Below are positions 1 through 64,000 of a DNA stretch of 64,000 nt, piece after piece. The notes beneath the pieces are model-generated. The model saw only the letters and a list, made by a program, of their open reading frames with translations. It had not been told where the DNA came from and did not search any database. Source of the DNA: Halovenus rubra (GTDB taxonomy: Archaea > Halobacteriota > Halobacteria > Halobacteriales > Haloarculaceae); NCBI RefSeq assembly GCF_026586665.1, contig NZ_JAODIY010000016.1, positions 1 to 64,000 of the forward strand, written 5' to 3'. The first letter of the stretch is position 1; each line of letters opens with the position of its first letter. Position numbers and translations under genes: made by a program.

Positions 1-104
1 CCTCTCGGCCTTCCACGGGTCGGAACCCTCTGCCAGCAACAGCGAAACTTAGCTGGTATTCCCATGCCGGGAAGCCGCGCCGTTCACGGCGCGGAGGATG
101 TCAC
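1..104 (+). mobile_element. Right end of an IS200/IS605-type (TnpB) element, partial
   Basis: The first ~104 bases have the layout of the 3' end of haloarchaeal IS1341/IS605-type tnpB elements. There is a short open tail with a stop at 50-52, then a conserved-looking non-coding stretch, a perfect 7-bp hairpin (CCGCGCC 75-81, loop 82-87, GGCGCGG 88-94) and the end sequence AGGATGTCAC (95-104). A subterminal hairpin followed by a short TCAC-like terminus is how these single-strand transposons end. The left part of the element lies outside the window, so completeness and family cannot be judged. The assignment rests on remembered similarity to haloarchaeal tnpB 3' ends. Confidence 0.6.
2..52 (+). 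CDS. tnpB: C-terminal tail of TnpB (partial, cut by window edge)
   Basis: An open frame enters from the left edge in frame 2 and ends at the TAG at 50-52. It encodes a 16-residue tail ending ASNSET. Haloarchaeal TnpB proteins commonly end in such a short polar tail a few tens of bases before the element terminus, overlapping the omega-RNA scaffold. TnpB is the RNA-guided nuclease of IS200/IS605 elements. Nothing of its RuvC or zinc-finger domains is inside the window, so the call depends on the downstream element-end signature. Confidence 0.4.
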   Translation, partial: LSAFHGSEPSASNSET

Positions 105-173
105 TATGCCACCTATTCGGCTCCCTCGTCGTTATGTCCACTGCAGTACCTGTGTGTTGATTGTCCACAATCT

Positions 174-182
174 TCATATATT
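174..182 (+). promoter_or_regulatory. TATA box of the sufS-sufU fusion gene
   Basis: TCATATATT lies 24-32 bases before the ATG at 206. That is the spacing expected for a leaderless archaeal transcript starting at or next to the start codon. No ribosome-binding site is seen before the ATG. Confidence 0.5.
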
Positions 183-205
183 CGGGATTAAACGTTCCAG
201 TATAG

Positions 206-1840
206 ATGGACCGTGAAGATTCTGACATACGGGATGACTTCCCAGTATTAGACCGGCGCGTCAACGGCTCACAGCTGACATATCTCGATAACGCTGCGAC
301 GACACAGACACCAAAACAGGTGTACGGGGTTTACGAGGATTTTTACAGCCAGTACAACGCAAATATCCACCGCGGCATCCACGACCTGAGCCACGAAGCA
401 TCAGTCGCCTACGAGAAAGCACACGACAAGGCAGCCGCGTTTCTCGGGGCCAGTGGCGGCCGCACCGAGATGGTCTTCACCAAGAACACGACCGAAAGCA
501 TCAATCTCGTCGCCTATGGCCTTGGCCTGAAAGAACTCGGTCCCGACGATGTCATCGTCACAACGGAGATGGAGCACCACGCTACGCTTGTCACGTGGCA
601 ACAGATTGCCGAGAAGACTGGCGCAGATATCCGGTACATCGAGGTGACTGACGACGGCCACCTCGATATGGACCACGCCGACCAGATAATCGACGAGCAG
701 ACAGCGATTGTTGTCGTCGCACATGTCTCGAATGTCCTCGGTACCATCAATCCCATCACAGAGCTAGCAGCGTTAGCTCACGACAACGATGCATACATTC
801 TCGCTGATGGGGCGCAGTCGGCACCAACCCGGCCCGTTGATGTTGAGTCACTAGATGTGGACTTTTTTACTTTTTCTGGACACAAGATGGCTGGCCCGAC
901 TGGAATCGGTGGACTCTACGGCAAAAAACACCTGCTTGAGGAGATGGACCCATTCCTCTATGGTGGCGAGATGATTGACCATGTCTCACTTCAAAACGCG
1001 ACCTGGAACGACCTGCCATGGAAATTCGAGGCTGGAACCCCACCGATTGCTGAAGGCATCGCGCTCGGTGAGGCTATCGATTACCTCGAAGATATCGGGA
1101 TGGACACTGTCCGACGCCACGAAAACGAGTTGGCCCAGTACGCGTTGGACGCGCTTGAAACGCGGGAGTATATCGAAACCTACGGGCCATCATCAGGAAC
1201 GGAACGAACTGGTCTCGTCTCGTTCAACGTCGACGGGATTCACGGCCACGATGTATCCTCGCTTTTGAACGCACAGGGGATTGCTGTCCGAGCCGGCGAC
1301 CACTGTACACAGCCCCTCCACGACACGCTTGACATCCCCGGTTCGGTTCGTGCGTCGTTTTACGTTTACAACACAACCGCTGAGATTGACACACTACTTG
1401 ATACGCTTGATGGTCTCAGAGATACCCTTCCCGACTATCTAGCATCTGACCGCTATCATGACAGTATCGCCAAGCACCACCACGAACCATACAATAGTGG
1501 TCTCGTCGAGGAGGCGACGTTTACCATCTCGCACCAAGAGATGACCTGTGGCGACGAAGCAGAGTTTGCAGTTCAGGTAACACCCGACGGCCGAATTGCG
1601 GACCTATCATTTGAAACTCAAAGCTGTGCGGTCAGCCGGGCTGTCTCGAGTATTCTGGCGACACATCTCGAAGGTAAACGGCTTGACACCGTTGTCAAAC
1701 AGGACGACATTATTCAGCGTTTGCTTGACGACCAGTTCCCCGACCTACGCCATGACTGTGTTGTCGGTCCCGAAGACGTGATTCAAGAGGGTATCGGTGA
1801 CTTTCTTGATAGGCGAACAGAAACAACAGCGGACGACTGA
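206..1840 (+). CDS. sufS: Cysteine desulfurase SufS fused to a SufU-like domain
   Basis: A 544-residue PLP enzyme that takes sulfur from cysteine for iron-sulfur cluster assembly in the cytoplasm. Residues ~20-405 are a class V aminotransferase fold of the SufS/CsdA type. The PLP lysine is K227 in SGHK and the persulfide cysteine is C367 in RAGDHC. After a linker (~410-432), residues ~433-535 resemble SufU, with its three zinc/sulfur-acceptor cysteines: C448 in TCGD, C474 in SCAVS and C518 in HDC. Ordinary SufS is ~405-420 residues, so this is a donor-acceptor fusion in one chain. The ATG at 206 follows a TATA box at leaderless spacing. The convergent neighbour is nreA. No sufBCD genes are in the window, so the cluster scaffold is encoded elsewhere. 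The domain calls are firm; sulfur relay within one polypeptide is inferred. Confidence 0.93.
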   Translation: MDREDSDIRDDFPVLDRRVNGSQLTYLDNAATTQTPKQVYGVYEDFYSQYNANIHRGIHDLSHEASVAYEKAHDKAAAFLGASGGRTEMVFTKNTTESINLVAYGLGLKELGPDDVIVTTEMEHHATLVTWQQIAEKTGADIRYIEVTDDGHLDMDHADQIIDEQTAIVVVAHVSNVLGTINPITELAALAHDNDAYILADGAQSAPTRPVDVESLDVDFFTFSGHKMAGPTGIGGLYGKKHLLEEMDPFLYGGEMIDHVSLQNATWNDLPWKFEAGTPPIAEGIALGEAIDYLEDIGMDTVRRHENELAQYALDALETREYIETYGPSSGTERTGLVSFNVDGIHGHDVSSLLNAQGIAVRAGDHCTQPLHDTLDIPGSVRASFYVYNTTAEIDTLLDTLDGLRDTLPDYLASDRYHDSIAKHHHEPYNSGLVEEATFTISHQEMTCGDEAEFAVQVTPDGRIADLSFETQSCAVSRAVSSILATHLEGKRLDTVVKQDDIIQRLLDDQFPDLRHDCVVGPEDVIQEGIGDFLDRRTETTADD

Positions 1841-1906
1841 GCAGGTCGTCTTTGCCCAGACGATGTATGCATTCTCACCACGGGCGTCGCTTTCCTAAAA
1901 GAGTAC

Positions 1907-3160
1907 CTAGAAATCTCGTAACTGTGACTGGATACCGGCAACCAAATTTGACTTGCGACGAAGCGTCGACAGCGAAACTGGCAGTTGAGGGGCCAGTGTC
2001 CGGACTGCGTCGTGAAACGTCTCAGCTGTCGCGGGGTCGGCCTCGAAGGCATGTCTGATACCTTCACGAATTTGCCAGACACCGACCGGTGCCCAGTAGG
2101 CGTCGCTGGCGTGACGGATGACCAGACAGGTTGCCTGTCGGTCCATCTCTTCGAGTTGTTCGAGCACCGCGAGTCGGGAGGCGTGATATGCGCCGGCAGT
2201 TTCCTCGACGTAGCCTGTCCGACCGTCGTAGCTCTCGGCATCGGCAGCTAGGTAGTAGTCGCCGTCGGGGTTGGGGTTCCAGATACTCCCGGGGGCTTTC
2301 AACTCCACCAGCTCGTACTCCCAGTTGCCCGGCGCGAGAATCACCCAGTACTCATTACCGACGTACTCGTTGTAGTAGACCTGTACTTCGCCGACGCTAC
2401 GAGCGTTCCGGATCGAACCCCGGAGGTACTGTCCGATGGTATCGTCGACAGCGGTAATCGACCATCGCGTCGGGACGAGACGGCGGTTCTGTCCCTGACC
2501 AAGCGCACCGGCAGAGAGAATATTGTTGATGTCGTAGACATCGAACCCGCGCCGGTAGAGGTATGTCATTGCCCCTTCAGCGGCCCAATCGTCGTCTTCG
2601 AGCGTCTTCTCGACAGGCCGTGGGACCGATGGGTTCTCGGCGAGCGTCGCGTCTGTCGCACGCGCTCGTGGGCCAGTCGGTGTGGCGATGTCGTCCAGCG
2701 ATAGGTCAAGCTCGGGTGAACCGTCGAGACCCACCTCCACGTCGACGGGCTGGTCGGCGATAGCGACCTCGCGTTGGACTCCAACAAAGCCATCCCATAC
2801 GTCCTCGACGTTTACCTGCGCCGAGCGCGTCGAGTTAAGCAGGCCTGTCCGGCGCTGAAGTATATCATTGATACCCAACCCTTGCTGGTACCAGTCACCG
2901 CTGGTCGCGTACGCTGTCGCGTCGGCCTCACGGTCCATTGGAGAGAGCAGACCGGTTGATACGTTGGGGTAACTCGACCGTCCAACAAAGATTTCCGGCG
3001 CAGTCGACCCGTAGAGTGAGTCTCCCTGTACGACCTGCTCAAACTGCCGTTCTACGTCATCAAGATGGTCGGTAATCTCGTAGGACTTTTGTTGGGCGAG
3101 GCGGCGGCGCTGGGCGGACTCGTCACGCTCGAACTCGTCGATGAACTCCTCCAGACGCAT
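1907..3160 (-). CDS. nreA: DNA repair protein NreA
   Basis: A 417-residue member of the archaeal Nre family, which acts in DNA repair after damage. The N-terminal half holds the family core, including GRSSYPN (~60-66), LSPMD (~71-75) and the conserved aromatic/glycine run around residue 90. The C-terminal half is the second Nre domain. The chain ends in QSQLRDF, which fits the PCNA-interacting PIP consensus Qxx[LIM]xx[FY], as described for NreA proteins. No N-terminal CxxC zinc motif is present, unlike many non-halophilic NreA proteins. It lies alone on the minus strand, convergent with the desulfurase gene. The ATG at 3160 gives the usual N-terminus. Confidence 0.85.
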   Translation of the reverse strand: MRLEEFIDEFERDESAQRRRLAQQKSYEITDHLDDVERQFEQVVQGDSLYGSTAPEIFVGRSSYPNVSTGLLSPMDREADATAYATSGDWYQQGLGINDILQRRTGLLNSTRSAQVNVEDVWDGFVGVQREVAIADQPVDVEVGLDGSPELDLSLDDIATPTGPRARATDATLAENPSVPRPVEKTLEDDDWAAEGAMTYLYRRGFDVYDINNILSAGALGQGQNRRLVPTRWSITAVDDTIGQYLRGSIRNARSVGEVQVYYNEYVGNEYWVILAPGNWEYELVELKAPGSIWNPNPDGDYYLAADAESYDGRTGYVEETAGAYHASRLAVLEQLEEMDRQATCLVIRHASDAYWAPVGVWQIREGIRHAFEADPATAETFHDAVRTLAPQLPVSLSTLRRKSNLVAGIQSQLRDF

Positions 3161-3343
3161 CCAGACTGGCGTTGGTGGGTCACCCGTATGAATCTACTGT
3201 CCAGTGACCGAACTGCTCTGTCGTTTGCAGAAGTAGGTCGGCCAATCTGTCGTCGACACGCGTAACGCGATGGCTCTACTGCAAACATATCTCTAAATAG
3301 AGTTATCCGACTAGTAAAGAGATTACTGTATGCCATATTTCGA

Positions 3344-3353
3344 CATATATATA
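3344..3353 (+). promoter_or_regulatory. TATA-rich promoter region before the 5'-nucleotidase-like gene
   Basis: CATATATATA lies ~50 bases before the ATG at 3401. A second AT-rich stretch around 3359-3373 is closer to leaderless spacing, so the exact box is uncertain. Confidence 0.35.
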
Positions 3354-3400
3354 CTCCGATATTAACTGATATGTAGCCCCTCGATTAGCTAACGAATGTA

Positions 3401-5596
3401 ATGTGGGTACCGTACCAATTGTCGAAGTCGAACAACAGAACACAAACATGGCTCGTTCTGACTGCTGCGGTGGCACTGGCAGTCACGTTTCTTTTTATTA
3501 CCGCGTCCGGTGCTGTCGTCGCTGATGGGACAGCCCCCACTCACGATAGTATCTCGGAGGTGAACAGCTCTGTCGGCGTTGATACCGGAACGAACCTCAC
3601 CATTCTCCAGTACAACGATATCCAGACGGCAATGGCTGACAACGAGTCGATGGCACGCCTCGTCGGTGCAATCAACGACCGGAAGGCGGCGACCGATAAC
3701 CCCACTATCGTCGTTGGTGGCGGCGACGAAGTCAGCCCGAGTTCGCTCTCGGCAGTGTCTGAGTGGCAGGTTCCCATCGACGTGATGAACGTCTTGAACC
3801 CGGCCGCCGAGGTCATTGGAAACCACGACCTCGACTATGGCTTCGAACCGGTCAAGAACTTCACTGAGGCATCTAACTTCCCGTGGCTCGTTGCAAACAT
3901 CCAAGCTGAAGATGGAAGCAACATTCCAGGCACACAAGATTACACGACTGTCGAGCGTGATGGCGTCAAAATCGGCATTCTCGGACTCGTCGATGACGCG
4001 ATTGATCCGAAAACAGCGGTCGACTTTGCGGAACAAGGATATGAGGTTACGGACTGGTCACAGGCTGGCAGTGAGGTTGCCACCACACTCGAAAAAGAGG
4101 AGAACGTCGATGTCGTCGTTGCGCTCACACACACTGGCGTCCCTGAGTCAAAAGAGATTGCGAACAACACGGACAATATCGATGTGATTGTCACCGGTGA
4201 CGACGAGGTACTTCACGAACCGGCAGTCACCTCTGGGACAGTCATCATCGAAGCGGGCGGCGAAGCGACCCATCTCGGTGAACTCTCGCTCAGTGTTACT
4301 GACGAACAGGTCGGATTCAACGGTGGCCGTCTCTACAATCTCGAAGAAGGGGATTGGTCGATGAACGAATCGGCCGACCAAGCGGTTCAGGCAGGTCGGA
4401 CAGAAGGGCTTACGACAGTCGCTGGCGAAACGACGGAACCGCTAGACTCCACGTTTGGAAACTATGCCGATGACACTGGTTGGGGACGAATTATTGGAGA
4501 TGCGTTCCTCGCACAGACCGGTGCTGATGTCGCGATGACAAACGCGGGCGGTATCCGGGGTAACTTCATGCTTGAAGCGGGCGAACTCACTTATGACGAC
4601 ATCTACACCTCGTTGCCATTTGGCAACACACTTGTGACAAAGAAGATGTCCGGGAGCGAGATTGTGGAGTACCTCTCTCGAACGGCAGCACCGTTCGACT
4701 CTGATTTTGGTGTCCAGCCCGAACTGCAGGTCGCCGGGCTCACCTACGAAGTTGTCGACCGACCAGACCCCCCACAAAAAATAAAAGATGTCCATGTTCA
4801 CGGTGAACCAATCGAGATGGACAAATCCTACGAGGTGACGGTCAACTCGTACATGGCTGGCGGTCCAATGCTCTCGGAACTGGAGACGGTGAATAACGAC
4901 CTGACACTGTATGGCACTGCGGCGGTCAACTACATAGAGGAGCAAGGAACGGTCACACCACCACAAGAAGATCGTATTCGGCGAACGACCCGAGCGTTCG
5001 GTGAGCCAACAATTTCGCTTGACGGTGAGACTGCAACACTCGAATACGACGTGCCCGCAGCCGTCGACTCAATCGAAGAGCAGTCGCTCACGCTCATGAA
5101 CGAGACGACGGGACAGCTCGCGGTCGACGCTGTCGAGTTTGATGGGGACAGCCTCCGGTTGTCTGTCAATCAGAGATCACTTATTTCGCTTTCCGAGCAG
5201 AGTGACACAGTCCAGCTGTACGGAACATACACTGACTCTGAGATTGACAGCCAACGTAATGGATTCAATATGTCCCGGCTCAACGCTGATGCGATGGTCT
5301 CACAAGCAGTCCGTCTAAAAGATGAACTCGAGACAGTCAACACCGAACTTGAGGACACGCAAAGCGAACTGTCGGATACCAAGGCAGAACTTGACGAGGC
5401 CCAAGCAAAAATTGACGAAAAGAACGACGAAATTTCGGGGCTCAAGTCTACGCTCAGCGAGAAAGAAGACCGGATAGACGAACTCGAAAATGCCAACGCT
5501 GATAGTTCCGATTCGGATGGGCCAGGATTTACGCTCCTGATTGCAGTCGGCGCAGTTGTCAGTCTTGCTCTGGTCGGTACACGCCGACAAGCGTAG
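3401..5596 (+). CDS. Exported 5'-nucleotidase/metallophosphatase-like surface protein with PGF-CTERM tail
   Basis: A 731-residue protein of the UshA/5'-nucleotidase superfamily. Residues ~15-42 are a signal/membrane segment. Residues ~65-300 are a calcineurin-like metallophosphatase fold with GGGDE (106-110), GNHD (140-143) and LTHTG (~242-246). Residues ~340-530 are the C-terminal 5'-nucleotidase domain, with TNAGGIRGNF and LPFGNT. A coiled coil runs from ~640 to 700. The end has a PGF motif, a hydrophobic helix and RR, a PGF-CTERM signal of the type processed by archaeosortase A and anchored at the cell surface. Two canonical metal motifs are altered: the first D-x-H reads NDIQ (72-75) and the GHxH motif reads GDDE (266-269). 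The nuclease/phosphatase chemistry is therefore uncertain, although the fold is clear. Confidence 0.82.
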   Translation: MWVPYQLSKSNNRTQTWLVLTAAVALAVTFLFITASGAVVADGTAPTHDSISEVNSSVGVDTGTNLTILQYNDIQTAMADNESMARLVGAINDRKAATDNPTIVVGGGDEVSPSSLSAVSEWQVPIDVMNVLNPAAEVIGNHDLDYGFEPVKNFTEASNFPWLVANIQAEDGSNIPGTQDYTTVERDGVKIGILGLVDDAIDPKTAVDFAEQGYEVTDWSQAGSEVATTLEKEENVDVVVALTHTGVPESKEIANNTDNIDVIVTGDDEVLHEPAVTSGTVIIEAGGEATHLGELSLSVTDEQVGFNGGRLYNLEEGDWSMNESADQAVQAGRTEGLTTVAGETTEPLDSTFGNYADDTGWGRIIGDAFLAQTGADVAMTNAGGIRGNFMLEAGELTYDDIYTSLPFGNTLVTKKMSGSEIVEYLSRTAAPFDSDFGVQPELQVAGLTYEVVDRPDPPQKIKDVHVHGEPIEMDKSYEVTVNSYMAGGPMLSELETVNNDLTLYGTAAVNYIEEQGTVTPPQEDRIRRTTRAFGEPTISLDGETATLEYDVPAAVDSIEEQSLTLMNETTGQLAVDAVEFDGDSLRLSVNQRSLISLSEQSDTVQLYGTYTDSEIDSQRNGFNMSRLNADAMVSQAVRLKDELETVNTELEDTQSELSDTKAELDEAQAKIDEKNDEISGLKSTLSEKEDRIDELENANADSSDSDGPGFTLLIAVGAVVSLALVGTRRQA

Positions 5597-5745
5597 CGTG
5601 TCGCTGACACAATACCGAAAAAACAGCCGGGATTGTGTCGTGTTTACAGGTAACAACCAATTCGGGATTGCTCGTCTTGTTCTGACAAGTACTGGCGCCC
5701 GGTTTGCTAGACCTATACAGTACTGGGCCACGTCAGTCAGCACGT

Positions 5746-7197
5746 ATGAGCTACGACGGTCCGACTGACCTGTACATCGACGGCGAGTGGACAAGCGAGC
5801 AAGAGGCCGAACAAATTGACTCGGTTGACCCGGCGACAGAGGATGTGTATGCGTCGGTGGCTGCAGCGGACGAAACGGACGTAGATGTGGCGGTACAGGC
5901 CGCCCAGGATGCGGTTACACCCGGCAGCGAGTGGCGGACAATGGCACCGTCAGAGCGCGCATCTATCCTGCACGATTTTACCGACGCGCTCGAATCCTGG
6001 CGTGACGAGATTACGCTCGCAGAAGCCCGCGACAACGGCAAGACCCAGTTCGAGGCAAAACTCGAACATGGGATGGTCGTCGACACGTTCCGCTACTACG
6101 CTGGTTGGGCTGACAAAGTTGAGGGAAGCCAGATTCCTGTCGAAGGAAATCGACTCGATTACACCCTCCGCGAACCTGTCGGCGTGACAGGCCACATTGT
6201 GCCATGGAACTACCCCTTCCAGCTCGCGGGTCGCTCCATCGCACCGGCGCTTGCCTGCGGGAACAGCCTCGTCATCAAACCCTCTAGCCAGACGCCACTC
6301 TCGGCTCTCTACTACGCGAAGGCGGCCGAGAAAGCGGGTCTTCCTGACGGCGTCATAAACGTTCTGCCCGGGCGAGGGAGTGTCGCCGGAAACGCGCTCG
6401 CTGAACACGAGGGTGTCGACCATCTCACCTTCACTGGGAGCACTGAAATCGGAACGAATATCGGGGCCACAGCCGGCGAGCAGGTTACAAACGTCACACT
6501 CGAATTGGGTGGCAAAGGACCACAGGTAGTCTTCCCGGATGCTGACCTCGAAGCCGCTGCACAAGGTGTCCGCTACGGTATCTTTATGAACTGTGGACAG
6601 ATGTGCTGGGCCGGGTCACGGCTTGTCGTCCATGAGGACATTCACGATGACCTTGTTGACATGGTTGTCGACCATGCCGAATCGATTCCACTCGGTGACG
6701 GCATCACAGACAGTGCACAGATGGGACCGATGGTCAGTGATTCTCAGCGCAAGGAGGTCTTAGAATACATCGAGACCGGCAAAAATGAAGGGGCAACCGT
6801 TGCAACTGGTGGCGGCGTCCCCAACGACAAGGATGAAGGCTACTTTGTCGAGCCAACGGTGTTCACTGACGTGACCAACGACATGACAATCGCCCGCGAG
6901 GAGATTTTCGGGCCGGTTCTGTCGGTTATCGAGGTTAGCGACGAAGCGGAGGCGCTCGAAGTCGCAAACGACTCGCCGTACGGACTGATGGCGTGTGTCT
7001 GGACGGACAGCCTATCTCGCGCTCACGAGTTCGCACGTGATCTTGAATACGGGATGGTCAACGTCAACGAGACGCCAAATACGTTCCCACAGACACCGTT
7101 TGGTGGTGTCAAAGAAAGCGGTACCGGTCGCGAGCAGGGCAAATACGCCATCGAAGAGTACACACGAGTCAAAAACGTTAACGTGAACCTCCAGTAA
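5746..7197 (+). CDS. NAD(P)-dependent aldehyde dehydrogenase
   Basis: A 483-residue member of the ALDH superfamily, oxidising an aldehyde to the acid, probably a betaine-, semialdehyde- or similar aldehyde. Visible family motifs are PWNYPF (oxyanion Asn), FTGSTEIG (cofactor binding), the general base Glu in LELGGK, the catalytic Cys in GQMCWAG and EEIFGPV near the C-terminus. The chosen start is the ATG at 5746 (MSYDGPTD). An upstream in-frame start at 5704 would add 14 residues with no family similarity. A weak TATA-like CTATACAG lies ~33 bases upstream. It stands alone, so the substrate cannot be read from context. Confidence 0.9.
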   Translation: MSYDGPTDLYIDGEWTSEQEAEQIDSVDPATEDVYASVAAADETDVDVAVQAAQDAVTPGSEWRTMAPSERASILHDFTDALESWRDEITLAEARDNGKTQFEAKLEHGMVVDTFRYYAGWADKVEGSQIPVEGNRLDYTLREPVGVTGHIVPWNYPFQLAGRSIAPALACGNSLVIKPSSQTPLSALYYAKAAEKAGLPDGVINVLPGRGSVAGNALAEHEGVDHLTFTGSTEIGTNIGATAGEQVTNVTLELGGKGPQVVFPDADLEAAAQGVRYGIFMNCGQMCWAGSRLVVHEDIHDDLVDMVVDHAESIPLGDGITDSAQMGPMVSDSQRKEVLEYIETGKNEGATVATGGGVPNDKDEGYFVEPTVFTDVTNDMTIAREEIFGPVLSVIEVSDEAEALEVANDSPYGLMACVWTDSLSRAHEFARDLEYGMVNVNETPNTFPQTPFGGVKESGTGREQGKYAIEEYTRVKNVNVNLQ

Positions 7198-7220
7198 GGC
7201 TCACGGCGTCTGGTGTACTC

Positions 7221-7409
7221 TCACAGATAGACGTCGTAGAGCCACTTGACGCCAAAATAGCAAAACCACGTCATGTAGATGGTCAGGATAATCAACCACG
7301 CAGTGAACTTGACAAGTGGGTCAGGGTAGACGACATAAGCAAAGACGAGAAGCAGTATCGTCGCACCCAGAGAAAGCCCGTCAAGTCGGTCGAATGTGGG
7401 TGTCTCCAT
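7221..7409 (-). CDS. Small two-helix membrane protein, function unknown
   Basis: A 62-residue protein. Residues ~12-30 and ~36-56 are hydrophobic and likely form two transmembrane helices, with a short charged N-terminus (METPTFDR) and an aromatic-rich C-terminal half. It is convergent with the aldehyde dehydrogenase gene, 23 bases away. Composition and length fit the many uncharacterised small haloarchaeal membrane proteins. No functional motif is visible. Confidence 0.6.
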   Translation of the reverse strand: METPTFDRLDGLSLGATILLLVFAYVVYPDPLVKFTAWLIILTIYMTWFCYFGVKWLYDVYL

Positions 7410-7631
7410 TGTACTCGACGCTTCGACTCAAGCAGTATGAAGGGCCTGATTTCATCCAGCAACAAGCCATTTGACAGTAGTGTGGTGTGTGACGGTGGGC
7501 TGACCGATAACACGGGTACGTGTAATTCGTTGCCCGACTGAACGCTCGTCGTGTCACCTGATTCTCAGTCTCATAATACGAACGAAGCAGATTTAATTAC
7601 GCACGAACCAAAAGAAAGCTAGTGAGACAGT

Positions 7632-8159
7632 ATGCGCCGTCGTGAAGCACTTGCCGGACTCGGCTCGCTCGGTGTGTTTGGTGCGGGCGCAGCCTTTGCG
7701 TTTGGGGATTTGGGCTTGTCCGGGAACGAAGAGCGTGTCGAATCGGTCGAACTCCCACAGATCGACGCGCCCGGAAGTACCGCCGACACAGCAGTTGTGC
7801 CTGAGTCGGGTCGGGTCACATACGTGACGATGTTTGCAACGTGGTGTAGCACCTGCAAGGCCAAAATGGACCCGCTAAACGAGGCGGCACGAAACGTCGC
7901 CGACACCGTACAGTTCATCTCAGTCACGAACGAGGCCATCGGACAAACGGTCCAGCCGGCAGATGTGGCAGAGTGGTGGCGCGAGCACGACGGGAATTGG
8001 CCGGTCGCCTACGACGAAGACCTTGCATTGACACAGGCGCTCGATGCCTCGGGTGTCCCATACTCTGCCGTTATCGACGCCAACAACCGCGTGACGTCGA
8101 CAGAATTAGGCTACAGCGACGCCGAGGCAATCCTCAATCATATCGAGGACGCTAAGTAG
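7632..8159 (+). CDS. Tat-exported TlpA-like thioredoxin
   Basis: A 175-residue protein with a twin-arginine N-terminus (MRRREALAG followed by a hydrophobic stretch to ~28), then a thioredoxin fold. The redox motif is WCSTC at ~72-76 and the cis-Pro loop is GVPYSAV at ~140-146. It should work outside the membrane, reducing or exchanging disulfides. The next gene, 14 bases downstream, encodes a CcdA-type membrane electron carrier, which normally passes electrons from cytoplasmic thioredoxin to just such a partner. The two therefore form a likely operon and electron relay. AT-rich sequence before the ATG (around 7590-7600) could hold the promoter. Confidence 0.85.
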   Translation: MRRREALAGLGSLGVFGAGAAFAFGDLGLSGNEERVESVELPQIDAPGSTADTAVVPESGRVTYVTMFATWCSTCKAKMDPLNEAARNVADTVQFISVTNEAIGQTVQPADVAEWWREHDGNWPVAYDEDLALTQALDASGVPYSAVIDANNRVTSTELGYSDAEAILNHIEDAK

Positions 8160-8173
8160 CCCCATCGAAACCA

Positions 8174-8851
8174 ATGTCAGTCACAGCACAGGCAGGCTTT
8201 GCGTTTGGCGTCGGCGTCACAGCCTTTTTTTCGCCGTGTGTCTTCGCACTTTTACCGGGATACATTGGCTACTATGTGGCATCTGTCGACAGCGACTCAC
8301 CGCCGCTATCGGGCGCATTTGCCCGCGGTGGTGCAGCAAGTCTCGGTGCTGTTGTGGCGTTTGCTTTCCTTTCTGTCATCGCGTTCGCTGCTGGCGAACT
8401 GCTCGAACAGGCGATTCCGGTTTTCGAGTATCTCGTTGCAGTCTTACTTGTCGGCCTCGGCATTCTTGTATTCAGGAAGGGGGCACTCTCGCTGACGGTC
8501 CCCCTTCCCAAACGACGCGCCAGCGTGCTCGGGTTCGGTATCTTTGGCGCAATGTATGCCCTTGCTTCGACAGCCTGTGTTCTCCCGTTATTTCTCTCTG
8601 TTAGTGTTCTTTCCTTTGAGTTCGCCGCCGTGGGAACCGCTATTGTGCTTGGAGCGTATGCGGCTGGGTTTGCATCGCTCATGCTCGCTGCGACGGTGAT
8701 AACAGCAGTCGGTCGACAGGCCCTACTTGATACCGCGGTCGCACGCACTGCGGTCATGACGAAAGTTGCGGGTATTGTGCTCGTCCTTGCCGGTCTTGCC
8801 CAGTTGGCTATTGCCTACAGCGTCGAACCAGCAGAAACAATTCCGTTCTAG
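8174..8851 (+). CDS. ccdA: CcdA/DsbD-type transmembrane thiol electron carrier
   Basis: A 225-residue integral membrane protein with about six hydrophobic helices. It carries the two cysteines of the CcdA family: one in FFSPCVFALLPGY (~18-30) and one in STACVLPLF (~133-141). These shuttle electrons across the membrane to exported thioredoxin-like proteins. It follows the Tat-exported thioredoxin gene at 14 bases, so the two probably act together in extracytoplasmic thiol redox chemistry or cytochrome maturation. Length and topology are normal for the short CcdA branch. Confidence 0.87.
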   Translation: MSVTAQAGFAFGVGVTAFFSPCVFALLPGYIGYYVASVDSDSPPLSGAFARGGAASLGAVVAFAFLSVIAFAAGELLEQAIPVFEYLVAVLLVGLGILVFRKGALSLTVPLPKRRASVLGFGIFGAMYALASTACVLPLFLSVSVLSFEFAAVGTAIVLGAYAAGFASLMLAATVITAVGRQALLDTAVARTAVMTKVAGIVLVLAGLAQLAIAYSVEPAETIPF

Positions 8852-8895
8852 CAATGGCCCCACCCACACGCTGGTTATTGATTTCGAGTACGGGA

Positions 8896-9663
8896 TTAGG
8901 GTTCTGCAATGACCATCAGCCTGTTGGAGTCACGCTTTAGCTGGGTGCCATCGACACCACCGTAGAGATGGACATCGCCGAACCCTGCCCGCTCAAGAAG
9001 TTGTCGGAGTTCCGCCGGTGCGTACACACGCAGGTCCCATTTGACCTCACCGAGAAACTCGTACCCATCCCCGTCTTGTTCGAAGAGAGCGAATTTCGTC
9101 TCCATGCGGCCCGTCGTCGGGCAGTACTCGTTCCGTTCGACAGAGAGAATGTCCTCATCAAATCCGGCACTCGACTCGCTGTAGTTCCCGAGAACGAACT
9201 CCTTGTTCGAGAGTTCCATCACGAGCGCCCCGTCCTCAGCAACGCAGTTACGAAACCCTGCGGCCACCGCCTCGTTGGTTTCTTCATCGAAGTAGCCAAA
9301 CGCCGTCCACATGTTCGTCACGAGATCATACGTACCCTCTAAGGAATCCAGCTCCCGCATGTCTCCGACTTCGACAGTCACACTGTCGGCCACACCGTTT
9401 TTTTCGGCACGCTCGCGAGCCGACTCAACGTATGGCGTAGAAATATCAATGCCACGGACAGTAAGCCCTCGTGTGGCGAACTCGACGGTGTGTCTGCCGA
9501 TGCCACAGGCGACATCGAGCGCTGTCTCGGGTTGAATATCATGTTCAGTTAGCACGTCGAGTAACTCCTCGACCTCCTCGTTTGCTTCTTCGACGCGACT
9601 GTGCATCGTCCGCTCAAAAACAGACGCATGCTCGACGAACATCTCCTCGGTCCAGTGTGTCAT
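8896..9663 (-). CDS. Class I SAM-dependent methyltransferase
   Basis: A 255-residue Rossmann-fold methyltransferase. Motif I is ALDVACGIGRH (~48-58), the acidic end of strand 2 is VRGIDIS (~70-76), and VEVGDMREL gives the motif III region. The substrate is not evident. The start is placed at the ATG at 9663 (MTHWTEE). A GTG four codons upstream is also possible but has no better context. The gene is convergent with ccdA. The family contains many small-molecule methyltransferases, so only the general activity is supported. Confidence 0.82.
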   Translation of the reverse strand: MTHWTEEMFVEHASVFERTMHSRVEEANEEVEELLDVLTEHDIQPETALDVACGIGRHTVEFATRGLTVRGIDISTPYVESARERAEKNGVADSVTVEVGDMRELDSLEGTYDLVTNMWTAFGYFDEETNEAVAAGFRNCVAEDGALVMELSNKEFVLGNYSESSAGFDEDILSVERNEYCPTTGRMETKFALFEQDGDGYEFLGEVKWDLRVYAPAELRQLLERAGFGDVHLYGGVDGTQLKRDSNRLMVIAEP

Positions 9664-9733
9664 ATTACACGACACGACAAGAGAAGAATTAAATTTTGCT
9701 TCGATGTGTCAACAAACCTCTCGGATTTTTGAG

Positions 9734-11149
9734 CTAACTGACTATATCTACACCCGTCACGCAAAAACAGGCACCAGTGAGTGTATAATCGGCGTCATCA
9801 ACAGTGTGGGGTGTGTCCGTTGGGTGCCGTTCGATATTAATATTCCAGCCGTGGGCATCGATGATTTCTTTTACTATCGCGAGACCGTAACCCGTCCCAC
9901 CTTTCGCGCCTGTGACGCCAAAATCGAAGAGTTCGTCTTTCAGATCGTCGGGTATCCCAGGGCCGTTGTCAGCGATATAGAACCCATCATCGAGTGACCC
10001 AACCTCAATAACAGTATTCTTGCCGGCATGAGTGTCGGCGTTTTTAAACAGGTTCTCGAAGACGTGCCGGAGACGTTCTGGTGATGTCTGTACGGTTGGG
10101 GGGTCGTTAACGACCAACTCTGTGTTCTCTGTTGCAACACTGTTCCACCACCCTTCGACTGCTTGGTTGAGGTCAACTGACTCTCGTTCTCCAATCTGTT
10201 CGTCTTGTTTAGTAAGTATCAACGTCTCCTCGACAATAGACTCTATCCGGTCGTGTGCGTCTTTGATATCTTCGAGATGGGGGTTGTCACTATCGTCCAT
10301 CGCCAGTTCGAGACGCAACTGGGCTACGTTGAGTGGATTCCGCAGGTCATGAGAGACGATGCGTGCAAACTGTTCAAGCCGTTCGTTTTTCTCTTTGAGC
10401 TTGCTCTCGTGGTCTTTTTGTTCGGTAATATCACGAAAATATACTGAGAGACCGTCGTCAGTTGGATAGATACGTGCCTGCACCCATGTATTTTGCTTGA
10501 GTCCTGAGCGTCCCTCAATAACTTGTCTCTCTCCTGTAGCAAGCCCTTCCCGATAGGCATCATAGAACGTCGTGTTTCCAGACTGCATCAAATCTTTATC
10601 GTACTGCTCACCTAGTATCTCTTCGCGTGATAAGCCGATAAACGACGCTGCGCTCTCGTTGACCGCTATAAACTCCAACTCTTCGTTGAGTCTGACATAC
10701 CCATCGAACAACCGGTCGAGCATCTGCTTTCGACGATGTTTTTCATCATCGTAACGCTTCTGTGCCCTGTACTCTGCGACGACGGTTTCGATACGGTTTG
10801 CCAGTATCGTGTACTGTTGTGTCGTTCCCTTCCGAACACAGTCGGTTACCCCAGCTGAGAACGCATCACCCACAATCTCGTTGAGCGCGGTATCAGTAAA
10901 GAAAAGATATGGCACCTCGACGCCCTCACCACGCAGTTCTCGAACAAAGCCAAATCTACCGTTATCAGACAGCCCATATTCGGAGACGAGACAGTTGACA
11001 GATGCCGTTCCAAGAACGTCCCAGGCTTTGGCGGTACTTGTTACGGTCCGGATGTTAAACTGCTCTTTGTCTTCTTCCAGATTTTTCCGTATCTCTGTCA
11101 ATATCTGCGTGTCTCCGTCGATACAGAGAACTTCGATCAACTTAGACAC
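9734..11149 (-). CDS. Receiver-PAS-histidine kinase sensor
   Basis: A 471-residue soluble sensor kinase with the haloarchaeal layout: degenerate receiver (~4-125), PAS (~145-245), HisKA with H267 in FARIVSHDLRNP, and HATPase (~350-470) with N-box NLFKNA, G1 DNGPGIPDD and G2 GTGYGLA. No transmembrane segment is visible, so sensing is probably cytoplasmic, through the PAS domain. The usual phosphoacceptor Asp of the receiver is Glu57 (VSEYG), although the Lys of VRKG is kept. This receiver may therefore be locked or structural. No response-regulator gene is adjacent. The start is a GTG at 11147-11149, with TATA-like sequence ~25 bases upstream. Confidence 0.87.
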   Translation of the reverse strand: MSKLIEVLCIDGDTQILTEIRKNLEEDKEQFNIRTVTSTAKAWDVLGTASVNCLVSEYGLSDNGRFGFVRELRGEGVEVPYLFFTDTALNEIVGDAFSAGVTDCVRKGTTQQYTILANRIETVVAEYRAQKRYDDEKHRRKQMLDRLFDGYVRLNEELEFIAVNESAASFIGLSREEILGEQYDKDLMQSGNTTFYDAYREGLATGERQVIEGRSGLKQNTWVQARIYPTDDGLSVYFRDITEQKDHESKLKEKNERLEQFARIVSHDLRNPLNVAQLRLELAMDDSDNPHLEDIKDAHDRIESIVEETLILTKQDEQIGERESVDLNQAVEGWWNSVATENTELVVNDPPTVQTSPERLRHVFENLFKNADTHAGKNTVIEVGSLDDGFYIADNGPGIPDDLKDELFDFGVTGAKGGTGYGLAIVKEIIDAHGWNINIERHPTDTPHTVDDADYTLTGACFCVTGVDIVS

Positions 11150-11170
11150 TTGTTAACATATGATTGTGGT

Positions 11171-11180
11171 TGTATATATT
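11171..11180 (-). promoter_or_regulatory. TATA box of the sensor kinase gene
   Basis: The plus-strand TGTATATATT reads AATATATACA on the coding strand. It lies 22-31 bases before the GTG start at 11149, fitting a leaderless promoter. Confidence 0.5.
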
Positions 11181-11287
11181 ATTGGTGGTCGTGTTATTTT
11201 TATTGAAATTGTGATTAAATGTCGTTATCCTCAAAAATATCTTCAGTTCAACGTACAGACTCCTGTACTAGTCGTTCCGATTGTAGC

Positions 11288-12340
11288 CTAGTGCCCACCA
11301 GTAACTAAATGAGCGTCGGTCGGGTCAAAGCTGACTGTGACGGTTTCGTCCAGTTCGGTGTCGGCGCGGACGAGGAGTTCTTGCTCGTGCCAGTCGAGGT
11401 GAAGCCGAGTTGTCCAGCCAAGGAACTCACTGCTCTGGACGGTTGTTGCCAGTTGGTTTACCCCGCTTTCAAGAGAGAACTGCTCTGGACGGACACAGAA
11501 AACAACGTCATCTCTGGGCGAGATGTCTCGGGATGTTTCTACGGTCACGTCGGTCGTTTCGAGATCAACGGTAAGCGTATCACCTGCCGTGTCTGTGACA
11601 GTTCCTGAGAATACGTTGTTATCACCGATGAACTCGGCAACGAAGCGAGTCGCCGGTTCGTGGTAGACCGCACGAGGCGTCCCGACCTGTTCGACCTGTC
11701 CGTCCTGCATTACTGCAACTCTATCAGAGACGGCAAGTGCTTCCTCCTGGTCGTGGGTTACATAAACTGTGGTGATACCCAGTTCTTCTTGAAGTGCCTG
11801 TATTTCGACGCGCAGGCGTTCACGAAGGCGGGCATCGAGTGCGCTCATTGGCTCGTCAAGCAAAAGTAGGTCAGGACCGGGGGCCAGTGCTCGTGCAATC
11901 GCCACGCGCTGTCGCTGTCCGCCTGAAAGAGCCGTCGGGTCGCGCTCCTCGAATCCGTCAAGCCCCACGAGGCTGAGCAGTTCGGTGACACGTTCAGACT
12001 TACTCACATTGCCCGGTGGCTCTTGGAATTTGAGTCCGTAGGCGACGTTTTCGGCCACCGTCATGTGGGGAAACAGTGCATAGTTTTGGAAGACGACACC
12101 AATATCTCTTGACTCAGGTGGAGCGCCCGACACGTCCTCACCATGAAGGCGTACAACCCCCTCGCTTGGGGATTCGAAGCCGCCTAGCAACCGGAGTGTC
12201 GTTGTCTTTCCACACCCTGAGGGACCGACAAGTGTGAAAAATTCACCTTCTTGAACAGAAAAGGTAAGCTCTTCGACAGCAGTTGCTGTGGCGTACTGCT
12301 TGGTAATTCCTTCGAACGAAACAATTGGCTCAGAGGCCAC
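11288..12340 (-). CDS. thiQ: ABC transporter ATPase, thiamine/iron type (ThiQ-like)
   Basis: A 350-residue ABC ATPase energising the import complex encoded by the two upstream genes. It has Walker A GPSGCGKTT (~38-46), Q-loop VFQNYALFP, signature LSGGQRQR, Walker B LLLLDEP, the switch His in VTHDQEE and a C-terminal TOBE-like regulatory region. The open frame runs on to 12838, but that stretch is a shadow of the permease gene. The start is taken as the GTG at 12340 because GGAGGT lies 7 bases before it and the permease stop (12330-12332) overlaps it by 11 bases, suggesting translational coupling. Length and TOBE place it in the PotA/CysA/ThiQ/FbpC group. The thiamine assignment comes from the binding protein. 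Confidence 0.88.
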   Translation of the reverse strand: MASEPIVSFEGITKQYATATAVEELTFSVQEGEFFTLVGPSGCGKTTTLRLLGGFESPSEGVVRLHGEDVSGAPPESRDIGVVFQNYALFPHMTVAENVAYGLKFQEPPGNVSKSERVTELLSLVGLDGFEERDPTALSGGQRQRVAIARALAPGPDLLLLDEPMSALDARLRERLRVEIQALQEELGITTVYVTHDQEEALAVSDRVAVMQDGQVEQVGTPRAVYHEPATRFVAEFIGDNNVFSGTVTDTAGDTLTVDLETTDVTVETSRDISPRDDVVFCVRPEQFSLESGVNQLATTVQSSEFLGWTTRLHLDWHEQELLVRADTELDETVTVSFDPTDAHLVTGGH

Positions 12341-14168
12341 GGTGTTCACCTCCGAGACGATCGATGACAACGAAACTGGCGCTGGTGACCAACAGTAAGA
12401 CAACACCCATTGCGGTTGCTGGTCCGAGCCGACGGCCGATGAACCGTTCGATTGCAATTGGCATGGTGAACTGGTCGGTTCCGGTAGCGAGGATAACCGT
12501 CGAGGAGAACTCGCCAATAGAGATGGCGAAGGCAAACGCTGCGCCGGCGACCACACCCGGCCAGACAAGTGGCAACTCGATATCGAGCAACGCGCGGGTA
12601 CGTGATGCTCCCAGTGCCCGTGCTGACTCGACAAGCTGTTCATCGAGGTTTTCAAGCCCTGGCGCAACAGTTCGAACGACGAACGGATAGCCAGCAACTG
12701 CATGGGCTGCGACGATGGCAAGCGCGCCGCCGACAGCGATGCGTGTCTCGCCAAGCTCAACGCCGAAGACCAGCCCCCGGAGCACACCGATCCCGACGAT
12801 GACGCCTGAGACAGAAAGTGGTGCCATTGCGGCAGCATCGACTACTTTCCGTCCTCGGAAGTCGCGGGTCGTTAGCACGGCAACGACGACGCCAACAGGC
12901 AGCGCAACCGCGAGCGAGCCGAGGCCAAAAAGCAGCGAGTTTCTGACAGCGGGCCAGGGTTGAACTTGGAACGCCGCGCCCTCTGCCTGCCGTTCAAGCA
13001 GGAACTGATAGTTCGAAAAAGTGAAGCCACCAGCATCGGTGAAACTCGCCACAATCATGCTGACAAGTGGGAGAACGAACACAACGAACGCAACCAGCGC
13101 GTACACTGCCAGTCCAGCGCGTGGCAGTAGAGAGCGCGCTGACAACGACGGTGGGCGGAGCGGTTTTCGCGAGAGTGGCTGAGCACCACGAGAATCCATT
13201 GACTGTCGTGCCTCATAGCGGAGGTAGGCATAGAGTATCGACAGTGAGATAGCGAGCTCGATAATCGCAAGCCCGGCCGCCTCAGCGTAATCAAGGTCTT
13301 GAACGAGTCGGTAGACGAACACTTCAACAGTCGCAAATTTGAACCCACCGAGTGCGAGAACAATGGGGAAGGTGCCAAAGGTAAACACAAATGTCAGCGC
13401 TGCGCCCATCAACACTGCGGGGTATAGCTGTGGGGCAACGACATCGCGGAACGCACGAAATGGGCTTGCACCGAGACTCCGCGCTGTTTCGACTGCACTC
13501 GCGTCAACAGATTCCCAGGCAGCAGTCGTAATTCGGGCGACGAGCGGTGCGTTGTAGAACGCGTGGGCGATTACGATCGCTTTGAGAGTGAACATAAAAT
13601 CGAGTGTCGGGAGCCCAATCGCGCTAAGAGCGCTGTTGAGCGGCCCGCTCTCGCCAAACGTTGCGACAAATCCCACGCCGACCATAATCGAGGGGAGAAC
13701 AAAGGGGAGGATGGTCAGCGAACGAAGGGTTCGGCGGCCAGGAAACTCGTATCGTGCGAGGAGATACGCGGCAGGCACACCCAGAACGACACTCACAACG
13801 GTCGAGAGAAACGCCTGATAGGCGGTGAAGCCGACAATACCCAGCCGACGGTCCGACGAGAGTAAGTCACTGGCAACTGCCAACGGGGACTCGCCGCTAA
13901 ACAGCCGGGCGAGTTCACCAAAATAAAATGGGTCCTGCAAAATTTCGACAAAGACACTCAGAGTCGCCTGTCCGTCGACGACCACAGCCTCGATAAACAC
14001 CGTCGCGACAGGATAATAAAAAACGACAATTAAGAGCACAAGCGTCCCGAGGCCAAACGCTGTGAACGCCCAGCGGTCGACGGTATCGCGGAGATGTGCC
14101 CCGGCCGAACGGAGGCGCTGTCTCTGCTGTGTGCGCTCGTCGGCCCCGTTGTGTTCGTCTGAATCCAT
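12330..14168 (-). CDS. thiP: ABC transporter permease with two fused MetI-type domains (ThiP-like)
   Basis: A 612-residue membrane protein with about twelve helices, made of two binding-protein-dependent permease domains. Each carries an EAA-type loop: one around AVETARSLGASPFRAF and one around VESARALGASRTRAL. Fused permeases of this kind are characteristic of ThiP and of ferric-ion FbpB transporters. It lies between the binding-protein gene (16 bases upstream) and the ATPase gene (11-base overlap), so the three form one operon. Expected role: the membrane channel for thiamine or thiamine phosphate import. Confidence 0.87.
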   Translation of the reverse strand: MDSDEHNGADERTQQRQRLRSAGAHLRDTVDRWAFTAFGLGTLVLLIVVFYYPVATVFIEAVVVDGQATLSVFVEILQDPFYFGELARLFSGESPLAVASDLLSSDRRLGIVGFTAYQAFLSTVVSVVLGVPAAYLLARYEFPGRRTLRSLTILPFVLPSIMVGVGFVATFGESGPLNSALSAIGLPTLDFMFTLKAIVIAHAFYNAPLVARITTAAWESVDASAVETARSLGASPFRAFRDVVAPQLYPAVLMGAALTFVFTFGTFPIVLALGGFKFATVEVFVYRLVQDLDYAEAAGLAIIELAISLSILYAYLRYEARQSMDSRGAQPLSRKPLRPPSLSARSLLPRAGLAVYALVAFVVFVLPLVSMIVASFTDAGGFTFSNYQFLLERQAEGAAFQVQPWPAVRNSLLFGLGSLAVALPVGVVVAVLTTRDFRGRKVVDAAAMAPLSVSGVIVGIGVLRGLVFGVELGETRIAVGGALAIVAAHAVAGYPFVVRTVAPGLENLDEQLVESARALGASRTRALLDIELPLVWPGVVAGAAFAFAISIGEFSSTVILATGTDQFTMPIAIERFIGRRLGPATAMGVVLLLVTSASFVVIDRLGGEHRGL

Positions 14169-14184
14169 CGCGACGGCTCCTCAC

Positions 14185-15372
14185 TCAGTTACTGATGAAC
14201 TGGCGTTCCCAGGCCTCAATCCAGTCCTCGAGTGAGCCTTGTAGCTGTTCGTAGCTGAGTGTCACTGGATTCGATGGTTCTTTGGCGAGTTTGTTGTACC
14301 CGTCGGGCAGTGTGGCATCATCAGTTGCCGGGAAAGCCACGTTTTGCTTGGCAATTTCGCCCTGTATATCTGGCTGAAGCACGAACGACATGAACTCTCG
14401 TGCCAAGCCCGGGTCGTCAGCCCCGTTGAAGATTGTCATGCCTTCTGGATTGGCGTACCCTTCGTCGTTGAGGAATTGAATCTGGTGTTTTGCGAGGTCG
14501 TCTCCAGCCTGCTCAGCAAACACTTGGTCTGTGGAGTAGGAGACAACCATCGGTGCTTCGCCCTCCTCCCAGGCGGTGTACGCATCACTCCACGACCCGA
14601 GTATCTGGACGCCATTATCCTGCAAGTCAGACCAGAAATCAAGGTAGCTATCTTCCCCAAAGTGATCGATTGTGTGCAACAAGAACGCTCGGCCGGTCGT
14701 CGAAGTTCCCGGATTCTGTGCGATGAGCGACCCCTTGTACTTCTCGTCGAGCAGCCCCTCGAAGGTTTCCGGAGCCTCCATCTGCGTGCTGTCATAGACC
14801 GGACTCACATAGCCCGTGTCGAATGGGAGTGCTCGACCACTCGGGTCGAAGCTGAGCCCGTCACGGATGTTGTCAGAACCGGGAATCTCGCCGGCCTCGA
14901 TGAACAGCGAATCGTCGAGTTTCTCGTCGATTCGGACGAGCTCATCGGTATTTATCCCCACATACAGGTCTGCATCGATACTGACGCCTTGACTCTGGCG
15001 TTCGATATAGTGATTAATTTCGTTTTCCGGGGCCTCCCACTCGATTGTGGCGTCGTACTCCGACTCGAACTGCTCTTTTAGCCACCCACCTGGACTAATC
15101 GAAGGCGCATCGAGGAACGCACTGTACGTTCCAATTGTCAGCGTCGGAGCCTCGCCGTCAGTTGTCGACCCGCTGTCTTCGGTCTCCTCATCGGTGCCCT
15201 CCGGCGTCGCCGTTTCGTTGTCTTCTGGTGTCGCCTCAGGGGTAGCAGTCTCACTGCTCTCTGGCGTTCCGTTGTCGCCACCGTCTTCTGAGTCATCGCC
15301 ATCACCAATACATCCCGCAACAGCCGCGACAGCACCGGTTCCCAGCGCTGTAAGCACTCTCCGTCGTCTCAT
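14185..15372 (-). CDS. thiB: Thiamine-type substrate-binding lipoprotein (ThiB-like)
   Basis: A 395-residue exported solute-binding protein. MRRRR followed by a hydrophobic run and the lipobox VAGC (~18-21) marks a Tat-type haloarchaeal lipoprotein. A very acidic Thr/Glu-rich tether (~25-75) precedes the folded domain. Features shared with bacterial TbpA/ThiB include an LTIGTYSAF-like first strand, a PFDTGY motif, GTSTTGRAFLLH, the GSWSDAY tryptophan region and VVSYSTD. First gene of the thiB-thiP-thiQ operon. The thiamine assignment rests on these motifs and on gene order; related iron or phosphonate binding proteins cannot be fully excluded. Confidence 0.85.
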   Translation of the reverse strand: MRRRRVLTALGTGAVAAVAGCIGDGDDSEDGGDNGTPESSETATPEATPEDNETATPEGTDEETEDSGSTTDGEAPTLTIGTYSAFLDAPSISPGGWLKEQFESEYDATIEWEAPENEINHYIERQSQGVSIDADLYVGINTDELVRIDEKLDDSLFIEAGEIPGSDNIRDGLSFDPSGRALPFDTGYVSPVYDSTQMEAPETFEGLLDEKYKGSLIAQNPGTSTTGRAFLLHTIDHFGEDSYLDFWSDLQDNGVQILGSWSDAYTAWEEGEAPMVVSYSTDQVFAEQAGDDLAKHQIQFLNDEGYANPEGMTIFNGADDPGLAREFMSFVLQPDIQGEIAKQNVAFPATDDATLPDGYNKLAKEPSNPVTLSYEQLQGSLEDWIEAWERQFISN

Positions 15373-15395
15373 TACCGCGTGATAACTGCCAGTGG

Positions 15396-15403
15396 TACAT
15401 AAG
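15396..15403 (-). promoter_or_regulatory. TATA box of the thiBPQ operon
   Basis: TACATAAG on the plus strand (CTTATGTA on the coding strand) lies 24-31 bases before the thiB ATG at 15372. That fits a leaderless promoter. No riboswitch-like element is seen between it and the start. Confidence 0.45.
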
Positions 15404-15728
15404 GGGCGTGGTCCATGAATCCGTCAACAGATGTGAGTGTCTCGCTACTGCCTGTATTCGATATATATTTTTGTAGACAGCCAACTTATCATAGACGTAG
15501 TCCTACAGCGTATCGGGTTTCAGCGACCGACATACAGTACTTTAGCTCACTATCGCCGTCACGGTTGTCGAGTTCTCACTGTCCAGCCACGCATTGTGTT
15601 TTACAGTCGCTGTATCGACGTTTCAGCACTCCCTCCAACCGATGTCTGCTATCACAATAAGCGAGTCGAGGGCTGCATCTCTTCTTGTGGCTGGCTGAAT
15701 ACGACAGCACCCGCCGCTGGCGACGGTC
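15404..15728. other. Intergenic region with no gene seen
   Basis: About 325 bases lie between the thiBPQ promoter and the 3' end of the lactonase-like gene. Short open frames occur here, but they are rich in rare or non-halophilic residues (Cys, Tyr, Arg) and have no plausible start context. I see no RNA gene or long repeat. Confidence 0.5.
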
Positions 15729-16511
15729 TTAGAATGTGCCTTGGAGTTTTTTGAACTGGTCGGGGTCGTGGCCGTAGATAACCGTCGCATCGGTTCGTCG
15801 CTCGCGGTCTTTGAGTTTGCGCCGACTCTCAGCCCAGGCCTGTGAGTCATAGACAAGGCTTGTCCCCATTTCGCGGCCCTGTTCGTAGTTCTCAGCGAGG
15901 AACGCCTCGTCTCCCGCAATCAGTACGTCTTTGTTCTCACGCTGGATGTGTGCACCGAGTATTCCTGGCGTATGTCCGGGGAGATGGATGAGCTCGACGC
16001 CCGGAACCAGCTGACGGTCCCCATGGACAACCTGCCAGTTCAGGTCGTGGTCGAAATCACTCGGGAGGTAGGAGTCGTCACCAGCGCTCGTTTTCGCGCT
16101 GAGGTATGCGTGCTCGATTTCTCGCTTGTGAACGTACACTGGCACGTCTGTTCCAGCGAAGTGATACAGGCCGCCGGCGTGGTCAAGATGCAGGTGTGAC
16201 TGCACGACGGCGTCAATATCACTCCGACTGTAACCAACATCGCCAAGTGCTGTTTCGAGATCGCGTTCGTCAGCATCCACGTGTGCGAACGCTTCGAACA
16301 GCGGCGCGGGCCACGCGGATTCGGCCTCAGGATTGGAGCCAGTATCCCAGAGAATCGTCGCCTCCGGATGGTCGATAACAAGATTCCAGACCGCATACTC
16401 CTCGTATGCGAGTTCAGGTGACTGATTACTCTTGGTTGCTGCCACCTCGGCGTCAAGCGCGAAGTTCAGGTCTGCCTGTATCGTCCCTCTATCGAGCAGG
16501 TGTAACTCCAT
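15729..16511 (-). CDS. MBL-fold hydrolase, N-acyl homoserine lactonase-like
   Basis: A 260-residue metallo-beta-lactamase-fold enzyme. Metal ligands are visible in SHLHLDHAGG (~109-118), PGHTPG (~178-183), the bridging Asp in IAGD (~197-200) and YGHDPDQF near the C-terminus. Length and motif spacing match the AiiA/AttM lactonase branch, which opens the ring of acyl-homoserine lactones, but related enzymes act on other lactones or esters. No quorum-sensing genes are nearby, so the substrate is unproven. The gene is followed by thiBPQ on the same strand, with a long gap and a separate promoter. Confidence 0.82.
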   Translation of the reverse strand: MELHLLDRGTIQADLNFALDAEVAATKSNQSPELAYEEYAVWNLVIDHPEATILWDTGSNPEAESAWPAPLFEAFAHVDADERDLETALGDVGYSRSDIDAVVQSHLHLDHAGGLYHFAGTDVPVYVHKREIEHAYLSAKTSAGDDSYLPSDFDHDLNWQVVHGDRQLVPGVELIHLPGHTPGILGAHIQRENKDVLIAGDEAFLAENYEQGREMGTSLVYDSQAWAESRRKLKDRERRTDATVIYGHDPDQFKKLQGTF

Positions 16512-16558
16512 ACATAACAGTCCGAACGCCAGGCTGGTAGGGCTACCGGTCAGTAGGG

Positions 16559-18562
16559 TTAGTCGTCCGTCGACGTGTCACGTCCAAGCCGGTGAGACAA
16601 CAGATACGCACCCGTCCCAACACCGGTGAGCGCGGCACCGATACCGAATCCCGGCCCGTTATCATCTGTACTGTCTGGCTCGGGAGTCGATGTCGCTGTT
16701 TCGTTGTCAGCCGAGGGTGTGTCTTCGTCACCAAGTGTCGTGCTCTTGACCGAAATTGTTCCCTCAGTACTGTTTTCTCCCGTCTGGACCGTGAACGAAT
16801 GTGTCCCAACAGGGATATCTGCGGCTGGCAGTCCCTCGAAAACAACCTGTGTTGACTCGCCCGGTTTGAGTTGTGTTTCGGTATGTTCGAAGCTGTCGCC
16901 GTTGACTAGAAGCGAAACCCTCTGTGTTGCCGTCTCTTCTCCAGTATTCTCGACTGTCACTTCGATATCGAACGTTTCGTCAGCAGCGACCGAAAGCTGG
17001 CTTGTCGATGTTTCAGCAATATCGAACACGTTTGGGAGTTGTACGTGGGGCACCGGTGCTTTGTCTGAACGTGACTGCCAGTGCTCCTGGAAATTGAATG
17101 CTGTCATGTGTTCAGTAGCGGCCGTGCCGACGAACTTATCGCTTTCAATGCCAGTAATCGTCTTCGACTCGACAGTCACGTCACCATCTCCGGCTTCGAT
17201 GCGACCGACCGGATCGTGGTCAGTTTCGTCGACGTTCCAGTAGCCACGACGGAGTTCTGCTGTCGCCTCGTCACCGAGGAACTCCCAGCCAAGGAGACCC
17301 ACAAGCGCACCAACTGCAGACTCACCGGTCGTTGAGACAACGGTATATGAGTCGGCTACGACGGTCCCAGCCGCGGCCCAGCCGATAAGGCCGCCGACCC
17401 GAGAGGTGCCTGTTACAGCGCCGTGCGTCGAGCAGACTCCGACTTCCCCATGGTTCTCACCAATGAGGCCGCCGACGCTTTCTTCACCTTCGACACTGTT
17501 TTTGGCGACGGTACCAAACAGTTCCCCCCAACATTCTCCGACAACTCCGCCGATATTTGTCTCGCCTGTAACGGTGCCGTCAGCCGTACACCCAGCGACT
17601 CTGCCGGACATATCACCGACGAGGCCGCCGACGCGGACTGTCCCCGAAACAGCAACGTCAGTCTCAGAGCGCTCAACGTAATTATACGACTTACCGACCA
17701 CGCCACCAACGTCAGTATCTCCGTCGACAGTTCCGGAGACGGTACTGTTGATAACGTTCCCATTTGAGGTACCCACGAGGCCACCCACGGCGTTTGTTCC
17801 TGTTACCTCGACTGTCGCTTCGATCTCAGCCACAATACCTTCTGTCGTCCCAGCGATACCGCCGACAGCTTCCTCACCGGTAACGGTCCCGTCAGCCACA
17901 ACTTTACCGATACCACCGTTGCCCGACTGTGCGACGATACCCGCACTTTTACCGGCGACTGTGGCATCTGTGATGACGACATCGGCGACAACGCCATTGT
18001 TGATAAAGAATAGACCGGCACCTCGCTCGTCGGGCCGGTTTATTGTTAAGCCTGCAATTTCGTTGCCGTTTCCTCGTAATACACCGGTGAAAGTGGCCGC
18101 GCTCCCGTCTGATTCTTGGTCGTCCGACCCTTCGGTATCGTCACTGTCACTGCTAGTCTCCGTGCCACTTTCTTCGTCTGCACTTTCACCCGAGTTCTCG
18201 GTGCCGTCAGCTGCAGTCTCTGTTGTATCGGTCGCCTCGCGAAAGAGTGGGTCGAATCCTGCGCCGTCGTTCCAGTCCGCTGTGACGGACGCATCGATGT
18301 CGTTCCCGAGTTCGTACTGTGCCGAGAGGTCGCCGTTTATTGCCTGTAACTCGACGATGTCAGTGATTATGTAGGGGTTTTCCTCGGAGCCATCTCCGTC
18401 CATCGCCGCCAGAATATCTGCATACTCATCTTCGGCAGGAGCTTCGGTCGCCTGCCGGCCTTTTGATGCACCTGCGTTGCTTGACAGACCGATACCAGCG
18501 AGACTCGCACCAGCTGCCTGCAAAAACCGCCGCCGACCGAACGCGAAACTATCGCCGCTCAT
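16559..18562 (-). CDS. Tat-exported GLUG-repeat surface protein with PGF-CTERM anchor
   Basis: A 667-residue exported protein. The N-terminus has a Tat motif (GRRRFLQ followed by a hydrophobic stretch to ~30). An Asp/Glu/Ser-rich stretch lies near ~110-150. Residues ~165-430 consist of repeated units of the VGGLVG-x(n)-G type, the GLUG motif typical of beta-helical surface proteins. Residues ~490-620 resemble a CARDB-like beta-sandwich used for cell adhesion. The end is PGFGIG, a hydrophobic helix and basic residues, i.e. a PGF-CTERM signal for archaeosortase processing and lipid anchoring. Expected location is the cell surface. Binding partner unknown. Confidence 0.82.
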   Translation of the reverse strand: MSGDSFAFGRRRFLQAAGASLAGIGLSSNAGASKGRQATEAPAEDEYADILAAMDGDGSEENPYIITDIVELQAINGDLSAQYELGNDIDASVTADWNDGAGFDPLFREATDTTETAADGTENSGESADEESGTETSSDSDDTEGSDDQESDGSAATFTGVLRGNGNEIAGLTINRPDERGAGLFFINNGVVADVVITDATVAGKSAGIVAQSGNGGIGKVVADGTVTGEEAVGGIAGTTEGIVAEIEATVEVTGTNAVGGLVGTSNGNVINSTVSGTVDGDTDVGGVVGKSYNYVERSETDVAVSGTVRVGGLVGDMSGRVAGCTADGTVTGETNIGGVVGECWGELFGTVAKNSVEGEESVGGLIGENHGEVGVCSTHGAVTGTSRVGGLIGWAAAGTVVADSYTVVSTTGESAVGALVGLLGWEFLGDEATAELRRGYWNVDETDHDPVGRIEAGDGDVTVESKTITGIESDKFVGTAATEHMTAFNFQEHWQSRSDKAPVPHVQLPNVFDIAETSTSQLSVAADETFDIEVTVENTGEETATQRVSLLVNGDSFEHTETQLKPGESTQVVFEGLPAADIPVGTHSFTVQTGENSTEGTISVKSTTLGDEDTPSADNETATSTPEPDSTDDNGPGFGIGAALTGVGTGAYLLSHRLGRDTSTDD

Positions 18563-18615
18563 GGTTGTTACCAGTCGGTCAAACGGCGGTCCGTATCTGT
18601 CTTGTGACTTCGCGA

Positions 18616-19473
18616 TCAGTACAGGCTCTCGATACGTTCGTCGTAGGCACGCTGTAGCCGTTGGGTCAGTGGCCCAACCTCAAACGACTGGGAATCGAGA
18701 GCAATGACAGGCCGCACCTCCCACGTTGAGTTGGTAAGAAAAACCTCGGTTGCTGACGTGATATCCGAACGCTGGTATCGCCCTGTCTCTACCGGAATCC
18801 CCTCTTGGCGTGCGATATCGAGCACTTCGTCACGGGTAACGCCTGGCAACAGCGGGAGGTCAGCCGTCGGTGTACAGAGCGTTCCGTCGCGGACAAAAAA
18901 GCAGTTACTCGTTGCTCCTTCCGTCACATAACCGTCTGTCGAGTACAACAGCGCCTCGTCACCCTCACTCTCGCGACGGGCAAGAATCCCGTTCAGATAA
19001 TTATGTGTCTTTGCGTTCGCGGGCACGGCGCTGTCTGGAATCCGACGTGTCTCGACTGTCTCCACTGTCGCCGGCTCGCTCCAGACTGGTTTGCCGTCCA
19101 CGCCGCCACGGGGAAGCTCCGAAACCATCACAACAATCGTCGGATCGACGGAGCTGTTGGGGGCTAACTTTCCAGGTTGAACGCCCCGTGTCACGGAGAG
19201 TTTCGTGTATGCATCTGTCAGGCCATTTGCCGTAACTGTCTCGACAATACGCTCGTGAAGGTCTTCTCTCCCGGGCAACGCATCGGCAAACCCAAGTGTT
19301 TCGCAAGTGCGCCTGAGCCGGTCGGCATGCCGTTTCCATGCAAACGGCCGGCCAGCGTACACCCGGAGGGTCTCAAACGCAGCATCGCCGTACATAAATC
19401 CGCGGTCGCGGACGCTGACAGTTGCCTCCTCAACTGGGACAAGAGTGCCGTCGACGTGATAGTAGTCAGCCAT
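18616..19473 (-). CDS. pabC: Aminodeoxychorismate lyase / class IV aminotransferase
   Basis: A 285-residue PLP enzyme of fold type IV. MYGDAAFETLR (~26-36), the PLP-lysine region NAKTHNYLN and EGATSNCFF are family motifs. PabC converts 4-amino-4-deoxychorismate to p-aminobenzoate for folate or methanopterin-like cofactors. It overlaps the end of pabA by 8 bases and lies last in the pabB-pabA-pabC series, which supports this role over branched-chain aminotransferase (usually ~300+ residues). The ATG at 19473 is chosen because the frame upstream of it is arginine/proline-rich shadow sequence. Confidence 0.83.
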   Translation of the reverse strand: MADYYHVDGTLVPVEEATVSVRDRGFMYGDAAFETLRVYAGRPFAWKRHADRLRRTCETLGFADALPGREDLHERIVETVTANGLTDAYTKLSVTRGVQPGKLAPNSSVDPTIVVMVSELPRGGVDGKPVWSEPATVETVETRRIPDSAVPANAKTHNYLNGILARRESEGDEALLYSTDGYVTEGATSNCFFVRDGTLCTPTADLPLLPGVTRDEVLDIARQEGIPVETGRYQRSDITSATEVFLTNSTWEVRPVIALDSQSFEVGPLTQRLQRAYDERIESLY

Positions 19474-20119
19474 CCTGCTCACTCTCGGGCGTGGGTTTGA
19501 TATCCGGGTTCGCAACGGTCTGGACGGCTACCTCAGGAACGTACTGGGCGAGGAAGTTCCGGATAAGTGCCAGACCAACATCCGTGAGAATACTCTCAGG
19601 GTGGAACTGCACGCCGACGTGGGGCTGGTGCTCGTGTCGAACGCCCATTACGACACCTGCCTCGTCGGTTGTTTGTGCAGTTTCGATGAGGCAGTCAGGA
19701 AGAGATGACCGCTCGACTGCAAGCGAATGATAGCGGCCAACATCGAACTCTGACCGAAGCGTCGCAAAGATACCCTGTTCGTCATGCATGATTGTCGACG
19801 GTTTCCCGTGGACAACAGACTCGGCGTGCCCAACTGGCGCGCCATTGGCGGCACACAGTGCCTGATGGCCCAGACAGACTCCCAGCGTTGGGTAGGCCCG
19901 TTCCCGGAACAGCGGGAGCGAGACGCCAGCGTCCTCAGGAGTTCCCGGCCCAGGTGAGACGACAACTGCATCCGGATTAAGAGCGTCAATATCCGACAGC
20001 GTAACTGCGTCGTTACGGCGGACAACAACCTCGCCGCCACTGCTCTTGGTGACCTCGCCGACGTACTGAACAAGATTGTAGACAAACGAATCGTAGTTGT
20101 CGATGACGAGTACCTTCAT
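19466..20119 (-). CDS. pabA: Glutamine amidotransferase subunit, aminodeoxychorismate/anthranilate synthase type
   Basis: A 217-residue class I glutamine amidotransferase. It has the oxyanion strand PGPGTPED (~55-62), the nucleophile elbow GVCLGHQAL (~79-87) and the C-terminal His-Glu pair in VQFHPES (~172-178). It hands ammonia to the chorismate-binding subunit encoded 28 bases upstream. The same fold serves PabA and TrpG, and some organisms share one subunit. Linkage to pabC favours p-aminobenzoate synthesis. Confidence 0.86.
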   Translation of the reverse strand: MKVLVIDNYDSFVYNLVQYVGEVTKSSGGEVVVRRNDAVTLSDIDALNPDAVVVSPGPGTPEDAGVSLPLFRERAYPTLGVCLGHQALCAANGAPVGHAESVVHGKPSTIMHDEQGIFATLRSEFDVGRYHSLAVERSSLPDCLIETAQTTDEAGVVMGVRHEHQPHVGVQFHPESILTDVGLALIRNFLAQYVPEVAVQTVANPDIKPTPESEQDG

Positions 20120-20147
20120 CTGTTGTATCGTGGCCCTATTTCGGCGC

Positions 20148-21623
20148 TCATTGCTTGACCGACATGCTTGCTTGTTCTCCGAGTGCCTGGTCGATTGCTG
20201 TCACAAGTGCTCGTCCCTTGTCGAGGGTTTCTTCGTACTCCTGTTCAGGTACCGAGTCATGCACGATACCTGCCCCGACACGCAGGAAGTACTCGTCTTC
20301 CCACCGCGCGAGAGTACGAATGATGATGTTCAGCGTCGCCCGGTCGTCGAACCCGAAGATGCCGATTGACCCCGTGTATGGGCCACGCCGAGTTGCTTCG
20401 AGTTCGTCAATTATCTCCATTGTCCGTGGTTTGGGCGCGCCAGTGATAGTCCCGCCGGGAAAGACGGCAGCGATGGCATCTTTCAGTACTGACTCCGGCC
20501 GAAGCTGCCCTTCAATAAGCGAAACAAGATGCATCACCTCGGAGTAGCGGTCGACCCGCCGATATTCGGTTACGTCGACACTCCCGAACGCACAGACTTT
20601 CCCGAGGTCGTTCCGTTCGAGGTCAACCAGCATCGCATGCTCTGCACGCTCTTTTTCGTCGGTCAGCAAATCCTGTTCTAACTGCGCATCTTCTGTCTCG
20701 TTTTCACCGCGTGGACGGGTCCCCGCAATCGGTTCGGTCACGAGTCTGTCACCGTCGCGTTCAAGCAGTAGTTCCGGGCTTGCACTTACTAGGTCGACAC
20801 CGGAGAACTCCAACAGGCCTGAATAGGGGGCAGGATTCACCTCGCGAAGTGCGTCGAATGCCGCGACTGGATGGACGGTTGCTGGCGCGTGTAGTCGTTG
20901 GGAGATATTCGCCTGAAACGTGTCTCCATCCCGGATATACTCTCTGACGCGACGGACGCGTTCGGCAAACTCCGAGTTAGAACAATCGTTTTCGAACTCG
21001 ACGGTTGTCGCTTCAACCGAAGGTGATTCAACGTCTGGATTCCCGTCGAGTGCTCGGCGAGCGAGATCCAGTGCCTGCTCACGGCCACGTTCGTAGGCCG
21101 TCTGGCACGCTGTCTCGTCTGCAGGCGTTTCGACCCGCGGACAGGACGTGACACGGAGTGTCACGCTACCGTCGTGTGGTTCTTCCCACGCAGCCATTGT
21201 CTCGTAGGTGGCGACTTGGAGTCGGGGCAGTCTGCGGTCCAGTTTCGTATTCTCAGGGAGCGTTTCAAGCTCCCGGACAATATCGTACGAGAGCCAGCCA
21301 ATCACTCCACAGGGGTAGGGAACGTCACAGTCTCCACGGACAAGCGTTTCATCGGCAAGTATCGACTCAAGAGTTTCAAGCGAATCAGTCGCTTCGGGGC
21401 CAGCTGTCCTGACAGTCGTGGCGTCGACTCCAAAATAGCCCCAGCCGGACTGACCACCGGTGGTTTCGAGATACGCACTTTCTTTTGATGTCCGTGCGCG
21501 GCGGTAGGCATCGAACGGGTCAGAAACCGTGACGCGTACCTCGACAGGAACGCGCGCACCTGCCGGCACGTCGCTCGCGGCCGAGAGAAACGTAGTTTGG
21601 TCGGTCCAGACCGTCGGTTCCAT
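20148..21623 (-). CDS. pabB: Chorismate-binding synthase component I (PabB/TrpE family)
   Basis: A 491-residue chorismate-utilising enzyme. The C-terminal ~260 residues form the catalytic domain, with DTFQANISQRL, PIAGTRPRG, LVDLERNDLG, FPGGTITGAPK and GSIGIFG motifs. In the PIxGT motif the third residue is Ala, the anthranilate-synthase state, whereas bacterial PabB often has Lys (PIKGT). Context (pabA and pabC directly downstream) argues for aminodeoxychorismate synthase. The start is the ATG at 21623 (MEPTVW); 22 extra upstream codons are Lys/Arg-rich and unlike the family. In an operon with the HhH gene 38 bases upstream. Confidence 0.84.
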   Translation of the reverse strand: MEPTVWTDQTTFLSAASDVPAGARVPVEVRVTVSDPFDAYRRARTSKESAYLETTGGQSGWGYFGVDATTVRTAGPEATDSLETLESILADETLVRGDCDVPYPCGVIGWLSYDIVRELETLPENTKLDRRLPRLQVATYETMAAWEEPHDGSVTLRVTSCPRVETPADETACQTAYERGREQALDLARRALDGNPDVESPSVEATTVEFENDCSNSEFAERVRRVREYIRDGDTFQANISQRLHAPATVHPVAAFDALREVNPAPYSGLLEFSGVDLVSASPELLLERDGDRLVTEPIAGTRPRGENETEDAQLEQDLLTDEKERAEHAMLVDLERNDLGKVCAFGSVDVTEYRRVDRYSEVMHLVSLIEGQLRPESVLKDAIAAVFPGGTITGAPKPRTMEIIDELEATRRGPYTGSIGIFGFDDRATLNIIIRTLARWEDEYFLRVGAGIVHDSVPEQEYEETLDKGRALVTAIDQALGEQASMSVKQ

Positions 21624-21661
21624 ATTCTCACAACGACAAGGAGAAGTAACCGTTTTGCGGT

Positions 21662-22066
21662 TTATCTGTTTCTTGCCCGCTTTATCCACTCTTTAGCGCG
21701 ACCCTCGGAGGTTTGAGCCGCTTTGGCGACCGTCTCAGCATCACTCTCGGCCAATGTTGGGACAGCTCCGAGACCGTTTGAATCGAGTCGTTCAGAGTAG
21801 GTTGGACCAATACCTTTAATATTTTCAACAGATTCGCTGTTTTCAGTAACGCCGTCATCGACTGGGTGTTCACCGGCGGCATCGCTCGCAGGCGTTGCAG
21901 CCGTCGGATTCGTCTCGGATGGCGCTTTGTCTGTCGGTTCGGGCTCGCGCTCGACTGTTACATCCGTCTCTTTGTGTGTGGACGGACCTGTTTCGGGTTC
22001 GGACTCCGATTTGTCCGAGAGCCCCACAACTTGTTTGATTTTTTGTATCAGGCTCTTGGCGCTCAT
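21662..22066 (-). CDS. Small helix-hairpin-helix protein with acidic disordered N-terminus
   Basis: A 134-residue protein. Residues ~1-15 are a basic/hydrophobic helix. Residues ~16-82 are Glu/Thr/Pro/Ala-rich and probably disordered. The C-terminal ~50 residues contain a helix-hairpin-helix motif (IKGIGPTYSERL, then AKAAQTSEGRA), as found in the DNA-binding parts of RecA-loader, ligase and topoisomerase-like proteins. First gene of the apparent HhH-pabB-pabA-pabC transcript. Its relation to chorismate metabolism is unclear and the linkage may be positional only. Confidence 0.75.
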   Translation of the reverse strand: MSAKSLIQKIKQVVGLSDKSESEPETGPSTHKETDVTVEREPEPTDKAPSETNPTAATPASDAAGEHPVDDGVTENSESVENIKGIGPTYSERLDSNGLGAVPTLAESDAETVAKAAQTSEGRAKEWIKRARNR

Positions 22067-22090
22067 ATCACCCCCTAAGTAGGGTGGTTA

Positions 22091-22100
22091 CTTAATTGTA
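22091..22100 (-). promoter_or_regulatory. Likely TATA box of the HhH-pabBAC transcript
   Basis: CTTAATTGTA (TACAATTAAG on the coding strand) lies 25-34 bases before the ATG at 22066, in the gap after aroE. Confidence 0.4.
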
Positions 22101-22177
22101 CGCGGACTGGTATGCGAATTGTTCCCATCCGTTTGCCACGCTGTCTGACCATCGGGACGTGTCGTTATCTATCCTAG

Positions 22178-22993
22178 TTACAGTGCTCCTCTCAGTGCGT
22201 CGTTCATCGCTTCGACTGGTGGGTCGCAATCGGTCCAAAATTCGAAGGCTTCCACTCCCTGGTACAACAACATCCACGCACCGTCGACAGTCGTCGCACC
22301 TGCCGCCTTCGCGTCTTCTAAGAGGCGCGTCGAGAGTGGGGAATACACTGCATCCAGTACAGCAAGGTCTGCGTGTAGGGCATTTGCCGGTACCGGCGAG
22401 CGGTCCTCTTCCATCCCCACACTCGTCGCGTTGACTAATACATCTGCATCCTCGAGGAGGGATGGCAGTCCATCCAGCGACGATGGGCTGACACTGCTGG
22501 CCACCGCTGTTTCGTTTATGTCGGCGGCCAGTTTTTGTGCGCGTTTGACTGTCCGGTTGGCGATATCGACACTCATTCCTTCGTCTGCAAGGCCGAACGC
22601 GACTGCCCGGCCCGCGCCGCCTGCACCGATAACGACAGCGTTGCCGTCAAGTGTCACATCGTGATGGGCAAGCGCGCGGACCGCCCCGATAGCGTCGGTA
22701 TTGTGTCCTGTTGGCGGCTCAGTCGTGAAATCGATGGTGTTGACGGCACCAATCTGTGCGGCGAGTGGCGTTGGTTCAACTGCCGACAGTACGTCTTGTT
22801 TGAACGGCACCGTAACGTTCAACCCCGCAACACCGAGTGTCTCTGCGCTCGTGATAGCGTCAGTTGCCCCATCTGTTGGCGGTTCGAAGGTGACGTACCG
22901 AGCATCACGGTCGAGTGCCTCGTATGCTGCCTCATGCATTGGCGGGGACAACGAGTGCTCGACAGGGTTGCCGATGAGTCCGTAAACATCCAT
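22178..22993 (-). CDS. aroE: Shikimate dehydrogenase
   Basis: A 271-residue NADPH-dependent enzyme that reduces 3-dehydroshikimate to shikimate in the common aromatic pathway. Substrate-site motifs are NPVEHSLSP (~8-16), NVTVPFKQ with the catalytic Lys (~58-65) and NTDAIG with the Asp (~96-101). The Rossmann loop is [10 protein letters not shown] (~119-128) and NRT at ~141-143 is the NADP-recognising region. The ATG at 22993 starts the conserved [10 protein letters not shown]. The frame open further upstream is shadow sequence and would run into the divergent phosphoesterase gene. It lies upstream of pabBAC, which uses chorismate from the same pathway. Confidence 0.92.
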
Positions 22994-23070
22994 ATCTGGT
23001 TCTCGGTGCCGACTAACATACGTGCTATGCACGCAGTGCGTTTTTTGCCGACGAGCAAGTTTGGGGGGAC

Positions 23071-23574
23071 ATGCTTGCCTTGCTTTCAGATACCCACAGC
23101 CACGAAGACATAGAGCTGACCGATTCGGTTGCCGAGACACTTTCGTCGGCCTCAATCGTTGCACATGCCGGTGACCTCACGACACAAACCGTCCTCAACC
23201 AGTTCGAAGAGAGAGCCGAGCGCTTTGTCGCGGTTTCGGGCAACAGCGACAACGCGACCGTTACAGAGCGGTTGCCGGACTGGAAGACGTTCACCTATGA
23301 AGGGTATCGATTTCTGGTGACACACGGACATCACCACAATAGCACGTCACTCTCGTTGCTCGCTCGTCAAGAGGAGGCTGATGTCGTCGTGGTGGGCCAT
23401 ACACACAGAGCAGAACTCAGGGATAAAGAGGATCTGCTTGTCATTAACCCAGGGAGCCACGCCGACCCGCGTGGAAGGGAAGCGACGATGGCCACCGTGA
23501 CGCACACTGGGGTGGGATTGTGCGCCCAGATTCAGACCATCGAGGGACAGCCACGAGAGAGGGTAAATCTATAA
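23071..23574 (+). CDS. YfcE/MJ0936-type metallophosphodiesterase
   Basis: A 167-residue calcineurin-fold phosphodiesterase with all metal motifs intact: SDTH (6-9), HAGD (~32-35), GNSD (~57-60), THGHHH (~84-89) and GHTH (~109-112). Small archaeal members cleave phosphodiesters such as bis-pNPP or cyclic nucleotides in vitro; the natural substrate is unknown. It is divergent from aroE, with 77 bases between start codons, and a G-rich tract follows its stop. Confidence 0.87.
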
Positions 23575-23595
23575 GGCTCCGGTAAAGCGCTGTCA

Positions 23596-23628
23596 GGGTG
23601 GGGGTGTTTGGGGGGTTCGGGAAGAGGG
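23596..23628 (+). other. G-rich tract with G-quadruplex potential
   Basis: Five G-runs of 3, 5, 6, 3 and 3 bases (23596-98, 23600-04, 23610-15, 23619-21, 23626-28), separated by 1-5 bases, lie in the 182-base gap after the phosphoesterase gene. The pattern meets the usual G3+N1-7 rule for a quadruplex in DNA or in a 3' transcript end. Confidence 0.45.
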
Positions 23629-23756
23629 CCGAAACGGGTCAGCGCGTCTTACAATTAGATTGGGCATATAAAATATCCGACGGAGAGTCAAAGAGAAATT
23701 TAAGCTACGACCCAGGGACCGACGCCATTTTGCCGTTCGGCAGCAAATAGCCATCT

Positions 23757-24104
23757 GTGACAGCGGTCGACGACTGGGAACAAAACCTCGCGGCGACTGG
23801 CGAACTCACACCTGAGTTAGTCGACCGTATTGTTGGACTCCATGGTGACCGCGCACAGCGAGCGATTGAAGCTATCAGCGAAAACCGAGTCAAAGACTAC
23901 CGCGATTTTACTGTCGTCGTTGGCCACGAGGGAGAGTATATCATCGAGAACGACACCTGCACCTGCAAGGATGCCAAATACAATCTCGACCCGAACGACC
24001 CCACAGAACTCTGTTGGCATGCTATTGCTGTACGACTCGCACGTGCGCTTGACGAAACCGACGAACACGACATGTGGTACTCTGACGTTCGGGATTTTCT
24101 GTGA
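23757..24104 (+). CDS. SWIM zinc-finger protein
   Basis: A 115-residue protein with one SWIM motif, CTC-x(16)-CWH (the CxCx(n)CxH signature, residues ~69-90). SWIM domains bind DNA or proteins and occur in recombination-linked proteins and as stand-alone proteins in archaea. The frame is closed by a stop at 23748, so the GTG at 23757 is the first possible start. It lies just upstream of tRNA-Pro. Partner and target unknown. Confidence 0.75.
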   Translation: MTAVDDWEQNLAATGELTPELVDRIVGLHGDRAQRAIEAISENRVKDYRDFTVVVGHEGEYIIENDTCTCKDAKYNLDPNDPTELCWHAIAVRLARALDETDEHDMWYSDVRDFL

Positions 24105-24175
24105 CCGTGTGCGTAACTCCCATAGGAGATGTGCAACGAAACGCTTACAATCACCACTCCGGGAAATGTATGTAC

Positions 24176-24248
24176 GGGACCGTGGGGTAGCTTGGTATCC
24201 TCCGGGCCTTGGGTGCCCGCAACCCCGGTTCAAATCCGGGCGGTCCCA
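24176..24248 (+). tRNA. tRNA-Pro (anticodon TGG)
   Basis: The acceptor stem GGGACCG (24176-24182) pairs perfectly with CGGTCCC (24241-24247), followed by discriminator A at 24248. The anticodon stem CGGGC/GCCCG encloses the loop CTTGGGT, giving anticodon TGG. The T arm CCCGG-TTCAAAT-CCGGG is perfect. CCA is not encoded. No intron is seen. Confidence 0.95.
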
Positions 24249-24296
24249 CTCCCTTAAATACTTAGCAGCTGTTTTTGCTGGTTCTGAGGTGGCACC

Positions 24297-24425
24297 ATGA
24301 GCAGAGCCACCACGGACTTCGACCCGTCCGAGTTGCCGCCGCCCATCTGCCGGTACTGTGGCTACGAAATCAGAGAACAGGACCAGACCTGTACGGCGCT
24401 CGAAGACGGGGTGTGCTCGCCATGA
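24297..24425 (+). CDS. Zinc-finger micro-protein (42 aa)
   Basis: A 42-residue protein with four cysteines arranged as CRYC followed by two more (C32 and C40), which could bind one zinc. Short CxxC proteins of this kind are common in haloarchaea, where several micro-proteins have been linked to regulation of metabolism. Its TGA overlaps the ATG of the next small ORF (ATGA at 24422-24425), which suggests translational coupling. It lies 48 bases after tRNA-Pro. Function unknown. Confidence 0.6.
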   Translation: MSRATTDFDPSELPPPICRYCGYEIREQDQTCTALEDGVCSP

Positions 24426-24550
24426 GCACAATCGAGTGGTCCGCGGACACCGAGCCCGTCGACGAGCGCATCGGCGAGACCGACGAGCAGCCTACTCCAC
24501 CCTTCCCCGTCCGTTGGTACCGTTGGTTTCGATTACCCGGCAATGCATAG
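24422..24550 (+). CDS. Acidic/aromatic micro-protein (42 aa)
   Basis: A 42-residue protein starting at the ATG that overlaps the previous stop. The first half is acidic (MSTIEWSADTEPVDE). The C-terminal part is basic and aromatic (VRWYRWFRLPG), which could touch membrane or nucleic acid. The haloarchaeal acidic composition and the overlapping start support its being real. No family recognised. Confidence 0.45.
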   Translation: MSTIEWSADTEPVDERIGETDEQPTPPFPVRWYRWFRLPGNA

Positions 24551-24662
24551 GTGTGGCACAACTTTCACGGATTCCAACGATTAGCTGTAAGTATGCAGTC
24601 CCAGCGTTCGACAAACGAGTACCCGCAAGTGCAGTCGGCTCCCGAGTCCCCGAGGGAGAGCG

Positions 24663-24864
24663 TCAATAGCTGCTTGAAACCCGGTCAGCGGTCGGCGTCG
24701 GCTGATGATTCGCGTTGAGGTCTCCAGAGAGATACCGCTGACCCGGCTCGGTCAGTTCATACGATTCGTACCCAGTGAGAGCGACTAGCCCGGCTTAGTG
24801 CAGGCACTCTCATTGTTCCCGAACGTGACCGGCTGAAACTTTCTTGAAGACCTTGCTGGAAATC
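24663..24864 (-). pseudogene. Decayed winged-helix DNA-binding protein, C-terminal remnant
   Basis: Reading the minus strand, one frame gives KKVSAGHVRE, stop, ECLH, stop, then AGLVALTGYESYELTEPG and GQRYLSGDL, ending at the TGA at 24663-24665. The pattern (recognition helix, AGLV wing, YELTxxGxxYLxGxL) is the usual C-terminal end of haloarchaeal winged-helix proteins. Two in-frame stops and no start show decay. The remainder of the 24551-24900 gap holds no other recognisable gene. Confidence 0.5.
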
Positions 24865-24900
24865 AATGACGTAACGAAGTTCGTAGGCCTCGATTCCTGT

Positions 24901-26598
24901 CTACGGAACTGTCACGGCGACAGAGTTCGAATCTTCCTGTTCCTCCACCGACCCCGCCTCGATGAGCAAGTCCAGAATGTCGAGTTCCTGCTGGAGAGAC
25001 TCGTCACCGACCGCCGCTATTTCGGACTCGAAGTACTCGACCAACGTGGCGAACCGGTCAGCGTAGGCGGGAGACACTTGGAGGTCCTCCGACTGGCGCT
25101 CCCACTGGCCGAGGTACGGGTTCTCCTTGCTCTCGATTCCTCCCTCGGGAGCGTCAGGGCTTTCGCCCTCGATGTTCCCCCGCTCGTAGGCAATCCAGTT
25201 CTGTGAGAGCTCAACGTACCGTGACAGCGCCACAGCCTTGCGGATGCCATTGTTCTGGAAGTACTCCGGTTCCCGGTCAGCGAACTCGACGGTTTCGGTC
25301 GTCGTGTGGTCTTCGCCGGCCCCGGTTTCGTAGGAGGTCTGCAGTTCGACGGCATCCCCGGTTCCGCTATCGTTGAGCTTGAGCAGGACGACACCGCCTT
25401 TCGTCCGGTTGCCCTCGGTCCGCGACGGGAACAGGGTCTTCACGTGCATGATGTTGCCGTCGAGCGCACCGTCTGAGGCGGTTCCGTACACCTGTTCGAC
25501 TTTGTATCCCTCAGTTTCGACCGACAGTGAGAGGTTGAACACGAGGGGGTTGACCATGTAATCGAACCCCTCGTCCATGCGTTCCTGGAACTGCGCCGCG
25601 GATTGCACCGAGTAGTAGTTCGCGCCGCGCGTGTCCGTGATGGTGTCAACCAAATCCGCGTTGAAATCGACGCCGACACCGACGAACGTCGAGTGGATAT
25701 CGTCCTCCGCATGGTCGCTGAGCTGGTCGCCGAGGTGCTCGCTGCTGGTCCCTCCCTGATTGGGCATCGCGTCGGTAACGTAGATGACGCGGGTCTCTCG
25801 CTCGGAATCGTCAGCGTACTCGCTCACCATCTCTTCGGCTTCCTGCATTCCTGCGTCGAGGTTCGTCCCGCCGTAGGCAGACATACTCTCCACGTTCTCG
25901 TGTAGCTCCGACATATCGCGTTCGTCGACCCGTTGCATTGGGGCGACTGCCCTTGCACCGTCGTTGAACGACACGACGCCGACTCGGTCGGGCCCGTCTA
26001 GCTGGCCCACCAGCGTTTTGACTGCATTCACTGCAGCTCCCATCTTCTGGCGCTCCTCTGTCTCGACGCGCTCGCCATCGTCATCGTAGTAATAGGAGTT
26101 AAACGGGTCACCCATCGACCCCGACGTGTCGACGACGACTACCAGGTTCAGGTCGTCACGCTCGAACTCTGATTTCTCGATGCCGGAGTTGAGCCCGACT
26201 GTAAGGTACTGCTCGGCTTCGCCCGAGAGCGGGTCAGCCGACACTGCCTGGCTGTAGCTCGGACAGAACAACTCCTCACAGCGCTCCGTCGCGCCAGTGT
26301 CGAAGTAATACTCCTTGAACGCACCCTCGGCTGTCACGTCGGCCGCGAGGGGCAAATACCCCTCCTCGACGTTGTCCCTGAAGTTGTTGATATCACTCGC
26401 ACCACCGACCGAATAGCCGAGTTGGCCGTCGTTGCCCGACGCTGCGCCATCCGTTCCATCGCCGCCCGCATCGCTGCCGTCCGACCCGTCGGTCCCAGCT
26501 TGCTTGTCGATTCCATCGTCACCGCCGAGGGGTGAACCGAGACAGCCGGCAGTCAGCACCAGCACAGCGACCAAGACAATTAGTAACACGGTACGCAT
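24901..26598 (-). CDS. VWA-domain lipoprotein
   Basis: A 565-residue exported lipoprotein. The signal helix ends in the lipobox TAGC (~16-19). A Gly/Asp/Ser-rich linker follows to ~60. A von Willebrand factor A domain (~150-330) has an intact MIDAS: DTSGS (~157-161), a threonine in GGTNLD and an Asp in YVTDAMPN. The C-terminal part is of a type often found with bacterial and archaeal YfbK-like VWA proteins. Such proteins bind ligands through a divalent ion at the cell surface. The start is the ATG at 26598, just before the signal peptide; the longer frame adds 11 residues that do not fit a signal sequence. Confidence 0.83.
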   Translation of the reverse strand: MRTVLLIVLVAVLVLTAGCLGSPLGGDDGIDKQAGTDGSDGSDAGGDGTDGAASGNDGQLGYSVGGASDINNFRDNVEEGYLPLAADVTAEGAFKEYYFDTGATERCEELFCPSYSQAVSADPLSGEAEQYLTVGLNSGIEKSEFERDDLNLVVVVDTSGSMGDPFNSYYYDDDGERVETEERQKMGAAVNAVKTLVGQLDGPDRVGVVSFNDGARAVAPMQRVDERDMSELHENVESMSAYGGTNLDAGMQEAEEMVSEYADDSERETRVIYVTDAMPNQGGTSSEHLGDQLSDHAEDDIHSTFVGVGVDFNADLVDTITDTRGANYYSVQSAAQFQERMDEGFDYMVNPLVFNLSLSVETEGYKVEQVYGTASDGALDGNIMHVKTLFPSRTEGNRTKGGVVLLKLNDSGTGDAVELQTSYETGAGEDHTTTETVEFADREPEYFQNNGIRKAVALSRYVELSQNWIAYERGNIEGESPDAPEGGIESKENPYLGQWERQSEDLQVSPAYADRFATLVEYFESEIAAVGDESLQQELDILDLLIEAGSVEEQEDSNSVAVTVP

Positions 26599-26850
26599 AG
26601 TTGTGACATCGATAGAGCTGTTATTAAACACAAATGTCTTCTCAAATGACTGTTTGAATCATCGATACTAAAAATAATTTTTGATCTATTGGGGCTCTAC
26701 CGTCACATATTCGATTTCTGAGTGCGTGAGTATATAATCAGATTATTTATATTACTGTCGAAATGTGTGATATAGTCTCTTCGTTCGGCCCGTCTCGTCC
26801 CTGCCCGACGAGCCAGCAGGGGTCGATTGGACCCAAAAACCGACATCAGT

Positions 26851-28167
26851 ATGACACAATTCTTAGGAGGGAACCGTGCGAACCCGGGAGGCGTGACTCT
26901 CCTGAGCGACCCACGGAAACGGCGGTGGATTGGCTGGGGGGCGCTGGCGCTGGTCTTTCTGGCGGTCAACGTCCACCGTCTCTCGACAGCCGTCCTCTCC
27001 GAGCAGTTGACGGCCGACTTCGGCATCTCGGCCGCACAGCTGGGTACGCTGCACGCATCCTTCTTCGCTATCTACGCAATCACGCAGATTCCGGCGGGCG
27101 TGTTCGCGGACCGGTACGGCCCGCGCTACGTCGGCAGCGGCGGCGCGTTCGTCCTGAGCGTGGGGGCAATCGGCTTCGCGATGAGCAACGGGTACCTCGC
27201 GGGGTTTCTTTCCCGCGGACTCATCGGTCTCGGCAGCACCGTCATCTTCGTTGTCATCCTGCGCTATTGCGCGAACTGGTACCGGGCCGACGAGTTCGCG
27301 ACGATGACCGGGCTGACTGCGAGCATCGCCGGACTCGGCGCAATCTTCGCGACGACGCCGCTGGCGCTCGCTGTCGAGCAGTTCGGCTGGCGCGAGACGG
27401 TGCTCGGCCTCGCAGCGTTCGGCTTCGTCGGGGGCGGAGCAGTCTTCGTGCTCGCCCGGAGTTCGCCAGCCAACGCGGGACTCGAACCAATCGAGAACGT
27501 CCCCGAACAGCCAACCGTCACCTTGCGGGAGACGGGACAACACCTCCGCGACCTGCTCGGGGACCCCGACCAGTGGCTGCTTTCGCTCATTTTCTTCTCG
27601 GCCTCCGGGACGGTCCTGACCATCCTGGGGCTCTGGGGCGTCCCTTACCTGGTCGTGGTGTACGACCTGAGTGTCACGTCTGCATCGACGTACACGTTGC
27701 TTGGTTCGATTGGGATACTCATCGGCTCGCCGACTGTCGGCTGGGTTTCGGACCGCCTCGGCCAGCGAGTTCTCCCACTGCTCGTCGGTCTTGGCGGGTT
27801 TACACTCGTGCTCGCGGTCATTCCGGCCCTCGGCAAACCGCCGCTTCCCGTCATTGCGGTCGTCTACTTCGCCATCGGCTTCTGTCTCGGGTTCGCGATG
27901 CTCTCGCTGTCTATCGTCAAGGAGATGTACCCAGCCGGTGCGAGCGGCGTCGCCACAGCGACGGTCAACGGCTGGGGCTTTTTTGGCGCGACGGTGCTCC
28001 CGACGCTGATGGGGTTCGTCCTCGACCGCCATCGGACCGACGATATCGTGGCAGGCAGTGTCGCCTACACCGAGTACGGCTATCGCCTCGCGTTCGCTAT
28101 CACGACTGTCGCACTGGGCGTGGCGTTTCTCGCCGGCGTGTGGCTCCTGTACCGGGAACGGCGGTAA
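26851..28167 (+). CDS. Major facilitator superfamily transporter
   Basis: A 438-residue carrier with about twelve helices. MFS signatures appear as GVFADRYGPRYV in the loop between helices 2 and 3 and GWVSDRLGQRVLP in the equivalent loop of the second half. The first half resembles nitrate/hexuronate-type MFS members, but the substrate is not identifiable. The start is the ATG at 26851; a TTG at 26827 would add eight residues. The gene is visibly more GC-rich than its neighbours. It is convergent with the peptidase gene, 5 bases away. Confidence 0.85.
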   Translation: MTQFLGGNRANPGGVTLLSDPRKRRWIGWGALALVFLAVNVHRLSTAVLSEQLTADFGISAAQLGTLHASFFAIYAITQIPAGVFADRYGPRYVGSGGAFVLSVGAIGFAMSNGYLAGFLSRGLIGLGSTVIFVVILRYCANWYRADEFATMTGLTASIAGLGAIFATTPLALAVEQFGWRETVLGLAAFGFVGGGAVFVLARSSPANAGLEPIENVPEQPTVTLRETGQHLRDLLGDPDQWLLSLIFFSASGTVLTILGLWGVPYLVVVYDLSVTSASTYTLLGSIGILIGSPTVGWVSDRLGQRVLPLLVGLGGFTLVLAVIPALGKPPLPVIAVVYFAIGFCLGFAMLSLSIVKEMYPAGASGVATATVNGWGFFGATVLPTLMGFVLDRHRTDDIVAGSVAYTEYGYRLAFAITTVALGVAFLAGVWLLYRERR

Positions 28168-28172
28168 CCGGC

Positions 28173-30050
28173 CTAGACGTGCTCGTCAAGGAACTCGACG
28201 ATTTGCGAGTAAGCCTCGATGCGGTTTTCGAGCTTCGAGATGCCGTGGCCCTCGTCCTCGAAGATGCGTTTCTCGACGGGCACGCCCTGCTCGCGGGCAC
28301 CCTCGACAATCTGTTCGGCTTCGCCAACCGGGACGCGGGGGTCGTTCTCGCCGTGGAGGACGAACAGGGGGGCCTCGATGTTTTCGATGTTGTTGAGCGG
28401 GCTGATATCTTCAAGGAACCCGCGGTCCTCCTCCAGCGAGCCGTACTCGGCCTCGCGGAGCTTGCGCCGCCACGGTCCCGTGTTTTCGAGGAACGTGACG
28501 AAGTTGGCGATGCCGACGATGTCGACGCCGGCCGCCCAGCGCTCGGGGAATTCGGTCACCGACGCTAGCACCATGAACCCGCCGTAGGAGCCACCCTTGG
28601 CGACAAAGCGGTCTGGGTCGACCGCGTCGTGACCCTCCAGCCAGTCCAGTGCGGCCTCGATATCCCGGACGGAGTCCATCCGATTCTCCACGTCATCAAG
28701 GTGTGTGTACGACCGCCCGTAGCCCGTCGACCCGCGGACGTTCGGCTCGAAGACGGCGTACCCCCGCGAGAGGAAGTATTGGGTCAAGCCGGCAAAGGAA
28801 GGACGGCGCTGACTTTCTGGACCGCCGTGGATATCGACGATAACTGGGGCGCCACCCTCTGGAACATTCTCGGGCAGTGAAAAGAACGCAGGAATCTCCC
28901 TGCCATCAAAACTCTCGTAGTGGACGAGGTCCGGTTCGACAAAGCTCTCCAGTGGGATGCCCGCCGTCGAAGCGTGGGTCCAGCGTGTCACTGACTCGTC
29001 GAGGAGCGTATCGGCCGCTCCGTCACCTCCGAGAATCTCGTCGCTGTCGGCCTCCCGAAGCGCCTGCACGTCGACCACAGAGATGTTGGTATTGAGAGAG
29101 CGGCCGGTCGAGGAGATTGCGAGCCGGTTGCCGTCGGGACCGAAGCTGATGCCGCCGGCGACGTTGCCCGGCATCTCCGGCATCGGTAGCTCGGATATCT
29201 CGGTTTCGCCGGTTAGTTCACCCAGCGTCAGGTCGGTGTAGCCGTCGACGTTCCGGGAGTAGGCAAGTAAGCCGCTATCCTCATCAAGTGCGACGCCGCC
29301 GACGTTCCAGTCGCCGCCATCACGAACGGTTTCGAGGTTACCCGTTTCGGCGTCCATCCGGGCGAGATACATCGTATCGGCGCCGCGGTCGGTAGCGACA
29401 TACAACGCCTCGCCATCGGGTGCCCACTGTGGGCTCCGGTAGCGAACCTCGTCGTCGTCGGGATTCAGGTGACGAACCTCGCCTGTGTCGAGGTCCAGAA
29501 CCGACACGTCTTGGTCGAACCCAGAGTGTGATTCGACAAGAATCAGTTCGTCACCGTCTGGACTCCAGCCGCCAACGGTGAACCAGCCATCACCTTCGAA
29601 GACCCGCTCCGCGTCATTCCCAGTCCCATCCCTGTCTTGTACGTACACATCGAAGACTGACTCGTCACGACGGTTCGAGGCAAACGCAAACTGCTCGCCA
29701 TCGGAACGCCAGCCACCCCAGTAGTGTTTGGCGTCTGGCATATCTGTTAGTGGGGTTATGTGCCCATCCCCATCGAGCCTGAACAGTTGCATGCGCTCGT
29801 TGCCACCCTCATCCATGCCAAAAATCAGCTCGGGTCGCTCTGGCGAGTAACTACAAAAGGAGACAGGCTCGTCGTAGAAGGTTCGCTGTACTGGCCAACT
29901 ACCGGGTTCGTCCATCGTCCATATCTGGGGCACCCCGGTCGTGTCGAGCAGGAATGCGAGCGTCCCATCTGGAGAGAGCGAAGCAGCATACGCCTGGCGT
30001 ATCGTGAGATACCGTTCGAGATTGTACACAGCAGTGTCAAACGGTTGCAT
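28173..30050 (-). CDS. S9-family prolyl oligopeptidase-like serine peptidase
   Basis: A 625-residue cytoplasmic peptidase. Residues ~30-350 form a beta-propeller with repeated SPDG/APDG-type blades. Residues ~370-625 are the alpha/beta-hydrolase domain. The catalytic triad is visible: Ser in GGSYGGFM, Asp in GENDPRVP and His in DEGHGI. The family (acylaminoacyl-peptidase, dipeptidyl peptidase) trims short peptides. No signal sequence is present. It is divergent from the small winged-helix gene, with ~180 bases between them that must hold both promoters. Confidence 0.9.
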   Translation of the reverse strand: MQPFDTAVYNLERYLTIRQAYAASLSPDGTLAFLLDTTGVPQIWTMDEPGSWPVQRTFYDEPVSFCSYSPERPELIFGMDEGGNERMQLFRLDGDGHITPLTDMPDAKHYWGGWRSDGEQFAFASNRRDESVFDVYVQDRDGTGNDAERVFEGDGWFTVGGWSPDGDELILVESHSGFDQDVSVLDLDTGEVRHLNPDDDEVRYRSPQWAPDGEALYVATDRGADTMYLARMDAETGNLETVRDGGDWNVGGVALDEDSGLLAYSRNVDGYTDLTLGELTGETEISELPMPEMPGNVAGGISFGPDGNRLAISSTGRSLNTNISVVDVQALREADSDEILGGDGAADTLLDESVTRWTHASTAGIPLESFVEPDLVHYESFDGREIPAFFSLPENVPEGGAPVIVDIHGGPESQRRPSFAGLTQYFLSRGYAVFEPNVRGSTGYGRSYTHLDDVENRMDSVRDIEAALDWLEGHDAVDPDRFVAKGGSYGGFMVLASVTEFPERWAAGVDIVGIANFVTFLENTGPWRRKLREAEYGSLEEDRGFLEDISPLNNIENIEAPLFVLHGENDPRVPVGEAEQIVEGAREQGVPVEKRIFEDEGHGISKLENRIEAYSQIVEFLDEHV

Positions 30051-30230
30051 GAATCAAAGCTGTTGTGGGCTCGACCGTTTCCCGACACACAAACGGTAGT
30101 TTCGACAAGACTCTCGACCATCCCCTGTTGAATTAACTATCTACCTTTATTCTATGATATAGTGTACAATAGCAGTTTATAGATGTTTTTTAGCACAAAC
30201 TTTACAAGTGAATGGTTTAGAAGTGGTCAT

Positions 30231-30509
30231 ATGGGTACAAGAGTGGGTGACCCAAACGACACGTCACCGAGACTGTCCGAAGCAGAATACAGGGACCGAT
30301 TGCGGGAGTTGCCACCAAGTGCGAAGCTTGTCGCGCGGGTGCTCAGAGCGGAGGGTCCGCTCCCACAAGGAGACATCGCAGCGGAATCATTGCTCCCGGA
30401 GCGGACTGTCAGGTACGCACTGAACCGACTCGAAGCGGACAATCTTATTGAGAGGCAGTATAGTCTCTCCGATGCTCGTAAACAAGTCTATACGGTGACT
30501 GTCCGCTGA
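30231..30509 (+). CDS. Small winged-helix (MarR-like) regulator
   Basis: A 92-residue protein. Residues ~20-85 form a winged helix: PSAKLVARVLR, GPLPQGDIA, LPERTVRYALNRLEADNLIERQ and a final strand pair. This matches MarR/TrmB-like DNA-binding domains without a ligand domain, a common haloarchaeal regulator type. The ATG at 30231 begins the family-like part; the open frame extends 16 codons upstream with no similarity. It may regulate itself or the divergent peptidase gene. Confidence 0.78.
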   Translation: MGTRVGDPNDTSPRLSEAEYRDRLRELPPSAKLVARVLRAEGPLPQGDIAAESLLPERTVRYALNRLEADNLIERQYSLSDARKQVYTVTVR

Positions 30510-30532
30510 AGATAGTGGACTCGTTTCGACAA

Positions 30533-30542
30533 CCGTTTTAAT
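30533..30542 (+). promoter_or_regulatory. TATA box of the RecJ-like gene
   Basis: CGTTTTAATC lies 23-32 bases before the ATG at 30565, typical leaderless spacing. Confidence 0.45.
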
Positions 30543-30564
30543 CCGGACCTGTTTAAGCAAAGCA

Positions 30565-32646
30565 ATGGCTACGTGTATCATCTGTGGTTCGTCTGTTGAC
30601 GGCCGCGTTTGTGACCTTCACGAAGAGGACGTTGTCTTTGAGTTTCGCGGCGCCCAACCCGACGAGTTGACACCGCGGCGGTACTACCGAGGAACTGTCG
30701 ACGGCTACGCCGAATTCGGTATCTTCGTCGACATCGGCGACAGCGTGACGGGACTGCTTCACAAGAGCGAACTCAACCAACGACTCGAGAGTATGAGTCT
30801 TGACCCGGGCGATTCCGTGTTCGTTCAAGTACAGAGCGTGAGAGACAACGGAAATGTCGATCTTGGCTGGTCAATCCGCCAAGAAGAGAGCCAGTTCCGC
30901 GGGACGCTCATCGACGACCCCGACGCTGACATGGAACTGCTCGCCGAGGAAGCCAATAGCGAAGAGGCCAACAAAACTGACGAGTCGACGGACAACGAGA
31001 CCACTGACGAGTCGACAGACGAAAAGACCACTGACGAGTCGACAGACGAAAAGACCACTGACGAGCCGACCGAAACGGCAGAGCAATCGGCCGAGACTGA
31101 TAACAATACGCCGGAGCAACTCGACATTCCTGGTGTCACGGTTGACCAACTCCCCGACCACGTCGGCAGCCGCATTCGTATCGAAGGTGAAGTCGAGACT
31201 GCCCGCCAGACAAGTGGCCCGACAATCTTTGAACTCCGCGACGAAACCGGCACAGTAGACTGTGCTGCCTTCGAGGAAGCTGGTGTCCGGGCTTATCCTG
31301 ATGTTACCGAAGGTAATATCGTGCGCATCGAGGGAGAAGTCGAGAAACGACGCGGTGAACTGCAGATTGAGACGGAGGCACTTGTCGTACTCGAAGATGA
31401 GGAGCGCGATGAAGTGACTGGCCGAATGCGCGACGCCCTTGTCGAGCGAGCGCGACCAGACGAAGTCGAAACGTTGGCTGATGACACCGCTGTCGAATCG
31501 GTTGTTGATGACATTCGCGACGCGGCAACGGCTATTCGTCGTGCTGTGCTCGAAGGTCGACCGGTTGTCGTCCGACACGCTGCAACTGCTGATGGATACG
31601 TTGCTAGTACAGCAATTGAACGCGCAACGCTGCCACTTATTCGCGAGGAACAGCAGGGTGCAGACGCGGAGTACCACTACTTCGACCGTCGCCCCCTCGA
31701 AGACGCTGTCTACGACATGGACGACGCGACGAACGACGTGACAACGATGCTCTCGAACCGAGAGCGCCACGGTGAGTCGCTCCCACTTTTCGTCTTCGTC
31801 GCCACCGGCGGCACCACTGAGTCCCTTGATGGCTTTGACCTGCTTGACGTGTACGACGCCCGCCGCATTGTCATCGATGAACGCGCTATCGACAGTGAGA
31901 TTCAGTCTGCAACTGACGTGCTCGTCGGCCCAGCACTCAATGGCGAAACCGAAACGACGGCCACGGCACTCGGCGCGACTGTCGCTGCACACGTAAACCC
32001 AGAGGTTCGTGATGACCTTGGTCATCTCCCAGCAGTGAGTTTCTGGGAGGAGACACCAGCCCAGTATCAAAAGCTTGCGACGGCCGCCGGCTACGATGCC
32101 GACGCCGTCCGCACTCTTCGCGAGGCCATCGCGCTGGAAGCGTTCTACCAGTCCTACGAGGACAAGCGCGAACTCATCATCGACCTCCTGTTCACCGACG
32201 AGACGAACGACCCAGCCGAACTTGCGGCCCACATCAGCGAACAGTTCCGGACCCGAATGGACACAGAAATCGAGACCGCAGAAGCCAATCTCGACCGGCA
32301 GACGGTTGGCGACGAGACGATACTCGTCCTCGATACCGACGCCTACACGCACCGGTTCGAGTTCCCGGCGACCCACCTCCTACTGGACGAGCTGTTCCGA
32401 CGCCATAGTGAGGATGCAGCCGCACTCGTCGGTATCGATGAAGACGAGGCCTACATTCGAACCACCCAGACTATCGACGTGCGTGACATAGTTGAGACAG
32501 CACAGGAGTCGGCACCTGATGCAGCGCTTGATGCCCGCGGCGCTCGTGAGGGACGTGTCGAGTTCCTGCGCGGCGAGCAAGAGGCTGCGCGCGACGCCCT
32601 TCTTACCGAACTCGGTAACGCGCTCTCTGCATCCCACCCGGCCTGA
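30565..32646 (+). CDS. S1/OB-fold RecJ-like DHH-superfamily protein with degenerate active site
   Basis: A 693-residue multidomain nucleic-acid protein. Residues 1-20 hold a CIIC...C.LH zinc motif. Residues ~38-110 are an S1 RNA-binding domain (YYRGTVDGY, FGIFVDIGD, GLLHKSEL). Residues ~136-175 are an acidic Thr/Glu repeat linker. Residues ~195-275 are an OB fold (IRIEGEV...IFELRD). The rest is a DHH-phosphoesterase fold. The catalytic motifs are altered: the usual DxDG segment reads ATADG (340-344) and the DHH motif reads VIDER (436-440). It may therefore bind single-stranded nucleic acid without cleaving it, perhaps as a GINS/RecJ-like structural partner. It is one of the RecJ-type paralogues typical of haloarchaea. 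Confidence 0.8.
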   Translation: MATCIICGSSVDGRVCDLHEEDVVFEFRGAQPDELTPRRYYRGTVDGYAEFGIFVDIGDSVTGLLHKSELNQRLESMSLDPGDSVFVQVQSVRDNGNVDLGWSIRQEESQFRGTLIDDPDADMELLAEEANSEEANKTDESTDNETTDESTDEKTTDESTDEKTTDEPTETAEQSAETDNNTPEQLDIPGVTVDQLPDHVGSRIRIEGEVETARQTSGPTIFELRDETGTVDCAAFEEAGVRAYPDVTEGNIVRIEGEVEKRRGELQIETEALVVLEDEERDEVTGRMRDALVERARPDEVETLADDTAVESVVDDIRDAATAIRRAVLEGRPVVVRHAATADGYVASTAIERATLPLIREEQQGADAEYHYFDRRPLEDAVYDMDDATNDVTTMLSNRERHGESLPLFVFVATGGTTESLDGFDLLDVYDARRIVIDERAIDSEIQSATDVLVGPALNGETETTATALGATVAAHVNPEVRDDLGHLPAVSFWEETPAQYQKLATAAGYDADAVRTLREAIALEAFYQSYEDKRELIIDLLFTDETNDPAELAAHISEQFRTRMDTEIETAEANLDRQTVGDETILVLDTDAYTHRFEFPATHLLLDELFRRHSEDAAALVGIDEDEAYIRTTQTIDVRDIVETAQESAPDAALDARGAREGRVEFLRGEQEAARDALLTELGNALSASHPA
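30979..31068 (+). repeat. 27-bp in-frame tandem repeat (acidic linker)
   Basis: About 3.3 copies of a 27-base unit (starting GACGAGTCGACAGACG) begin at 30979, 31006, 31033 and 31060. They encode TDESTDEKT-type nonapeptides in the linker between the S1 and OB domains. Copies 2 and 3 are identical and copy 1 differs at a few bases, so the array is young and could vary in number between strains. Confidence 0.8.
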
Positions 32647-32764
32647 TTCTGGGACTGCTCTCGTCACACAACAGTCTTGTTCTGTGATGGCGTCGTTTGT
32701 GCCGTTCTTATCCTTTTAGAAGCTGCAAACACAGCTAGCTATCACCATGTCGAACAAAGAACCC

Positions 32765-32772
32765 TTTATTAG
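32765..32772 (+). promoter_or_regulatory. TATA box of thyX
   Basis: TTTATTAG lies 22-29 bases before the ATG at 32794, fitting a leaderless transcript. Confidence 0.45.
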
Positions 32773-32793
32773 CTCAAGGTCACACGGACCTGT

Positions 32794-33537
32794 ATGGACG
32801 TTCAGCTACTCGAATCGACGGCTGACCCCGAACGCCTCATTTGCCAGGCAGCCCGTAACGATTACATGGAAGAGTACGTCGCTGACACGCCATTCGAGGA
32901 GGCCATGGCCTCGATGGGGGGCGACTCGCTCGAAGACAAACAGGAGACGCTCATCCACCACCTACTCGACCACGGCCACTTTGGTCCATTCGAACACCCC
33001 CATGCAACCTTCGCGGTGAAAGGCATCAGCCGCTCGTGTATGGCCCAACTCACCCGTCATCGGCACGTCTCTTTTGATGTGCAGTCGATGCGATACGTCT
33101 CGTTCGATGATGTCGACCCCGATGATGTTCACGACGGTGAGATGGTCGTCGTTCCTCCGTCCGCGACGGATCCCGACTGGGTTGGCCGCAACCAGCAGTC
33201 CGGTCAAGTTGATGAGGAGACTGCCGCCGAGCGTGAAGAACTGTATAGAGAGACAATTGCCAACTCTTTCGATGCCTATCAGGAACTACTGGAGAAAGGA
33301 ATGCCACCTGAAGACGCACGGTATGTCCTCCCAATCGGAACCAAGGTTAATCTCGTCATGTCGATGAACGCCCGCATGCTGATGCACGTCGCTGATATGC
33401 GTGCTGCCGCTGACGCACAGTGGGAAATCCGTGATATGACCGAACGTGTCCTTGACCTCGCTGCCCAGTGGTGTCCCATCACCTTCGAATACTACGACGA
33501 GGAGATGCACAACCGCAAGAACCGGCTCGCACCGTAG
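32794..33537 (+). CDS. thyX: FAD-dependent thymidylate synthase
   Basis: A 247-residue flavin enzyme that makes dTMP from dUMP with methylene-tetrahydrofolate. The ThyX signature RHR-x7-S is present at ~87-97 (RHRHVSFDVQS, followed by MRY), along with a C-terminal R and the SFD region that bind FAD and dUMP. Full length for the family. It stands alone with its own promoter, just upstream of tRNA-Glu. It is the last clearly core gene before the island. Confidence 0.95.
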   Translation: MDVQLLESTADPERLICQAARNDYMEEYVADTPFEEAMASMGGDSLEDKQETLIHHLLDHGHFGPFEHPHATFAVKGISRSCMAQLTRHRHVSFDVQSMRYVSFDDVDPDDVHDGEMVVVPPSATDPDWVGRNQQSGQVDEETAAEREELYRETIANSFDAYQELLEKGMPPEDARYVLPIGTKVNLVMSMNARMLMHVADMRAAADAQWEIRDMTERVLDLAAQWCPITFEYYDEEMHNRKNRLAP

Positions 33538-33639
33538 ACAACGGGTGCACTGCTGGTCGCAACCACTACTTGGTATACTCTCTCAGTGCAGGAGCAAAAC
33601 ATAATGGTTATACGGGCTTCGTCGCATACGATTTAACGC

Positions 33640-33714
33640 GCTCTGGTGGTGTAGTCCGGCCAATCATATTGCCCTCTCGAGGCAATGACCGGGGTTCAAA
33701 TCCCCGCCGGAGCA
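33640..33714 (+). tRNA. tRNA-Glu (anticodon CTC)
   Basis: The acceptor GCTCTGG (33640-33646) pairs with CCGGAGC (33707-33713), with one T-G wobble, followed by discriminator A at 33714. The anticodon stem TTGCC/GGCAA encloses CTCTCGA, giving anticodon CTC. The T arm CGGGG-TTCAAAT-CCCCG is perfect. CCA is not encoded. A tyrosine-recombinase gene begins 165 bases downstream, so the 3' end of this tRNA is a likely attachment site for the element to its right. Confidence 0.95.
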
Positions 33715-33771
33715 TCCTCATCCTTTTGCTGTCTTGTGGTTTTGGTGCGTGGCTAACCTGAGGTGAACCTA

Positions 33772-33882
33772 ATGCAACAGGGCAAACACGTAATCGAAGC
33801 CACCAAATCCCGTCGCTGTCTTGCGGTTCATGTTGTTGCCCCGGCAATTACATTCGACGAAAGTTTCCGGAGGCAATCATGA
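33772..33882 (+). CDS. 36-residue ORF overlapping the integrase start
   Basis: A 36-codon frame (MQQGKHVIEATKSRR...) is preceded by GAGGTGA about 6 bases before its ATG, one of the better ribosome-binding sites in the window. It ends in TGA at 33880-33882, overlapping the ATG of the recombinase (ATGA). That layout suggests translational coupling, or a small excisionase/regulator-like peptide. It is basic rather than acidic. No family recognised; it could also be a non-functional leader. Confidence 0.45.
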   Translation: MQQGKHVIEATKSRRCLAVHVVAPAITFDESFRRQS

Positions 33883-34985
33883 CCGAACTTGACGGAATTA
33901 CCGTTGTCACAGAGCCTAGTGAAAAAATACTAAACAATCGTCAACTATCTGACTACGAGCACCAACGGAAGGATTGTCTCGAGTGGTTACTCACCTTCGG
34001 AAAGAACCCTGACAAGGTGGATGGTTATGCGTTCGAAACTGTTCGCGCACGGGCCTACAGGATGGACATGTTCTATCGCTGGGTCTGGGAAAGCGAAGGC
34101 CGATACGTTGCGGATGTTGACCACGAACACGCAGACGACTGGATGGAAGAGTTAGCCTATCAGGACAAGAGTAACGCGCACAAGGACAACTGTCAGAAAG
34201 CCGTACAGATGTTGCTGAAGTGGCGACATCACGAACATGGTCTCAACGAGTGGAAGCCAGAAATCCGATTCAATAGTGGCGCATCGTCCTCACAGCCGAG
34301 AGATTTTTTGACGCGAGAAGAACGGAGCAAGATTAGAGAAGCCGCTCTTGAGTACGGCTCTGTTCCGTCCTACAACAGTCTCACACCTGAAGAACGGGAT
34401 CGCTGGCGAGCATACCTCGCTCAACGATTCGAAAAGCCCAAATCCGAGATCTCACCTGACGACTGGAATCGAGCCAATGGTTGGAAAATACCGTCACTGG
34501 TGTTCACCAGTCTCGATGCTGGATTGCGACCAATCGAAGCCGCACGCGCAACGTCCGCTTGGGTTGACGTAGAGAACGAAGTCCTCAGAATACCCAAAGA
34601 AGAGAGTTCAAAAAACCGCGATAACTGGATTGTCGGTCTACAGTCACGGACCGCAGATATGCTGCACCGGTGGCTCGTACAAAGAGAGACTATACCGATG
34701 TACGATAATACGGAGGCGTTGTGGTTGACTCGACAAGAGAATCCATATCGTTCTCGAGCGCTAAAACATCTCCTGTCTCGGTTATGTGAGTTGGCAGAGA
34801 TCGAAACCGAAGAAAGGAGCCTGAGTTGGTATGCGATTCGACATTCGGTAGGAACGTATATGACCCGTGAAGAGGGGCTGGCTGCGGCGCAGGCGCAACT
34901 TCGACATTCGAGCCCCCAGACAACAATGAAATACGATCAGGTACCCGTAGAGGACCGACAGGACGCGCTTGACCGGATGGGGTGA
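33879..34985 (+). CDS. Tyrosine recombinase/integrase
   Basis: A 368-residue phage-type integrase. Residues ~25-120 form the SAM-like core-binding domain and ~145-365 the catalytic domain. Visible active-site residues are the first Arg in DAGLRPIEAA (~216), a Lys in KEESSKNR, IRHS (R321, with Trp-Tyr replacing the usual first His), H343 in LRHSS and nucleophile Y352 in MKYDQ. A GGAGG lies 6 bases before the ATG. It lies just downstream of tRNA-Glu and probably integrated the island there. The disrupted recombinase at 36353-37573 is a clear homologue (shared TPEERDR and SWYxIRHSxGTY). Confidence 0.9.
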   Translation: MTELDGITVVTEPSEKILNNRQLSDYEHQRKDCLEWLLTFGKNPDKVDGYAFETVRARAYRMDMFYRWVWESEGRYVADVDHEHADDWMEELAYQDKSNAHKDNCQKAVQMLLKWRHHEHGLNEWKPEIRFNSGASSSQPRDFLTREERSKIREAALEYGSVPSYNSLTPEERDRWRAYLAQRFEKPKSEISPDDWNRANGWKIPSLVFTSLDAGLRPIEAARATSAWVDVENEVLRIPKEESSKNRDNWIVGLQSRTADMLHRWLVQRETIPMYDNTEALWLTRQENPYRSRALKHLLSRLCELAEIETEERSLSWYAIRHSVGTYMTREEGLAAAQAQLRHSSPQTTMKYDQVPVEDRQDALDRMG

Positions 34986-34989
34986 CAAC

Positions 34990-36216
34990 TCACTCCAAGA
35001 TTTCGTCTACAGCCTTCTCTACCAGTTCAAGTTCTTTTTCGTAATCTCCATCTAGTAAACTCTCTGGTTTCATGTCACTCACAGTCTCGGAAGTCTTTTG
35101 ATAGTCATACCAAGCCAGCCAGTGTAATCGCTTCCTGATTCGGTCTGAGTAATTGGAATGAAAGAGTGACACCAATTCTCCGTAGTTTGTGAGATCATAG
35201 GAAGCCTGTCTACCTGTATTGAGTTTAATTAGCGGTCGATCATTCCAAGGGGCTTCACCTTCCGTTTCTGAAGCTCTCCTGAGGACATTCCCAACATTAT
35301 TGTTGTAACTAATACCCCACTTTTCGGCTGCAATATCCTTCGAGGTGATATTTTGCTGTGGTGAACTCTCGAGGTCTTCTAGGCCTGAGATTTCAATCGG
35401 TTCAGTCTGAGATTGGTTTTCTAATTCTCGAAATATACACAGAGTTTCGGGCAGATTGACCTTTTTACCTGAGTAAACATCTTCAATAGCCTTTGTGTCT
35501 GACATCAAATATTCTGATAATTCCTCGAAAGGACCCAATTTTGTCTCTTCAAGGAGTTCATTTGCTATTACCTCTGTTTCTGTTATATTCTCCAATTTCG
35601 ACTTTGTGAGCGCTAAGAGGGCGACTGCCGATGTGTCTTGAAGTCCAAGTTCTTCCAACTTCTCAAAATCTATCTCTTTTTGCTTTCGTCTTCGAGCAAG
35701 ATCTTTGCGTACCTGTTCTACATCGAACTCGTGCCCACCAAATAACTCGTCTAGTGCCGATTTAATCACAGCCAAATCTTTCTGAGATTCTGGGGTTATA
35801 TACCTGGGGTCTAAAAGCCCGTCAACAATCCCGACAATAAGATCACGTTGACTGTGCGTCTCGCCGTTGTCATACAATAGGGAGAGTGTTTCACCGTGCG
35901 CTTTTCCGAGTCGGTACAGATTTTCATCTGCTCCTTCGACTGGTGGGGAAGATTCCCAATATTCATTGAATGTCTCTAACAATTCGTCTCTATCTTGGTC
36001 CCACTGATCAGAATCCAGTAACCCACTTTTGTGGAAGGCGTGTACATCAAAGATTCCTCGAAAAATTCGTTCTGCTAATCTGTTTCGTTTTTTCTCGATG
36101 GCATTATCCAGCTCACCTGGGGGAGCATTTGGATTCTCGATTAGCTCCTGAAGTTGCCCTCGCGATAATGCAAAGCTGCTCCGGTCCACATCTATGTCGT
36201 CATACTCATAAACCAT
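34990..36216 (-). CDS. Hypothetical protein, AT-rich island gene
   Basis: A 408-residue protein I do not recognise. It is highly charged and mostly helical in appearance, with a coiled-coil-like stretch around 180-215 (KDLARRRKQKEIDFEKLEEL) and a C-terminal segment that may contain a winged helix (SSPQQNITSKDIAAEKWG...VGNVLRRA...). Codon use is much more AT-rich than the core genes, fitting recent acquisition. It is convergent with the intact integrase (4-base gap) and divergent from the broken one, so it is probably island cargo. Confidence 0.7.
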   Translation of the reverse strand: MVYEYDDIDVDRSSFALSRGQLQELIENPNAPPGELDNAIEKKRNRLAERIFRGIFDVHAFHKSGLLDSDQWDQDRDELLETFNEYWESSPPVEGADENLYRLGKAHGETLSLLYDNGETHSQRDLIVGIVDGLLDPRYITPESQKDLAVIKSALDELFGGHEFDVEQVRKDLARRRKQKEIDFEKLEELGLQDTSAVALLALTKSKLENITETEVIANELLEETKLGPFEELSEYLMSDTKAIEDVYSGKKVNLPETLCIFRELENQSQTEPIEISGLEDLESSPQQNITSKDIAAEKWGISYNNNVGNVLRRASETEGEAPWNDRPLIKLNTGRQASYDLTNYGELVSLFHSNYSDRIRKRLHWLAWYDYQKTSETVSDMKPESLLDGDYEKELELVEKAVDEILE

Positions 36217-36352
36217 GATTGGTATTTAAGTAGAATCATTTTTGTGGTAAATAAATGTTTCCTCTCCGACCTGAACAGTAAACATCATTCTAAAAATGCA
36301 ACGACGATTATCTGCCGCGACATCGGTCGTGGACCAGAGCAGGTGATCGACA

Positions 36353-37573
36353 ATGACCAAGTACATCTCTCAGAAGACTGCTGAATTAGTCGGACCTCGT
36401 CTCCGAATTCCCATAGATCAAGAGGCAGGAGATTTCTACGAATTCATGTTGGAAAAAGGCAAGAAACCAGAAGCAAATGAAGGATTAGCACAAGAATCAG
36501 CTGACAATTATTTATCGCGGTACGATCAGCTCTTGCGCGCAGGATATGCCCTTTCAAACGGGCAGATGGTCGAGTTGAGTCACGACATTGCTGACAGAAT
36601 CGAAGAAGCACTGAACGACGATGAATTAGTGAAGGAAAACGGAGAAGCATACAGTCCATCAAGCAAACGGAAATTCCAGAATACTTTAGAAAAGTATTTT
36701 GAATTTCGGGGGAATAAAGGAGGAAGCGAATGGGACTCAACGTACTTGTTCGAGGAACCGTCTTCAATAGAGCGAGATTTTTTTCGTCGGGATGAGCGGG
36801 CGGAACTGCGCAAAGCAGCCCTAAATTACGGGCAACTGCCTCACTACTCCTCATACTGGTGGCTGTAATTCTTTGAATCGCTAGTTCCTGATTCGCCAGG
36901 CAAGAGCCTCGCTGTTAGAAAATACCAAGTTCGAATCTTCACGTACTTACAGCCATCAGTATCAGTCACCCCCGAAGAACGTGATCGAATAAAGGCATAT
37001 CTTGCACAAAAAAAAGGGATTCCTAAATCAGAAATCAACAGAGATGTTTGGAATAGAGAGCGCGAGTGTATGAAAATACCGTCATTGGTCAATACTGCAC
37101 TTGACGCTGCACTGCGACCAGTCGAAGTGGAAAACAGCAGTGTCGACTGGCTTCGGTTGGACATCAACGAATTATACGTTCCTAAAGAGAACTCCGCAAA
37201 AGGTCGAGAGAACTGGAAGGTAGCGTTGCGGCCAGAAACGTCCCGACTGAACGAAGCATGGATGGAACAGCGAGCTGCGCTGCCGAAGTACGACAATAGA
37301 CACGAAATTTGGCTGAACCAGAAGGGGAACCCCTACGACAAGAAAACGCTAAATGACTTACTGCGTAGGTTGCTCGAAAAGACCGAGATCAACACCGAGA
37401 ATCGAGACCTGTCTTGGTACTCGATTAGACACTCGACAGGAACCTATATCGTCGAGGATGGAAACCTCGGACAGGCTAACAGTCAACTCAGACACGAATC
37501 GCTGGAAAGTACTCTTCGCTATGATCATTCGCCGACCGATAGTCGATCTGAGACTCTGGACGATATCGAGTGA
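36353..37573 (+). pseudogene. Tyrosine recombinase disrupted by a MITE
   Basis: The first part (36353-36853) encodes the N-terminal and early catalytic domain, ending LPHYSS. After the insertion the same frame resumes at 36965 with VTPEERDR and runs to the stop at 37573, with LRP (~Arg), KENSAKGR, SWYSIRHS, LRHES and nucleophile LRYDH. Removing 36854-36964 (the 108-bp element plus one target copy) joins the parts in frame into a 369-residue protein, almost the same length as the intact integrase at 33879. As it stands, translation stops at the TAA inside the element (36866-36868), after 171 residues without the catalytic centre. Confidence 0.88.
36854..36961. mobile_element. 108-bp MITE with 15-bp inverted ends
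   Basis: The left end TACTGGTGGCTGTAA (36854-36868) and the right end TTACAGCCATCAGTA (36947-36961) are inverted copies with one mismatch. The trinucleotide TCA flanks both sides (36851-36853 and 36962-36964) as the target duplication. The element is too short to encode a transposase, so it must have been moved in trans. Its borders are confirmed by exact restoration of the recombinase reading frame when it and one TCA are removed. Parent IS unknown. Confidence 0.9.
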
Positions 37574-37618
37574 GAATGATTTCATCGGAGACAGCAAGTA
37601 CTGAAAAGTGAAATTAGA

Positions 37619-37656
37619 TGTCGTAGGTAAGACACGGGGGTGTCGCAAGTACGACA
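37619..37656. repeat. Nested inverted repeat after the broken recombinase
   Basis: The outer arms TGTCGTA (37619-37625) and TACGACA (37650-37656) enclose inner arms GACAC (37631-37635) and GTGTC (37640-37644) around a GGGG loop. This could be a transcript-end hairpin, or a recombinase or regulator site. Confidence 0.5.
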
Positions 37657-37667
37657 TGATCGTTGTC

Positions 37668-37695
37668 CATGTTACTCAGCTGCTGAGCATGTTAC
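37668..37695. repeat. Direct repeat flanking a short inverted repeat
   Basis: CATGTTAC occurs at 37668-37675 and 37688-37695. Between them lies CTCAGC-T-GCTGAG (37675-37687). The arrangement looks like a protein-binding site in the AT-rich gap of the island. Confidence 0.4.
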
Positions 37696-37754
37696 ACAAT
37701 TGAAAACAAACTGCGTATGCCAGTGCAGGAGGAATACGCGCTATTGATAATTCG

Positions 37755-38120
37755 TTAGGTGTCGTTCAGGATGTTTTGAATTAGTTCTACATTCTCGTTA
37801 TATTCTACTTCTGCAGTTAGGCCAACACCTGCAAAATTAGCTGTCTGAGGTTCTTCGCCTTCTTGTTCTACAAGGATTTTGAGGAGTTCATTGGCACCGA
37901 TCATCAAGTCGTTCGGGTCAGTGCCTGAATATGGAACAGCACGGTAGTCTTTGAATGGCTTTGTCCGGTCTATGACGGCCTCTTGTGCAACTTCACCCCA
38001 GGGCGCAGCATATTCAAATGCAGCTTGTTTTTTCAGCAACTCGCTTGGTCCGATGTTGTCGGCGAGTGAGTTTAGTGCCTGGCGTTTGGTTTCGAATCGG
38101 TCAGAGTCGGATTCTTTCAT
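37755..38120 (-). CDS. Hypothetical protein, 121 aa
   Basis: An acidic, probably cytoplasmic protein with a charged N-terminus (MKESDSDRF) and a predicted helix-rich first half. The C-terminal half (NFAGVGLTAEVEYN...) could form a small beta-sheet. No family recognised. AT-rich stretches precede the ATG at 38120, which may hold its promoter. Island cargo of unknown role. Confidence 0.6.
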   Translation of the reverse strand: MKESDSDRFETKRQALNSLADNIGPSELLKKQAAFEYAAPWGEVAQEAVIDRTKPFKDYRAVPYSGTDPNDLMIGANELLKILVEQEGEEPQTANFAGVGLTAEVEYNENVELIQNILNDT

Positions 38121-38387
38121 TCAATCAAACCTATATATTAGTAACTTAAAAGGCTTCGTGTGATATATAGATTACATGTAATCATCCATTTTTAATCGTA
38201 AGTTTTGTGCGAGTCGTATAACACAATTTTCATCATAACAATGGTACATTTCTCACAGGGCATCAAACCCTCGCTCATCCCGATACATTGTTACAGAGGA
38301 GTTTCTCGAACCAGCTGTATGGTTCGTTGAGGTTGAACTGGTCGACACAGTGTGTAATCACGGCTACTTGCTGTCAGGGGTAATCGA

Positions 38388-38924
38388 CTACCAGTATTCT
38401 CCCGGTACCTGTGGATTGAGGAACTTGTCCAACTCATCCCGAGGCTCAGTAGGGGGGAGGTCGCTGACGATGTTGCCCTTCCGGGCCTCGGGGACAAAGT
38501 CCCAGGAATAGTAGTGTGTCCAGTCGTCCAACTCGGATAGATCTACATCGTCGACAACGATGCGCTGGTGGGCACTGTCATACAGTTCGCCCAGCATCCG
38601 GACTTGCTCTTGGCGTGATAGATACAGCTGGTCCGACGACTCAGAGTCGGGCCATTCGTATGCCGGATGGGCGGCGAGAATCTCGGTCGTCCCTGGAATC
38701 GTCGCCTCGCGTTTGAGGAGCTGATTTCCTGTTGCGTATACAATGTGGTCTGTCCGGTGGGCGAGATGAGCGACCCACGTGAGCGGGACTGCCTCACGAT
38801 CATCACATGGTGGTGGGTTGACATCGACTGTATCGTCTCGATCGAACGCGAAGACCGTCCGCCCGGTAGCACTCTGCTCGGGTTGGTGCAGTTCTCTCGC
38901 TTGCGGTGGCGTTTCGATTCTCAT
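38388..38924 (-). CDS. HAD-like hydrolase, probable
   Basis: A 178-residue protein. FAFDRDDTVDV (~25-35) resembles HAD motif I (DxDxT), YATGN (~73-77) fits motif II, and VVDDVDL (~132-138) supplies an acidic pair like motif IV. The typical conserved Lys is not obvious, so catalysis is likely but not certain. It starts inside the last codons of the ADP-ribosylglycohydrolase gene (4-base overlap, 38921-38924), so both are co-translated. A shared role in nucleotide or ADP-ribose metabolism is a reasonable inference. Confidence 0.65.
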   Translation of the reverse strand: MRIETPPQARELHQPEQSATGRTVFAFDRDDTVDVNPPPCDDREAVPLTWVAHLAHRTDHIVYATGNQLLKREATIPGTTEILAAHPAYEWPDSESSDQLYLSRQEQVRMLGELYDSAHQRIVVDDVDLSELDDWTHYYSWDFVPEARKGNIVSDLPPTEPRDELDKFLNPQVPGEYW

Positions 38925-39877
38925 AGCTCCTGCAGGTGCTGTGCGAACTGTCGAAGGGCCTCAGCAGTCGGCTGTGTTGCTGGCCACCACTCTGGCACTG
39001 TTCTGTGCTTGGTATCGATTGTTAGTTCCTCGCACCAGTCGTCCGGAATAGCTGACGCACCGAACCGTGCGCCGACGACCGCCCCAGTGACTGCCCCAAC
39101 GGTATCCGTATCACGACCCATGTTGACCGCCTTGATAATCCCCTCTTGCGGATCGGCAGCTGTGAGTCCATGATAGAGACCAGTCTGGAGCGTATGAATC
39201 ACGTAGCCACTCGACTGGAGTGTCGCCGGATCGATGTCGTCTGGGACGGGTCGAAGTGCGTCGAGTAGTTCCTGTGGCGCGTCCCCAGCAACATTATTAA
39301 GCGCAGAGTCCAGTGGATCAAGATCGCCAGCTAGGAGGCTTGCCAGCGTCCGATTCAGGACAGCACAGCCGTACGTGCAGCGCGGGTCTGCATGTGTGAT
39401 GGCTGAGGAGGTTTGACTGATCTCTTGGAGTCGCTTCGGGTCGTCTTGGAATGCTATCGCGTAGGGGACACACCGCATGACGCTGCCGTTGCCAGCGTTC
39501 TGTCCCTCGGGACGGGACTCCCAGACGGTCTGCCCCGCTGTGTCCCAGTCATCGCCACGCTTGAGACGACGCAATGTCTCGGTAGTCATCAACCCCACGT
39601 CGAACGGATGGCTGTCGTACCAGGCGACGAACCGTTCAGCGACGTCTGCTGGCTTGAACCCATCACACTGGACGAGGCTCTGGGCAATACACAGCGCAAG
39701 TTCCGTGTCATCTGTGACTGTGCCTGGTGGCTTCTTGTGTGTCCCACCACCAAGCATCTCCGTCACTTCCCCGTGTTCGCCCTTGATTTCGGCAGTTGAT
39801 TTGAACTCAACTGGGCGGCCCAGCGCATCACCACAAGCCAGTCCCAACAGGAGTCCTGTTGCTCTGTTCCCATCCAT
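38921..39877 (-). CDS. ADP-ribosylglycohydrolase (DraG/ARH family)
   Basis: A 318-residue metal-dependent hydrolase that removes ADP-ribose from proteins or related substrates. Family metal ligands are present in TVTDDTELA (~53-61), HADPR (~162-166) and GRDTDTVGAVTGA (~255-267). The start is the ATG at 39877 (MDGNRATGLLLG). The longer frame adds 14 basic residues unlike the family. It is followed with overlap by the HAD-like gene. Within a mobile island this pair could reverse ADP-ribosylation or salvage its products, but no partner ADP-ribosyltransferase is seen nearby. Confidence 0.87.
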   Translation of the reverse strand: MDGNRATGLLLGLACGDALGRPVEFKSTAEIKGEHGEVTEMLGGGTHKKPPGTVTDDTELALCIAQSLVQCDGFKPADVAERFVAWYDSHPFDVGLMTTETLRRLKRGDDWDTAGQTVWESRPEGQNAGNGSVMRCVPYAIAFQDDPKRLQEISQTSSAITHADPRCTYGCAVLNRTLASLLAGDLDPLDSALNNVAGDAPQELLDALRPVPDDIDPATLQSSGYVIHTLQTGLYHGLTAADPQEGIIKAVNMGRDTDTVGAVTGAVVGARFGASAIPDDWCEELTIDTKHRTVPEWWPATQPTAEALRQFAQHLQEL

Positions 39878-40109
39878 TTCGAGGTACCCTCTTGTATCGG
39901 TCTTTCGAGTCAGACACAATTTAGCTACCGGAACACATCACCAGAGTAGGTGAGAACTGAGCTCTCGTGAGTTCTCTTTGAGTGTCATTGGAGAGGGTGG
40001 ACATATGCTTTAGAGTCTTTAGAGGCTGATTGCCAGACCAAAGCAAATCACCTGTATTCCGTCTTTTAAATAACACTACAATTTTCCACCTGGTCACTGA
40101 AGTAGCCAT

Positions 40110-40577
40110 ATGCTCGTTGACGAGGAACACATCATCGAAGAAATCGAGATTGAGGAGCGGGAACTCTATGGCGACTTACCGGGTGTTCACCTGCGGTACA
40201 ACCATACTGATCCAGACATCATCAGAGACGGGATTGATTTCGTCGCTGTCATTGAGGAGTCAGAGGAGGTGTATCGCATCGATTACAGAGGGTATGCCTT
40301 TGGTAGCATGCGAGTGACAGCGGATGGTGTCGAACAACTCGGGAAGGATCTACTCGGTAATCCCGATCCCATCCCGAATTGGACGCTGAAGCCAGAGACT
40401 GTCGATGCTGACAATTTGCCATGGTGGGTGCCGGAGGAGACGCCTATCGCCCCGACAATCTCCTGTGAAGTGTGTGCAGATGAAATTTCCGTCCGCGACG
40501 TTCTCACACCCCAGCGACCCCTATTGGAAGTTGAGGCTGATATGCTTTGCCGCGACTGTTGGGAGAGGCATTCATAA
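40110..40577 (+). CDS. Hypothetical protein with C-terminal zinc ribbon
   Basis: A 155-residue acidic protein. The first ~110 residues have no recognisable family. The C-terminus has CEVC (~118-121) and CRDC (~147-150), a CxxC...CxxC zinc ribbon. It lies between the ADP-ribosylglycohydrolase and pentapeptide-like genes and is convergent with the latter (16-base gap). A TATA-like stretch is present around 40060-40085. Role unknown; ribbons of this sort bind nucleic acid or protein. Confidence 0.65.
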   Translation: MLVDEEHIIEEIEIEERELYGDLPGVHLRYNHTDPDIIRDGIDFVAVIEESEEVYRIDYRGYAFGSMRVTADGVEQLGKDLLGNPDPIPNWTLKPETVDADNLPWWVPEETPIAPTISCEVCADEISVRDVLTPQRPLLEVEADMLCRDCWERHS

Positions 40578-40593
40578 GGGGTGACTGCAGCAT

Positions 40594-42678
40594 CTAGAGG
40601 TCGCCTGCACCGACCAATAGTGGGACAACTGCACGATGAACATCAGACTTCTCCGTCTCGGAAGATCCACCTTCGAGAAGTTCACGAAGACGAACCCGCT
40701 CATGCCGAATCATTGCCTTCCGAACTTCACTACTGGTTGCGACGCCTGCTCCCGCGTCGAAGGCAGCATCAGTCACAGGAACTGGGACAAGATAGTCAAG
40801 GTCTGCCAGATCAGTCGCGAGGTGGCTGAACGCAAACTCGCCCTCGTCGCGCTCGTAAACGCCTGCAAGCTTGGCTGAACTGAGAAATTCAGCTGAGTTC
40901 GATTCTGAATCGATAAGTTCGAATCCGAATACGAGCCAGCTGCTGGTCGGGTCGTTTACCTGTGTCGCGGCAGTCCGGGCTACTGAGAGCGCATCATCCA
41001 TAACTTCGTGCCACTCTTGTGATTCAATCTCACCAAGGGCATCGAGGAACGTTTTTGTCTTCCCAGGAACCTCTTCTGCCAAGTGTGTGAGTGCAATCGG
41101 AACCGAAAAATCTGGGCCAACTGCAGTCACGGGGACAGAGAGGTTAGTGTTTTCGAGCGATTCCGGATGCACGAGAACGAGTTCCCACCGCCGATAGCGT
41201 TCTTCAACGCTCGCGTCAATGTTGGTGAGAAACTCTGCCTCCTCCAGCGTTGGGTCGGTCGCGAACCGAGCGTCCTCGAAAGTCGGCTCAACCATGAACT
41301 CCGCGTCGTCAAAGGAAACTTGATCCGTGAACTGGGATTTCGAGAAGTTGGGGGTGCCGGTGAACAGCGTGTCGTCGAACCAGACTTGTCCCTCGAACGT
41401 ACTGGAGCGGAACAGTGCTTGGCTGTTGTACTCTGTGCCGGTGAAGTCAGCATCTCCTTCGACTGTTGCGGAGAACTGGAAGTGCTCGAACGCAGTATCT
41501 GTACAGTCCAGGTCACCCTCGATAGTTGTGCCAGCCATCCAGGTTGATGTCTCGGTGTCGTCAACGTTCTGATACTGCAGATCGCTCTCAAAGTGGACGT
41601 CCCGAAGGTGCCCCGGGCCGTTCAGTGTCGCATTCGAGAAATCTGCAGTTCCTGCGATTTCGGCGTGTGTGAACCAGACTTCGTCGTCAAAGACCGCCGT
41701 TGTCGCTGAGAAGCGTCCATTGGAGATCACCATCGACGCGAAGTCGGCTTTCCCCCCGATTTCAGCTCCATCGAGAATGACTGGTCCCCCTTTGACGCGC
41801 ACGTCTTCGAACTGTCCACTCTCTTCAACTGTCAGCTTGCTTCCTTGGAGGTCTTCGCCGACCACCATGTGATCACAGTTGAGCTCACCACCGATGTGTG
41901 TCTTCTCAAGGGCAAGCGAGCCAGTGATGGATACACCCACGAAGTCAACGTTCCCGTCAACCGTCATCCCAGTCGTGTCGAAGTCACCTTCAACAGAGAG
42001 CATCGTTGCGTCGATATGCCAGTCGAAGGTCGTCCCTGCGAGGACGAATGGGCCGTCAATCTTACCGCGCGCGAACTTGAGCGAAGACGCGAACGAGCCA
42101 TCTTCGAAGGTCACCGGTCCTTCGACGGTAACATCACGCCAGTCGACGTATTGAGCGTCGACATTGTTGGCGACGATTCCTCCCTTGACGGTTGCACCCT
42201 GCCAGTACAATCCCTTCTGGAGTGCGGTGTCGACAAGACTGACTGGACCCTCGAAGACGGTATTCTCCGCCTTGAGTTCCTGCATAATTGTTGCACCATC
42301 GAGGATCACTGGAACGGTGATTCGTGCATCAGTAAGGTCAACGACCCCGTCGATAATTGCGCCCCGCAGATCGAGTGGGCGTTCGTCTGGCGTCGTAATC
42401 GTCTCGCCAGCGAGGTCAAGCCCGGGCAGGTACGCGCCAGCGAAGCTGTTGTGCGTTGGGCCTTCTTCGAGAGCTGTCAGAAACGATTCAGTGGCCTTCT
42501 CCCGCGGGTACTCCTTGTCGACGCCATGGAACAGACACGTTTCGACATCTGCCGCCGGGAGAGTGTGCGGACACTGGACGGTCTCCGGTGGGCGTGATAG
42601 TGAGATGATATCGGCAGGTTCTGTCTCTGTTAGGTGTTCGTACTCGTATGAGCATTGTTGTTGTTTGTTTGTAACCAT
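40594..42678 (-). CDS. Pentapeptide-like repeat (right-handed beta-helix) protein
   Basis: A 694-residue protein. The N-terminus contains CPHTL...CLFH (~36-51), a Cys/His motif that may bind zinc. Residues ~85-450 repeat short units of the A/F-x-x-x-x type (VDFVGVSI, ADFSNATL, ADFTGTEY), as in pentapeptide-repeat beta-helices. The last ~200 residues form a separate helical domain. Related haloarchaeal proteins with a Cys/His N-terminus and pentapeptide repeats exist, often in variable regions. No toxin or nuclease motif is seen. It is upstream of, and co-oriented with, nothing obvious; the GIY-YIG-like gene lies 156 bases beyond its start. Confidence 0.7.
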   Translation of the reverse strand: MVTNKQQQCSYEYEHLTETEPADIISLSRPPETVQCPHTLPAADVETCLFHGVDKEYPREKATESFLTALEEGPTHNSFAGAYLPGLDLAGETITTPDERPLDLRGAIIDGVVDLTDARITVPVILDGATIMQELKAENTVFEGPVSLVDTALQKGLYWQGATVKGGIVANNVDAQYVDWRDVTVEGPVTFEDGSFASSLKFARGKIDGPFVLAGTTFDWHIDATMLSVEGDFDTTGMTVDGNVDFVGVSITGSLALEKTHIGGELNCDHMVVGEDLQGSKLTVEESGQFEDVRVKGGPVILDGAEIGGKADFASMVISNGRFSATTAVFDDEVWFTHAEIAGTADFSNATLNGPGHLRDVHFESDLQYQNVDDTETSTWMAGTTIEGDLDCTDTAFEHFQFSATVEGDADFTGTEYNSQALFRSSTFEGQVWFDDTLFTGTPNFSKSQFTDQVSFDDAEFMVEPTFEDARFATDPTLEEAEFLTNIDASVEERYRRWELVLVHPESLENTNLSVPVTAVGPDFSVPIALTHLAEEVPGKTKTFLDALGEIESQEWHEVMDDALSVARTAATQVNDPTSSWLVFGFELIDSESNSAEFLSSAKLAGVYERDEGEFAFSHLATDLADLDYLVPVPVTDAAFDAGAGVATSSEVRKAMIRHERVRLRELLEGGSSETEKSDVHRAVVPLLVGAGDL

Positions 42679-42834
42679 AGAATGAATTGATTGTCTACCT
42701 ACATAAAGCTGGATTCAATTCGAATGTATTCGATGGGTTTAATTCCTCACATTAGATTGTTGATCAAAAAATGCGCCTTCCGCACTTGGGTTCTTGCTCT
42801 AATTGACTGTAGTCAGTATATCTGGATTTCTGAG

Positions 42835-43512
42835 TTACTCCACGGGAGTAGTTTTGAGAATATGTGACTCAAGCTCATCCAAAAAATCCGAATCATATTT
42901 TTTGTGGACATCATTAACGCACCATAACCCAGATTTTCGTATTTTCTCATTTGGGCTATATTTCCCTAACCAAGTTGATGATCTCGGATCAATTGCTTCT
43001 TTTTCAAAATTACTCAATAATGCGATAAGATTGCGCTCAAGATAATTTCGACTTTCGGCAGTATTGACATTTATCCACAAGAAAGGCAACTCGCGTATAT
43101 AGTTACTCACCTGTTCCTCAAGCAACTGCTCCTCATCCCGTGTTTCCGGAACAGCAGAATCCCCGGCGCCCCACTCCGGAAAATCAGAATGTAACCCATC
43201 TCGTTCTATCAGCGCTTCTCCTATGTGTAAACGAAATCGTGAAGCTCGATGACGGCCCCCTCCTGGATAGTTCCCAGTTAATGGTCCACGATGTTGATAT
43301 AAGCGGTCCCACAAATCACCCGATTTTCCAGTTCTAGTTATCCTTTGTTGGGTTGTTTCTTCGCGTTCTGTATTTGAAAAGAAAAAATAGATTCCTTGAT
43401 CTGGCCAATTCAGATAGCCATCACAATTTTTGAGTTTTCGTTTTCCGTTCACACGCTCCTCCAAGAGTTCAAGCAGATTATAAAGTCTCTCTATATCTTC
43501 TTTTCGACCCAT
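42835..43512 (-). CDS. GIY-YIG-like nuclease-fold protein
   Basis: A 225-residue protein. GIYFFF (~41-46), then ITRTGKSGDLWDRLYQHRG (~58-76) and GGGRHRASRFRLH give the pattern of a GIY-YIG subfamily found in defence and restriction loci (GIY...TRxGxSxxLWxRLxxHRG...G). The late Glu ligand is not certain. The gene is AT-rich compared with core genes and sits ~1.2 kb upstream of the BREX locus on the opposite strand. It could be an accessory nuclease of the defence island; this is inferred from the fold and the location. Confidence 0.65.
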   Translation of the reverse strand: MGRKEDIERLYNLLELLEERVNGKRKLKNCDGYLNWPDQGIYFFFSNTEREETTQQRITRTGKSGDLWDRLYQHRGPLTGNYPGGGRHRASRFRLHIGEALIERDGLHSDFPEWGAGDSAVPETRDEEQLLEEQVSNYIRELPFLWINVNTAESRNYLERNLIALLSNFEKEAIDPRSSTWLGKYSPNEKIRKSGLWCVNDVHKKYDSDFLDELESHILKTTPVE

Positions 43513-43821
43513 ATTTGAGGTATATAGTTAGAACGTATTAAATATTTCAAATAGAATTTGGATCTCCTCAAATTCACACGATAGCCGAGGATTGACATGA
43601 AATTGTTTTGTACATTCGTCTTTAGCTACGCTGGACAAGCCGCGTGAAGGCTGCTCTGGCAGAGTGCTGATCGGTGTAACAGCTGTTCATATCAGACGCC
43701 AAAGTAGCTCTCGACCCTCCAAATCTGAATCTGGATCTATTACGCCGCTGTCTCCCGATTGGAGCTTTAGCTAAAGACGATTAATTGTTTTGTATTATAA
43801 ATTCATCCGCTAATCTGTAGC
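43513..43821. other. AT-rich intergenic region, no gene seen
   Basis: About 310 bases between the GIY-YIG-like gene and the IS4 remnant. The right part may be badly decayed transposase DNA, but I could not align it to a reading frame. No RNA gene, long repeat or clear element end is visible. Confidence 0.45.
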
Positions 43822-44560
43822 AGTGAATACTTCGTTGTCAAGTACCGCCGCTTTGCGCTGATTGACGAGAACGACGGCTAGTTCGTGAGCCGGCTGAAGC
43901 CGAACGCCAACCCGGAGATAGCGGCGGAGTTACGGGAATGGCGTGGCGACGCCATTCGCTTAACAGACGAGCAAATCCAAGATGTCGTGGACGACCACCA
44001 CCGAGAGTACATCGATGTGAAGGTCGAAGCGACGTTTCAGCGACGCGAGTACGCGGGCACGCAATCGTACGATAGCAAGACGTTCCGCGTCGTCGGCGTC
44101 CTCGTTCCGGACGCCGACGACTACATCTGTACATCACAGATCACCCGAGAGAAGAGTTTCTACCAGCAGTCTAGCGACAATCTATCGATGTCGGTGGGAG
44201 GTAGAACTGCTGTTTCGTGAGCTGAAGACGCAGTACAAACTAGATGAGTTCGATAAGAGCAAGACGTACATCGTGGAGACTCTGCTGTACGCAGCGTTGC
44301 TGTCGCTGTTAGTAAACTGTAATCTGTCGGCACTGGTCACCAAGCGAACTGACGATGAGATCGTGTTTCCGCCCGAGCGTAGGGCGGCGATCTTCCGGTC
44401 GCACGCCCAACTCACCCTCTCTGAACTCGGCGAGTATCTCGGCTATTCGCCACCGCCACTGCTGGAGCGGTTGATCGAAGACGCTCAGAAAATCCACCAG
44501 CAACGACCGATACTGCAAGAGACGCTCTCTACCGCCACACAACCGAGAGGTGAAGCCTAA
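43822..44560 (+). pseudogene. IS4-family transposase remnant (3' half)
   Basis: The frames together read like the C-terminal half of a haloarchaeal IS4-family transposase: KYRRFALIDENDG, an in-frame TAG (43879-43881), FVSRLKPNANPE and FRVVGVL. A +1 frameshift between ~44130 and 44180 follows, then YRCRWEVELLFRELK (the Y-2-R-3-E-6-K catalytic signature, from 44183) and a C-terminus ending QPRGEA at the TAA at 44558-44560. The N-terminal half and the left end are missing. A dead element immediately before the BREX promoter. Confidence 0.85.
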
Positions 44561-44726
44561 GTAAAGACAAATGAGTGCAAACTATCTATTGCGACAGATT
44601 CAGGATTCGACGCCCGAAAAGGAGCGTCCTGTGTGGAATGGCGCTTTTTCGGGGTGGGGCAACCGCCCATCCTTTCCCCCTACCACTGATAACTCACCAA
44701 TAATCCTCCAGTGAGGGGCGTAGACC

Positions 44727-44736
44727 AAATATAAAG
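44727..44736 (+). promoter_or_regulatory. TATA box of the brxA-brxC1-brxB-brxC2 unit
   Basis: AAATATAAAG lies 25-34 bases before the brxA ATG at 44761, as expected for a leaderless haloarchaeal promoter. No binding-site palindrome is obvious around it. Confidence 0.6.
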
Positions 44737-44760
44737 TGGGTCGGTTTAGTCTACCAACGT

Positions 44761-45600
44761 ATGACCCTCATATCCGATGGAGGTGACGCTCCTCTCTCAT
44801 CGTTGTCTGGACAACTTTCGCCAGACGAGGTCAACATGGATCTAACGATGTGCGGTCTCCTTGTTGATCGGGCTGAGGAACTGGCTCAGCTCTATGCAGA
44901 CCAAGGGAACTGGAACGATGTAAAAGAGATCTGGTTCAACGAGCGCCTCTCGAATCGGAGCACACGGGGAAGCTCCCAGAAAATTTTCCGGGTACTGACA
45001 TCGCGTTTCAAAAATGCACCGACAACTCTCCCGAAACCGAGTGTTCTTCCCCAGGTGTTTGACCAGTGTGACACGACCCGAGACAAGGCACAAATCCTCT
45101 ATCTGTATCTTATTTCTGATGATGCCTTGGTTCGGTACGTCGTCCACGAGTACAGTGCTCGTTTAGCTCGGGGTGAGCCAAATCCACTGGATTTCTCGAA
45201 CGAGACTCTCTCAACAATCCTTAGCAACCTCACCTATTCCGATGGCAGCAGCTTTGATTATGCAGAATCGACGACGGAACGGTGGTGCGAAGGGATTCGA
45301 TCTGTTATGCGTGAAATCGGGGTTCTCGATGGACAACAAGCGGTAGAAGGAGATCCCTCGTCAGTAGGAACTATCCCACTTCTTGTCGCATTGGACTATT
45401 CGTTTGAGACGGGTGATGAAGACTGGATTACAGCCCCTAGAGGATTGCTATACCTTTTCCAACCGGAGCAACGCTGGGAAGAACTGTTCGACCGTGCTGC
45501 AAACACCACCGCGTGGGAATATATCGAACTTCACGGAGATCTAGACTTACGCCCCAGTGAAGAAACGTATTCGTGGCTTCAAAATGGAGGTGACAGTTGA
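44761..45600 (+). CDS. brxA: BREX protein BrxA (DUF1819 family)
   Basis: A 279-residue protein matching the BrxA/DUF1819 pattern: an EIWFNERLSNRSTRGSSQKIFR segment (given here as WFNERL...STRGS, ~60-75), a run of helices, then AQILYLYLISDDALVRYVV (key residues LYLYL, ~115-130). BrxA is a small DNA-binding-type NusB-like protein of BREX phage-defence loci. First gene of the locus, with its own TATA box. Its TGA overlaps the brxC1 ATG by one base. The protein is somewhat longer than the ~200 residues of bacterial BrxA, with extra sequence at both ends. Confidence 0.85.
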   Translation: MTLISDGGDAPLSSLSGQLSPDEVNMDLTMCGLLVDRAEELAQLYADQGNWNDVKEIWFNERLSNRSTRGSSQKIFRVLTSRFKNAPTTLPKPSVLPQVFDQCDTTRDKAQILYLYLISDDALVRYVVHEYSARLARGEPNPLDFSNETLSTILSNLTYSDGSSFDYAESTTERWCEGIRSVMREIGVLDGQQAVEGDPSSVGTIPLLVALDYSFETGDEDWITAPRGLLYLFQPEQRWEELFDRAANTTAWEYIELHGDLDLRPSEETYSWLQNGGDS

Positions 45601-48600
45601 TGGTCGATGCGAGTTGGTTTGAAGACCTTCCAGACGATTTCGAGGAATCGGTCCGCATCGACAGGGATGAACGCGATCATCGCAAGCGCGCAATGCAGTC
45701 ATATCACGTAACGTCGGACTCTCAACGCTTCATTCGAGACTTCGTCGACCGGATGCTTGGCCAGGCGGATGATATGCGTACTGGGTCAAACTACTGGCTC
45801 TACGGCTATTACGGCAGCGGAAAGAGCCATCTTCTGACTGTCCTCGACGGATTGCTTGATACCGATTGGCTCGAAGGACAATATAACGATGTCTGGGGTG
45901 ACCTTACGCAAGTAACAGAGGATTCCAGTGTGGACCAATTGCGTGACAATTGGCGGAATATCCACGACGAATATTATGTCATCCCCGTCTCGATCAATCT
46001 TCTGAAATACCAGGGGCAAAAGCAGCGGAGTTTCAGTGAGATCGTTCTCAGACACGCTCATCAGGACCCCGATCTGACTGGTGTTGACGACGAAATCTCG
46101 AATGGACTCTCCTCACAGCTTGATGTCGCCTATTTCGAGAAGTGGTTCCGGACGACCGATGTATGGCCCAACCGCCAGACTCGTGCACAAGAGGTGCTTG
46201 AAACAGTCACTGCCGAGAGCGATGGGTACGACTGGGATTCGGAAAGCCTGTGGAAGGATATCCAGAGCTACAATGCGCTCGCGGATGTGGTTCTACCAAA
46301 ACTCTTCGAGGAGGTGAATGAAACCCGTGATGGGTACACGGACCTCAGACCCTCGGATATCGATCCAGAAGAAGTGGTGACACGGCTGAATCAACTGCGT
46401 GAAGAACGGGAGGAAGAGTTAGGGACACCGGTGAAGTTGGTGTTGCTTCTCGACGAGGTGAGTCTCTTTATTGGGACGGACTTCGAGCGCCTGACTGAAC
46501 TCCAGACGCTCGCGGAGAACATCGATGATATCGGCGATGGCGATATTCAACTCGTCGCGACAGCACAAGCCAAAATTGAAGACGTCCAACCGAAATTTGC
46601 CGCTCACGGAGCCGATTTTAGTATCGTCAAAGACCGTTTCCCGCACCGCTACCAGCTACCCAGTAAACACGTTGGCAACATCGCAAAGCGGCGTCTGTTC
46701 GAGAAGTCCGACCAAGGCGAGGCCCGAGTTCGTGAGGTACTCGAGGAGGCCTCGGTAAAACCGACCGAATCCCTGGTTTACAACGAAATCAAGCAGAATA
46801 CGAAACCGCCACTCGACAGCATCGACGATGAAGAGCTCGTTGAGTTCTATCCATTCCTTCCCTATCACGCTCCTCTGTTCCTCGAAATACTGTTCAATCT
46901 CAGACAGGAAGCCCCTGACCCCGCAAAATCAATCTTCTCGGGGACTGCGCGTGCGATTCTTGCACTCATGCACAATCTCCTCCAGGGTTGGGTTGAAAAC
47001 GGATATCCCGACCACGTCGTCACGCTGGTCGATTTCTATGAACTGATCAAACCAGAGCTGGAGGAGACCCTCGAAAAAGACGTTCGAGTTATCGGAGAGC
47101 TACCCGACGATGACGAGGGTGAGGAGAATAGGTCGCAAAAGGGAGGGAGAAGTATTGCAGACGAAGTCGCAGATGGCAATCTGAAAGCGTTCGATCTCGA
47201 CGTGGCGAAAGCCGTGTTGTTGCTGCAGCACGTCCACGATATCGTCCCACTGAACGAGGGGAACATCGCCGTCTCCGTGATGTCTGACCTCAACGGTCGG
47301 TCGTGGATTAGCACGCAAAACCGAGTCGAAGAATCGCTGGGGAGGCTCCAGAAATTCATCCGACCGACTGAAGACGAATCTGGTGCCAGATACCGGTTCG
47401 CCACACAAGAAGAGCGACTCATCTACGATGAGACCGAGGCAAACGAGGAAGATCCAGACTGGGATGCTATTCTCCACGCATTGGACGAGCATCTCTGGGA
47501 GCGAATTATGCAGGATCTTTCCCTTCCGGAGTCCGTTCCGTATAGTGAATCCGGTGACGAATATCCCGTCGCATATGAATTTAGTCTCGACGGTGTTGGG
47601 TTCGAGACAACCAGGGAAGCCAAGGGAGGTCTAGAAGTCTCCACTGCAGTGCAGGGTGTTCATCCAAGCTATTCGCCAGACAATGGGGATGAAGAAACTC
47701 TTTACTGGGAGATCGATACTGACGGACTCGACGACCTTCGGAAGCACATCGTCGAGTGGTGGGCGCTTCGGGACGCGATCTCGACACACACTGCCCCACC
47801 TGCTGTTGAACGAGATCTCGACCGGCGGGCTAGTGCTGTCAGAAGCAAACTCGTCAGCGCGATGCAGAGCGGTTCCTACACGGTGAAAGATCGAACGAAC
47901 ATCGGGACTCTCACGAAAGCAGTACAAACTGCGGTCGATGTCGGATATCCGGACGACTTCCACCCGATGATGCTCCAAGTGACCGACGACCGACTGCAAG
48001 AACTCGCCGAGCTTTCCACTGAAGATCCGCTCCCAGCATGGGCGCATACAATACAGGTCCCCTCCTCAGATCCATCCGCGAGCCACGGAAAGAAAAGCAT
48101 TCAGCGAAATGTATTGTCGCTCACTGGCCGGCAGTTGAAGGACAAAGAGGACGGTCTCAATATGAATACGGTCCTGGATGGAATTGCTGATGAAAAACTA
48201 TTCTACGATGAGGCCCGCCCTGCATTGCGTGCTATCATCTGGGGATTCTGTCGAGAAGGTCGGCTTGTTCCTGTCGACGAAGACGGGAACACGCTCGCAA
48301 ATGAAGTCGTTCTCGAGCAAAACCAGCTATCGACGACGAGACTGAAACTCCTTCCGCGTGAGCCGATCGGTAATCTCCTCGAAGAGGGTGATTTCAAGCA
48401 GACCACAGAGACAGTCGCTGATGGACTTATCAATCTCCAGGAAGCGAATACACAGCTCCGTTCTGCGCTCACTGGTCTCCAAGAGGACGTCCAATTGGTT
48501 GCAGACACGGATATCCATTCGGACGCTGTCGCTGGCTTGCTTGACGCCCTCGTCGACGAGTTATCAGAACGCATCGATGCAACCTCCGACCGTCTTGCCG

Positions 48601-49355
48601 TCGTCAGGTCCCAAGGAGACGGACTTGGGGATGCGATTGAACAGACTAACGCCGGACAGGAATGGCTCAACGAAGTCGTAGATGTCTGGAATCGACGGCT
48701 CCTATCGCTCTACCACTACGACGTTCAGCTGGTAGTCGGCGACAGTGAGTTCGAATGGATCGACGAGAAGGCGCAGTCATTGGTCGCGGAGCAGCGTGAT
48801 ACTCTCCATGCGTTCGATGGGAGCTGGTGGACGACAGATGGGTGGAAAGTCCTGGTTGGGGAGACTGCCACCGACTGTAGCGCCGAACTCCAACGCTCTT
48901 GGAACGAGTACGTCGATAAGCACGGACTCGCTACATTCGTGGAGCGGCTGGAGGGACATCCGTGGGTTGTTCCTGCAACGGAACTCCCGTCGAGTGTGCA
49001 TGTCGCCTTCGAGCGGACCTACATCACGCCGCTTCGTAAGCTTCGAAGCTGGTACGAAACCGTAGACGAGGCAGTCACAGCACTTGACTCAGATGACGAA
49101 GATACGCTGGCCTCGGTGGCAGATAATATCGCTGGTGTGCAACCTCGAACAGACGCTACCGAAGATGACATCGGCGTACTCGAATCTAGACTTGATCGTC
49201 TCTCTGCAATCGTCGACGATCGGACACCCGAAGATGTGGATCAAATCGGGGTTCTCCCGGACGACCGACAGGGAATTGATCAGCGCCTCGAACGTCTCGT
49301 TGAGAGCAGAGAATTGGACGTAGAGCAGGCTGATTCGGGGGTGATCATCCGATGA
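45600..49355 (+). CDS. brxC: BREX ATPase BrxC/PglY, copy 1
   Basis: A 1251-residue AAA+-like P-loop ATPase, a core BREX component. Walker A is YGSGKSH (71-77) and Walker B is LVLLLDE (~280-286). The long helical C-terminal part has several coiled-coil-like stretches. The start is the ATG at 45600, overlapping the brxA stop, with GGAGGTGA about 6 bases upstream; a TTG one codon earlier is less likely. The end overlaps brxB by ATGA. In BREX systems BrxC is needed for both methylation and defence. A second, clearly different copy (brxC2) follows brxB, which is diagnostic of the type 5 layout. Confidence 0.88.
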   Translation: MVDASWFEDLPDDFEESVRIDRDERDHRKRAMQSYHVTSDSQRFIRDFVDRMLGQADDMRTGSNYWLYGYYGSGKSHLLTVLDGLLDTDWLEGQYNDVWGDLTQVTEDSSVDQLRDNWRNIHDEYYVIPVSINLLKYQGQKQRSFSEIVLRHAHQDPDLTGVDDEISNGLSSQLDVAYFEKWFRTTDVWPNRQTRAQEVLETVTAESDGYDWDSESLWKDIQSYNALADVVLPKLFEEVNETRDGYTDLRPSDIDPEEVVTRLNQLREEREEELGTPVKLVLLLDEVSLFIGTDFERLTELQTLAENIDDIGDGDIQLVATAQAKIEDVQPKFAAHGADFSIVKDRFPHRYQLPSKHVGNIAKRRLFEKSDQGEARVREVLEEASVKPTESLVYNEIKQNTKPPLDSIDDEELVEFYPFLPYHAPLFLEILFNLRQEAPDPAKSIFSGTARAILALMHNLLQGWVENGYPDHVVTLVDFYELIKPELEETLEKDVRVIGELPDDDEGEENRSQKGGRSIADEVADGNLKAFDLDVAKAVLLLQHVHDIVPLNEGNIAVSVMSDLNGRSWISTQNRVEESLGRLQKFIRPTEDESGARYRFATQEERLIYDETEANEEDPDWDAILHALDEHLWERIMQDLSLPESVPYSESGDEYPVAYEFSLDGVGFETTREAKGGLEVSTAVQGVHPSYSPDNGDEETLYWEIDTDGLDDLRKHIVEWWALRDAISTHTAPPAVERDLDRRASAVRSKLVSAMQSGSYTVKDRTNIGTLTKAVQTAVDVGYPDDFHPMMLQVTDDRLQELAELSTEDPLPAWAHTIQVPSSDPSASHGKKSIQRNVLSLTGRQLKDKEDGLNMNTVLDGIADEKLFYDEARPALRAIIWGFCREGRLVPVDEDGNTLANEVVLEQNQLSTTRLKLLPREPIGNLLEEGDFKQTTETVADGLINLQEANTQLRSALTGLQEDVQLVADTDIHSDAVAGLLDALVDELSERIDATSDRLAVVRSQGDGLGDAIEQTNAGQEWLNEVVDVWNRRLLSLYHYDVQLVVGDSEFEWIDEKAQSLVAEQRDTLHAFDGSWWTTDGWKVLVGETATDCSAELQRSWNEYVDKHGLATFVERLEGHPWVVPATELPSSVHVAFERTYITPLRKLRSWYETVDEAVTALDSDDEDTLASVADNIAGVQPRTDATEDDIGVLESRLDRLSAIVDDRTPEDVDQIGVLPDDRQGIDQRLERLVESRELDVEQADSGVIIR

Positions 49356-49942
49356 CTGACTCTCCATATCTCGCGTTCAAAAAGAAGCTGTGTACGTTCG
49401 CTGATGGACAAGCTGGAATCCGAAATCCATTCGTGATCGCAGCGGTCGATCCATCAGTCGAACATAGGGTTGCAGACCGACTCAGTGAATGGGCGACGGG
49501 CACAGGAGAACCCCCAAATGTTGACAAGGAGGTCACGGTCCAACCGATTTGGCTCGACGAACTCCTCCCGGAGACGAAGGTCTACAATCTCTCGGTCGCA
49601 TTGGGTAGCGAGACGACTGCTGAGCGTATTGAAGAGACGATGCAAGATCGTTTGGCGGAGGAACTCGTCGAGGAGATGATTACGAACAAGATTGACGACG
49701 ACGGACTGGAAACGCAACAATACGTCGTATTGCTCCTTAACCTAGGGAGTCTCTATCCGTTCACCCGTGCGTCTGAACTCCTTGATGAACTCGACCGTCG
49801 CAATGTCAGGTCCACTATTGGAATTCCGTTCCCCGGCGATGTCGTCGGCGGGAAATTGAGTTTCTTCGGCGGCAACTCACGGCATTACTATCCAGCACAT
49901 CAAATTGACGGGCGGATTCTGGAGGTGCATCTTCAACAATGA
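49352..49942 (+). CDS. brxB: BREX protein BrxB (DUF1788 family)
   Basis: A 196-residue protein with the BrxB/DUF1788 core: NLGSLYPFTRASELLDEL (~129-146) and, near the end, GIPFPGDVVGGKLSFFGG and a YYPAHQI-like strand. It overlaps the gene before it (ATGA 49352-49355) and the gene after it (ATGA 49939-49942), so its synthesis is coupled to both BrxC proteins. BrxB is a small structural component whose exact action in BREX is not settled. Length is normal for the family. Confidence 0.87.
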   Translation: MTDSPYLAFKKKLCTFADGQAGIRNPFVIAAVDPSVEHRVADRLSEWATGTGEPPNVDKEVTVQPIWLDELLPETKVYNLSVALGSETTAERIEETMQDRLAEELVEEMITNKIDDDGLETQQYVVLLLNLGSLYPFTRASELLDELDRRNVRSTIGIPFPGDVVGGKLSFFGGNSRHYYPAHQIDGRILEVHLQQ

Positions 49943-52900
49943 GTATCAAAGAGCTATTTCGTAGCGATCCAACACGGCAACTCGAAGAAGTCCAGAAAAT
50001 CAATGCACGAGAGCAAGCTGAGACTGATGTCGCAGAGTTCCATGAGACTGAAAGTGCAAAGCGTGTGCTCACAGAACTTGGAGAGGTCATTCAAACCCAT
50101 CCCGGAGAAGCAGCACGCTTTCTCTATCTCCATGCGACCTTCGGATCGGGGAAAACCCACCTATTGAAACTCATCGGACTCGTCGCAGACAGTGAATCAG
50201 AATTCGCATATCTGGGTGATGAACTCGCTCAGCAGTGGCCCGGATTCGACAACCTCGCTCGCTCGATCGACGACTCACACGTTGATCGACTCAAGCCAGT
50301 TTTCCTGAATCTCCTTGATCGGGACGCCTCGAAAGAACCGCCGCTCCCATTCCTCATCTTTGAGGCGATCGGTCGTGAACTCGGCTATCCGACAGACCCG
50401 AATTGGTTGCTCGAGTGGGTCTGGACCGTCGATATGGAATACGACGGTGTCTGGGAGGCACTTCAAACCGAGGAGTATAACATACGGGGCGACAAGATGT
50501 CGTTCGAAGAAGTTCTCGAGGATCGAGGAGGACTACAAAAGTGGCTCAAAGGTGTTCTTCCAGGACTCAGCGAGACAAGCGGAACGCCACTCGCTACCGC
50601 TGCTGGGGTCAGTGACTCTATCAAAAATGCGAAATCGGAGGTGGATCGCGAATCTTTCGATCCGAAGGAATTGGTCGACCGGGTCAACACGGTTACTGAA
50701 GCATTGAACGAAGACGGCCCACACACGGAACTCCTCCTGGGTCTCGACGAGGTGGCTCTATTCGTCGGTGACAGTCGCCATCGCTACCGCGAGTTCGAGG
50801 AGACGATGGAAGCGCTTCAACACGGTCCCAACCCCGTCGTCGTCACGACCGGCCAATATTCGCTGCCAGCAACACGAGAGAGCCTCATCGGTGAGCCGTC
50901 GGACGATCACTGGTCACACCAGCAGATCCCACTCGAAGGCGCAGACACAGAGATCATTGTCCGGAAACGGTGGTTGCAGAAGGACAGTTCGGGCAGTGAT
51001 CGGGTATCATCACTCGTTTCATCGATGCCCGATCTGTCGCTGGAAACGTATTCGCCAGTCGGCAGCGCTGATCCGAATCCGGTTGAGTCGTATCCCTTCC
51101 GCGAGTACGATCTCACTTTGCTCCGAAAGGTGATGCAGGAGTTGATCACTCAGGGGAGAGAGACGAATCGAGACTACATCCAGGGACGAGCGCTGCTCGT
51201 GTTGGTTCGGTCGCTGTTCACGAAGTTCGATTGGGCAACAGCCGAGGAGGGTGCTCTCGTCACGTGGGACGAACTGTTCGACCTCCTTGTCGAGGAGACG
51301 ACGTATGTCCCGCTGTGGGTGCAGGAGATGCTGGACAATACGTTGATCCCGACATTTGACGGCGATGAGAATGCCTGGGAGGTCCGCGTATCGAAAGCTC
51401 TGTACCTCCTCAACCAGACCCCAGCTGTTCCAGCAACACCGGAGAACCTGGGTCGGCTGATGTTCGACGACGTCGATTCCTCTGTCGATGAAAGCGTCGA
51501 AGAGACCGAGTCCGCGTTGAACACGCTCGTCGATAAGCGAAAGGTGCTCACGGAAACGAACGACAAAGGTGACGAAGTATACACGCTTGTCTCGGAAGAA
51601 CAAGAAAGTATTCTCAGCCGAGCCCAGACCAAAGCCGAACAGATTTCACCTCATCAGCTGTCCGCGTGGTTAGAGACACGACTCAGAGAGAACGACGGCT
51701 TCTTCCGGAGCGATACCAGTCTTCACGAGGAGGATGTCGGTGACGAACGGCTCGTCCCGCTCCGGTACGAGTACTCTATTCTCGACCCAGTCGGTCGGGC
51801 TCCAACGACGGAATTCGATGCCGTGCGTATCCGGGTGCTGGCAGACGATCCGGAGACGGTTACTGATCAAGTCGACACGTGGAAGGACGTAAACGACGGC
51901 AGAGCTGGTGGAGAACACATACTCATCGCAATCGAAGTGCCCGAAACAACGCTCGACAGGATTCGGAACGTCCTCGGTATGGAGAAAGTCCTCGGCGATG
52001 AAACGGAGACACATGAGGAACTCGAACGAGAACATCGAACCGACAAACGTCAGCTAGAGTCTTCAGTGACTGATCTCCTTGAGAATGCATCAGTCCACAC
52101 AGTTCACGAGTATCATGGTGAGCGTCCGAGTGCCCTCGAAGAAGTCGTTGAAGACCAAGTTCAGTCCGTGTTTGGGTCGACTCGGAAGGTCCTGTCCCGC
52201 CCACTCGTGGAGGTCGACGATGCGAAGGAATTAGCGAAGTTCTTCAGAGGGAGCGGTGATTGGCCGCTGGCCGATAGCGATGAAGTCATGTTGGGCGTAG
52301 ATACCTCGAATCGGGCAATCGGTACCAGTGGCTGGTGTCGGGAGTTCATCGACGAATACGAACAACAGAGTGCAGTTGACGTCGAAACCTTGCTCCAGCA
52401 AACCCGCACTGCAAACGGTGACTATCGAGGGACGCCCCAGGAGTCAATCGCAGCATTGCTCATCACACTCGCAACGTCCAACGAGAAGGTTGCTCTCAAA
52501 CAAGACACCGACTACGTGACCGACCCAGCAGCGATCGGACGCCAGGTGCGTACGAAGGGCGGTCTCACCTCGTTGCAGGTGCGGTTCGGCGTCGATACGA
52601 TCAATCCCAAGGAAATCCGCAGGGTCGTGTCGACCATCCTCGGTCACAACCCGGAAGGCGACGACCCGGACGCATGGGTCAACGAACTCGCTACCTGGGT
52701 CGACGAAAACAGCGTCCTTGTCAAACGAACGTTTAAGCGCGTCTCTCGCGAGTTCGATGTGTCCCTGGATGCACTCGAAAGCGCATTGTCGCCAGCGTAC
52801 AGTGGTGGCGAGATTACCACTTCGGACCTCGTTGAGGATGGCGTCAAATCGGATGCTGAGACGTTCGCTGACGCTTGTGAACTCTTCGCCGCAGAGGATG

Positions 52901-53754
52901 GAGAGAAAACGCTCTGGGAGCAGTTCACCGAGACCCTCGAATTGCTCGAGGAGTGGTATCCCAGTGCGACGATCACGGACCGGATGCAGACAACTGCTGA
53001 GAGTGGATCTGTTCCGACGAAGTCGACTATTACTTCACGCCTTGCGGATGCAACTGGCTACCGGGTTGACGAACTTTCCGAGCAGTACCGTCGAGTAACT
53101 GGAAAAAACACCGACACCACAGATCCAGATAAAATCTGTTCAGAGCTGACTGACTGGCTCCGTGAGAATAAGTCGGAAGTCAAGACTCTCCTCGCAGATG
53201 GCACAGCAACGTTTGACGGTGTCTCATTCGATGACTTACGGTCGGTATTCGAGGTCGCTTGGAGCAACGATAAGATCACGGAAGAGGAGCTGGTTAGCTC
53301 GTCTACGTGCCAGCAGGCCGAGGACTACGAAACGGTTCGTGACCTTCTCGATGGTGATCCGAGCCCGTGGTCAGATCTACAGGCTGCTCACGATGATCTC
53401 CAAGCAAACTACTCGGAGTCTCCAACGACGGAGTCGGTCGCAACAGTGCTGGATTCATTGCGACCGCCATCGCTTCAGCGAGTTCAGCAGCTCATCGAGG
53501 AAGCGAGGGATCCGCGAACGGGCGGTGGTGCTTGGGCGGAACTTCAGCGCGTTGCCGAAGAGCTTCGGCAGGAGCTTCCGAACGCTTCTGTCACTGACGA
53601 TGTGACGGGATTAGTCGACGAAAATGACCGCCCGACAGAGGAGCGCGCGACAGAACTCCTTGGCGAAGCGGAAGAATTGTTGGCGCGTATCCGGGAAGTT
53701 AGGGATGCATTAGACGATGTTGACGATGGAAGTATCATATTGATCGAGAAGTAA
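49939..53754 (+). CDS. brxC: BREX ATPase BrxC/PglY, copy 2
   Basis: A 1271-residue P-loop ATPase with Walker A FGSGKTH (68-74) and Walker B LLLGLDE (~261-267). An N-terminal helical arm precedes the ATPase and a long Asp/Glu-rich helical C-terminus follows it. It resembles BrxC1 in plan but not closely in sequence, so the two are old paralogues rather than a recent duplication. It may form a mixed complex with BrxC1. Last gene of the first BREX transcription unit; a hairpin and a 318-base gap follow. Confidence 0.87.
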   Translation: MSIKELFRSDPTRQLEEVQKINAREQAETDVAEFHETESAKRVLTELGEVIQTHPGEAARFLYLHATFGSGKTHLLKLIGLVADSESEFAYLGDELAQQWPGFDNLARSIDDSHVDRLKPVFLNLLDRDASKEPPLPFLIFEAIGRELGYPTDPNWLLEWVWTVDMEYDGVWEALQTEEYNIRGDKMSFEEVLEDRGGLQKWLKGVLPGLSETSGTPLATAAGVSDSIKNAKSEVDRESFDPKELVDRVNTVTEALNEDGPHTELLLGLDEVALFVGDSRHRYREFEETMEALQHGPNPVVVTTGQYSLPATRESLIGEPSDDHWSHQQIPLEGADTEIIVRKRWLQKDSSGSDRVSSLVSSMPDLSLETYSPVGSADPNPVESYPFREYDLTLLRKVMQELITQGRETNRDYIQGRALLVLVRSLFTKFDWATAEEGALVTWDELFDLLVEETTYVPLWVQEMLDNTLIPTFDGDENAWEVRVSKALYLLNQTPAVPATPENLGRLMFDDVDSSVDESVEETESALNTLVDKRKVLTETNDKGDEVYTLVSEEQESILSRAQTKAEQISPHQLSAWLETRLRENDGFFRSDTSLHEEDVGDERLVPLRYEYSILDPVGRAPTTEFDAVRIRVLADDPETVTDQVDTWKDVNDGRAGGEHILIAIEVPETTLDRIRNVLGMEKVLGDETETHEELEREHRTDKRQLESSVTDLLENASVHTVHEYHGERPSALEEVVEDQVQSVFGSTRKVLSRPLVEVDDAKELAKFFRGSGDWPLADSDEVMLGVDTSNRAIGTSGWCREFIDEYEQQSAVDVETLLQQTRTANGDYRGTPQESIAALLITLATSNEKVALKQDTDYVTDPAAIGRQVRTKGGLTSLQVRFGVDTINPKEIRRVVSTILGHNPEGDDPDAWVNELATWVDENSVLVKRTFKRVSREFDVSLDALESALSPAYSGGEITTSDLVEDGVKSDAETFADACELFAAEDGEKTLWEQFTETLELLEEWYPSATITDRMQTTAESGSVPTKSTITSRLADATGYRVDELSEQYRRVTGKNTDTTDPDKICSELTDWLRENKSEVKTLLADGTATFDGVSFDDLRSVFEVAWSNDKITEEELVSSSTCQQAEDYETVRDLLDGDPSPWSDLQAAHDDLQANYSESPTTESVATVLDSLRPPSLQRVQQLIEEARDPRTGGGAWAELQRVAEELRQELPNASVTDDVTGLVDENDRPTEERATELLGEAEELLARIREVRDALDDVDDGSIILIEK

Positions 53755-53785
53755 TCAGCAGATGACTACGCGGAGCATAATATTG

Positions 53786-53819
53786 GGTCGTAAGAATATT
53801 TAGGAGTTAGCTTACGACC
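53786..53819 (+). terminator. Hairpin after brxC2, possible terminator
   Basis: GGTCGTAAG (53786-53794) pairs perfectly with CTTACGACC (53811-53819) across a 16-base loop. A T-run (TATTTTT) follows within ~12 bases. The position, 32 bases after the brxC2 stop, fits an end for the first BREX transcript. Confidence 0.5.
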
Positions 53820-54023
53820 AATCGTATTTTTGTCAGTAATTCGCCATCCTCATCGTTGAAAATTCTCAGGTGATAATCACCTGGGGAAGCAAGAGCACCG
53901 TCTTCAGTTTCATAATAAGGGGATGATTGCGTCGAGCCCGTAGACAGTAACTTTCAGGATGAGTCCCAAGAACGAAATCCAAGCTGGGTTCTTGGATATG
54001 TGATTGCATCTGATAATTAGCAA

Positions 54024-54031
54024 TTTATAAG
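54024..54031 (+). promoter_or_regulatory. TATA box of the pglX-pglZ-brxHII unit
   Basis: TTTATAAG lies ~42-49 bases before the pglX ATG at 54073. This would give a short untranslated leader of roughly 15-20 bases and makes pglX-pglZ-brxHII a separate transcription unit. Confidence 0.5.
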
Positions 54032-54072
54032 AGGCTACTGTCAGTCGTTGTTGGCATACTGGTTTACGCTCC

Positions 54073-57000
54073 ATGGAAGACGATTCACTCTCTCAACAGA
54101 AGGCGCAATTGGATAAGGCTGAACGTGAACATCTCGAAGACGTCGTAGAAAACCTTCGTGAACGAGTCGAGGACAATGTTCGATTCCAACTCAAACAGAA
54201 GGGGCTCGATGACGAGCCGGAAGATACGGAGGAGGTCGACGAGGAGCTTCAGCAACTCGTCGAAGCGATCGAACTCGAGGGCGTCGACGGTCACACGTGG
54301 GATGAGGCGTTCGAAAAATACGTCACGGGAGTCGGCTACACTATTGTCAACCGACTCACTGCGCTGCGCTGTATGGAGGTCCGTGACTTCGTCGATAGGG
54401 AGGTAACAAGATTCAAAGAGAATGGCCTGACTCCAGCAGCAGAGCCACTTACCGATGGCACAGAGGACTTTCTGCTGGAGGACGAAGCGATTCTGGAAGC
54501 GTACCATCGCGCGTGTGACACCCTCGCCGAAGAGATCGAGATTCTTTTCGATCGCTCATCTGCCTACAGCCTCATCGACCCCGACGACGACACCTTCGAA
54601 GAACTCTGTGGGATGCTCGACGAGATTCCCGATGACGTCTGGCGTGCCGACGATGTGCTTGGCTGGATCTACGAGTACTACAACCGCCCAGTAGTCGAGG
54701 CGCTTGACGCCAAGAACACTCTCGAGCCCGAGGACGTTGGCCCTGCGAACCAGTTCTACACTCCCCACTGGGTCGTTCGGATGCTCGCGGACAACTCACT
54801 CGGGAAACTTTACCTCGAAGCCACAGGCCGGGAGGACACTATCCCCGAGCCCGAGGCACTCTCTCCTGAGGAGCGGAAGAACCGCCTTGCAACCCCAGAA
54901 GACGCACCAAGCGTTCCCGAACTCTGTACTTACCTCATCCCGGACGAGGAACCGGGCGATGCCCCGGAGTTTGACCACCCACGGGAACTTCGTGTCATCG
55001 ACCCGGCCTGTGGGAGTGGACACTTCCTACTGTATGCCTTCGACATTCTGGAGCGTATCTGGTGGGCAGAGACTGATCTCGACCGCGAAGAGATTCCCGC
55101 GCAGGTGCTGGAACACAACCTCTACGGTGTCGACATCGACCTGCGCTCCTGCCAGCTTTCGGCATTCAATCTGTATCTGAAGGCCCGAACGCGGACGGAG
55201 GCGGAAAATGGTGACTTCGAAATGCCAAACGTCGGAATCGTCTGCGCTGATGCCCGTGTTGCCGAGGTTGAGGAGGCCACCGATGTGCTCGACGAGATTA
55301 CCGGCGAGGGCAGCGACCTCCGTGAAGCACTGGACGATGTCATCGAGACGTTCCAGCACACCGAAGCGCTCGGAAGTTTGTTGGATGTGAGTGGAACATT
55401 GGAGGAAGCGTTCGACTCCAGCAAGAATCAAGCGGAACTCAGCGATTACAACGGGGGTGCTCACCAGTCGCTGAATTCGTTCCTAAAGACTCTCCGTCGA
55501 GCCGTCGAAGATCGGACAAGTGATTCCTTCGGCGAGCAGAATCTCAGAAGCTTCCTGAATCTGCTGGTGGTGCTGACGCAGGATTATGATGTTTCTCTGA
55601 TGAATCCTCCTTATGGGGCAAGTGGACGTATGCCAAAGGAGGTCAGCAAATACGTGAAGGAGCACTACACCTACACGCCCGAATATTATGTCAATTTCTT
55701 TGAGATATGTAATAATCTCTCCAAAGAATTTGGCCGCATCGGGATGATCGTACAGAGATCATTTATGTATAAAAGCAGCTTCACCGATTTCCGAGAGGAT
55801 CTGATCGGCGAAATCGGTGCATTTGACTTTTTAGCTGAATACGGGAACGACGTTCTTGACAAAGCTACCGTTCGAACCGCAGGAACGATCGTTCGGAGCG
55901 GAAGCGGAATCTCTGAAGATGCAGCCGGAGTATTCTATCGTCTTCACGATCTTAATGCCGCCGAGAAAGAGGAAGGTTTCCTACATGCTGCGTTCTTTGA
56001 TAACCCAACTGGTGAAGTCAGACGTGAATACCACAGAGAGTTGTCTGAATTTAATTTAATTCCTGAAAGTCCACTCTCCTACTGGGTACCAATAGAGCTA
56101 CGCCATCTCTACACGGCAGAAACCGTATTTGATGCTGAAAACGGTCGGGTAGATCGAAAAAGTGTTGGTAATGTGAAAGTCGGACTACAGACAGGCGACG
56201 ATCAAAGATTCACTCGAAAGTTTTGGGAGATCAAAACTGGATTCTGGGTACCATTTGCAAAAGGTGGAGAAGATGCTTGGATACTCCCCAGCGTTGACCT
56301 TGCTCTTGGATGGGGTGAGGACGGTGAAGAGATTAAGCGATGGGAAAGTTCGAGGCCACAGAATACTCAGTACTACTTCTCAGAGGCGCTAACATACACA
56401 TATATGAAATCGAGTGGGCGGAGATTTGGGTATCTTCATCCCTCGTCTATCTTCGGTCACGCTGGGAACGTGTTCATTCCTCAAAATAGTACTTGGCACG
56501 CGCTCGCGTACGCTAATAGCCACTTAATGACGTATCTAATGCTCTGCCAGACCCCAGAGCGACACTGGGAAGTCGGGAATGTCTCGAAGGTACCTTGGAA
56601 TGAACAGCTAGAGTCGAAAAATGAATTAGAGGCACTCTCTCACGAGGTCGTCGGCCACCTAATCTCTAAACGACAGTATGATTTTACTTCTCCCTACTAT
56701 TCTGGGCCAATTCTCTTGGATATGATTGACACAGGGAGTGTCCATCCAATATACAGTGATCATCCACATAGAGAGATCATGAATATATCGACACTTGATA
56801 CGCCTACAGAAAACATCTCAACGGATGAGCCCGTCTCGCGGATCGCTATTGCTGCAAGCAAACACTTAGAGCGAATCGAAGGTGAATTACAGCGTTGCGC
56901 GAGAGAAATTGATAGATCAGTATTTAATTGTTTTGGTATAACTGATGAAAGTAAAGAAATTATTTTTGACGAAATTACTCTGCGGACGAATGAAACCCCT

Positions 57001-58290
57001 CGTGTTCAGGAAGAGTACGATCCAGAATCTATCACGGAACCCTCTGACGATTTTCCCAATCAAATTAAAGACCTTCTTCTCCACTTCACTATCCGTGCTG
57101 TCGACAACGCTGATGATGGCATCATTCCACTTTCCGATGTCGACGGGAAGAAGGATCTCCTCGCCCACATTGAATCGGAATTCGAACGCATCTGGGGGAA
57201 ACACGCAACTGACCGGCTCGCCGAAGTCGACGAGGTACTGGGGAGTCAGAGCGCGGCTGCGGAGGCGTACCCTAACCTCCGGACGTGGCTTGAACAGGAC
57301 CTCTTCGACTACCACGTTTCGACGTTCGACCGAACGCCGGTTCTCTGGCGGTTCACTACCGAGCGTCTCGTCTCGGACCCCGAAGGCGAAGGGTTCGGTT
57401 GTCTGGTCGACTACCACCAACTGGACAAGGGGGTCTTTGACCGCCTGCAGAACCGCTATCTCGAGCCACGGAAGAATCTTCTGCGGGAGCGCCGCATCGC
57501 CGCAAATCGACGCCGGAGTGACGACTCGCTCTCGGCAAGCGAGCAGGCCGAGGCTACCGAAGAGTACTCTCGGTGTGAGAGCGGGATCGAACAAATCGCG
57601 GTGTTCGAGGATCGACTAGCCGAACTTGTCCAGTCCGATCCCCGACAGTGGTCGACCGAGGAGCGGCAGGCCGCCAAGGCGGCCGCCGACCGCGTCGCCG
57701 AGTTCCGCCGTCGAACAGAAGAACGTCTCGAGATTGTCGACGAACTTGACGCGATGGAGGATGTCGATATGGGTGAACTGTTCACCGGGAACTTCTACGA
57801 GAAGGTCGAAAACCTACGTAAGGAGTGGATTGACGCATTGGAGGACCTTGAGACGGCGTTTGACGCCTACGCGGCAGATTCAGATCAGCCAGTCGAAGCA
57901 CATCTGTACGACCTGTTCGACTACTATACCGACGACCTCCTCGGGACTCAGCACTTCGCGAGCAACGGCATCCTCTACATGACGTACTACTTCGACGGCT
58001 TCGAACAGGCCGATCAGGCTCGTCTTGACGACGCTGGCATCTCACGGCGACAACGGTTGATCTCGCAGCTTGCGAGTGATCTTTACGAGTATATCGAACT
58101 GGGTGAATCCATATCCGAAGACTGTGCTGAATTTTCGTCAGCGATTCCTTCGGACTGGAGCGACCGCGCACTCTCGGAGATCACGACCGCCGGATACAAA
58201 CCGAACCACAAGCATGGTGTCGAGATCAACGTCACTCCGCTCGCAGAGGCCGAAATCGTTCCAGAGTCTGTGGAGGATGACGTCCTGTAA
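54073..58290 (+). CDS. pglX: BREX adenine-specific DNA methyltransferase PglX
   Basis: A 1405-residue N6-adenine methyltransferase that marks host DNA in BREX. The SAM motif is DPACGSGHF (~312-320) and the catalytic motif is NPPYG (~511-515). N-terminal helical and C-terminal coiled-coil regions flank the catalytic core. The stretch ~540-980 (about 55690-57010) should contain the target-recognition part. It is visibly more AT-rich than the rest of the gene, as if exchanged by recombination. The frame is intact. pglZ follows after 2 bases. The start is the first ATG after the upstream TATA box. Confidence 0.9.
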   Translation: MEDDSLSQQKAQLDKAEREHLEDVVENLRERVEDNVRFQLKQKGLDDEPEDTEEVDEELQQLVEAIELEGVDGHTWDEAFEKYVTGVGYTIVNRLTALRCMEVRDFVDREVTRFKENGLTPAAEPLTDGTEDFLLEDEAILEAYHRACDTLAEEIEILFDRSSAYSLIDPDDDTFEELCGMLDEIPDDVWRADDVLGWIYEYYNRPVVEALDAKNTLEPEDVGPANQFYTPHWVVRMLADNSLGKLYLEATGREDTIPEPEALSPEERKNRLATPEDAPSVPELCTYLIPDEEPGDAPEFDHPRELRVIDPACGSGHFLLYAFDILERIWWAETDLDREEIPAQVLEHNLYGVDIDLRSCQLSAFNLYLKARTRTEAENGDFEMPNVGIVCADARVAEVEEATDVLDEITGEGSDLREALDDVIETFQHTEALGSLLDVSGTLEEAFDSSKNQAELSDYNGGAHQSLNSFLKTLRRAVEDRTSDSFGEQNLRSFLNLLVVLTQDYDVSLMNPPYGASGRMPKEVSKYVKEHYTYTPEYYVNFFEICNNLSKEFGRIGMIVQRSFMYKSSFTDFREDLIGEIGAFDFLAEYGNDVLDKATVRTAGTIVRSGSGISEDAAGVFYRLHDLNAAEKEEGFLHAAFFDNPTGEVRREYHRELSEFNLIPESPLSYWVPIELRHLYTAETVFDAENGRVDRKSVGNVKVGLQTGDDQRFTRKFWEIKTGFWVPFAKGGEDAWILPSVDLALGWGEDGEEIKRWESSRPQNTQYYFSEALTYTYMKSSGRRFGYLHPSSIFGHAGNVFIPQNSTWHALAYANSHLMTYLMLCQTPERHWEVGNVSKVPWNEQLESKNELEALSHEVVGHLISKRQYDFTSPYYSGPILLDMIDTGSVHPIYSDHPHREIMNISTLDTPTENISTDEPVSRIAIAASKHLERIEGELQRCAREIDRSVFNCFGITDESKEIIFDEITLRTNETPRVQEEYDPESITEPSDDFPNQIKDLLLHFTIRAVDNADDGIIPLSDVDGKKDLLAHIESEFERIWGKHATDRLAEVDEVLGSQSAAAEAYPNLRTWLEQDLFDYHVSTFDRTPVLWRFTTERLVSDPEGEGFGCLVDYHQLDKGVFDRLQNRYLEPRKNLLRERRIAANRRRSDDSLSASEQAEATEEYSRCESGIEQIAVFEDRLAELVQSDPRQWSTEERQAAKAAADRVAEFRRRTEERLEIVDELDAMEDVDMGELFTGNFYEKVENLRKEWIDALEDLETAFDAYAADSDQPVEAHLYDLFDYYTDDLLGTQHFASNGILYMTYYFDGFEQADQARLDDAGISRRQRLISQLASDLYEYIELGESISEDCAEFSSAIPSDWSDRALSEITTAGYKPNHKHGVEINVTPLAEAEIVPESVEDDVL

Positions 58291-58292
58291 TC

Positions 58293-60443
58293 ATGCCAGC
58301 AACCAAAACACTCCCACAGTGCGCTCACGGCGCAATCGAGAACGCTATCGACCAAGCCGCAGACGATGATCCCGTCATCCTCTGGTGGGACGACGGCGGC
58401 TACCTCCGTGACATCGTCCGAAACACCAGCCACCAACTCGGCTGTGAGTTCCGAGCCGCTGAACAGACGCCTCTCGAACTCCGCGCAGAGGCACCACGAG
58501 ACCAAACCGTCTGGTACGTTCCACACCCCAGTAGCGACGACGTCGACTGGTTCAAAGACGTTGAACACACCGGCGACGTAATCGAACAGCATATCGGGAA
58601 GCTCGCAGTTCGCTGCTTCGAAAACGACCGGCTTCAAGCGGCGACGATTCGGACAGCATACGAGGACGCCGATGACCGAGAGAAGGTCGCCAAGACACTC
58701 TACGAAGAACTCAATGGCGAAGGTGGCCTCCCGTCTCTCCAGGGTCTTCAAACGAAAATCGTCCTCGACGGACACGACGACCCCGTTCAGTTCGTCCTCG
58801 AACATGGGACGGAGAATCTCCCCGAAAAAGACGATCTGATCGAGATCCGAGATTTACTGGCCGACAAGGGTGTCGCGTCCGTCGACGGCGAAAGCGATGC
58901 GCAGACTATCGTCGAACGAACGCGGCGCTGGGCTGTCGCGGAGTGGCTTGTCGATGAAGGGATGGACAAATCCCTGTTCCCGCAGGAGTACCAGCCCGAA
59001 TCCAACAGTGGGCTCGGTGTCTCTCGACCAGAACTCCGCTCTGTCCTGAGCAAAACCGAACGCAAGCAGGAACTGGCTCGCATCTATCTCAACCCAGAGA
59101 ACCGATTCTGGCACGACGTCCTTCGCACATACGACGACCCGTGGGAACTCGCTGACTGCCCCGTCGATGCCTCACTCGAACACCGCCTCTGGGACGAGTG
59201 GACGCAATCGTTCAACGCCGGCGACTACGAAGGGTGTGCAACCCAAGCGGAACAACGCTACGAACGCCTTAACGCCACCTACGGCGACGTTTCGTGGACA
59301 AGGCTCTGGGGCCAGGCCATCGACATCGCGACGCTCGCGAACGAACTCGAAACCTGGGAAGAAACAGGTAATACTAGCGATGTCGTGGAGCTATACGGCG
59401 ACGTAGAGGATGGAACGTGGCAGATCGACAACGCCGTGTTCAACCTCATCATCTCTGGCGAGCCGGAAACTGTCCTTCCAGAAGAACATCCTGCAACAGC
59501 GAAACTCGAAGATCTCCGCTCGTCGTTGGTCGAATCCAGATATCTTGAGTACCTCACAGACATTGGTGACCTCGTCGAGGACCAGATCGAAGCCGGTTCA
59601 CCGTTCGTCGGTGAGAACCACGCCCATCAGTTCTTCGCTGAGGAGCAGGAACATCTCCAGAGTGGGCAGAGCGTCGCGCTGTTCATCGTCGACGCCCTGC
59701 GCTTCGACCTCGCACACGAACTCGCAGAGTCAATCCGACGTGACCTCCCCCAGCTCGAAGTAGACGAGAGCAAGTGGATTGGTACGCTACCTTCAGATAC
59801 TGAGTTCGGGAAGGCCGCCCTCACCCCCGGTAGCAAGTTTAGCTTCAACATCGAACTGCAGGACGGCGAACTTTTTCCCGAGCGGAACGGTCGCAAGATC
59901 ACGAATCACCGCCGACAGACGCTTCTCGAGAACGATGGCTGGAGCTACATCATGCAGGACGCCGATGACGAGGTCGGCTGGAGCAACACGCGCGTCGCCT
60001 ACTACTGGAACGATATCGACGAGACCGGCGAAAAGGAACTCACGGACTTCGAGGAGCTGTTCAGCGACCGCATCGACGCTATCTCCCGGATCATCACCGA
60101 GAAGCTCCGGAAAGGCGAGTGGGACCGTGCGTACATCCTCTCAGATCACGGCTTCGTCTCACTCCCACGGCACGTCGACATCGACGATCTATACCCATCG
60201 AGCAACGCCGAGAAGGTGACTCGCCGGTGGGTCGCCGGCGCGGACCTCGACGACGACGCCCCTGGGGTCCTGTTGGACGAAGACACACACCTGGGCTACC
60301 TCGACGACGATGCCAGAGTTAGCATCCTGACCGACCCGATTCAGCGCTTCAGGAACCAGGGACTCCCGGATGCCCGCTTCTACCACGGTGGCGTCCTCCC
60401 TCAGGAGTTCGTCCTGAACTTCGTCACGATTGCGCAAGAATAA
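58293..60443 (+). CDS. pglZ: BREX phosphatase-fold protein PglZ
   Basis: A 716-residue protein with the PglZ domain in its C-terminal half. The alkaline-phosphatase-type metal site appears as FIVDALRFD (~463-471) and ILSDHGF (~613-619), and the family end motif is YHGGVLPQE (~699-707). PglZ is the hallmark protein of all BREX types and is essential for defence. It starts 2 bases after pglX and ends 6 bases before the helicase gene, so the three are one operon. Length is normal for this family. Confidence 0.9.
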   Translation: MPATKTLPQCAHGAIENAIDQAADDDPVILWWDDGGYLRDIVRNTSHQLGCEFRAAEQTPLELRAEAPRDQTVWYVPHPSSDDVDWFKDVEHTGDVIEQHIGKLAVRCFENDRLQAATIRTAYEDADDREKVAKTLYEELNGEGGLPSLQGLQTKIVLDGHDDPVQFVLEHGTENLPEKDDLIEIRDLLADKGVASVDGESDAQTIVERTRRWAVAEWLVDEGMDKSLFPQEYQPESNSGLGVSRPELRSVLSKTERKQELARIYLNPENRFWHDVLRTYDDPWELADCPVDASLEHRLWDEWTQSFNAGDYEGCATQAEQRYERLNATYGDVSWTRLWGQAIDIATLANELETWEETGNTSDVVELYGDVEDGTWQIDNAVFNLIISGEPETVLPEEHPATAKLEDLRSSLVESRYLEYLTDIGDLVEDQIEAGSPFVGENHAHQFFAEEQEHLQSGQSVALFIVDALRFDLAHELAESIRRDLPQLEVDESKWIGTLPSDTEFGKAALTPGSKFSFNIELQDGELFPERNGRKITNHRRQTLLENDGWSYIMQDADDEVGWSNTRVAYYWNDIDETGEKELTDFEELFSDRIDAISRIITEKLRKGEWDRAYILSDHGFVSLPRHVDIDDLYPSSNAEKVTRRWVAGADLDDDAPGVLLDEDTHLGYLDDDARVSILTDPIQRFRNQGLPDARFYHGGVLPQEFVLNFVTIAQE

Positions 60444-60449
60444 CCATCT

Positions 60450-63359
60450 ATGAATGACCTCGAACCCGGAGACACAATCCTCCTCAACGATCAGCCCGCC
60501 GAGGTCATCAAGACGTACTCCGTCGGTGATCTCCATTATCTCAGAGCCTACGTCGAGAACGTCGGTGTGAAGACCGTCTGCATCGACGACGTGAACATCG
60601 AGCCGAAGGGAGAACAACTTAGCGCACTCGATCCCGCAACTGCAGGACAACTGCATCCAGATCACGACGCTGTCTCTGCTGAGTGGTTCGACTTACGCTC
60701 TCAGGCCCTCCAACTTCAGATTGCTCACGAGCAGGGGCAACTACTCAGTATCTCGAACTCGCTTGTTCGCTTGGAACCATACCAACTGGCCTGCGTGAAC
60801 TGGGTGATGCAGAAGCTCCGCCAGCGAGCGCTCATCGCCGACGATGTCGGCTTGGGGAAGACAATCGAGGCGGGACTCATCCTGAAAGAACTCACCGCAC
60901 GCAATCGGGCAGATCGAGTGCTGTTCGTCGTTCCTGCACATCTCCAGAAGAAGTGGATTCGGGATATGGACCGCTTCTTCGATATCTCATTGACACCTGG
61001 CGACCGACAGTGGGTTGAGGGCGAGCGCCGTCGGCTCGGTGAGGAGGCGAACATCTGGAACCAGGACCACCAGCAGATGGTCACGAGCATGGCGTTCCTA
61101 CGTCAGGAAGAGTTCCGCGATGACCTCGACGATGCGTTCTGGGACGTTGTCGTCGTCGACGAAGCGCACAAAGCGGCCAAGCGTGGTGAGTCTCCGAGCA
61201 AGACCTCGAAGATGGTCGACCGAGTTGCGGACAACTCTGACTCGCTACTTCTCCTAAGTGCAACACCACACGACGGCAAGGGGGAAGCCTTCCGCTCTCT
61301 CGTCGAATACATCGATCCGTTCCTCGTCGCGGAAGATCAAGAACTCTCAAAAGAGGCCGTCGACCGCGTGATGATGCGTCGGGGCAAGCAAACGATCTAC
61401 GACGACAACGGTGAACGAATTTTCCCCAATCGCGAAGTTGGGACGATACCTGTCGAGCGGACTCACGAAGAGAAGCAGTTCTACGAGGCAGTCACTGAGT
61501 ACGTCAAACATGTCTATAATCGCTCGGAGCAGCTCAATGAGCCCGCAGTCGGGTTTGCGATGGCCCTGATGCAAAAGCGCCTCGTGAGTAGTATTGGGGC
61601 GATCCAAGCCACCCTAAGCCGCCGGCTGGCGAACCTGGTCGACCAGGAATCCACTGCAACCTCGCTCTCCGAAGAAGCCTCGGCGTACCTCGAAGGCGAA
61701 GACCTCGACGAGGATGACAAACAAAAGGCCGAGGAAGAACTTGGAGGACTCACGATTACCGAGAGTGACGCCCAACTCGAAGAGGAGATCGAAACGCTTC
61801 GCGACCTTGTCTCCCTCGCCGAAGGAATTCCTGTCGACTCGAAGGCCCAGAAAGTCCGTCGGTACATCCAGCAACTACTCGAGGAGAATCCAAACGAGAA
61901 GGTACTGCTGTTCACTGAGTACCGAGACACGCTCGATTACATTCTCGAACTCGTGAAGGACGAACCGTGGGCCGACGAGATTCTAACCATCCACGGTGAC
62001 GTTGACAAAGAGGACCGGGCGAAGATCGAAGACGAGTTTAACCACGGACAGTCTCGACTACTGTTCGCGACTGACGCGGCGAGCGAAGGGATCGATCTTC
62101 AGCACAGTTGCCACATCATGGTCAATTACGAGCTCCCGTGGAATCCGAACCGGCTCGAACAGCGGATCGGTCGCCTCCATCGGTACGGCCAGGACAAGGA
62201 AGTGAAGGTGTGGAACTTCACGTTTGAGGACACTCGCGAAGGTGAGATCTTCGAGATGCTCCAGGACAAAGTCGAGAACATCCGGGGGAAGCTCGGGAAC
62301 ACTGCTGATGTCCTTGGGATGCTCGACGACATCGACGTGGACTCGCTCATCATGGAGTCCATTCGGAATGACGAACCAGCGAGTGCGACGAAAGAGGAAC
62401 TTGAAGAACTCATCGACGAACGACAGCGGACGCTCCAGGAGTGGCACGAGCGCAGTCTCGTCGACACGAGTACCTTCGACCAGGAGAGTCGAGAGAAGAT
62501 CCAAGAAGTGATGGATCAATCCGAAGATGTCTACGGCAGCGAGGCTGACATCCGAGAATTCTTCGAGCGCGGGATTACGGCACTGGGTGGCGATGTCGAA
62601 AAAGCCGGTACGAATCTGTTCCGAGCCGAGTTACCAGACCAACTCCGTCAATCTGCTAGTGACAACTCCTATGGTCCGTTCACATTCAATCGAGAGTTTG
62701 CGATGGATCACGATGACATCGAATACATCTCTCCGGATGCACGGCTGGTCCAGGAATTGATGCAGCAAGTCCTCGACGGCGAACAGGGTGCTGTTGGTCT
62801 CAAGATGCTCCCGTTTGTCGATAATCCAGGGATCACCTACAACTATCGAGTCCGATTTGAGGACGGTACTGGCGAAGTGATTCGTGAAGAGATACTCCCT
62901 GTCTTCGTCGATGCAGCACATAACGATCCGCAAGAGCGTCTCGGACAGCGCGTCGTCGATGGAAACAGCATCAAAGGTTCTCCTGATGAAGAGCCGATTC
63001 GAATTCTGCTAGAAAACGAGGGTGAAATGCGTTCGTCCGCCGACCGATATATCAGCCAACGAGTCGAGTCACGTCGTGACGAACTCCAGAAACGGAGGGG
63101 CGAAGAGACACAACAGGAACTTGAAGATCTCGAGGCCTATGCGGAGTCTGAACGGGAACGAATAGAGACGTTCATTGCCGAATACGAGCGGAAGGCAGAA
63201 GCAGGGACGGACATGGATATCGCGATCAGAGGACAGCGGGATCGACTCTCGAAGCTAGAAGATCGCATCGAGCAACGCCGGCAGGAGTTGAATCGAAAAG
63301 CACAGGTCATCTCGCTTGCTCCAGATATCGAGAATCTCTGCTTGACTCTCCCAATCTAG
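60450..63359 (+). CDS. brxHII: BREX-associated SNF2-type helicase BrxHII
   Basis: A 969-residue superfamily 2 helicase/translocase. Motif I is DVGLGKTIEAG (~135-145), motif II is VVDEAHKA (~234-241), motif III is LLSATPH and motif VI is QRIGRLHRYGQ (~570-580). A long acidic coiled-coil stretch lies between the two RecA-like halves (~400-470) and another at the C-terminus (~855-950). It is the last gene of the locus. DEAH helicases of this type accompany the type 5 and some other BREX layouts, probably moving along DNA during recognition of invading phage. A terminator-like hairpin follows. Confidence 0.86.
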   Translation: MNDLEPGDTILLNDQPAEVIKTYSVGDLHYLRAYVENVGVKTVCIDDVNIEPKGEQLSALDPATAGQLHPDHDAVSAEWFDLRSQALQLQIAHEQGQLLSISNSLVRLEPYQLACVNWVMQKLRQRALIADDVGLGKTIEAGLILKELTARNRADRVLFVVPAHLQKKWIRDMDRFFDISLTPGDRQWVEGERRRLGEEANIWNQDHQQMVTSMAFLRQEEFRDDLDDAFWDVVVVDEAHKAAKRGESPSKTSKMVDRVADNSDSLLLLSATPHDGKGEAFRSLVEYIDPFLVAEDQELSKEAVDRVMMRRGKQTIYDDNGERIFPNREVGTIPVERTHEEKQFYEAVTEYVKHVYNRSEQLNEPAVGFAMALMQKRLVSSIGAIQATLSRRLANLVDQESTATSLSEEASAYLEGEDLDEDDKQKAEEELGGLTITESDAQLEEEIETLRDLVSLAEGIPVDSKAQKVRRYIQQLLEENPNEKVLLFTEYRDTLDYILELVKDEPWADEILTIHGDVDKEDRAKIEDEFNHGQSRLLFATDAASEGIDLQHSCHIMVNYELPWNPNRLEQRIGRLHRYGQDKEVKVWNFTFEDTREGEIFEMLQDKVENIRGKLGNTADVLGMLDDIDVDSLIMESIRNDEPASATKEELEELIDERQRTLQEWHERSLVDTSTFDQESREKIQEVMDQSEDVYGSEADIREFFERGITALGGDVEKAGTNLFRAELPDQLRQSASDNSYGPFTFNREFAMDHDDIEYISPDARLVQELMQQVLDGEQGAVGLKMLPFVDNPGITYNYRVRFEDGTGEVIREEILPVFVDAAHNDPQERLGQRVVDGNSIKGSPDEEPIRILLENEGEMRSSADRYISQRVESRRDELQKRRGEETQQELEDLEAYAESERERIETFIAEYERKAEAGTDMDIAIRGQRDRLSKLEDRIEQRRQELNRKAQVISLAPDIENLCLTLPI

Positions 63360-63370
63360 AGTGGCAGTAT

Positions 63371-63428
63371 TGAACTACCCCCTGCCTCAAAGAGCCACCA
63401 GCGGCGGTGAAAGGGCAGGGGTAGTTCA
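63371..63428. terminator. Bidirectional hairpin between brxHII and the convergent nuclease gene
   Basis: The left arm TGAACTACCCCCTGCC (63371-63386) and the right arm GGCAGGGGTAGTTCA (63414-63428) are inverted copies with a one-base bulge. The right arm overlaps the stop codon of the minus-strand gene. It serves both converging genes as a likely transcript end. A short palindromic mobile-element end is the alternative. Confidence 0.6.
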
Positions 63429-64000
63429 CTCGATTCTATTCCCAATTTCTGTTAATTCCGAAACAATCGAGTCATAGTCAGTACTACCCCATCGGAAGGA
63501 TTCTGTTGTGCTTCCCTCGGTAAATCGAAGGTTGACGATGACGTCACGGTCTGGGTCGTGTTCCAGTAGTGCCAGGGCATAGCTCATCATCTGCGGACGA
63601 TAGTGCTCGGCAAGACTCTCTGGGGTTCGCTTCCCTAACCGATTCGTCTTGTAATCTGTAATGGTGAACTCGTCTGATGTCACACGCAAATGATCGATCT
63701 CTCCGACGATTTGGAATATACCGACATCAACTGTGACGGGAAGTTCTGCGTAGGTTTCTTCGGTTTCATACTGGGCTGCTTGAGTATTGAGGAATGTCTG
63801 GGCATCAGCGGTGTGTTCGATGACTTCTTGGACAGTTTCGTCAGTGATTTCGAATCCGTTGATAGCAGCGATTCGGCGGGCTAATTCCGCCCATTCCGAG
63901 CGTGGCTTGTCGAATTCAAGGATTCGGTGGACAATTGTCCCGAAATCATTCCGTGCCAGCGTACCGTCATCGTCGGTTTCGGTCTCATCTGAATCGGTTT
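63426..64000 (-). CDS. RecB/AddA-type nuclease domain, C-terminal part of a larger protein (cut by window edge)
   Basis: The minus-strand frame is open from the right edge of the window to the stop at 63426-63428, giving ~190 residues with no start inside. FGTIVHRILEF, then VGEIDHL and ITDYKTNRL are the H, GxxD and DxK motifs of the PD-(D/E)XK nuclease at the end of AddA/RecB-like proteins, usually joined to a UvrD-type helicase. An internal TTG at 63689 would give only a fragment lacking half the nuclease and is not the real start. It converges on brxHII. It could be a housekeeping exonuclease or another defence gene of the island. Confidence 0.8.
   Translation of the reverse strand, partial: TDSDETETDDDGTLARNDFGTIVHRILEFDKPRSEWAELARRIAAINGFEITDETVQEVIEHTADAQTFLNTQAAQYETEETYAELPVTVDVGIFQIVGEIDHLRVTSDEFTITDYKTNRLGKRTPESLAEHYRPQMMSYALALLEHDPDRDVIVNLRFTEGSTTESFRWGSTDYDSIVSELTEIGNRIE

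What the first reader, a model, noticed from the sequence alone, without database searches (positions are those of the whole stretch)
44761..63359. Complete BREX phage-defence locus of the haloarchaeal type 5 layout
Seven intact genes are in order: brxA, brxC1, brxB, brxC2, pglX, pglZ, brxHII. Each has its key motif (two different P-loop ATPases, methyltransferase DPACGSG/NPPY, PglZ metal site, DEAH helicase). Duplicated brxC with a helicase matches what has been described as BREX type 5, known from Halobacteria. All frames are open, so the system is probably active. This is the main biological system of the window; its type is known, but few archaeal members have been studied.
Basis: partly seen in the sequence, partly recalled or inferred. 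Interest (0 to 1): 0.85.

Follow-up and report, generated by a model that had tools for sequence, protein, structure and literature searches.

The report
Haloarchaeal type 5 BREX antiviral locus
This is a complete, well-preserved copy of an already described antiviral system of salt-loving archaea (BREX type 5), one of two in the same genome that probably recognise different DNA sequences, and each of the two lies beside an AddAB-like DNA-degrading enzyme pair that turns up near such systems more often than expected.

Summary
Seven intact, co-directional genes (44761-63359) match the BREX type 5 models over their full lengths, including NCBIfam's BREX-5 PglX and BREX-5 PglZ models far above cut-off. 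Catalytic motifs are intact, and the gene order is shared by most of about 27 related loci. Activity is inferred, not shown.

The tools added four things. (1) The same genome carries a second BREX-5, split over two contigs. Its parts are 82-95% identical, except PglX, whose putative specificity region (about residues 510-1030) falls to 47%, so the two systems probably read different motifs. All genes are under purifying selection. (2) The locus is two transcription units, each behind a TATA-like promoter conserved across genera. (3) Relatives carry cargo genes or a second pglX at fixed junctions; the window copy is the plain seven-gene form. (4) An AddAB-like helicase-nuclease pair starts 66 bp past brxHII. 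In 391 Halobacteria, 15 of 30 AddB-like genes in PglZ-positive genomes lie within 25 kb of pglZ, in several orientations, against 0 of 18 type I HsdR genes. I did not find this link in the papers I could search. It may be a recurrent accessory effector, or only island neighbourhood.

The parts
44719..44760 (+). promoter of the first unit, TATA-like GACCAAATATAAAGT about 30 bases before the brxA ATG (leaderless layout)
   Evidence: Block conserved in the own second copy and in most relatives across genera while sequence just upstream is unrelated
44761..45600 (+). brxA, 279 aa, DNA-binding BREX protein
   Evidence: PADLOC BrxA PDLC02456 469 bits, Pfam BrxA 33 bits
45597..49355 (+). brxC1, 1252 aa, first BrxC/PglY P-loop ATPase (ATG start at 45600 more likely)
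   Evidence: PADLOC BrxC PDLC02474 2064 bits; Walker A in 25/25 orthologues
49352..49942 (+). brxB, 196 aa
   Evidence: Pfam BrxB 47 bits, PADLOC BrxB 343 bits
49939..53754 (+). brxC2, 1271 aa, second BrxC ATPase, 23% identical to brxC1
   Evidence: PADLOC BrxC PDLC02473 2133 bits; Walker A in 27/28 orthologues; BLASTP with BrxC1
53755..54072 (+). 318-base non-coding junction; cargo genes sit here in many relatives; last about 55 bases are the conserved pglX promoter
   Evidence: No ORF, no Rfam match; junction comparison; promoter alignment A2
54073..58290 (+). pglX, 1405 aa, N6-adenine methyltransferase and probable specificity factor; variable putative recognition region about residues 510-1030
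   Evidence: NCBIfam BREX_5_MTaseX 2434 bits; variability profile over 23 PglX
58293..60443 (+). pglZ, 716 aa, alkaline-phosphatase-fold protein, probable metal-dependent nuclease
   Evidence: NCBIfam BREX_PglZ_5 1183 bits; DALRFD/SDHG/HGG motifs
60450..63359 (+). brxHII, 969 aa, SNF2/DEAH helicase; no C-terminal restriction-nuclease domain found
   Evidence: PADLOC BrxHII 1988 bits; Pfam shows helicase domains and a RapA_C match below cut-off only
63426..64000 (-). 3' end of the AddA-like UvrD helicase-nuclease gene (full gene C8:63426-67199), followed by the AddB-like gene (C8:67135-70320): recurrent neighbour, possible accessory effector
   Evidence: Pfam UvrD-helicase, UvrD_C, PDDEXK_1; linkage statistics

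Best explanation
A complete, chromosomal haloarchaeal BREX type 5 antiviral system in its plain seven-gene form. PglX, helped by BrxB, BrxC and PglZ, methylates an adenine in a short non-palindromic motif on host DNA and is also the specificity factor. On incoming DNA without the mark, the same complex, built on a scaffold of one or both BrxC ATPases, blocks replication. PglZ acts as a metal-dependent nuclease and BrxHII takes the helicase/translocase place that BrxL has in type 1. The first four genes and pglX-pglZ-brxHII form two transcription units with their own promoters. The identity, gene content and intactness are shown here; the mechanism is carried over from type 1 BREX; activity and target motif are not shown. 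A second BREX-5 with a different PglX recognition region in the same genome probably reads another motif. The neighbouring AddAB-like helicase-nuclease may degrade DNA ends made by the system (inference).
For: Type-specific family matches over full length. Intact motifs conserved in orthologues. Seven-gene order shared with most of about 27 related loci. Second copy on C33+C6 with dN/dS of 0.06-0.13 for all genes and PglX identity of 47% in residues 505-1030 against 83-86% outside. Promoters before brxA and pglX conserved across genera. [quoted passage not shown] a BrxBCXZ complex exists, and systems without BrxL carry BrxH (PMC11842806); type 5 lies within the type 1 clade, with helicases replacing BrxL (PMC12839542); type 5 is reported only from Halobacteria (PMC9240713).
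Against: Nothing contradicts the identity. Expression, methylation and virus exclusion are untested. Some relatives have lost or broken pglX, brxHII or both, so BREX-5 loci do decay, though this one shows no sign of it.
Confidence: 0.93

Rival explanations
1. The locus is intact but silent, or kept only as a methyltransferase: pglX marks DNA for regulation, and the defence part is idle in this host because the second BREX-5 does the work.
For: A second, closely similar BREX-5 exists in the genome. pglX has its own conserved promoter. BREX-like PglX methyltransferases occur sporadically throughout Halobacteria (PMC10609329).
Against: All seven genes, not only pglX, are under strong purifying selection between the copies (dN/dS 0.06-0.13), and the brxA promoter is conserved too.
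Confidence: 0.15
2. The functional unit is larger than seven genes: the AddAB-like helicase-nuclease pair is an accessory effector of haloarchaeal BREX that degrades DNA opened by PglZ, as RecBCD does for restricted phage DNA.
For: 15 of 30 AddB-like genes in PglZ-positive genomes lie within 25 kb of pglZ, against 0 of 18 HsdR; co-occurrence odds ratio 4.0, p = 5e-6. Four arrangements: directly after brxHII in the same direction in five genomes, about 0.1-0.3 kb upstream and divergent in four, convergent in both own copies, 1.3 kb after pglZ in one. Helicase and PD-(D/E)XK motifs intact.
Against: Most BREX-5 loci have no AddAB-like pair nearby. 56 of 84 AddB-positive genomes lack a BREX PglZ. 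Such pairs also sit in other defence islands (one about 5 kb from an HsdR in G106). Own AddAB pairs are far more diverged (71-73%) than most of the BREX genes beside them. Genomes are not independent.
Confidence: 0.35
3. It is a type 3 BREX or a DISARM system rather than type 5, since brxHII is typical of type 3 and the helicase also matches DrmD.
For: BrxHII is a core gene of type 3 (PMC12839542); the DISARM DrmD model scores 478 bits on the helicase.
Against: The DrmD score is under its cut-off of 610. PglX matches the type 5 model at 2434 bits and PglZ the type 5 model at 1183 bits. BrxA and BrxB are present and BrxC is doubled; the genes match BREX PADLOC models end to end.
Confidence: 0.01

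Closest known systems
BREX type 5 of Halobacteria (Goldfarb et al. 2015; NCBIfam NF033454 and NF033444; PADLOC BREX models)
   Same: All seven genes, protein lengths and type-specific models; host class Halobacteria; BrxHII instead of BrxL; gene order as in most related loci.
   Different: Nothing in the core. The window PglX recognition region is at most 58% identical to any sampled relative, so its motif is probably its own; an AddAB-like pair lies next to it.
BREX type 1 (six genes with BrxL; E. coli, E. fergusonii, Salmonella, Acinetobacter)
   Same: BrxA, BrxB, BrxC, PglX and PglZ homologues; source of the mechanistic model.
   Different: Two BrxC paralogues, no BrxL, BrxHII helicase added; distant sequence similarity (NCBIfam BrxC model 234 and 153 bits against a cut-off of 400).
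Second BREX-5 of the same genome (contigs C33 and C6)
   Same: Same seven genes in the same order; 82-95% identical except PglX; same convergent AddAB-like pair downstream.
   Different: PglX recognition region 47% identical; at least four cargo ORFs between brxC2 and pglX and a 178-aa gene between pglX and pglZ; split by an assembly break.
AddAB/RecBCD-type helicase-nucleases
   Same: UvrD helicase plus PD-(D/E)XK nuclease in one subunit, PD-(D/E)XK nuclease in the other, adjacent genes.
   Different: Accessory and patchy in Halobacteria (84 of 391 genomes) and linked to BREX more often than expected; function untested.

Membership tests
BREX type 5 | PglZ-domain protein of the type 5 clade | tested here: met
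   NF033444 BREX_PglZ_5 1183 bits, cut-off 250
BREX type 5 | PglX adenine methyltransferase of the type 5 clade with motifs I and IV | tested here: met
   NF033454 2434 bits, cut-off 900; DPACGSGHF and NPPY
BREX type 5 | BrxA and BrxB present | tested here: met
   Pfam BrxA 32.6 bits (cut-off 23) and BrxB 47.4 bits (cut-off 26.8); PADLOC
BREX type 5 | Two brxC/pglY genes (definition from my own knowledge of Goldfarb 2015; paper not held) | tested here: met
   Two different full-length BrxC models, 2064 and 2133 bits; both present together in most relatives
BREX type 5 | BrxHII helicase in place of BrxL | tested here: met
   PADLOC BrxHII 1988 bits; no BrxL-like gene among the seven
BREX type 5 | Found in Halobacteria | tested here: met
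   Nearest relatives are named Halobacteria; 62 of 391 genomes of the class carry a PglZ relative
BREX type 5 | Methylates a non-palindromic motif and excludes viruses | not testable with these tools
   Needs methylation calling and plating
DISARM | DrmD above cut-off, DrmA, DrmB and DrmC present | tested here: not met
   DrmD 478 bits below the 610 cut-off; the neighbours match BREX families
BREX type 1 | BrxL present, BrxC above the NF033441 cut-off | tested here: not met
   Neither BrxC reaches the NF033441 cut-off of 400; no BrxL in the locus

The most novel reading that the evidence does not exclude
Haloarchaeal BREX recurrently recruits an AddAB-like helicase-nuclease as an accessory effector, so that the functional system here is nine genes (BREX-5 plus AddAB), and this genome runs two such systems with different PglX specificity in parallel.
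Probability: 0.35. Interest if true: 0.55.

Novelty: new member of a known kind. Interest (0 to 1): 0.36.

Why it matters
How BREX stops viral DNA is still open, and archaeal type 5 appears to be functionally untested. This genome offers a natural comparison: two near-identical BREX-5 machines with different PglX recognition regions. The repeated AddAB-like neighbour offers a concrete, testable candidate for an accessory DNA-degrading step.

Tried and rejected
Small RNA or hidden gene in the 318-base brxC2-pglX gap: no ORF; no Rfam match over the threshold; fold z-score only -2.05; its three short perfect inverted repeats were not recovered in relatives' gaps, where only the pglX promoter end is shared. 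Treated as spacer.

Phase variation of pglX by inversion: only two pglX copies in the genome, each full length and in its own BREX locus; no partial copy was listed. Not supported.

AddAB as an ancestral part of the duplicated unit: rejected as stated, since AddAB pairs differ at 27-29% of residues with saturated silent sites while most of the adjacent BREX genes are close. They may instead have been acquired or exchanged separately.

Integration site of an island at tRNA-Glu (33640-33714): an integrase follows the tRNA, but no repeat of the tRNA 3' end was found in the rest of the contig.

Goldfarb 2015 is not held.

Full report
What is there. Seven open, co-directional genes fill 44761-63359. 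HMM scans identify them as brxA, brxC, brxB, brxC, pglX, pglZ and brxHII, each matching a PADLOC model essentially end to end. NCBIfam, which has type-specific models, scores PglX as BREX-5 at 2434 bits (cut-off 900) and PglZ as BREX-5 at 1183 bits (cut-off 250). The two BrxC proteins are only 23% identical to each other and match two different BrxC models. Catalytic motifs are intact in all enzymes and, for most motifs, in all or nearly all orthologues collected. The brxC1 start is better placed at the ATG at 45600, which overlaps the brxA stop codon.

Transcription units. The first four genes overlap by a few bases each. pglX, pglZ and brxHII are separated by 2 and 6 bases. A 318-base non-coding stretch lies between the two groups. 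The 40 bases before brxA (GACCAAATATAAAGTGGGTCGGTTTAGTCTACCAACGTATG) are nearly identical in the own second copy and in several relatives of other genera, and the box is recognisable in most of the rest, while the sequence just upstream is unrelated. A second conserved block (consensus CGGCAACATTNAAG...CTGTCAGT...CATAC) precedes pglX in 14 loci. Both look like archaeal promoters close to the start codon. So pglX, pglZ and brxHII are probably transcribed apart from brxA-brxC2, and cargo between the units need not disturb either.

A second BREX-5 in the genome. The window is C8:1-64000 of a 3.57 Mb, 48-contig genome. PglX and BrxC2 searches found a second set: brxA-brxC1-brxB-brxC2 on C33 and pglX-178 aa gene-pglZ-brxHII on C6. 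A 137-aa gene on C6 and a relative of it at the end of C33 suggest that the contigs adjoin, but this is inference. Amino-acid identity is 95, 89, 88, 82, 90 and 94% for BrxA, BrxC1, BrxB, BrxC2, PglZ and BrxHII, and 71% for PglX. Within PglX, identity is 83-86% outside residues 505-1030 and 47% inside. The same stretch is the most variable one across 23 PglX proteins, and the window's version is at most 58% identical to any of them. PglX is the specificity factor in type 1 BREX (PMC11341690, abstract), so different target motifs are the simplest reading. That residues 510-1030 are the recognition region is inferred from variability, not shown by structure. Silent divergence over the whole pglX gene is at or near saturation while the other BREX genes have dS 0.36-0.93, so pglX as a whole has a separate history, as if swapped. 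dN/dS is 0.06-0.13 for all seven genes: both copies have been kept functional.

Relatives. In 391 Halobacteria genomes, 62 have a PglZ relative: a close group (68-91% identity, 29 genomes including this one), a second group at 51-53%, and a third at 35-39%. The seven-gene order is shared by most of the close group. Additions occur at fixed junctions: cargo genes between brxC2 and pglX, a 178-aa gene between pglX and pglZ, and a second pglX between pglZ and brxHII in four close relatives. Several relatives have a split or lost pglX. The window copy is the plain form. In the third group pglX and brxHII sit on the opposite strand: ahead of brxA in G127, between brxA and brxC1 in G130. One relative in the genome's own genus, G366, has the same match coordinates (4-2169) as the Halovenus sp. 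record L021, so the host is probably Halovenus or close to it, family Haloarculaceae (inference).

The AddAB-like neighbour. The gene that begins at the right edge of the window (stop at 63426, - strand) is a 1257-aa UvrD helicase with a PD-(D/E)XK domain; the next is a 1061-aa AddB-like nuclease. The second BREX-5 has the same pair in the same place. AddB-like genes occur in 84 of 391 genomes. They co-occur with BREX PglZ (28 genomes with both; odds ratio 4.0, p = 5e-6), and 15 of the 30 AddB copies in PglZ-positive genomes lie within 25 kb of pglZ; type I HsdR, as a control defence gene, gives 0 of 18. Arrangements differ: co-directional right after brxHII (five genomes), divergent upstream of brxA with roughly 0.1-0.3 kb between (four), convergent after brxHII (both own copies), 1.3 kb after pglZ (one), and a few more distant. 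This points to repeated association rather than one inheritance. The NAR 2026 survey of BREX neighbourhoods (PMC12839542) lists many auxiliary nucleases but its main text has no UvrD, AddA, AddAB or RecB; a search for BREX with AddAB gave only reviews and a preprint on other systems with both words. Cautions: genomes are related (at least two pairs have near-identical layouts), islands cluster defence genes, one AddB lies about 5 kb from an HsdR, and the p-value under uniform placement overstates the case.

Mechanism. From type 1 work: PglX with BrxB, BrxC and PglZ forms a complex (PMC11842806); [quoted passage not shown] Systems without BrxL have BrxH (PMC11842806). In type 5 I expect one or both BrxC ATPases to be the scaffold, BrxHII the translocase, and PglZ the nuclease. 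All of this is transfer from homologues. A subset of type 5 BrxHII carries a C-terminal nuclease (PMC12839542); no such domain was detected in this one. A haloarchaeal BREX-type PglX motif, CTGGAG (m6A) in Haloterrigena, is listed in PMC10609329, so the prediction of a non-palindromic m6A motif is reasonable here.

Verdict. A sound finding, correctly read: an intact BREX type 5 locus, a new member of a known kind. The added interest lies in two parallel systems with divergent PglX and in the AddAB-like link, which needs a better controlled survey and a deletion test.

Noticed in passing
L006 (C33:1-16000) and L005 (C6:1-20000): Second BREX-5 in the same genome, with cargo between brxC2 and pglX (a 437-aa ORF that reads like a metallophosphoesterase, and ORFs of 188, 560 and 469 aa) and a 178-aa ORF between pglX and pglZ; those scanned have no Pfam or strong PADLOC name.
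   Followed up: partly
window 63426-64000 and C8:67135-70320 (L007): AddA-like and AddB-like helicase-nuclease pair next to brxHII; statistically linked to BREX PglZ in Halobacteria.
   Followed up: yes
L016 (12219-16451), L018 (12241-16560), L024 (12243-16538) and genome G136: A second full-length pglX lies between pglZ and brxHII, so one BREX-5 machine may serve two specificities.
   Followed up: partly
L025, L026, L027; genomes G127, G130, G316, G355: A divergent BREX group (PglZ 33-39% identical) with brxA-brxC-brxB-brxC-pglZ; where they could be read, pglX and brxHII lie on the opposite strand, ahead of brxA or between brxA and brxC1. May merit its own subtype.
   Followed up: partly
genomes G065, G069, G091, G079, G108, G239, G334: pglX is split, truncated or missing in relatives, as are parts of brxHII in some, which fits costly or easily lost restriction.
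   Followed up: no
window 33640-34985: tRNA-Glu (CTC) followed directly by a phage-type integrase: probable left edge of an island; no repeat of the tRNA end found on the contig.
   Followed up: partly
window 43860-44560: What looks by eye like broken transposase-type coding sequence just upstream of the BREX promoter; not searched against a library apart from one short ORF without a Pfam match.
   Followed up: no
window 42835-43512, 40594-42678 and 38921-39919: Candidate defence protein PDC-M57B, a 694-aa pentapeptide-repeat protein and an ADP-ribosylglycohydrolase lie between the integrase and BREX.
   Followed up: partly
L007 10604-14985 (C8:70603-74984): 827-aa ORF with a weak PADLOC match to ZacB (33 bits), preceded by a 633-aa ORF with no match, just beyond the AddAB-like pair.
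   Followed up: no
G000:C48:166167-166580: The own genome's only HsdR_N match is a short frame with an internal stop, so its type I restriction subunit looks broken.
   Followed up: no
window 53786-53995: Three short perfect inverted repeats (9, 8 and 8 base arms) in the brxC2-pglX gap, not found in relatives.
   Followed up: partly
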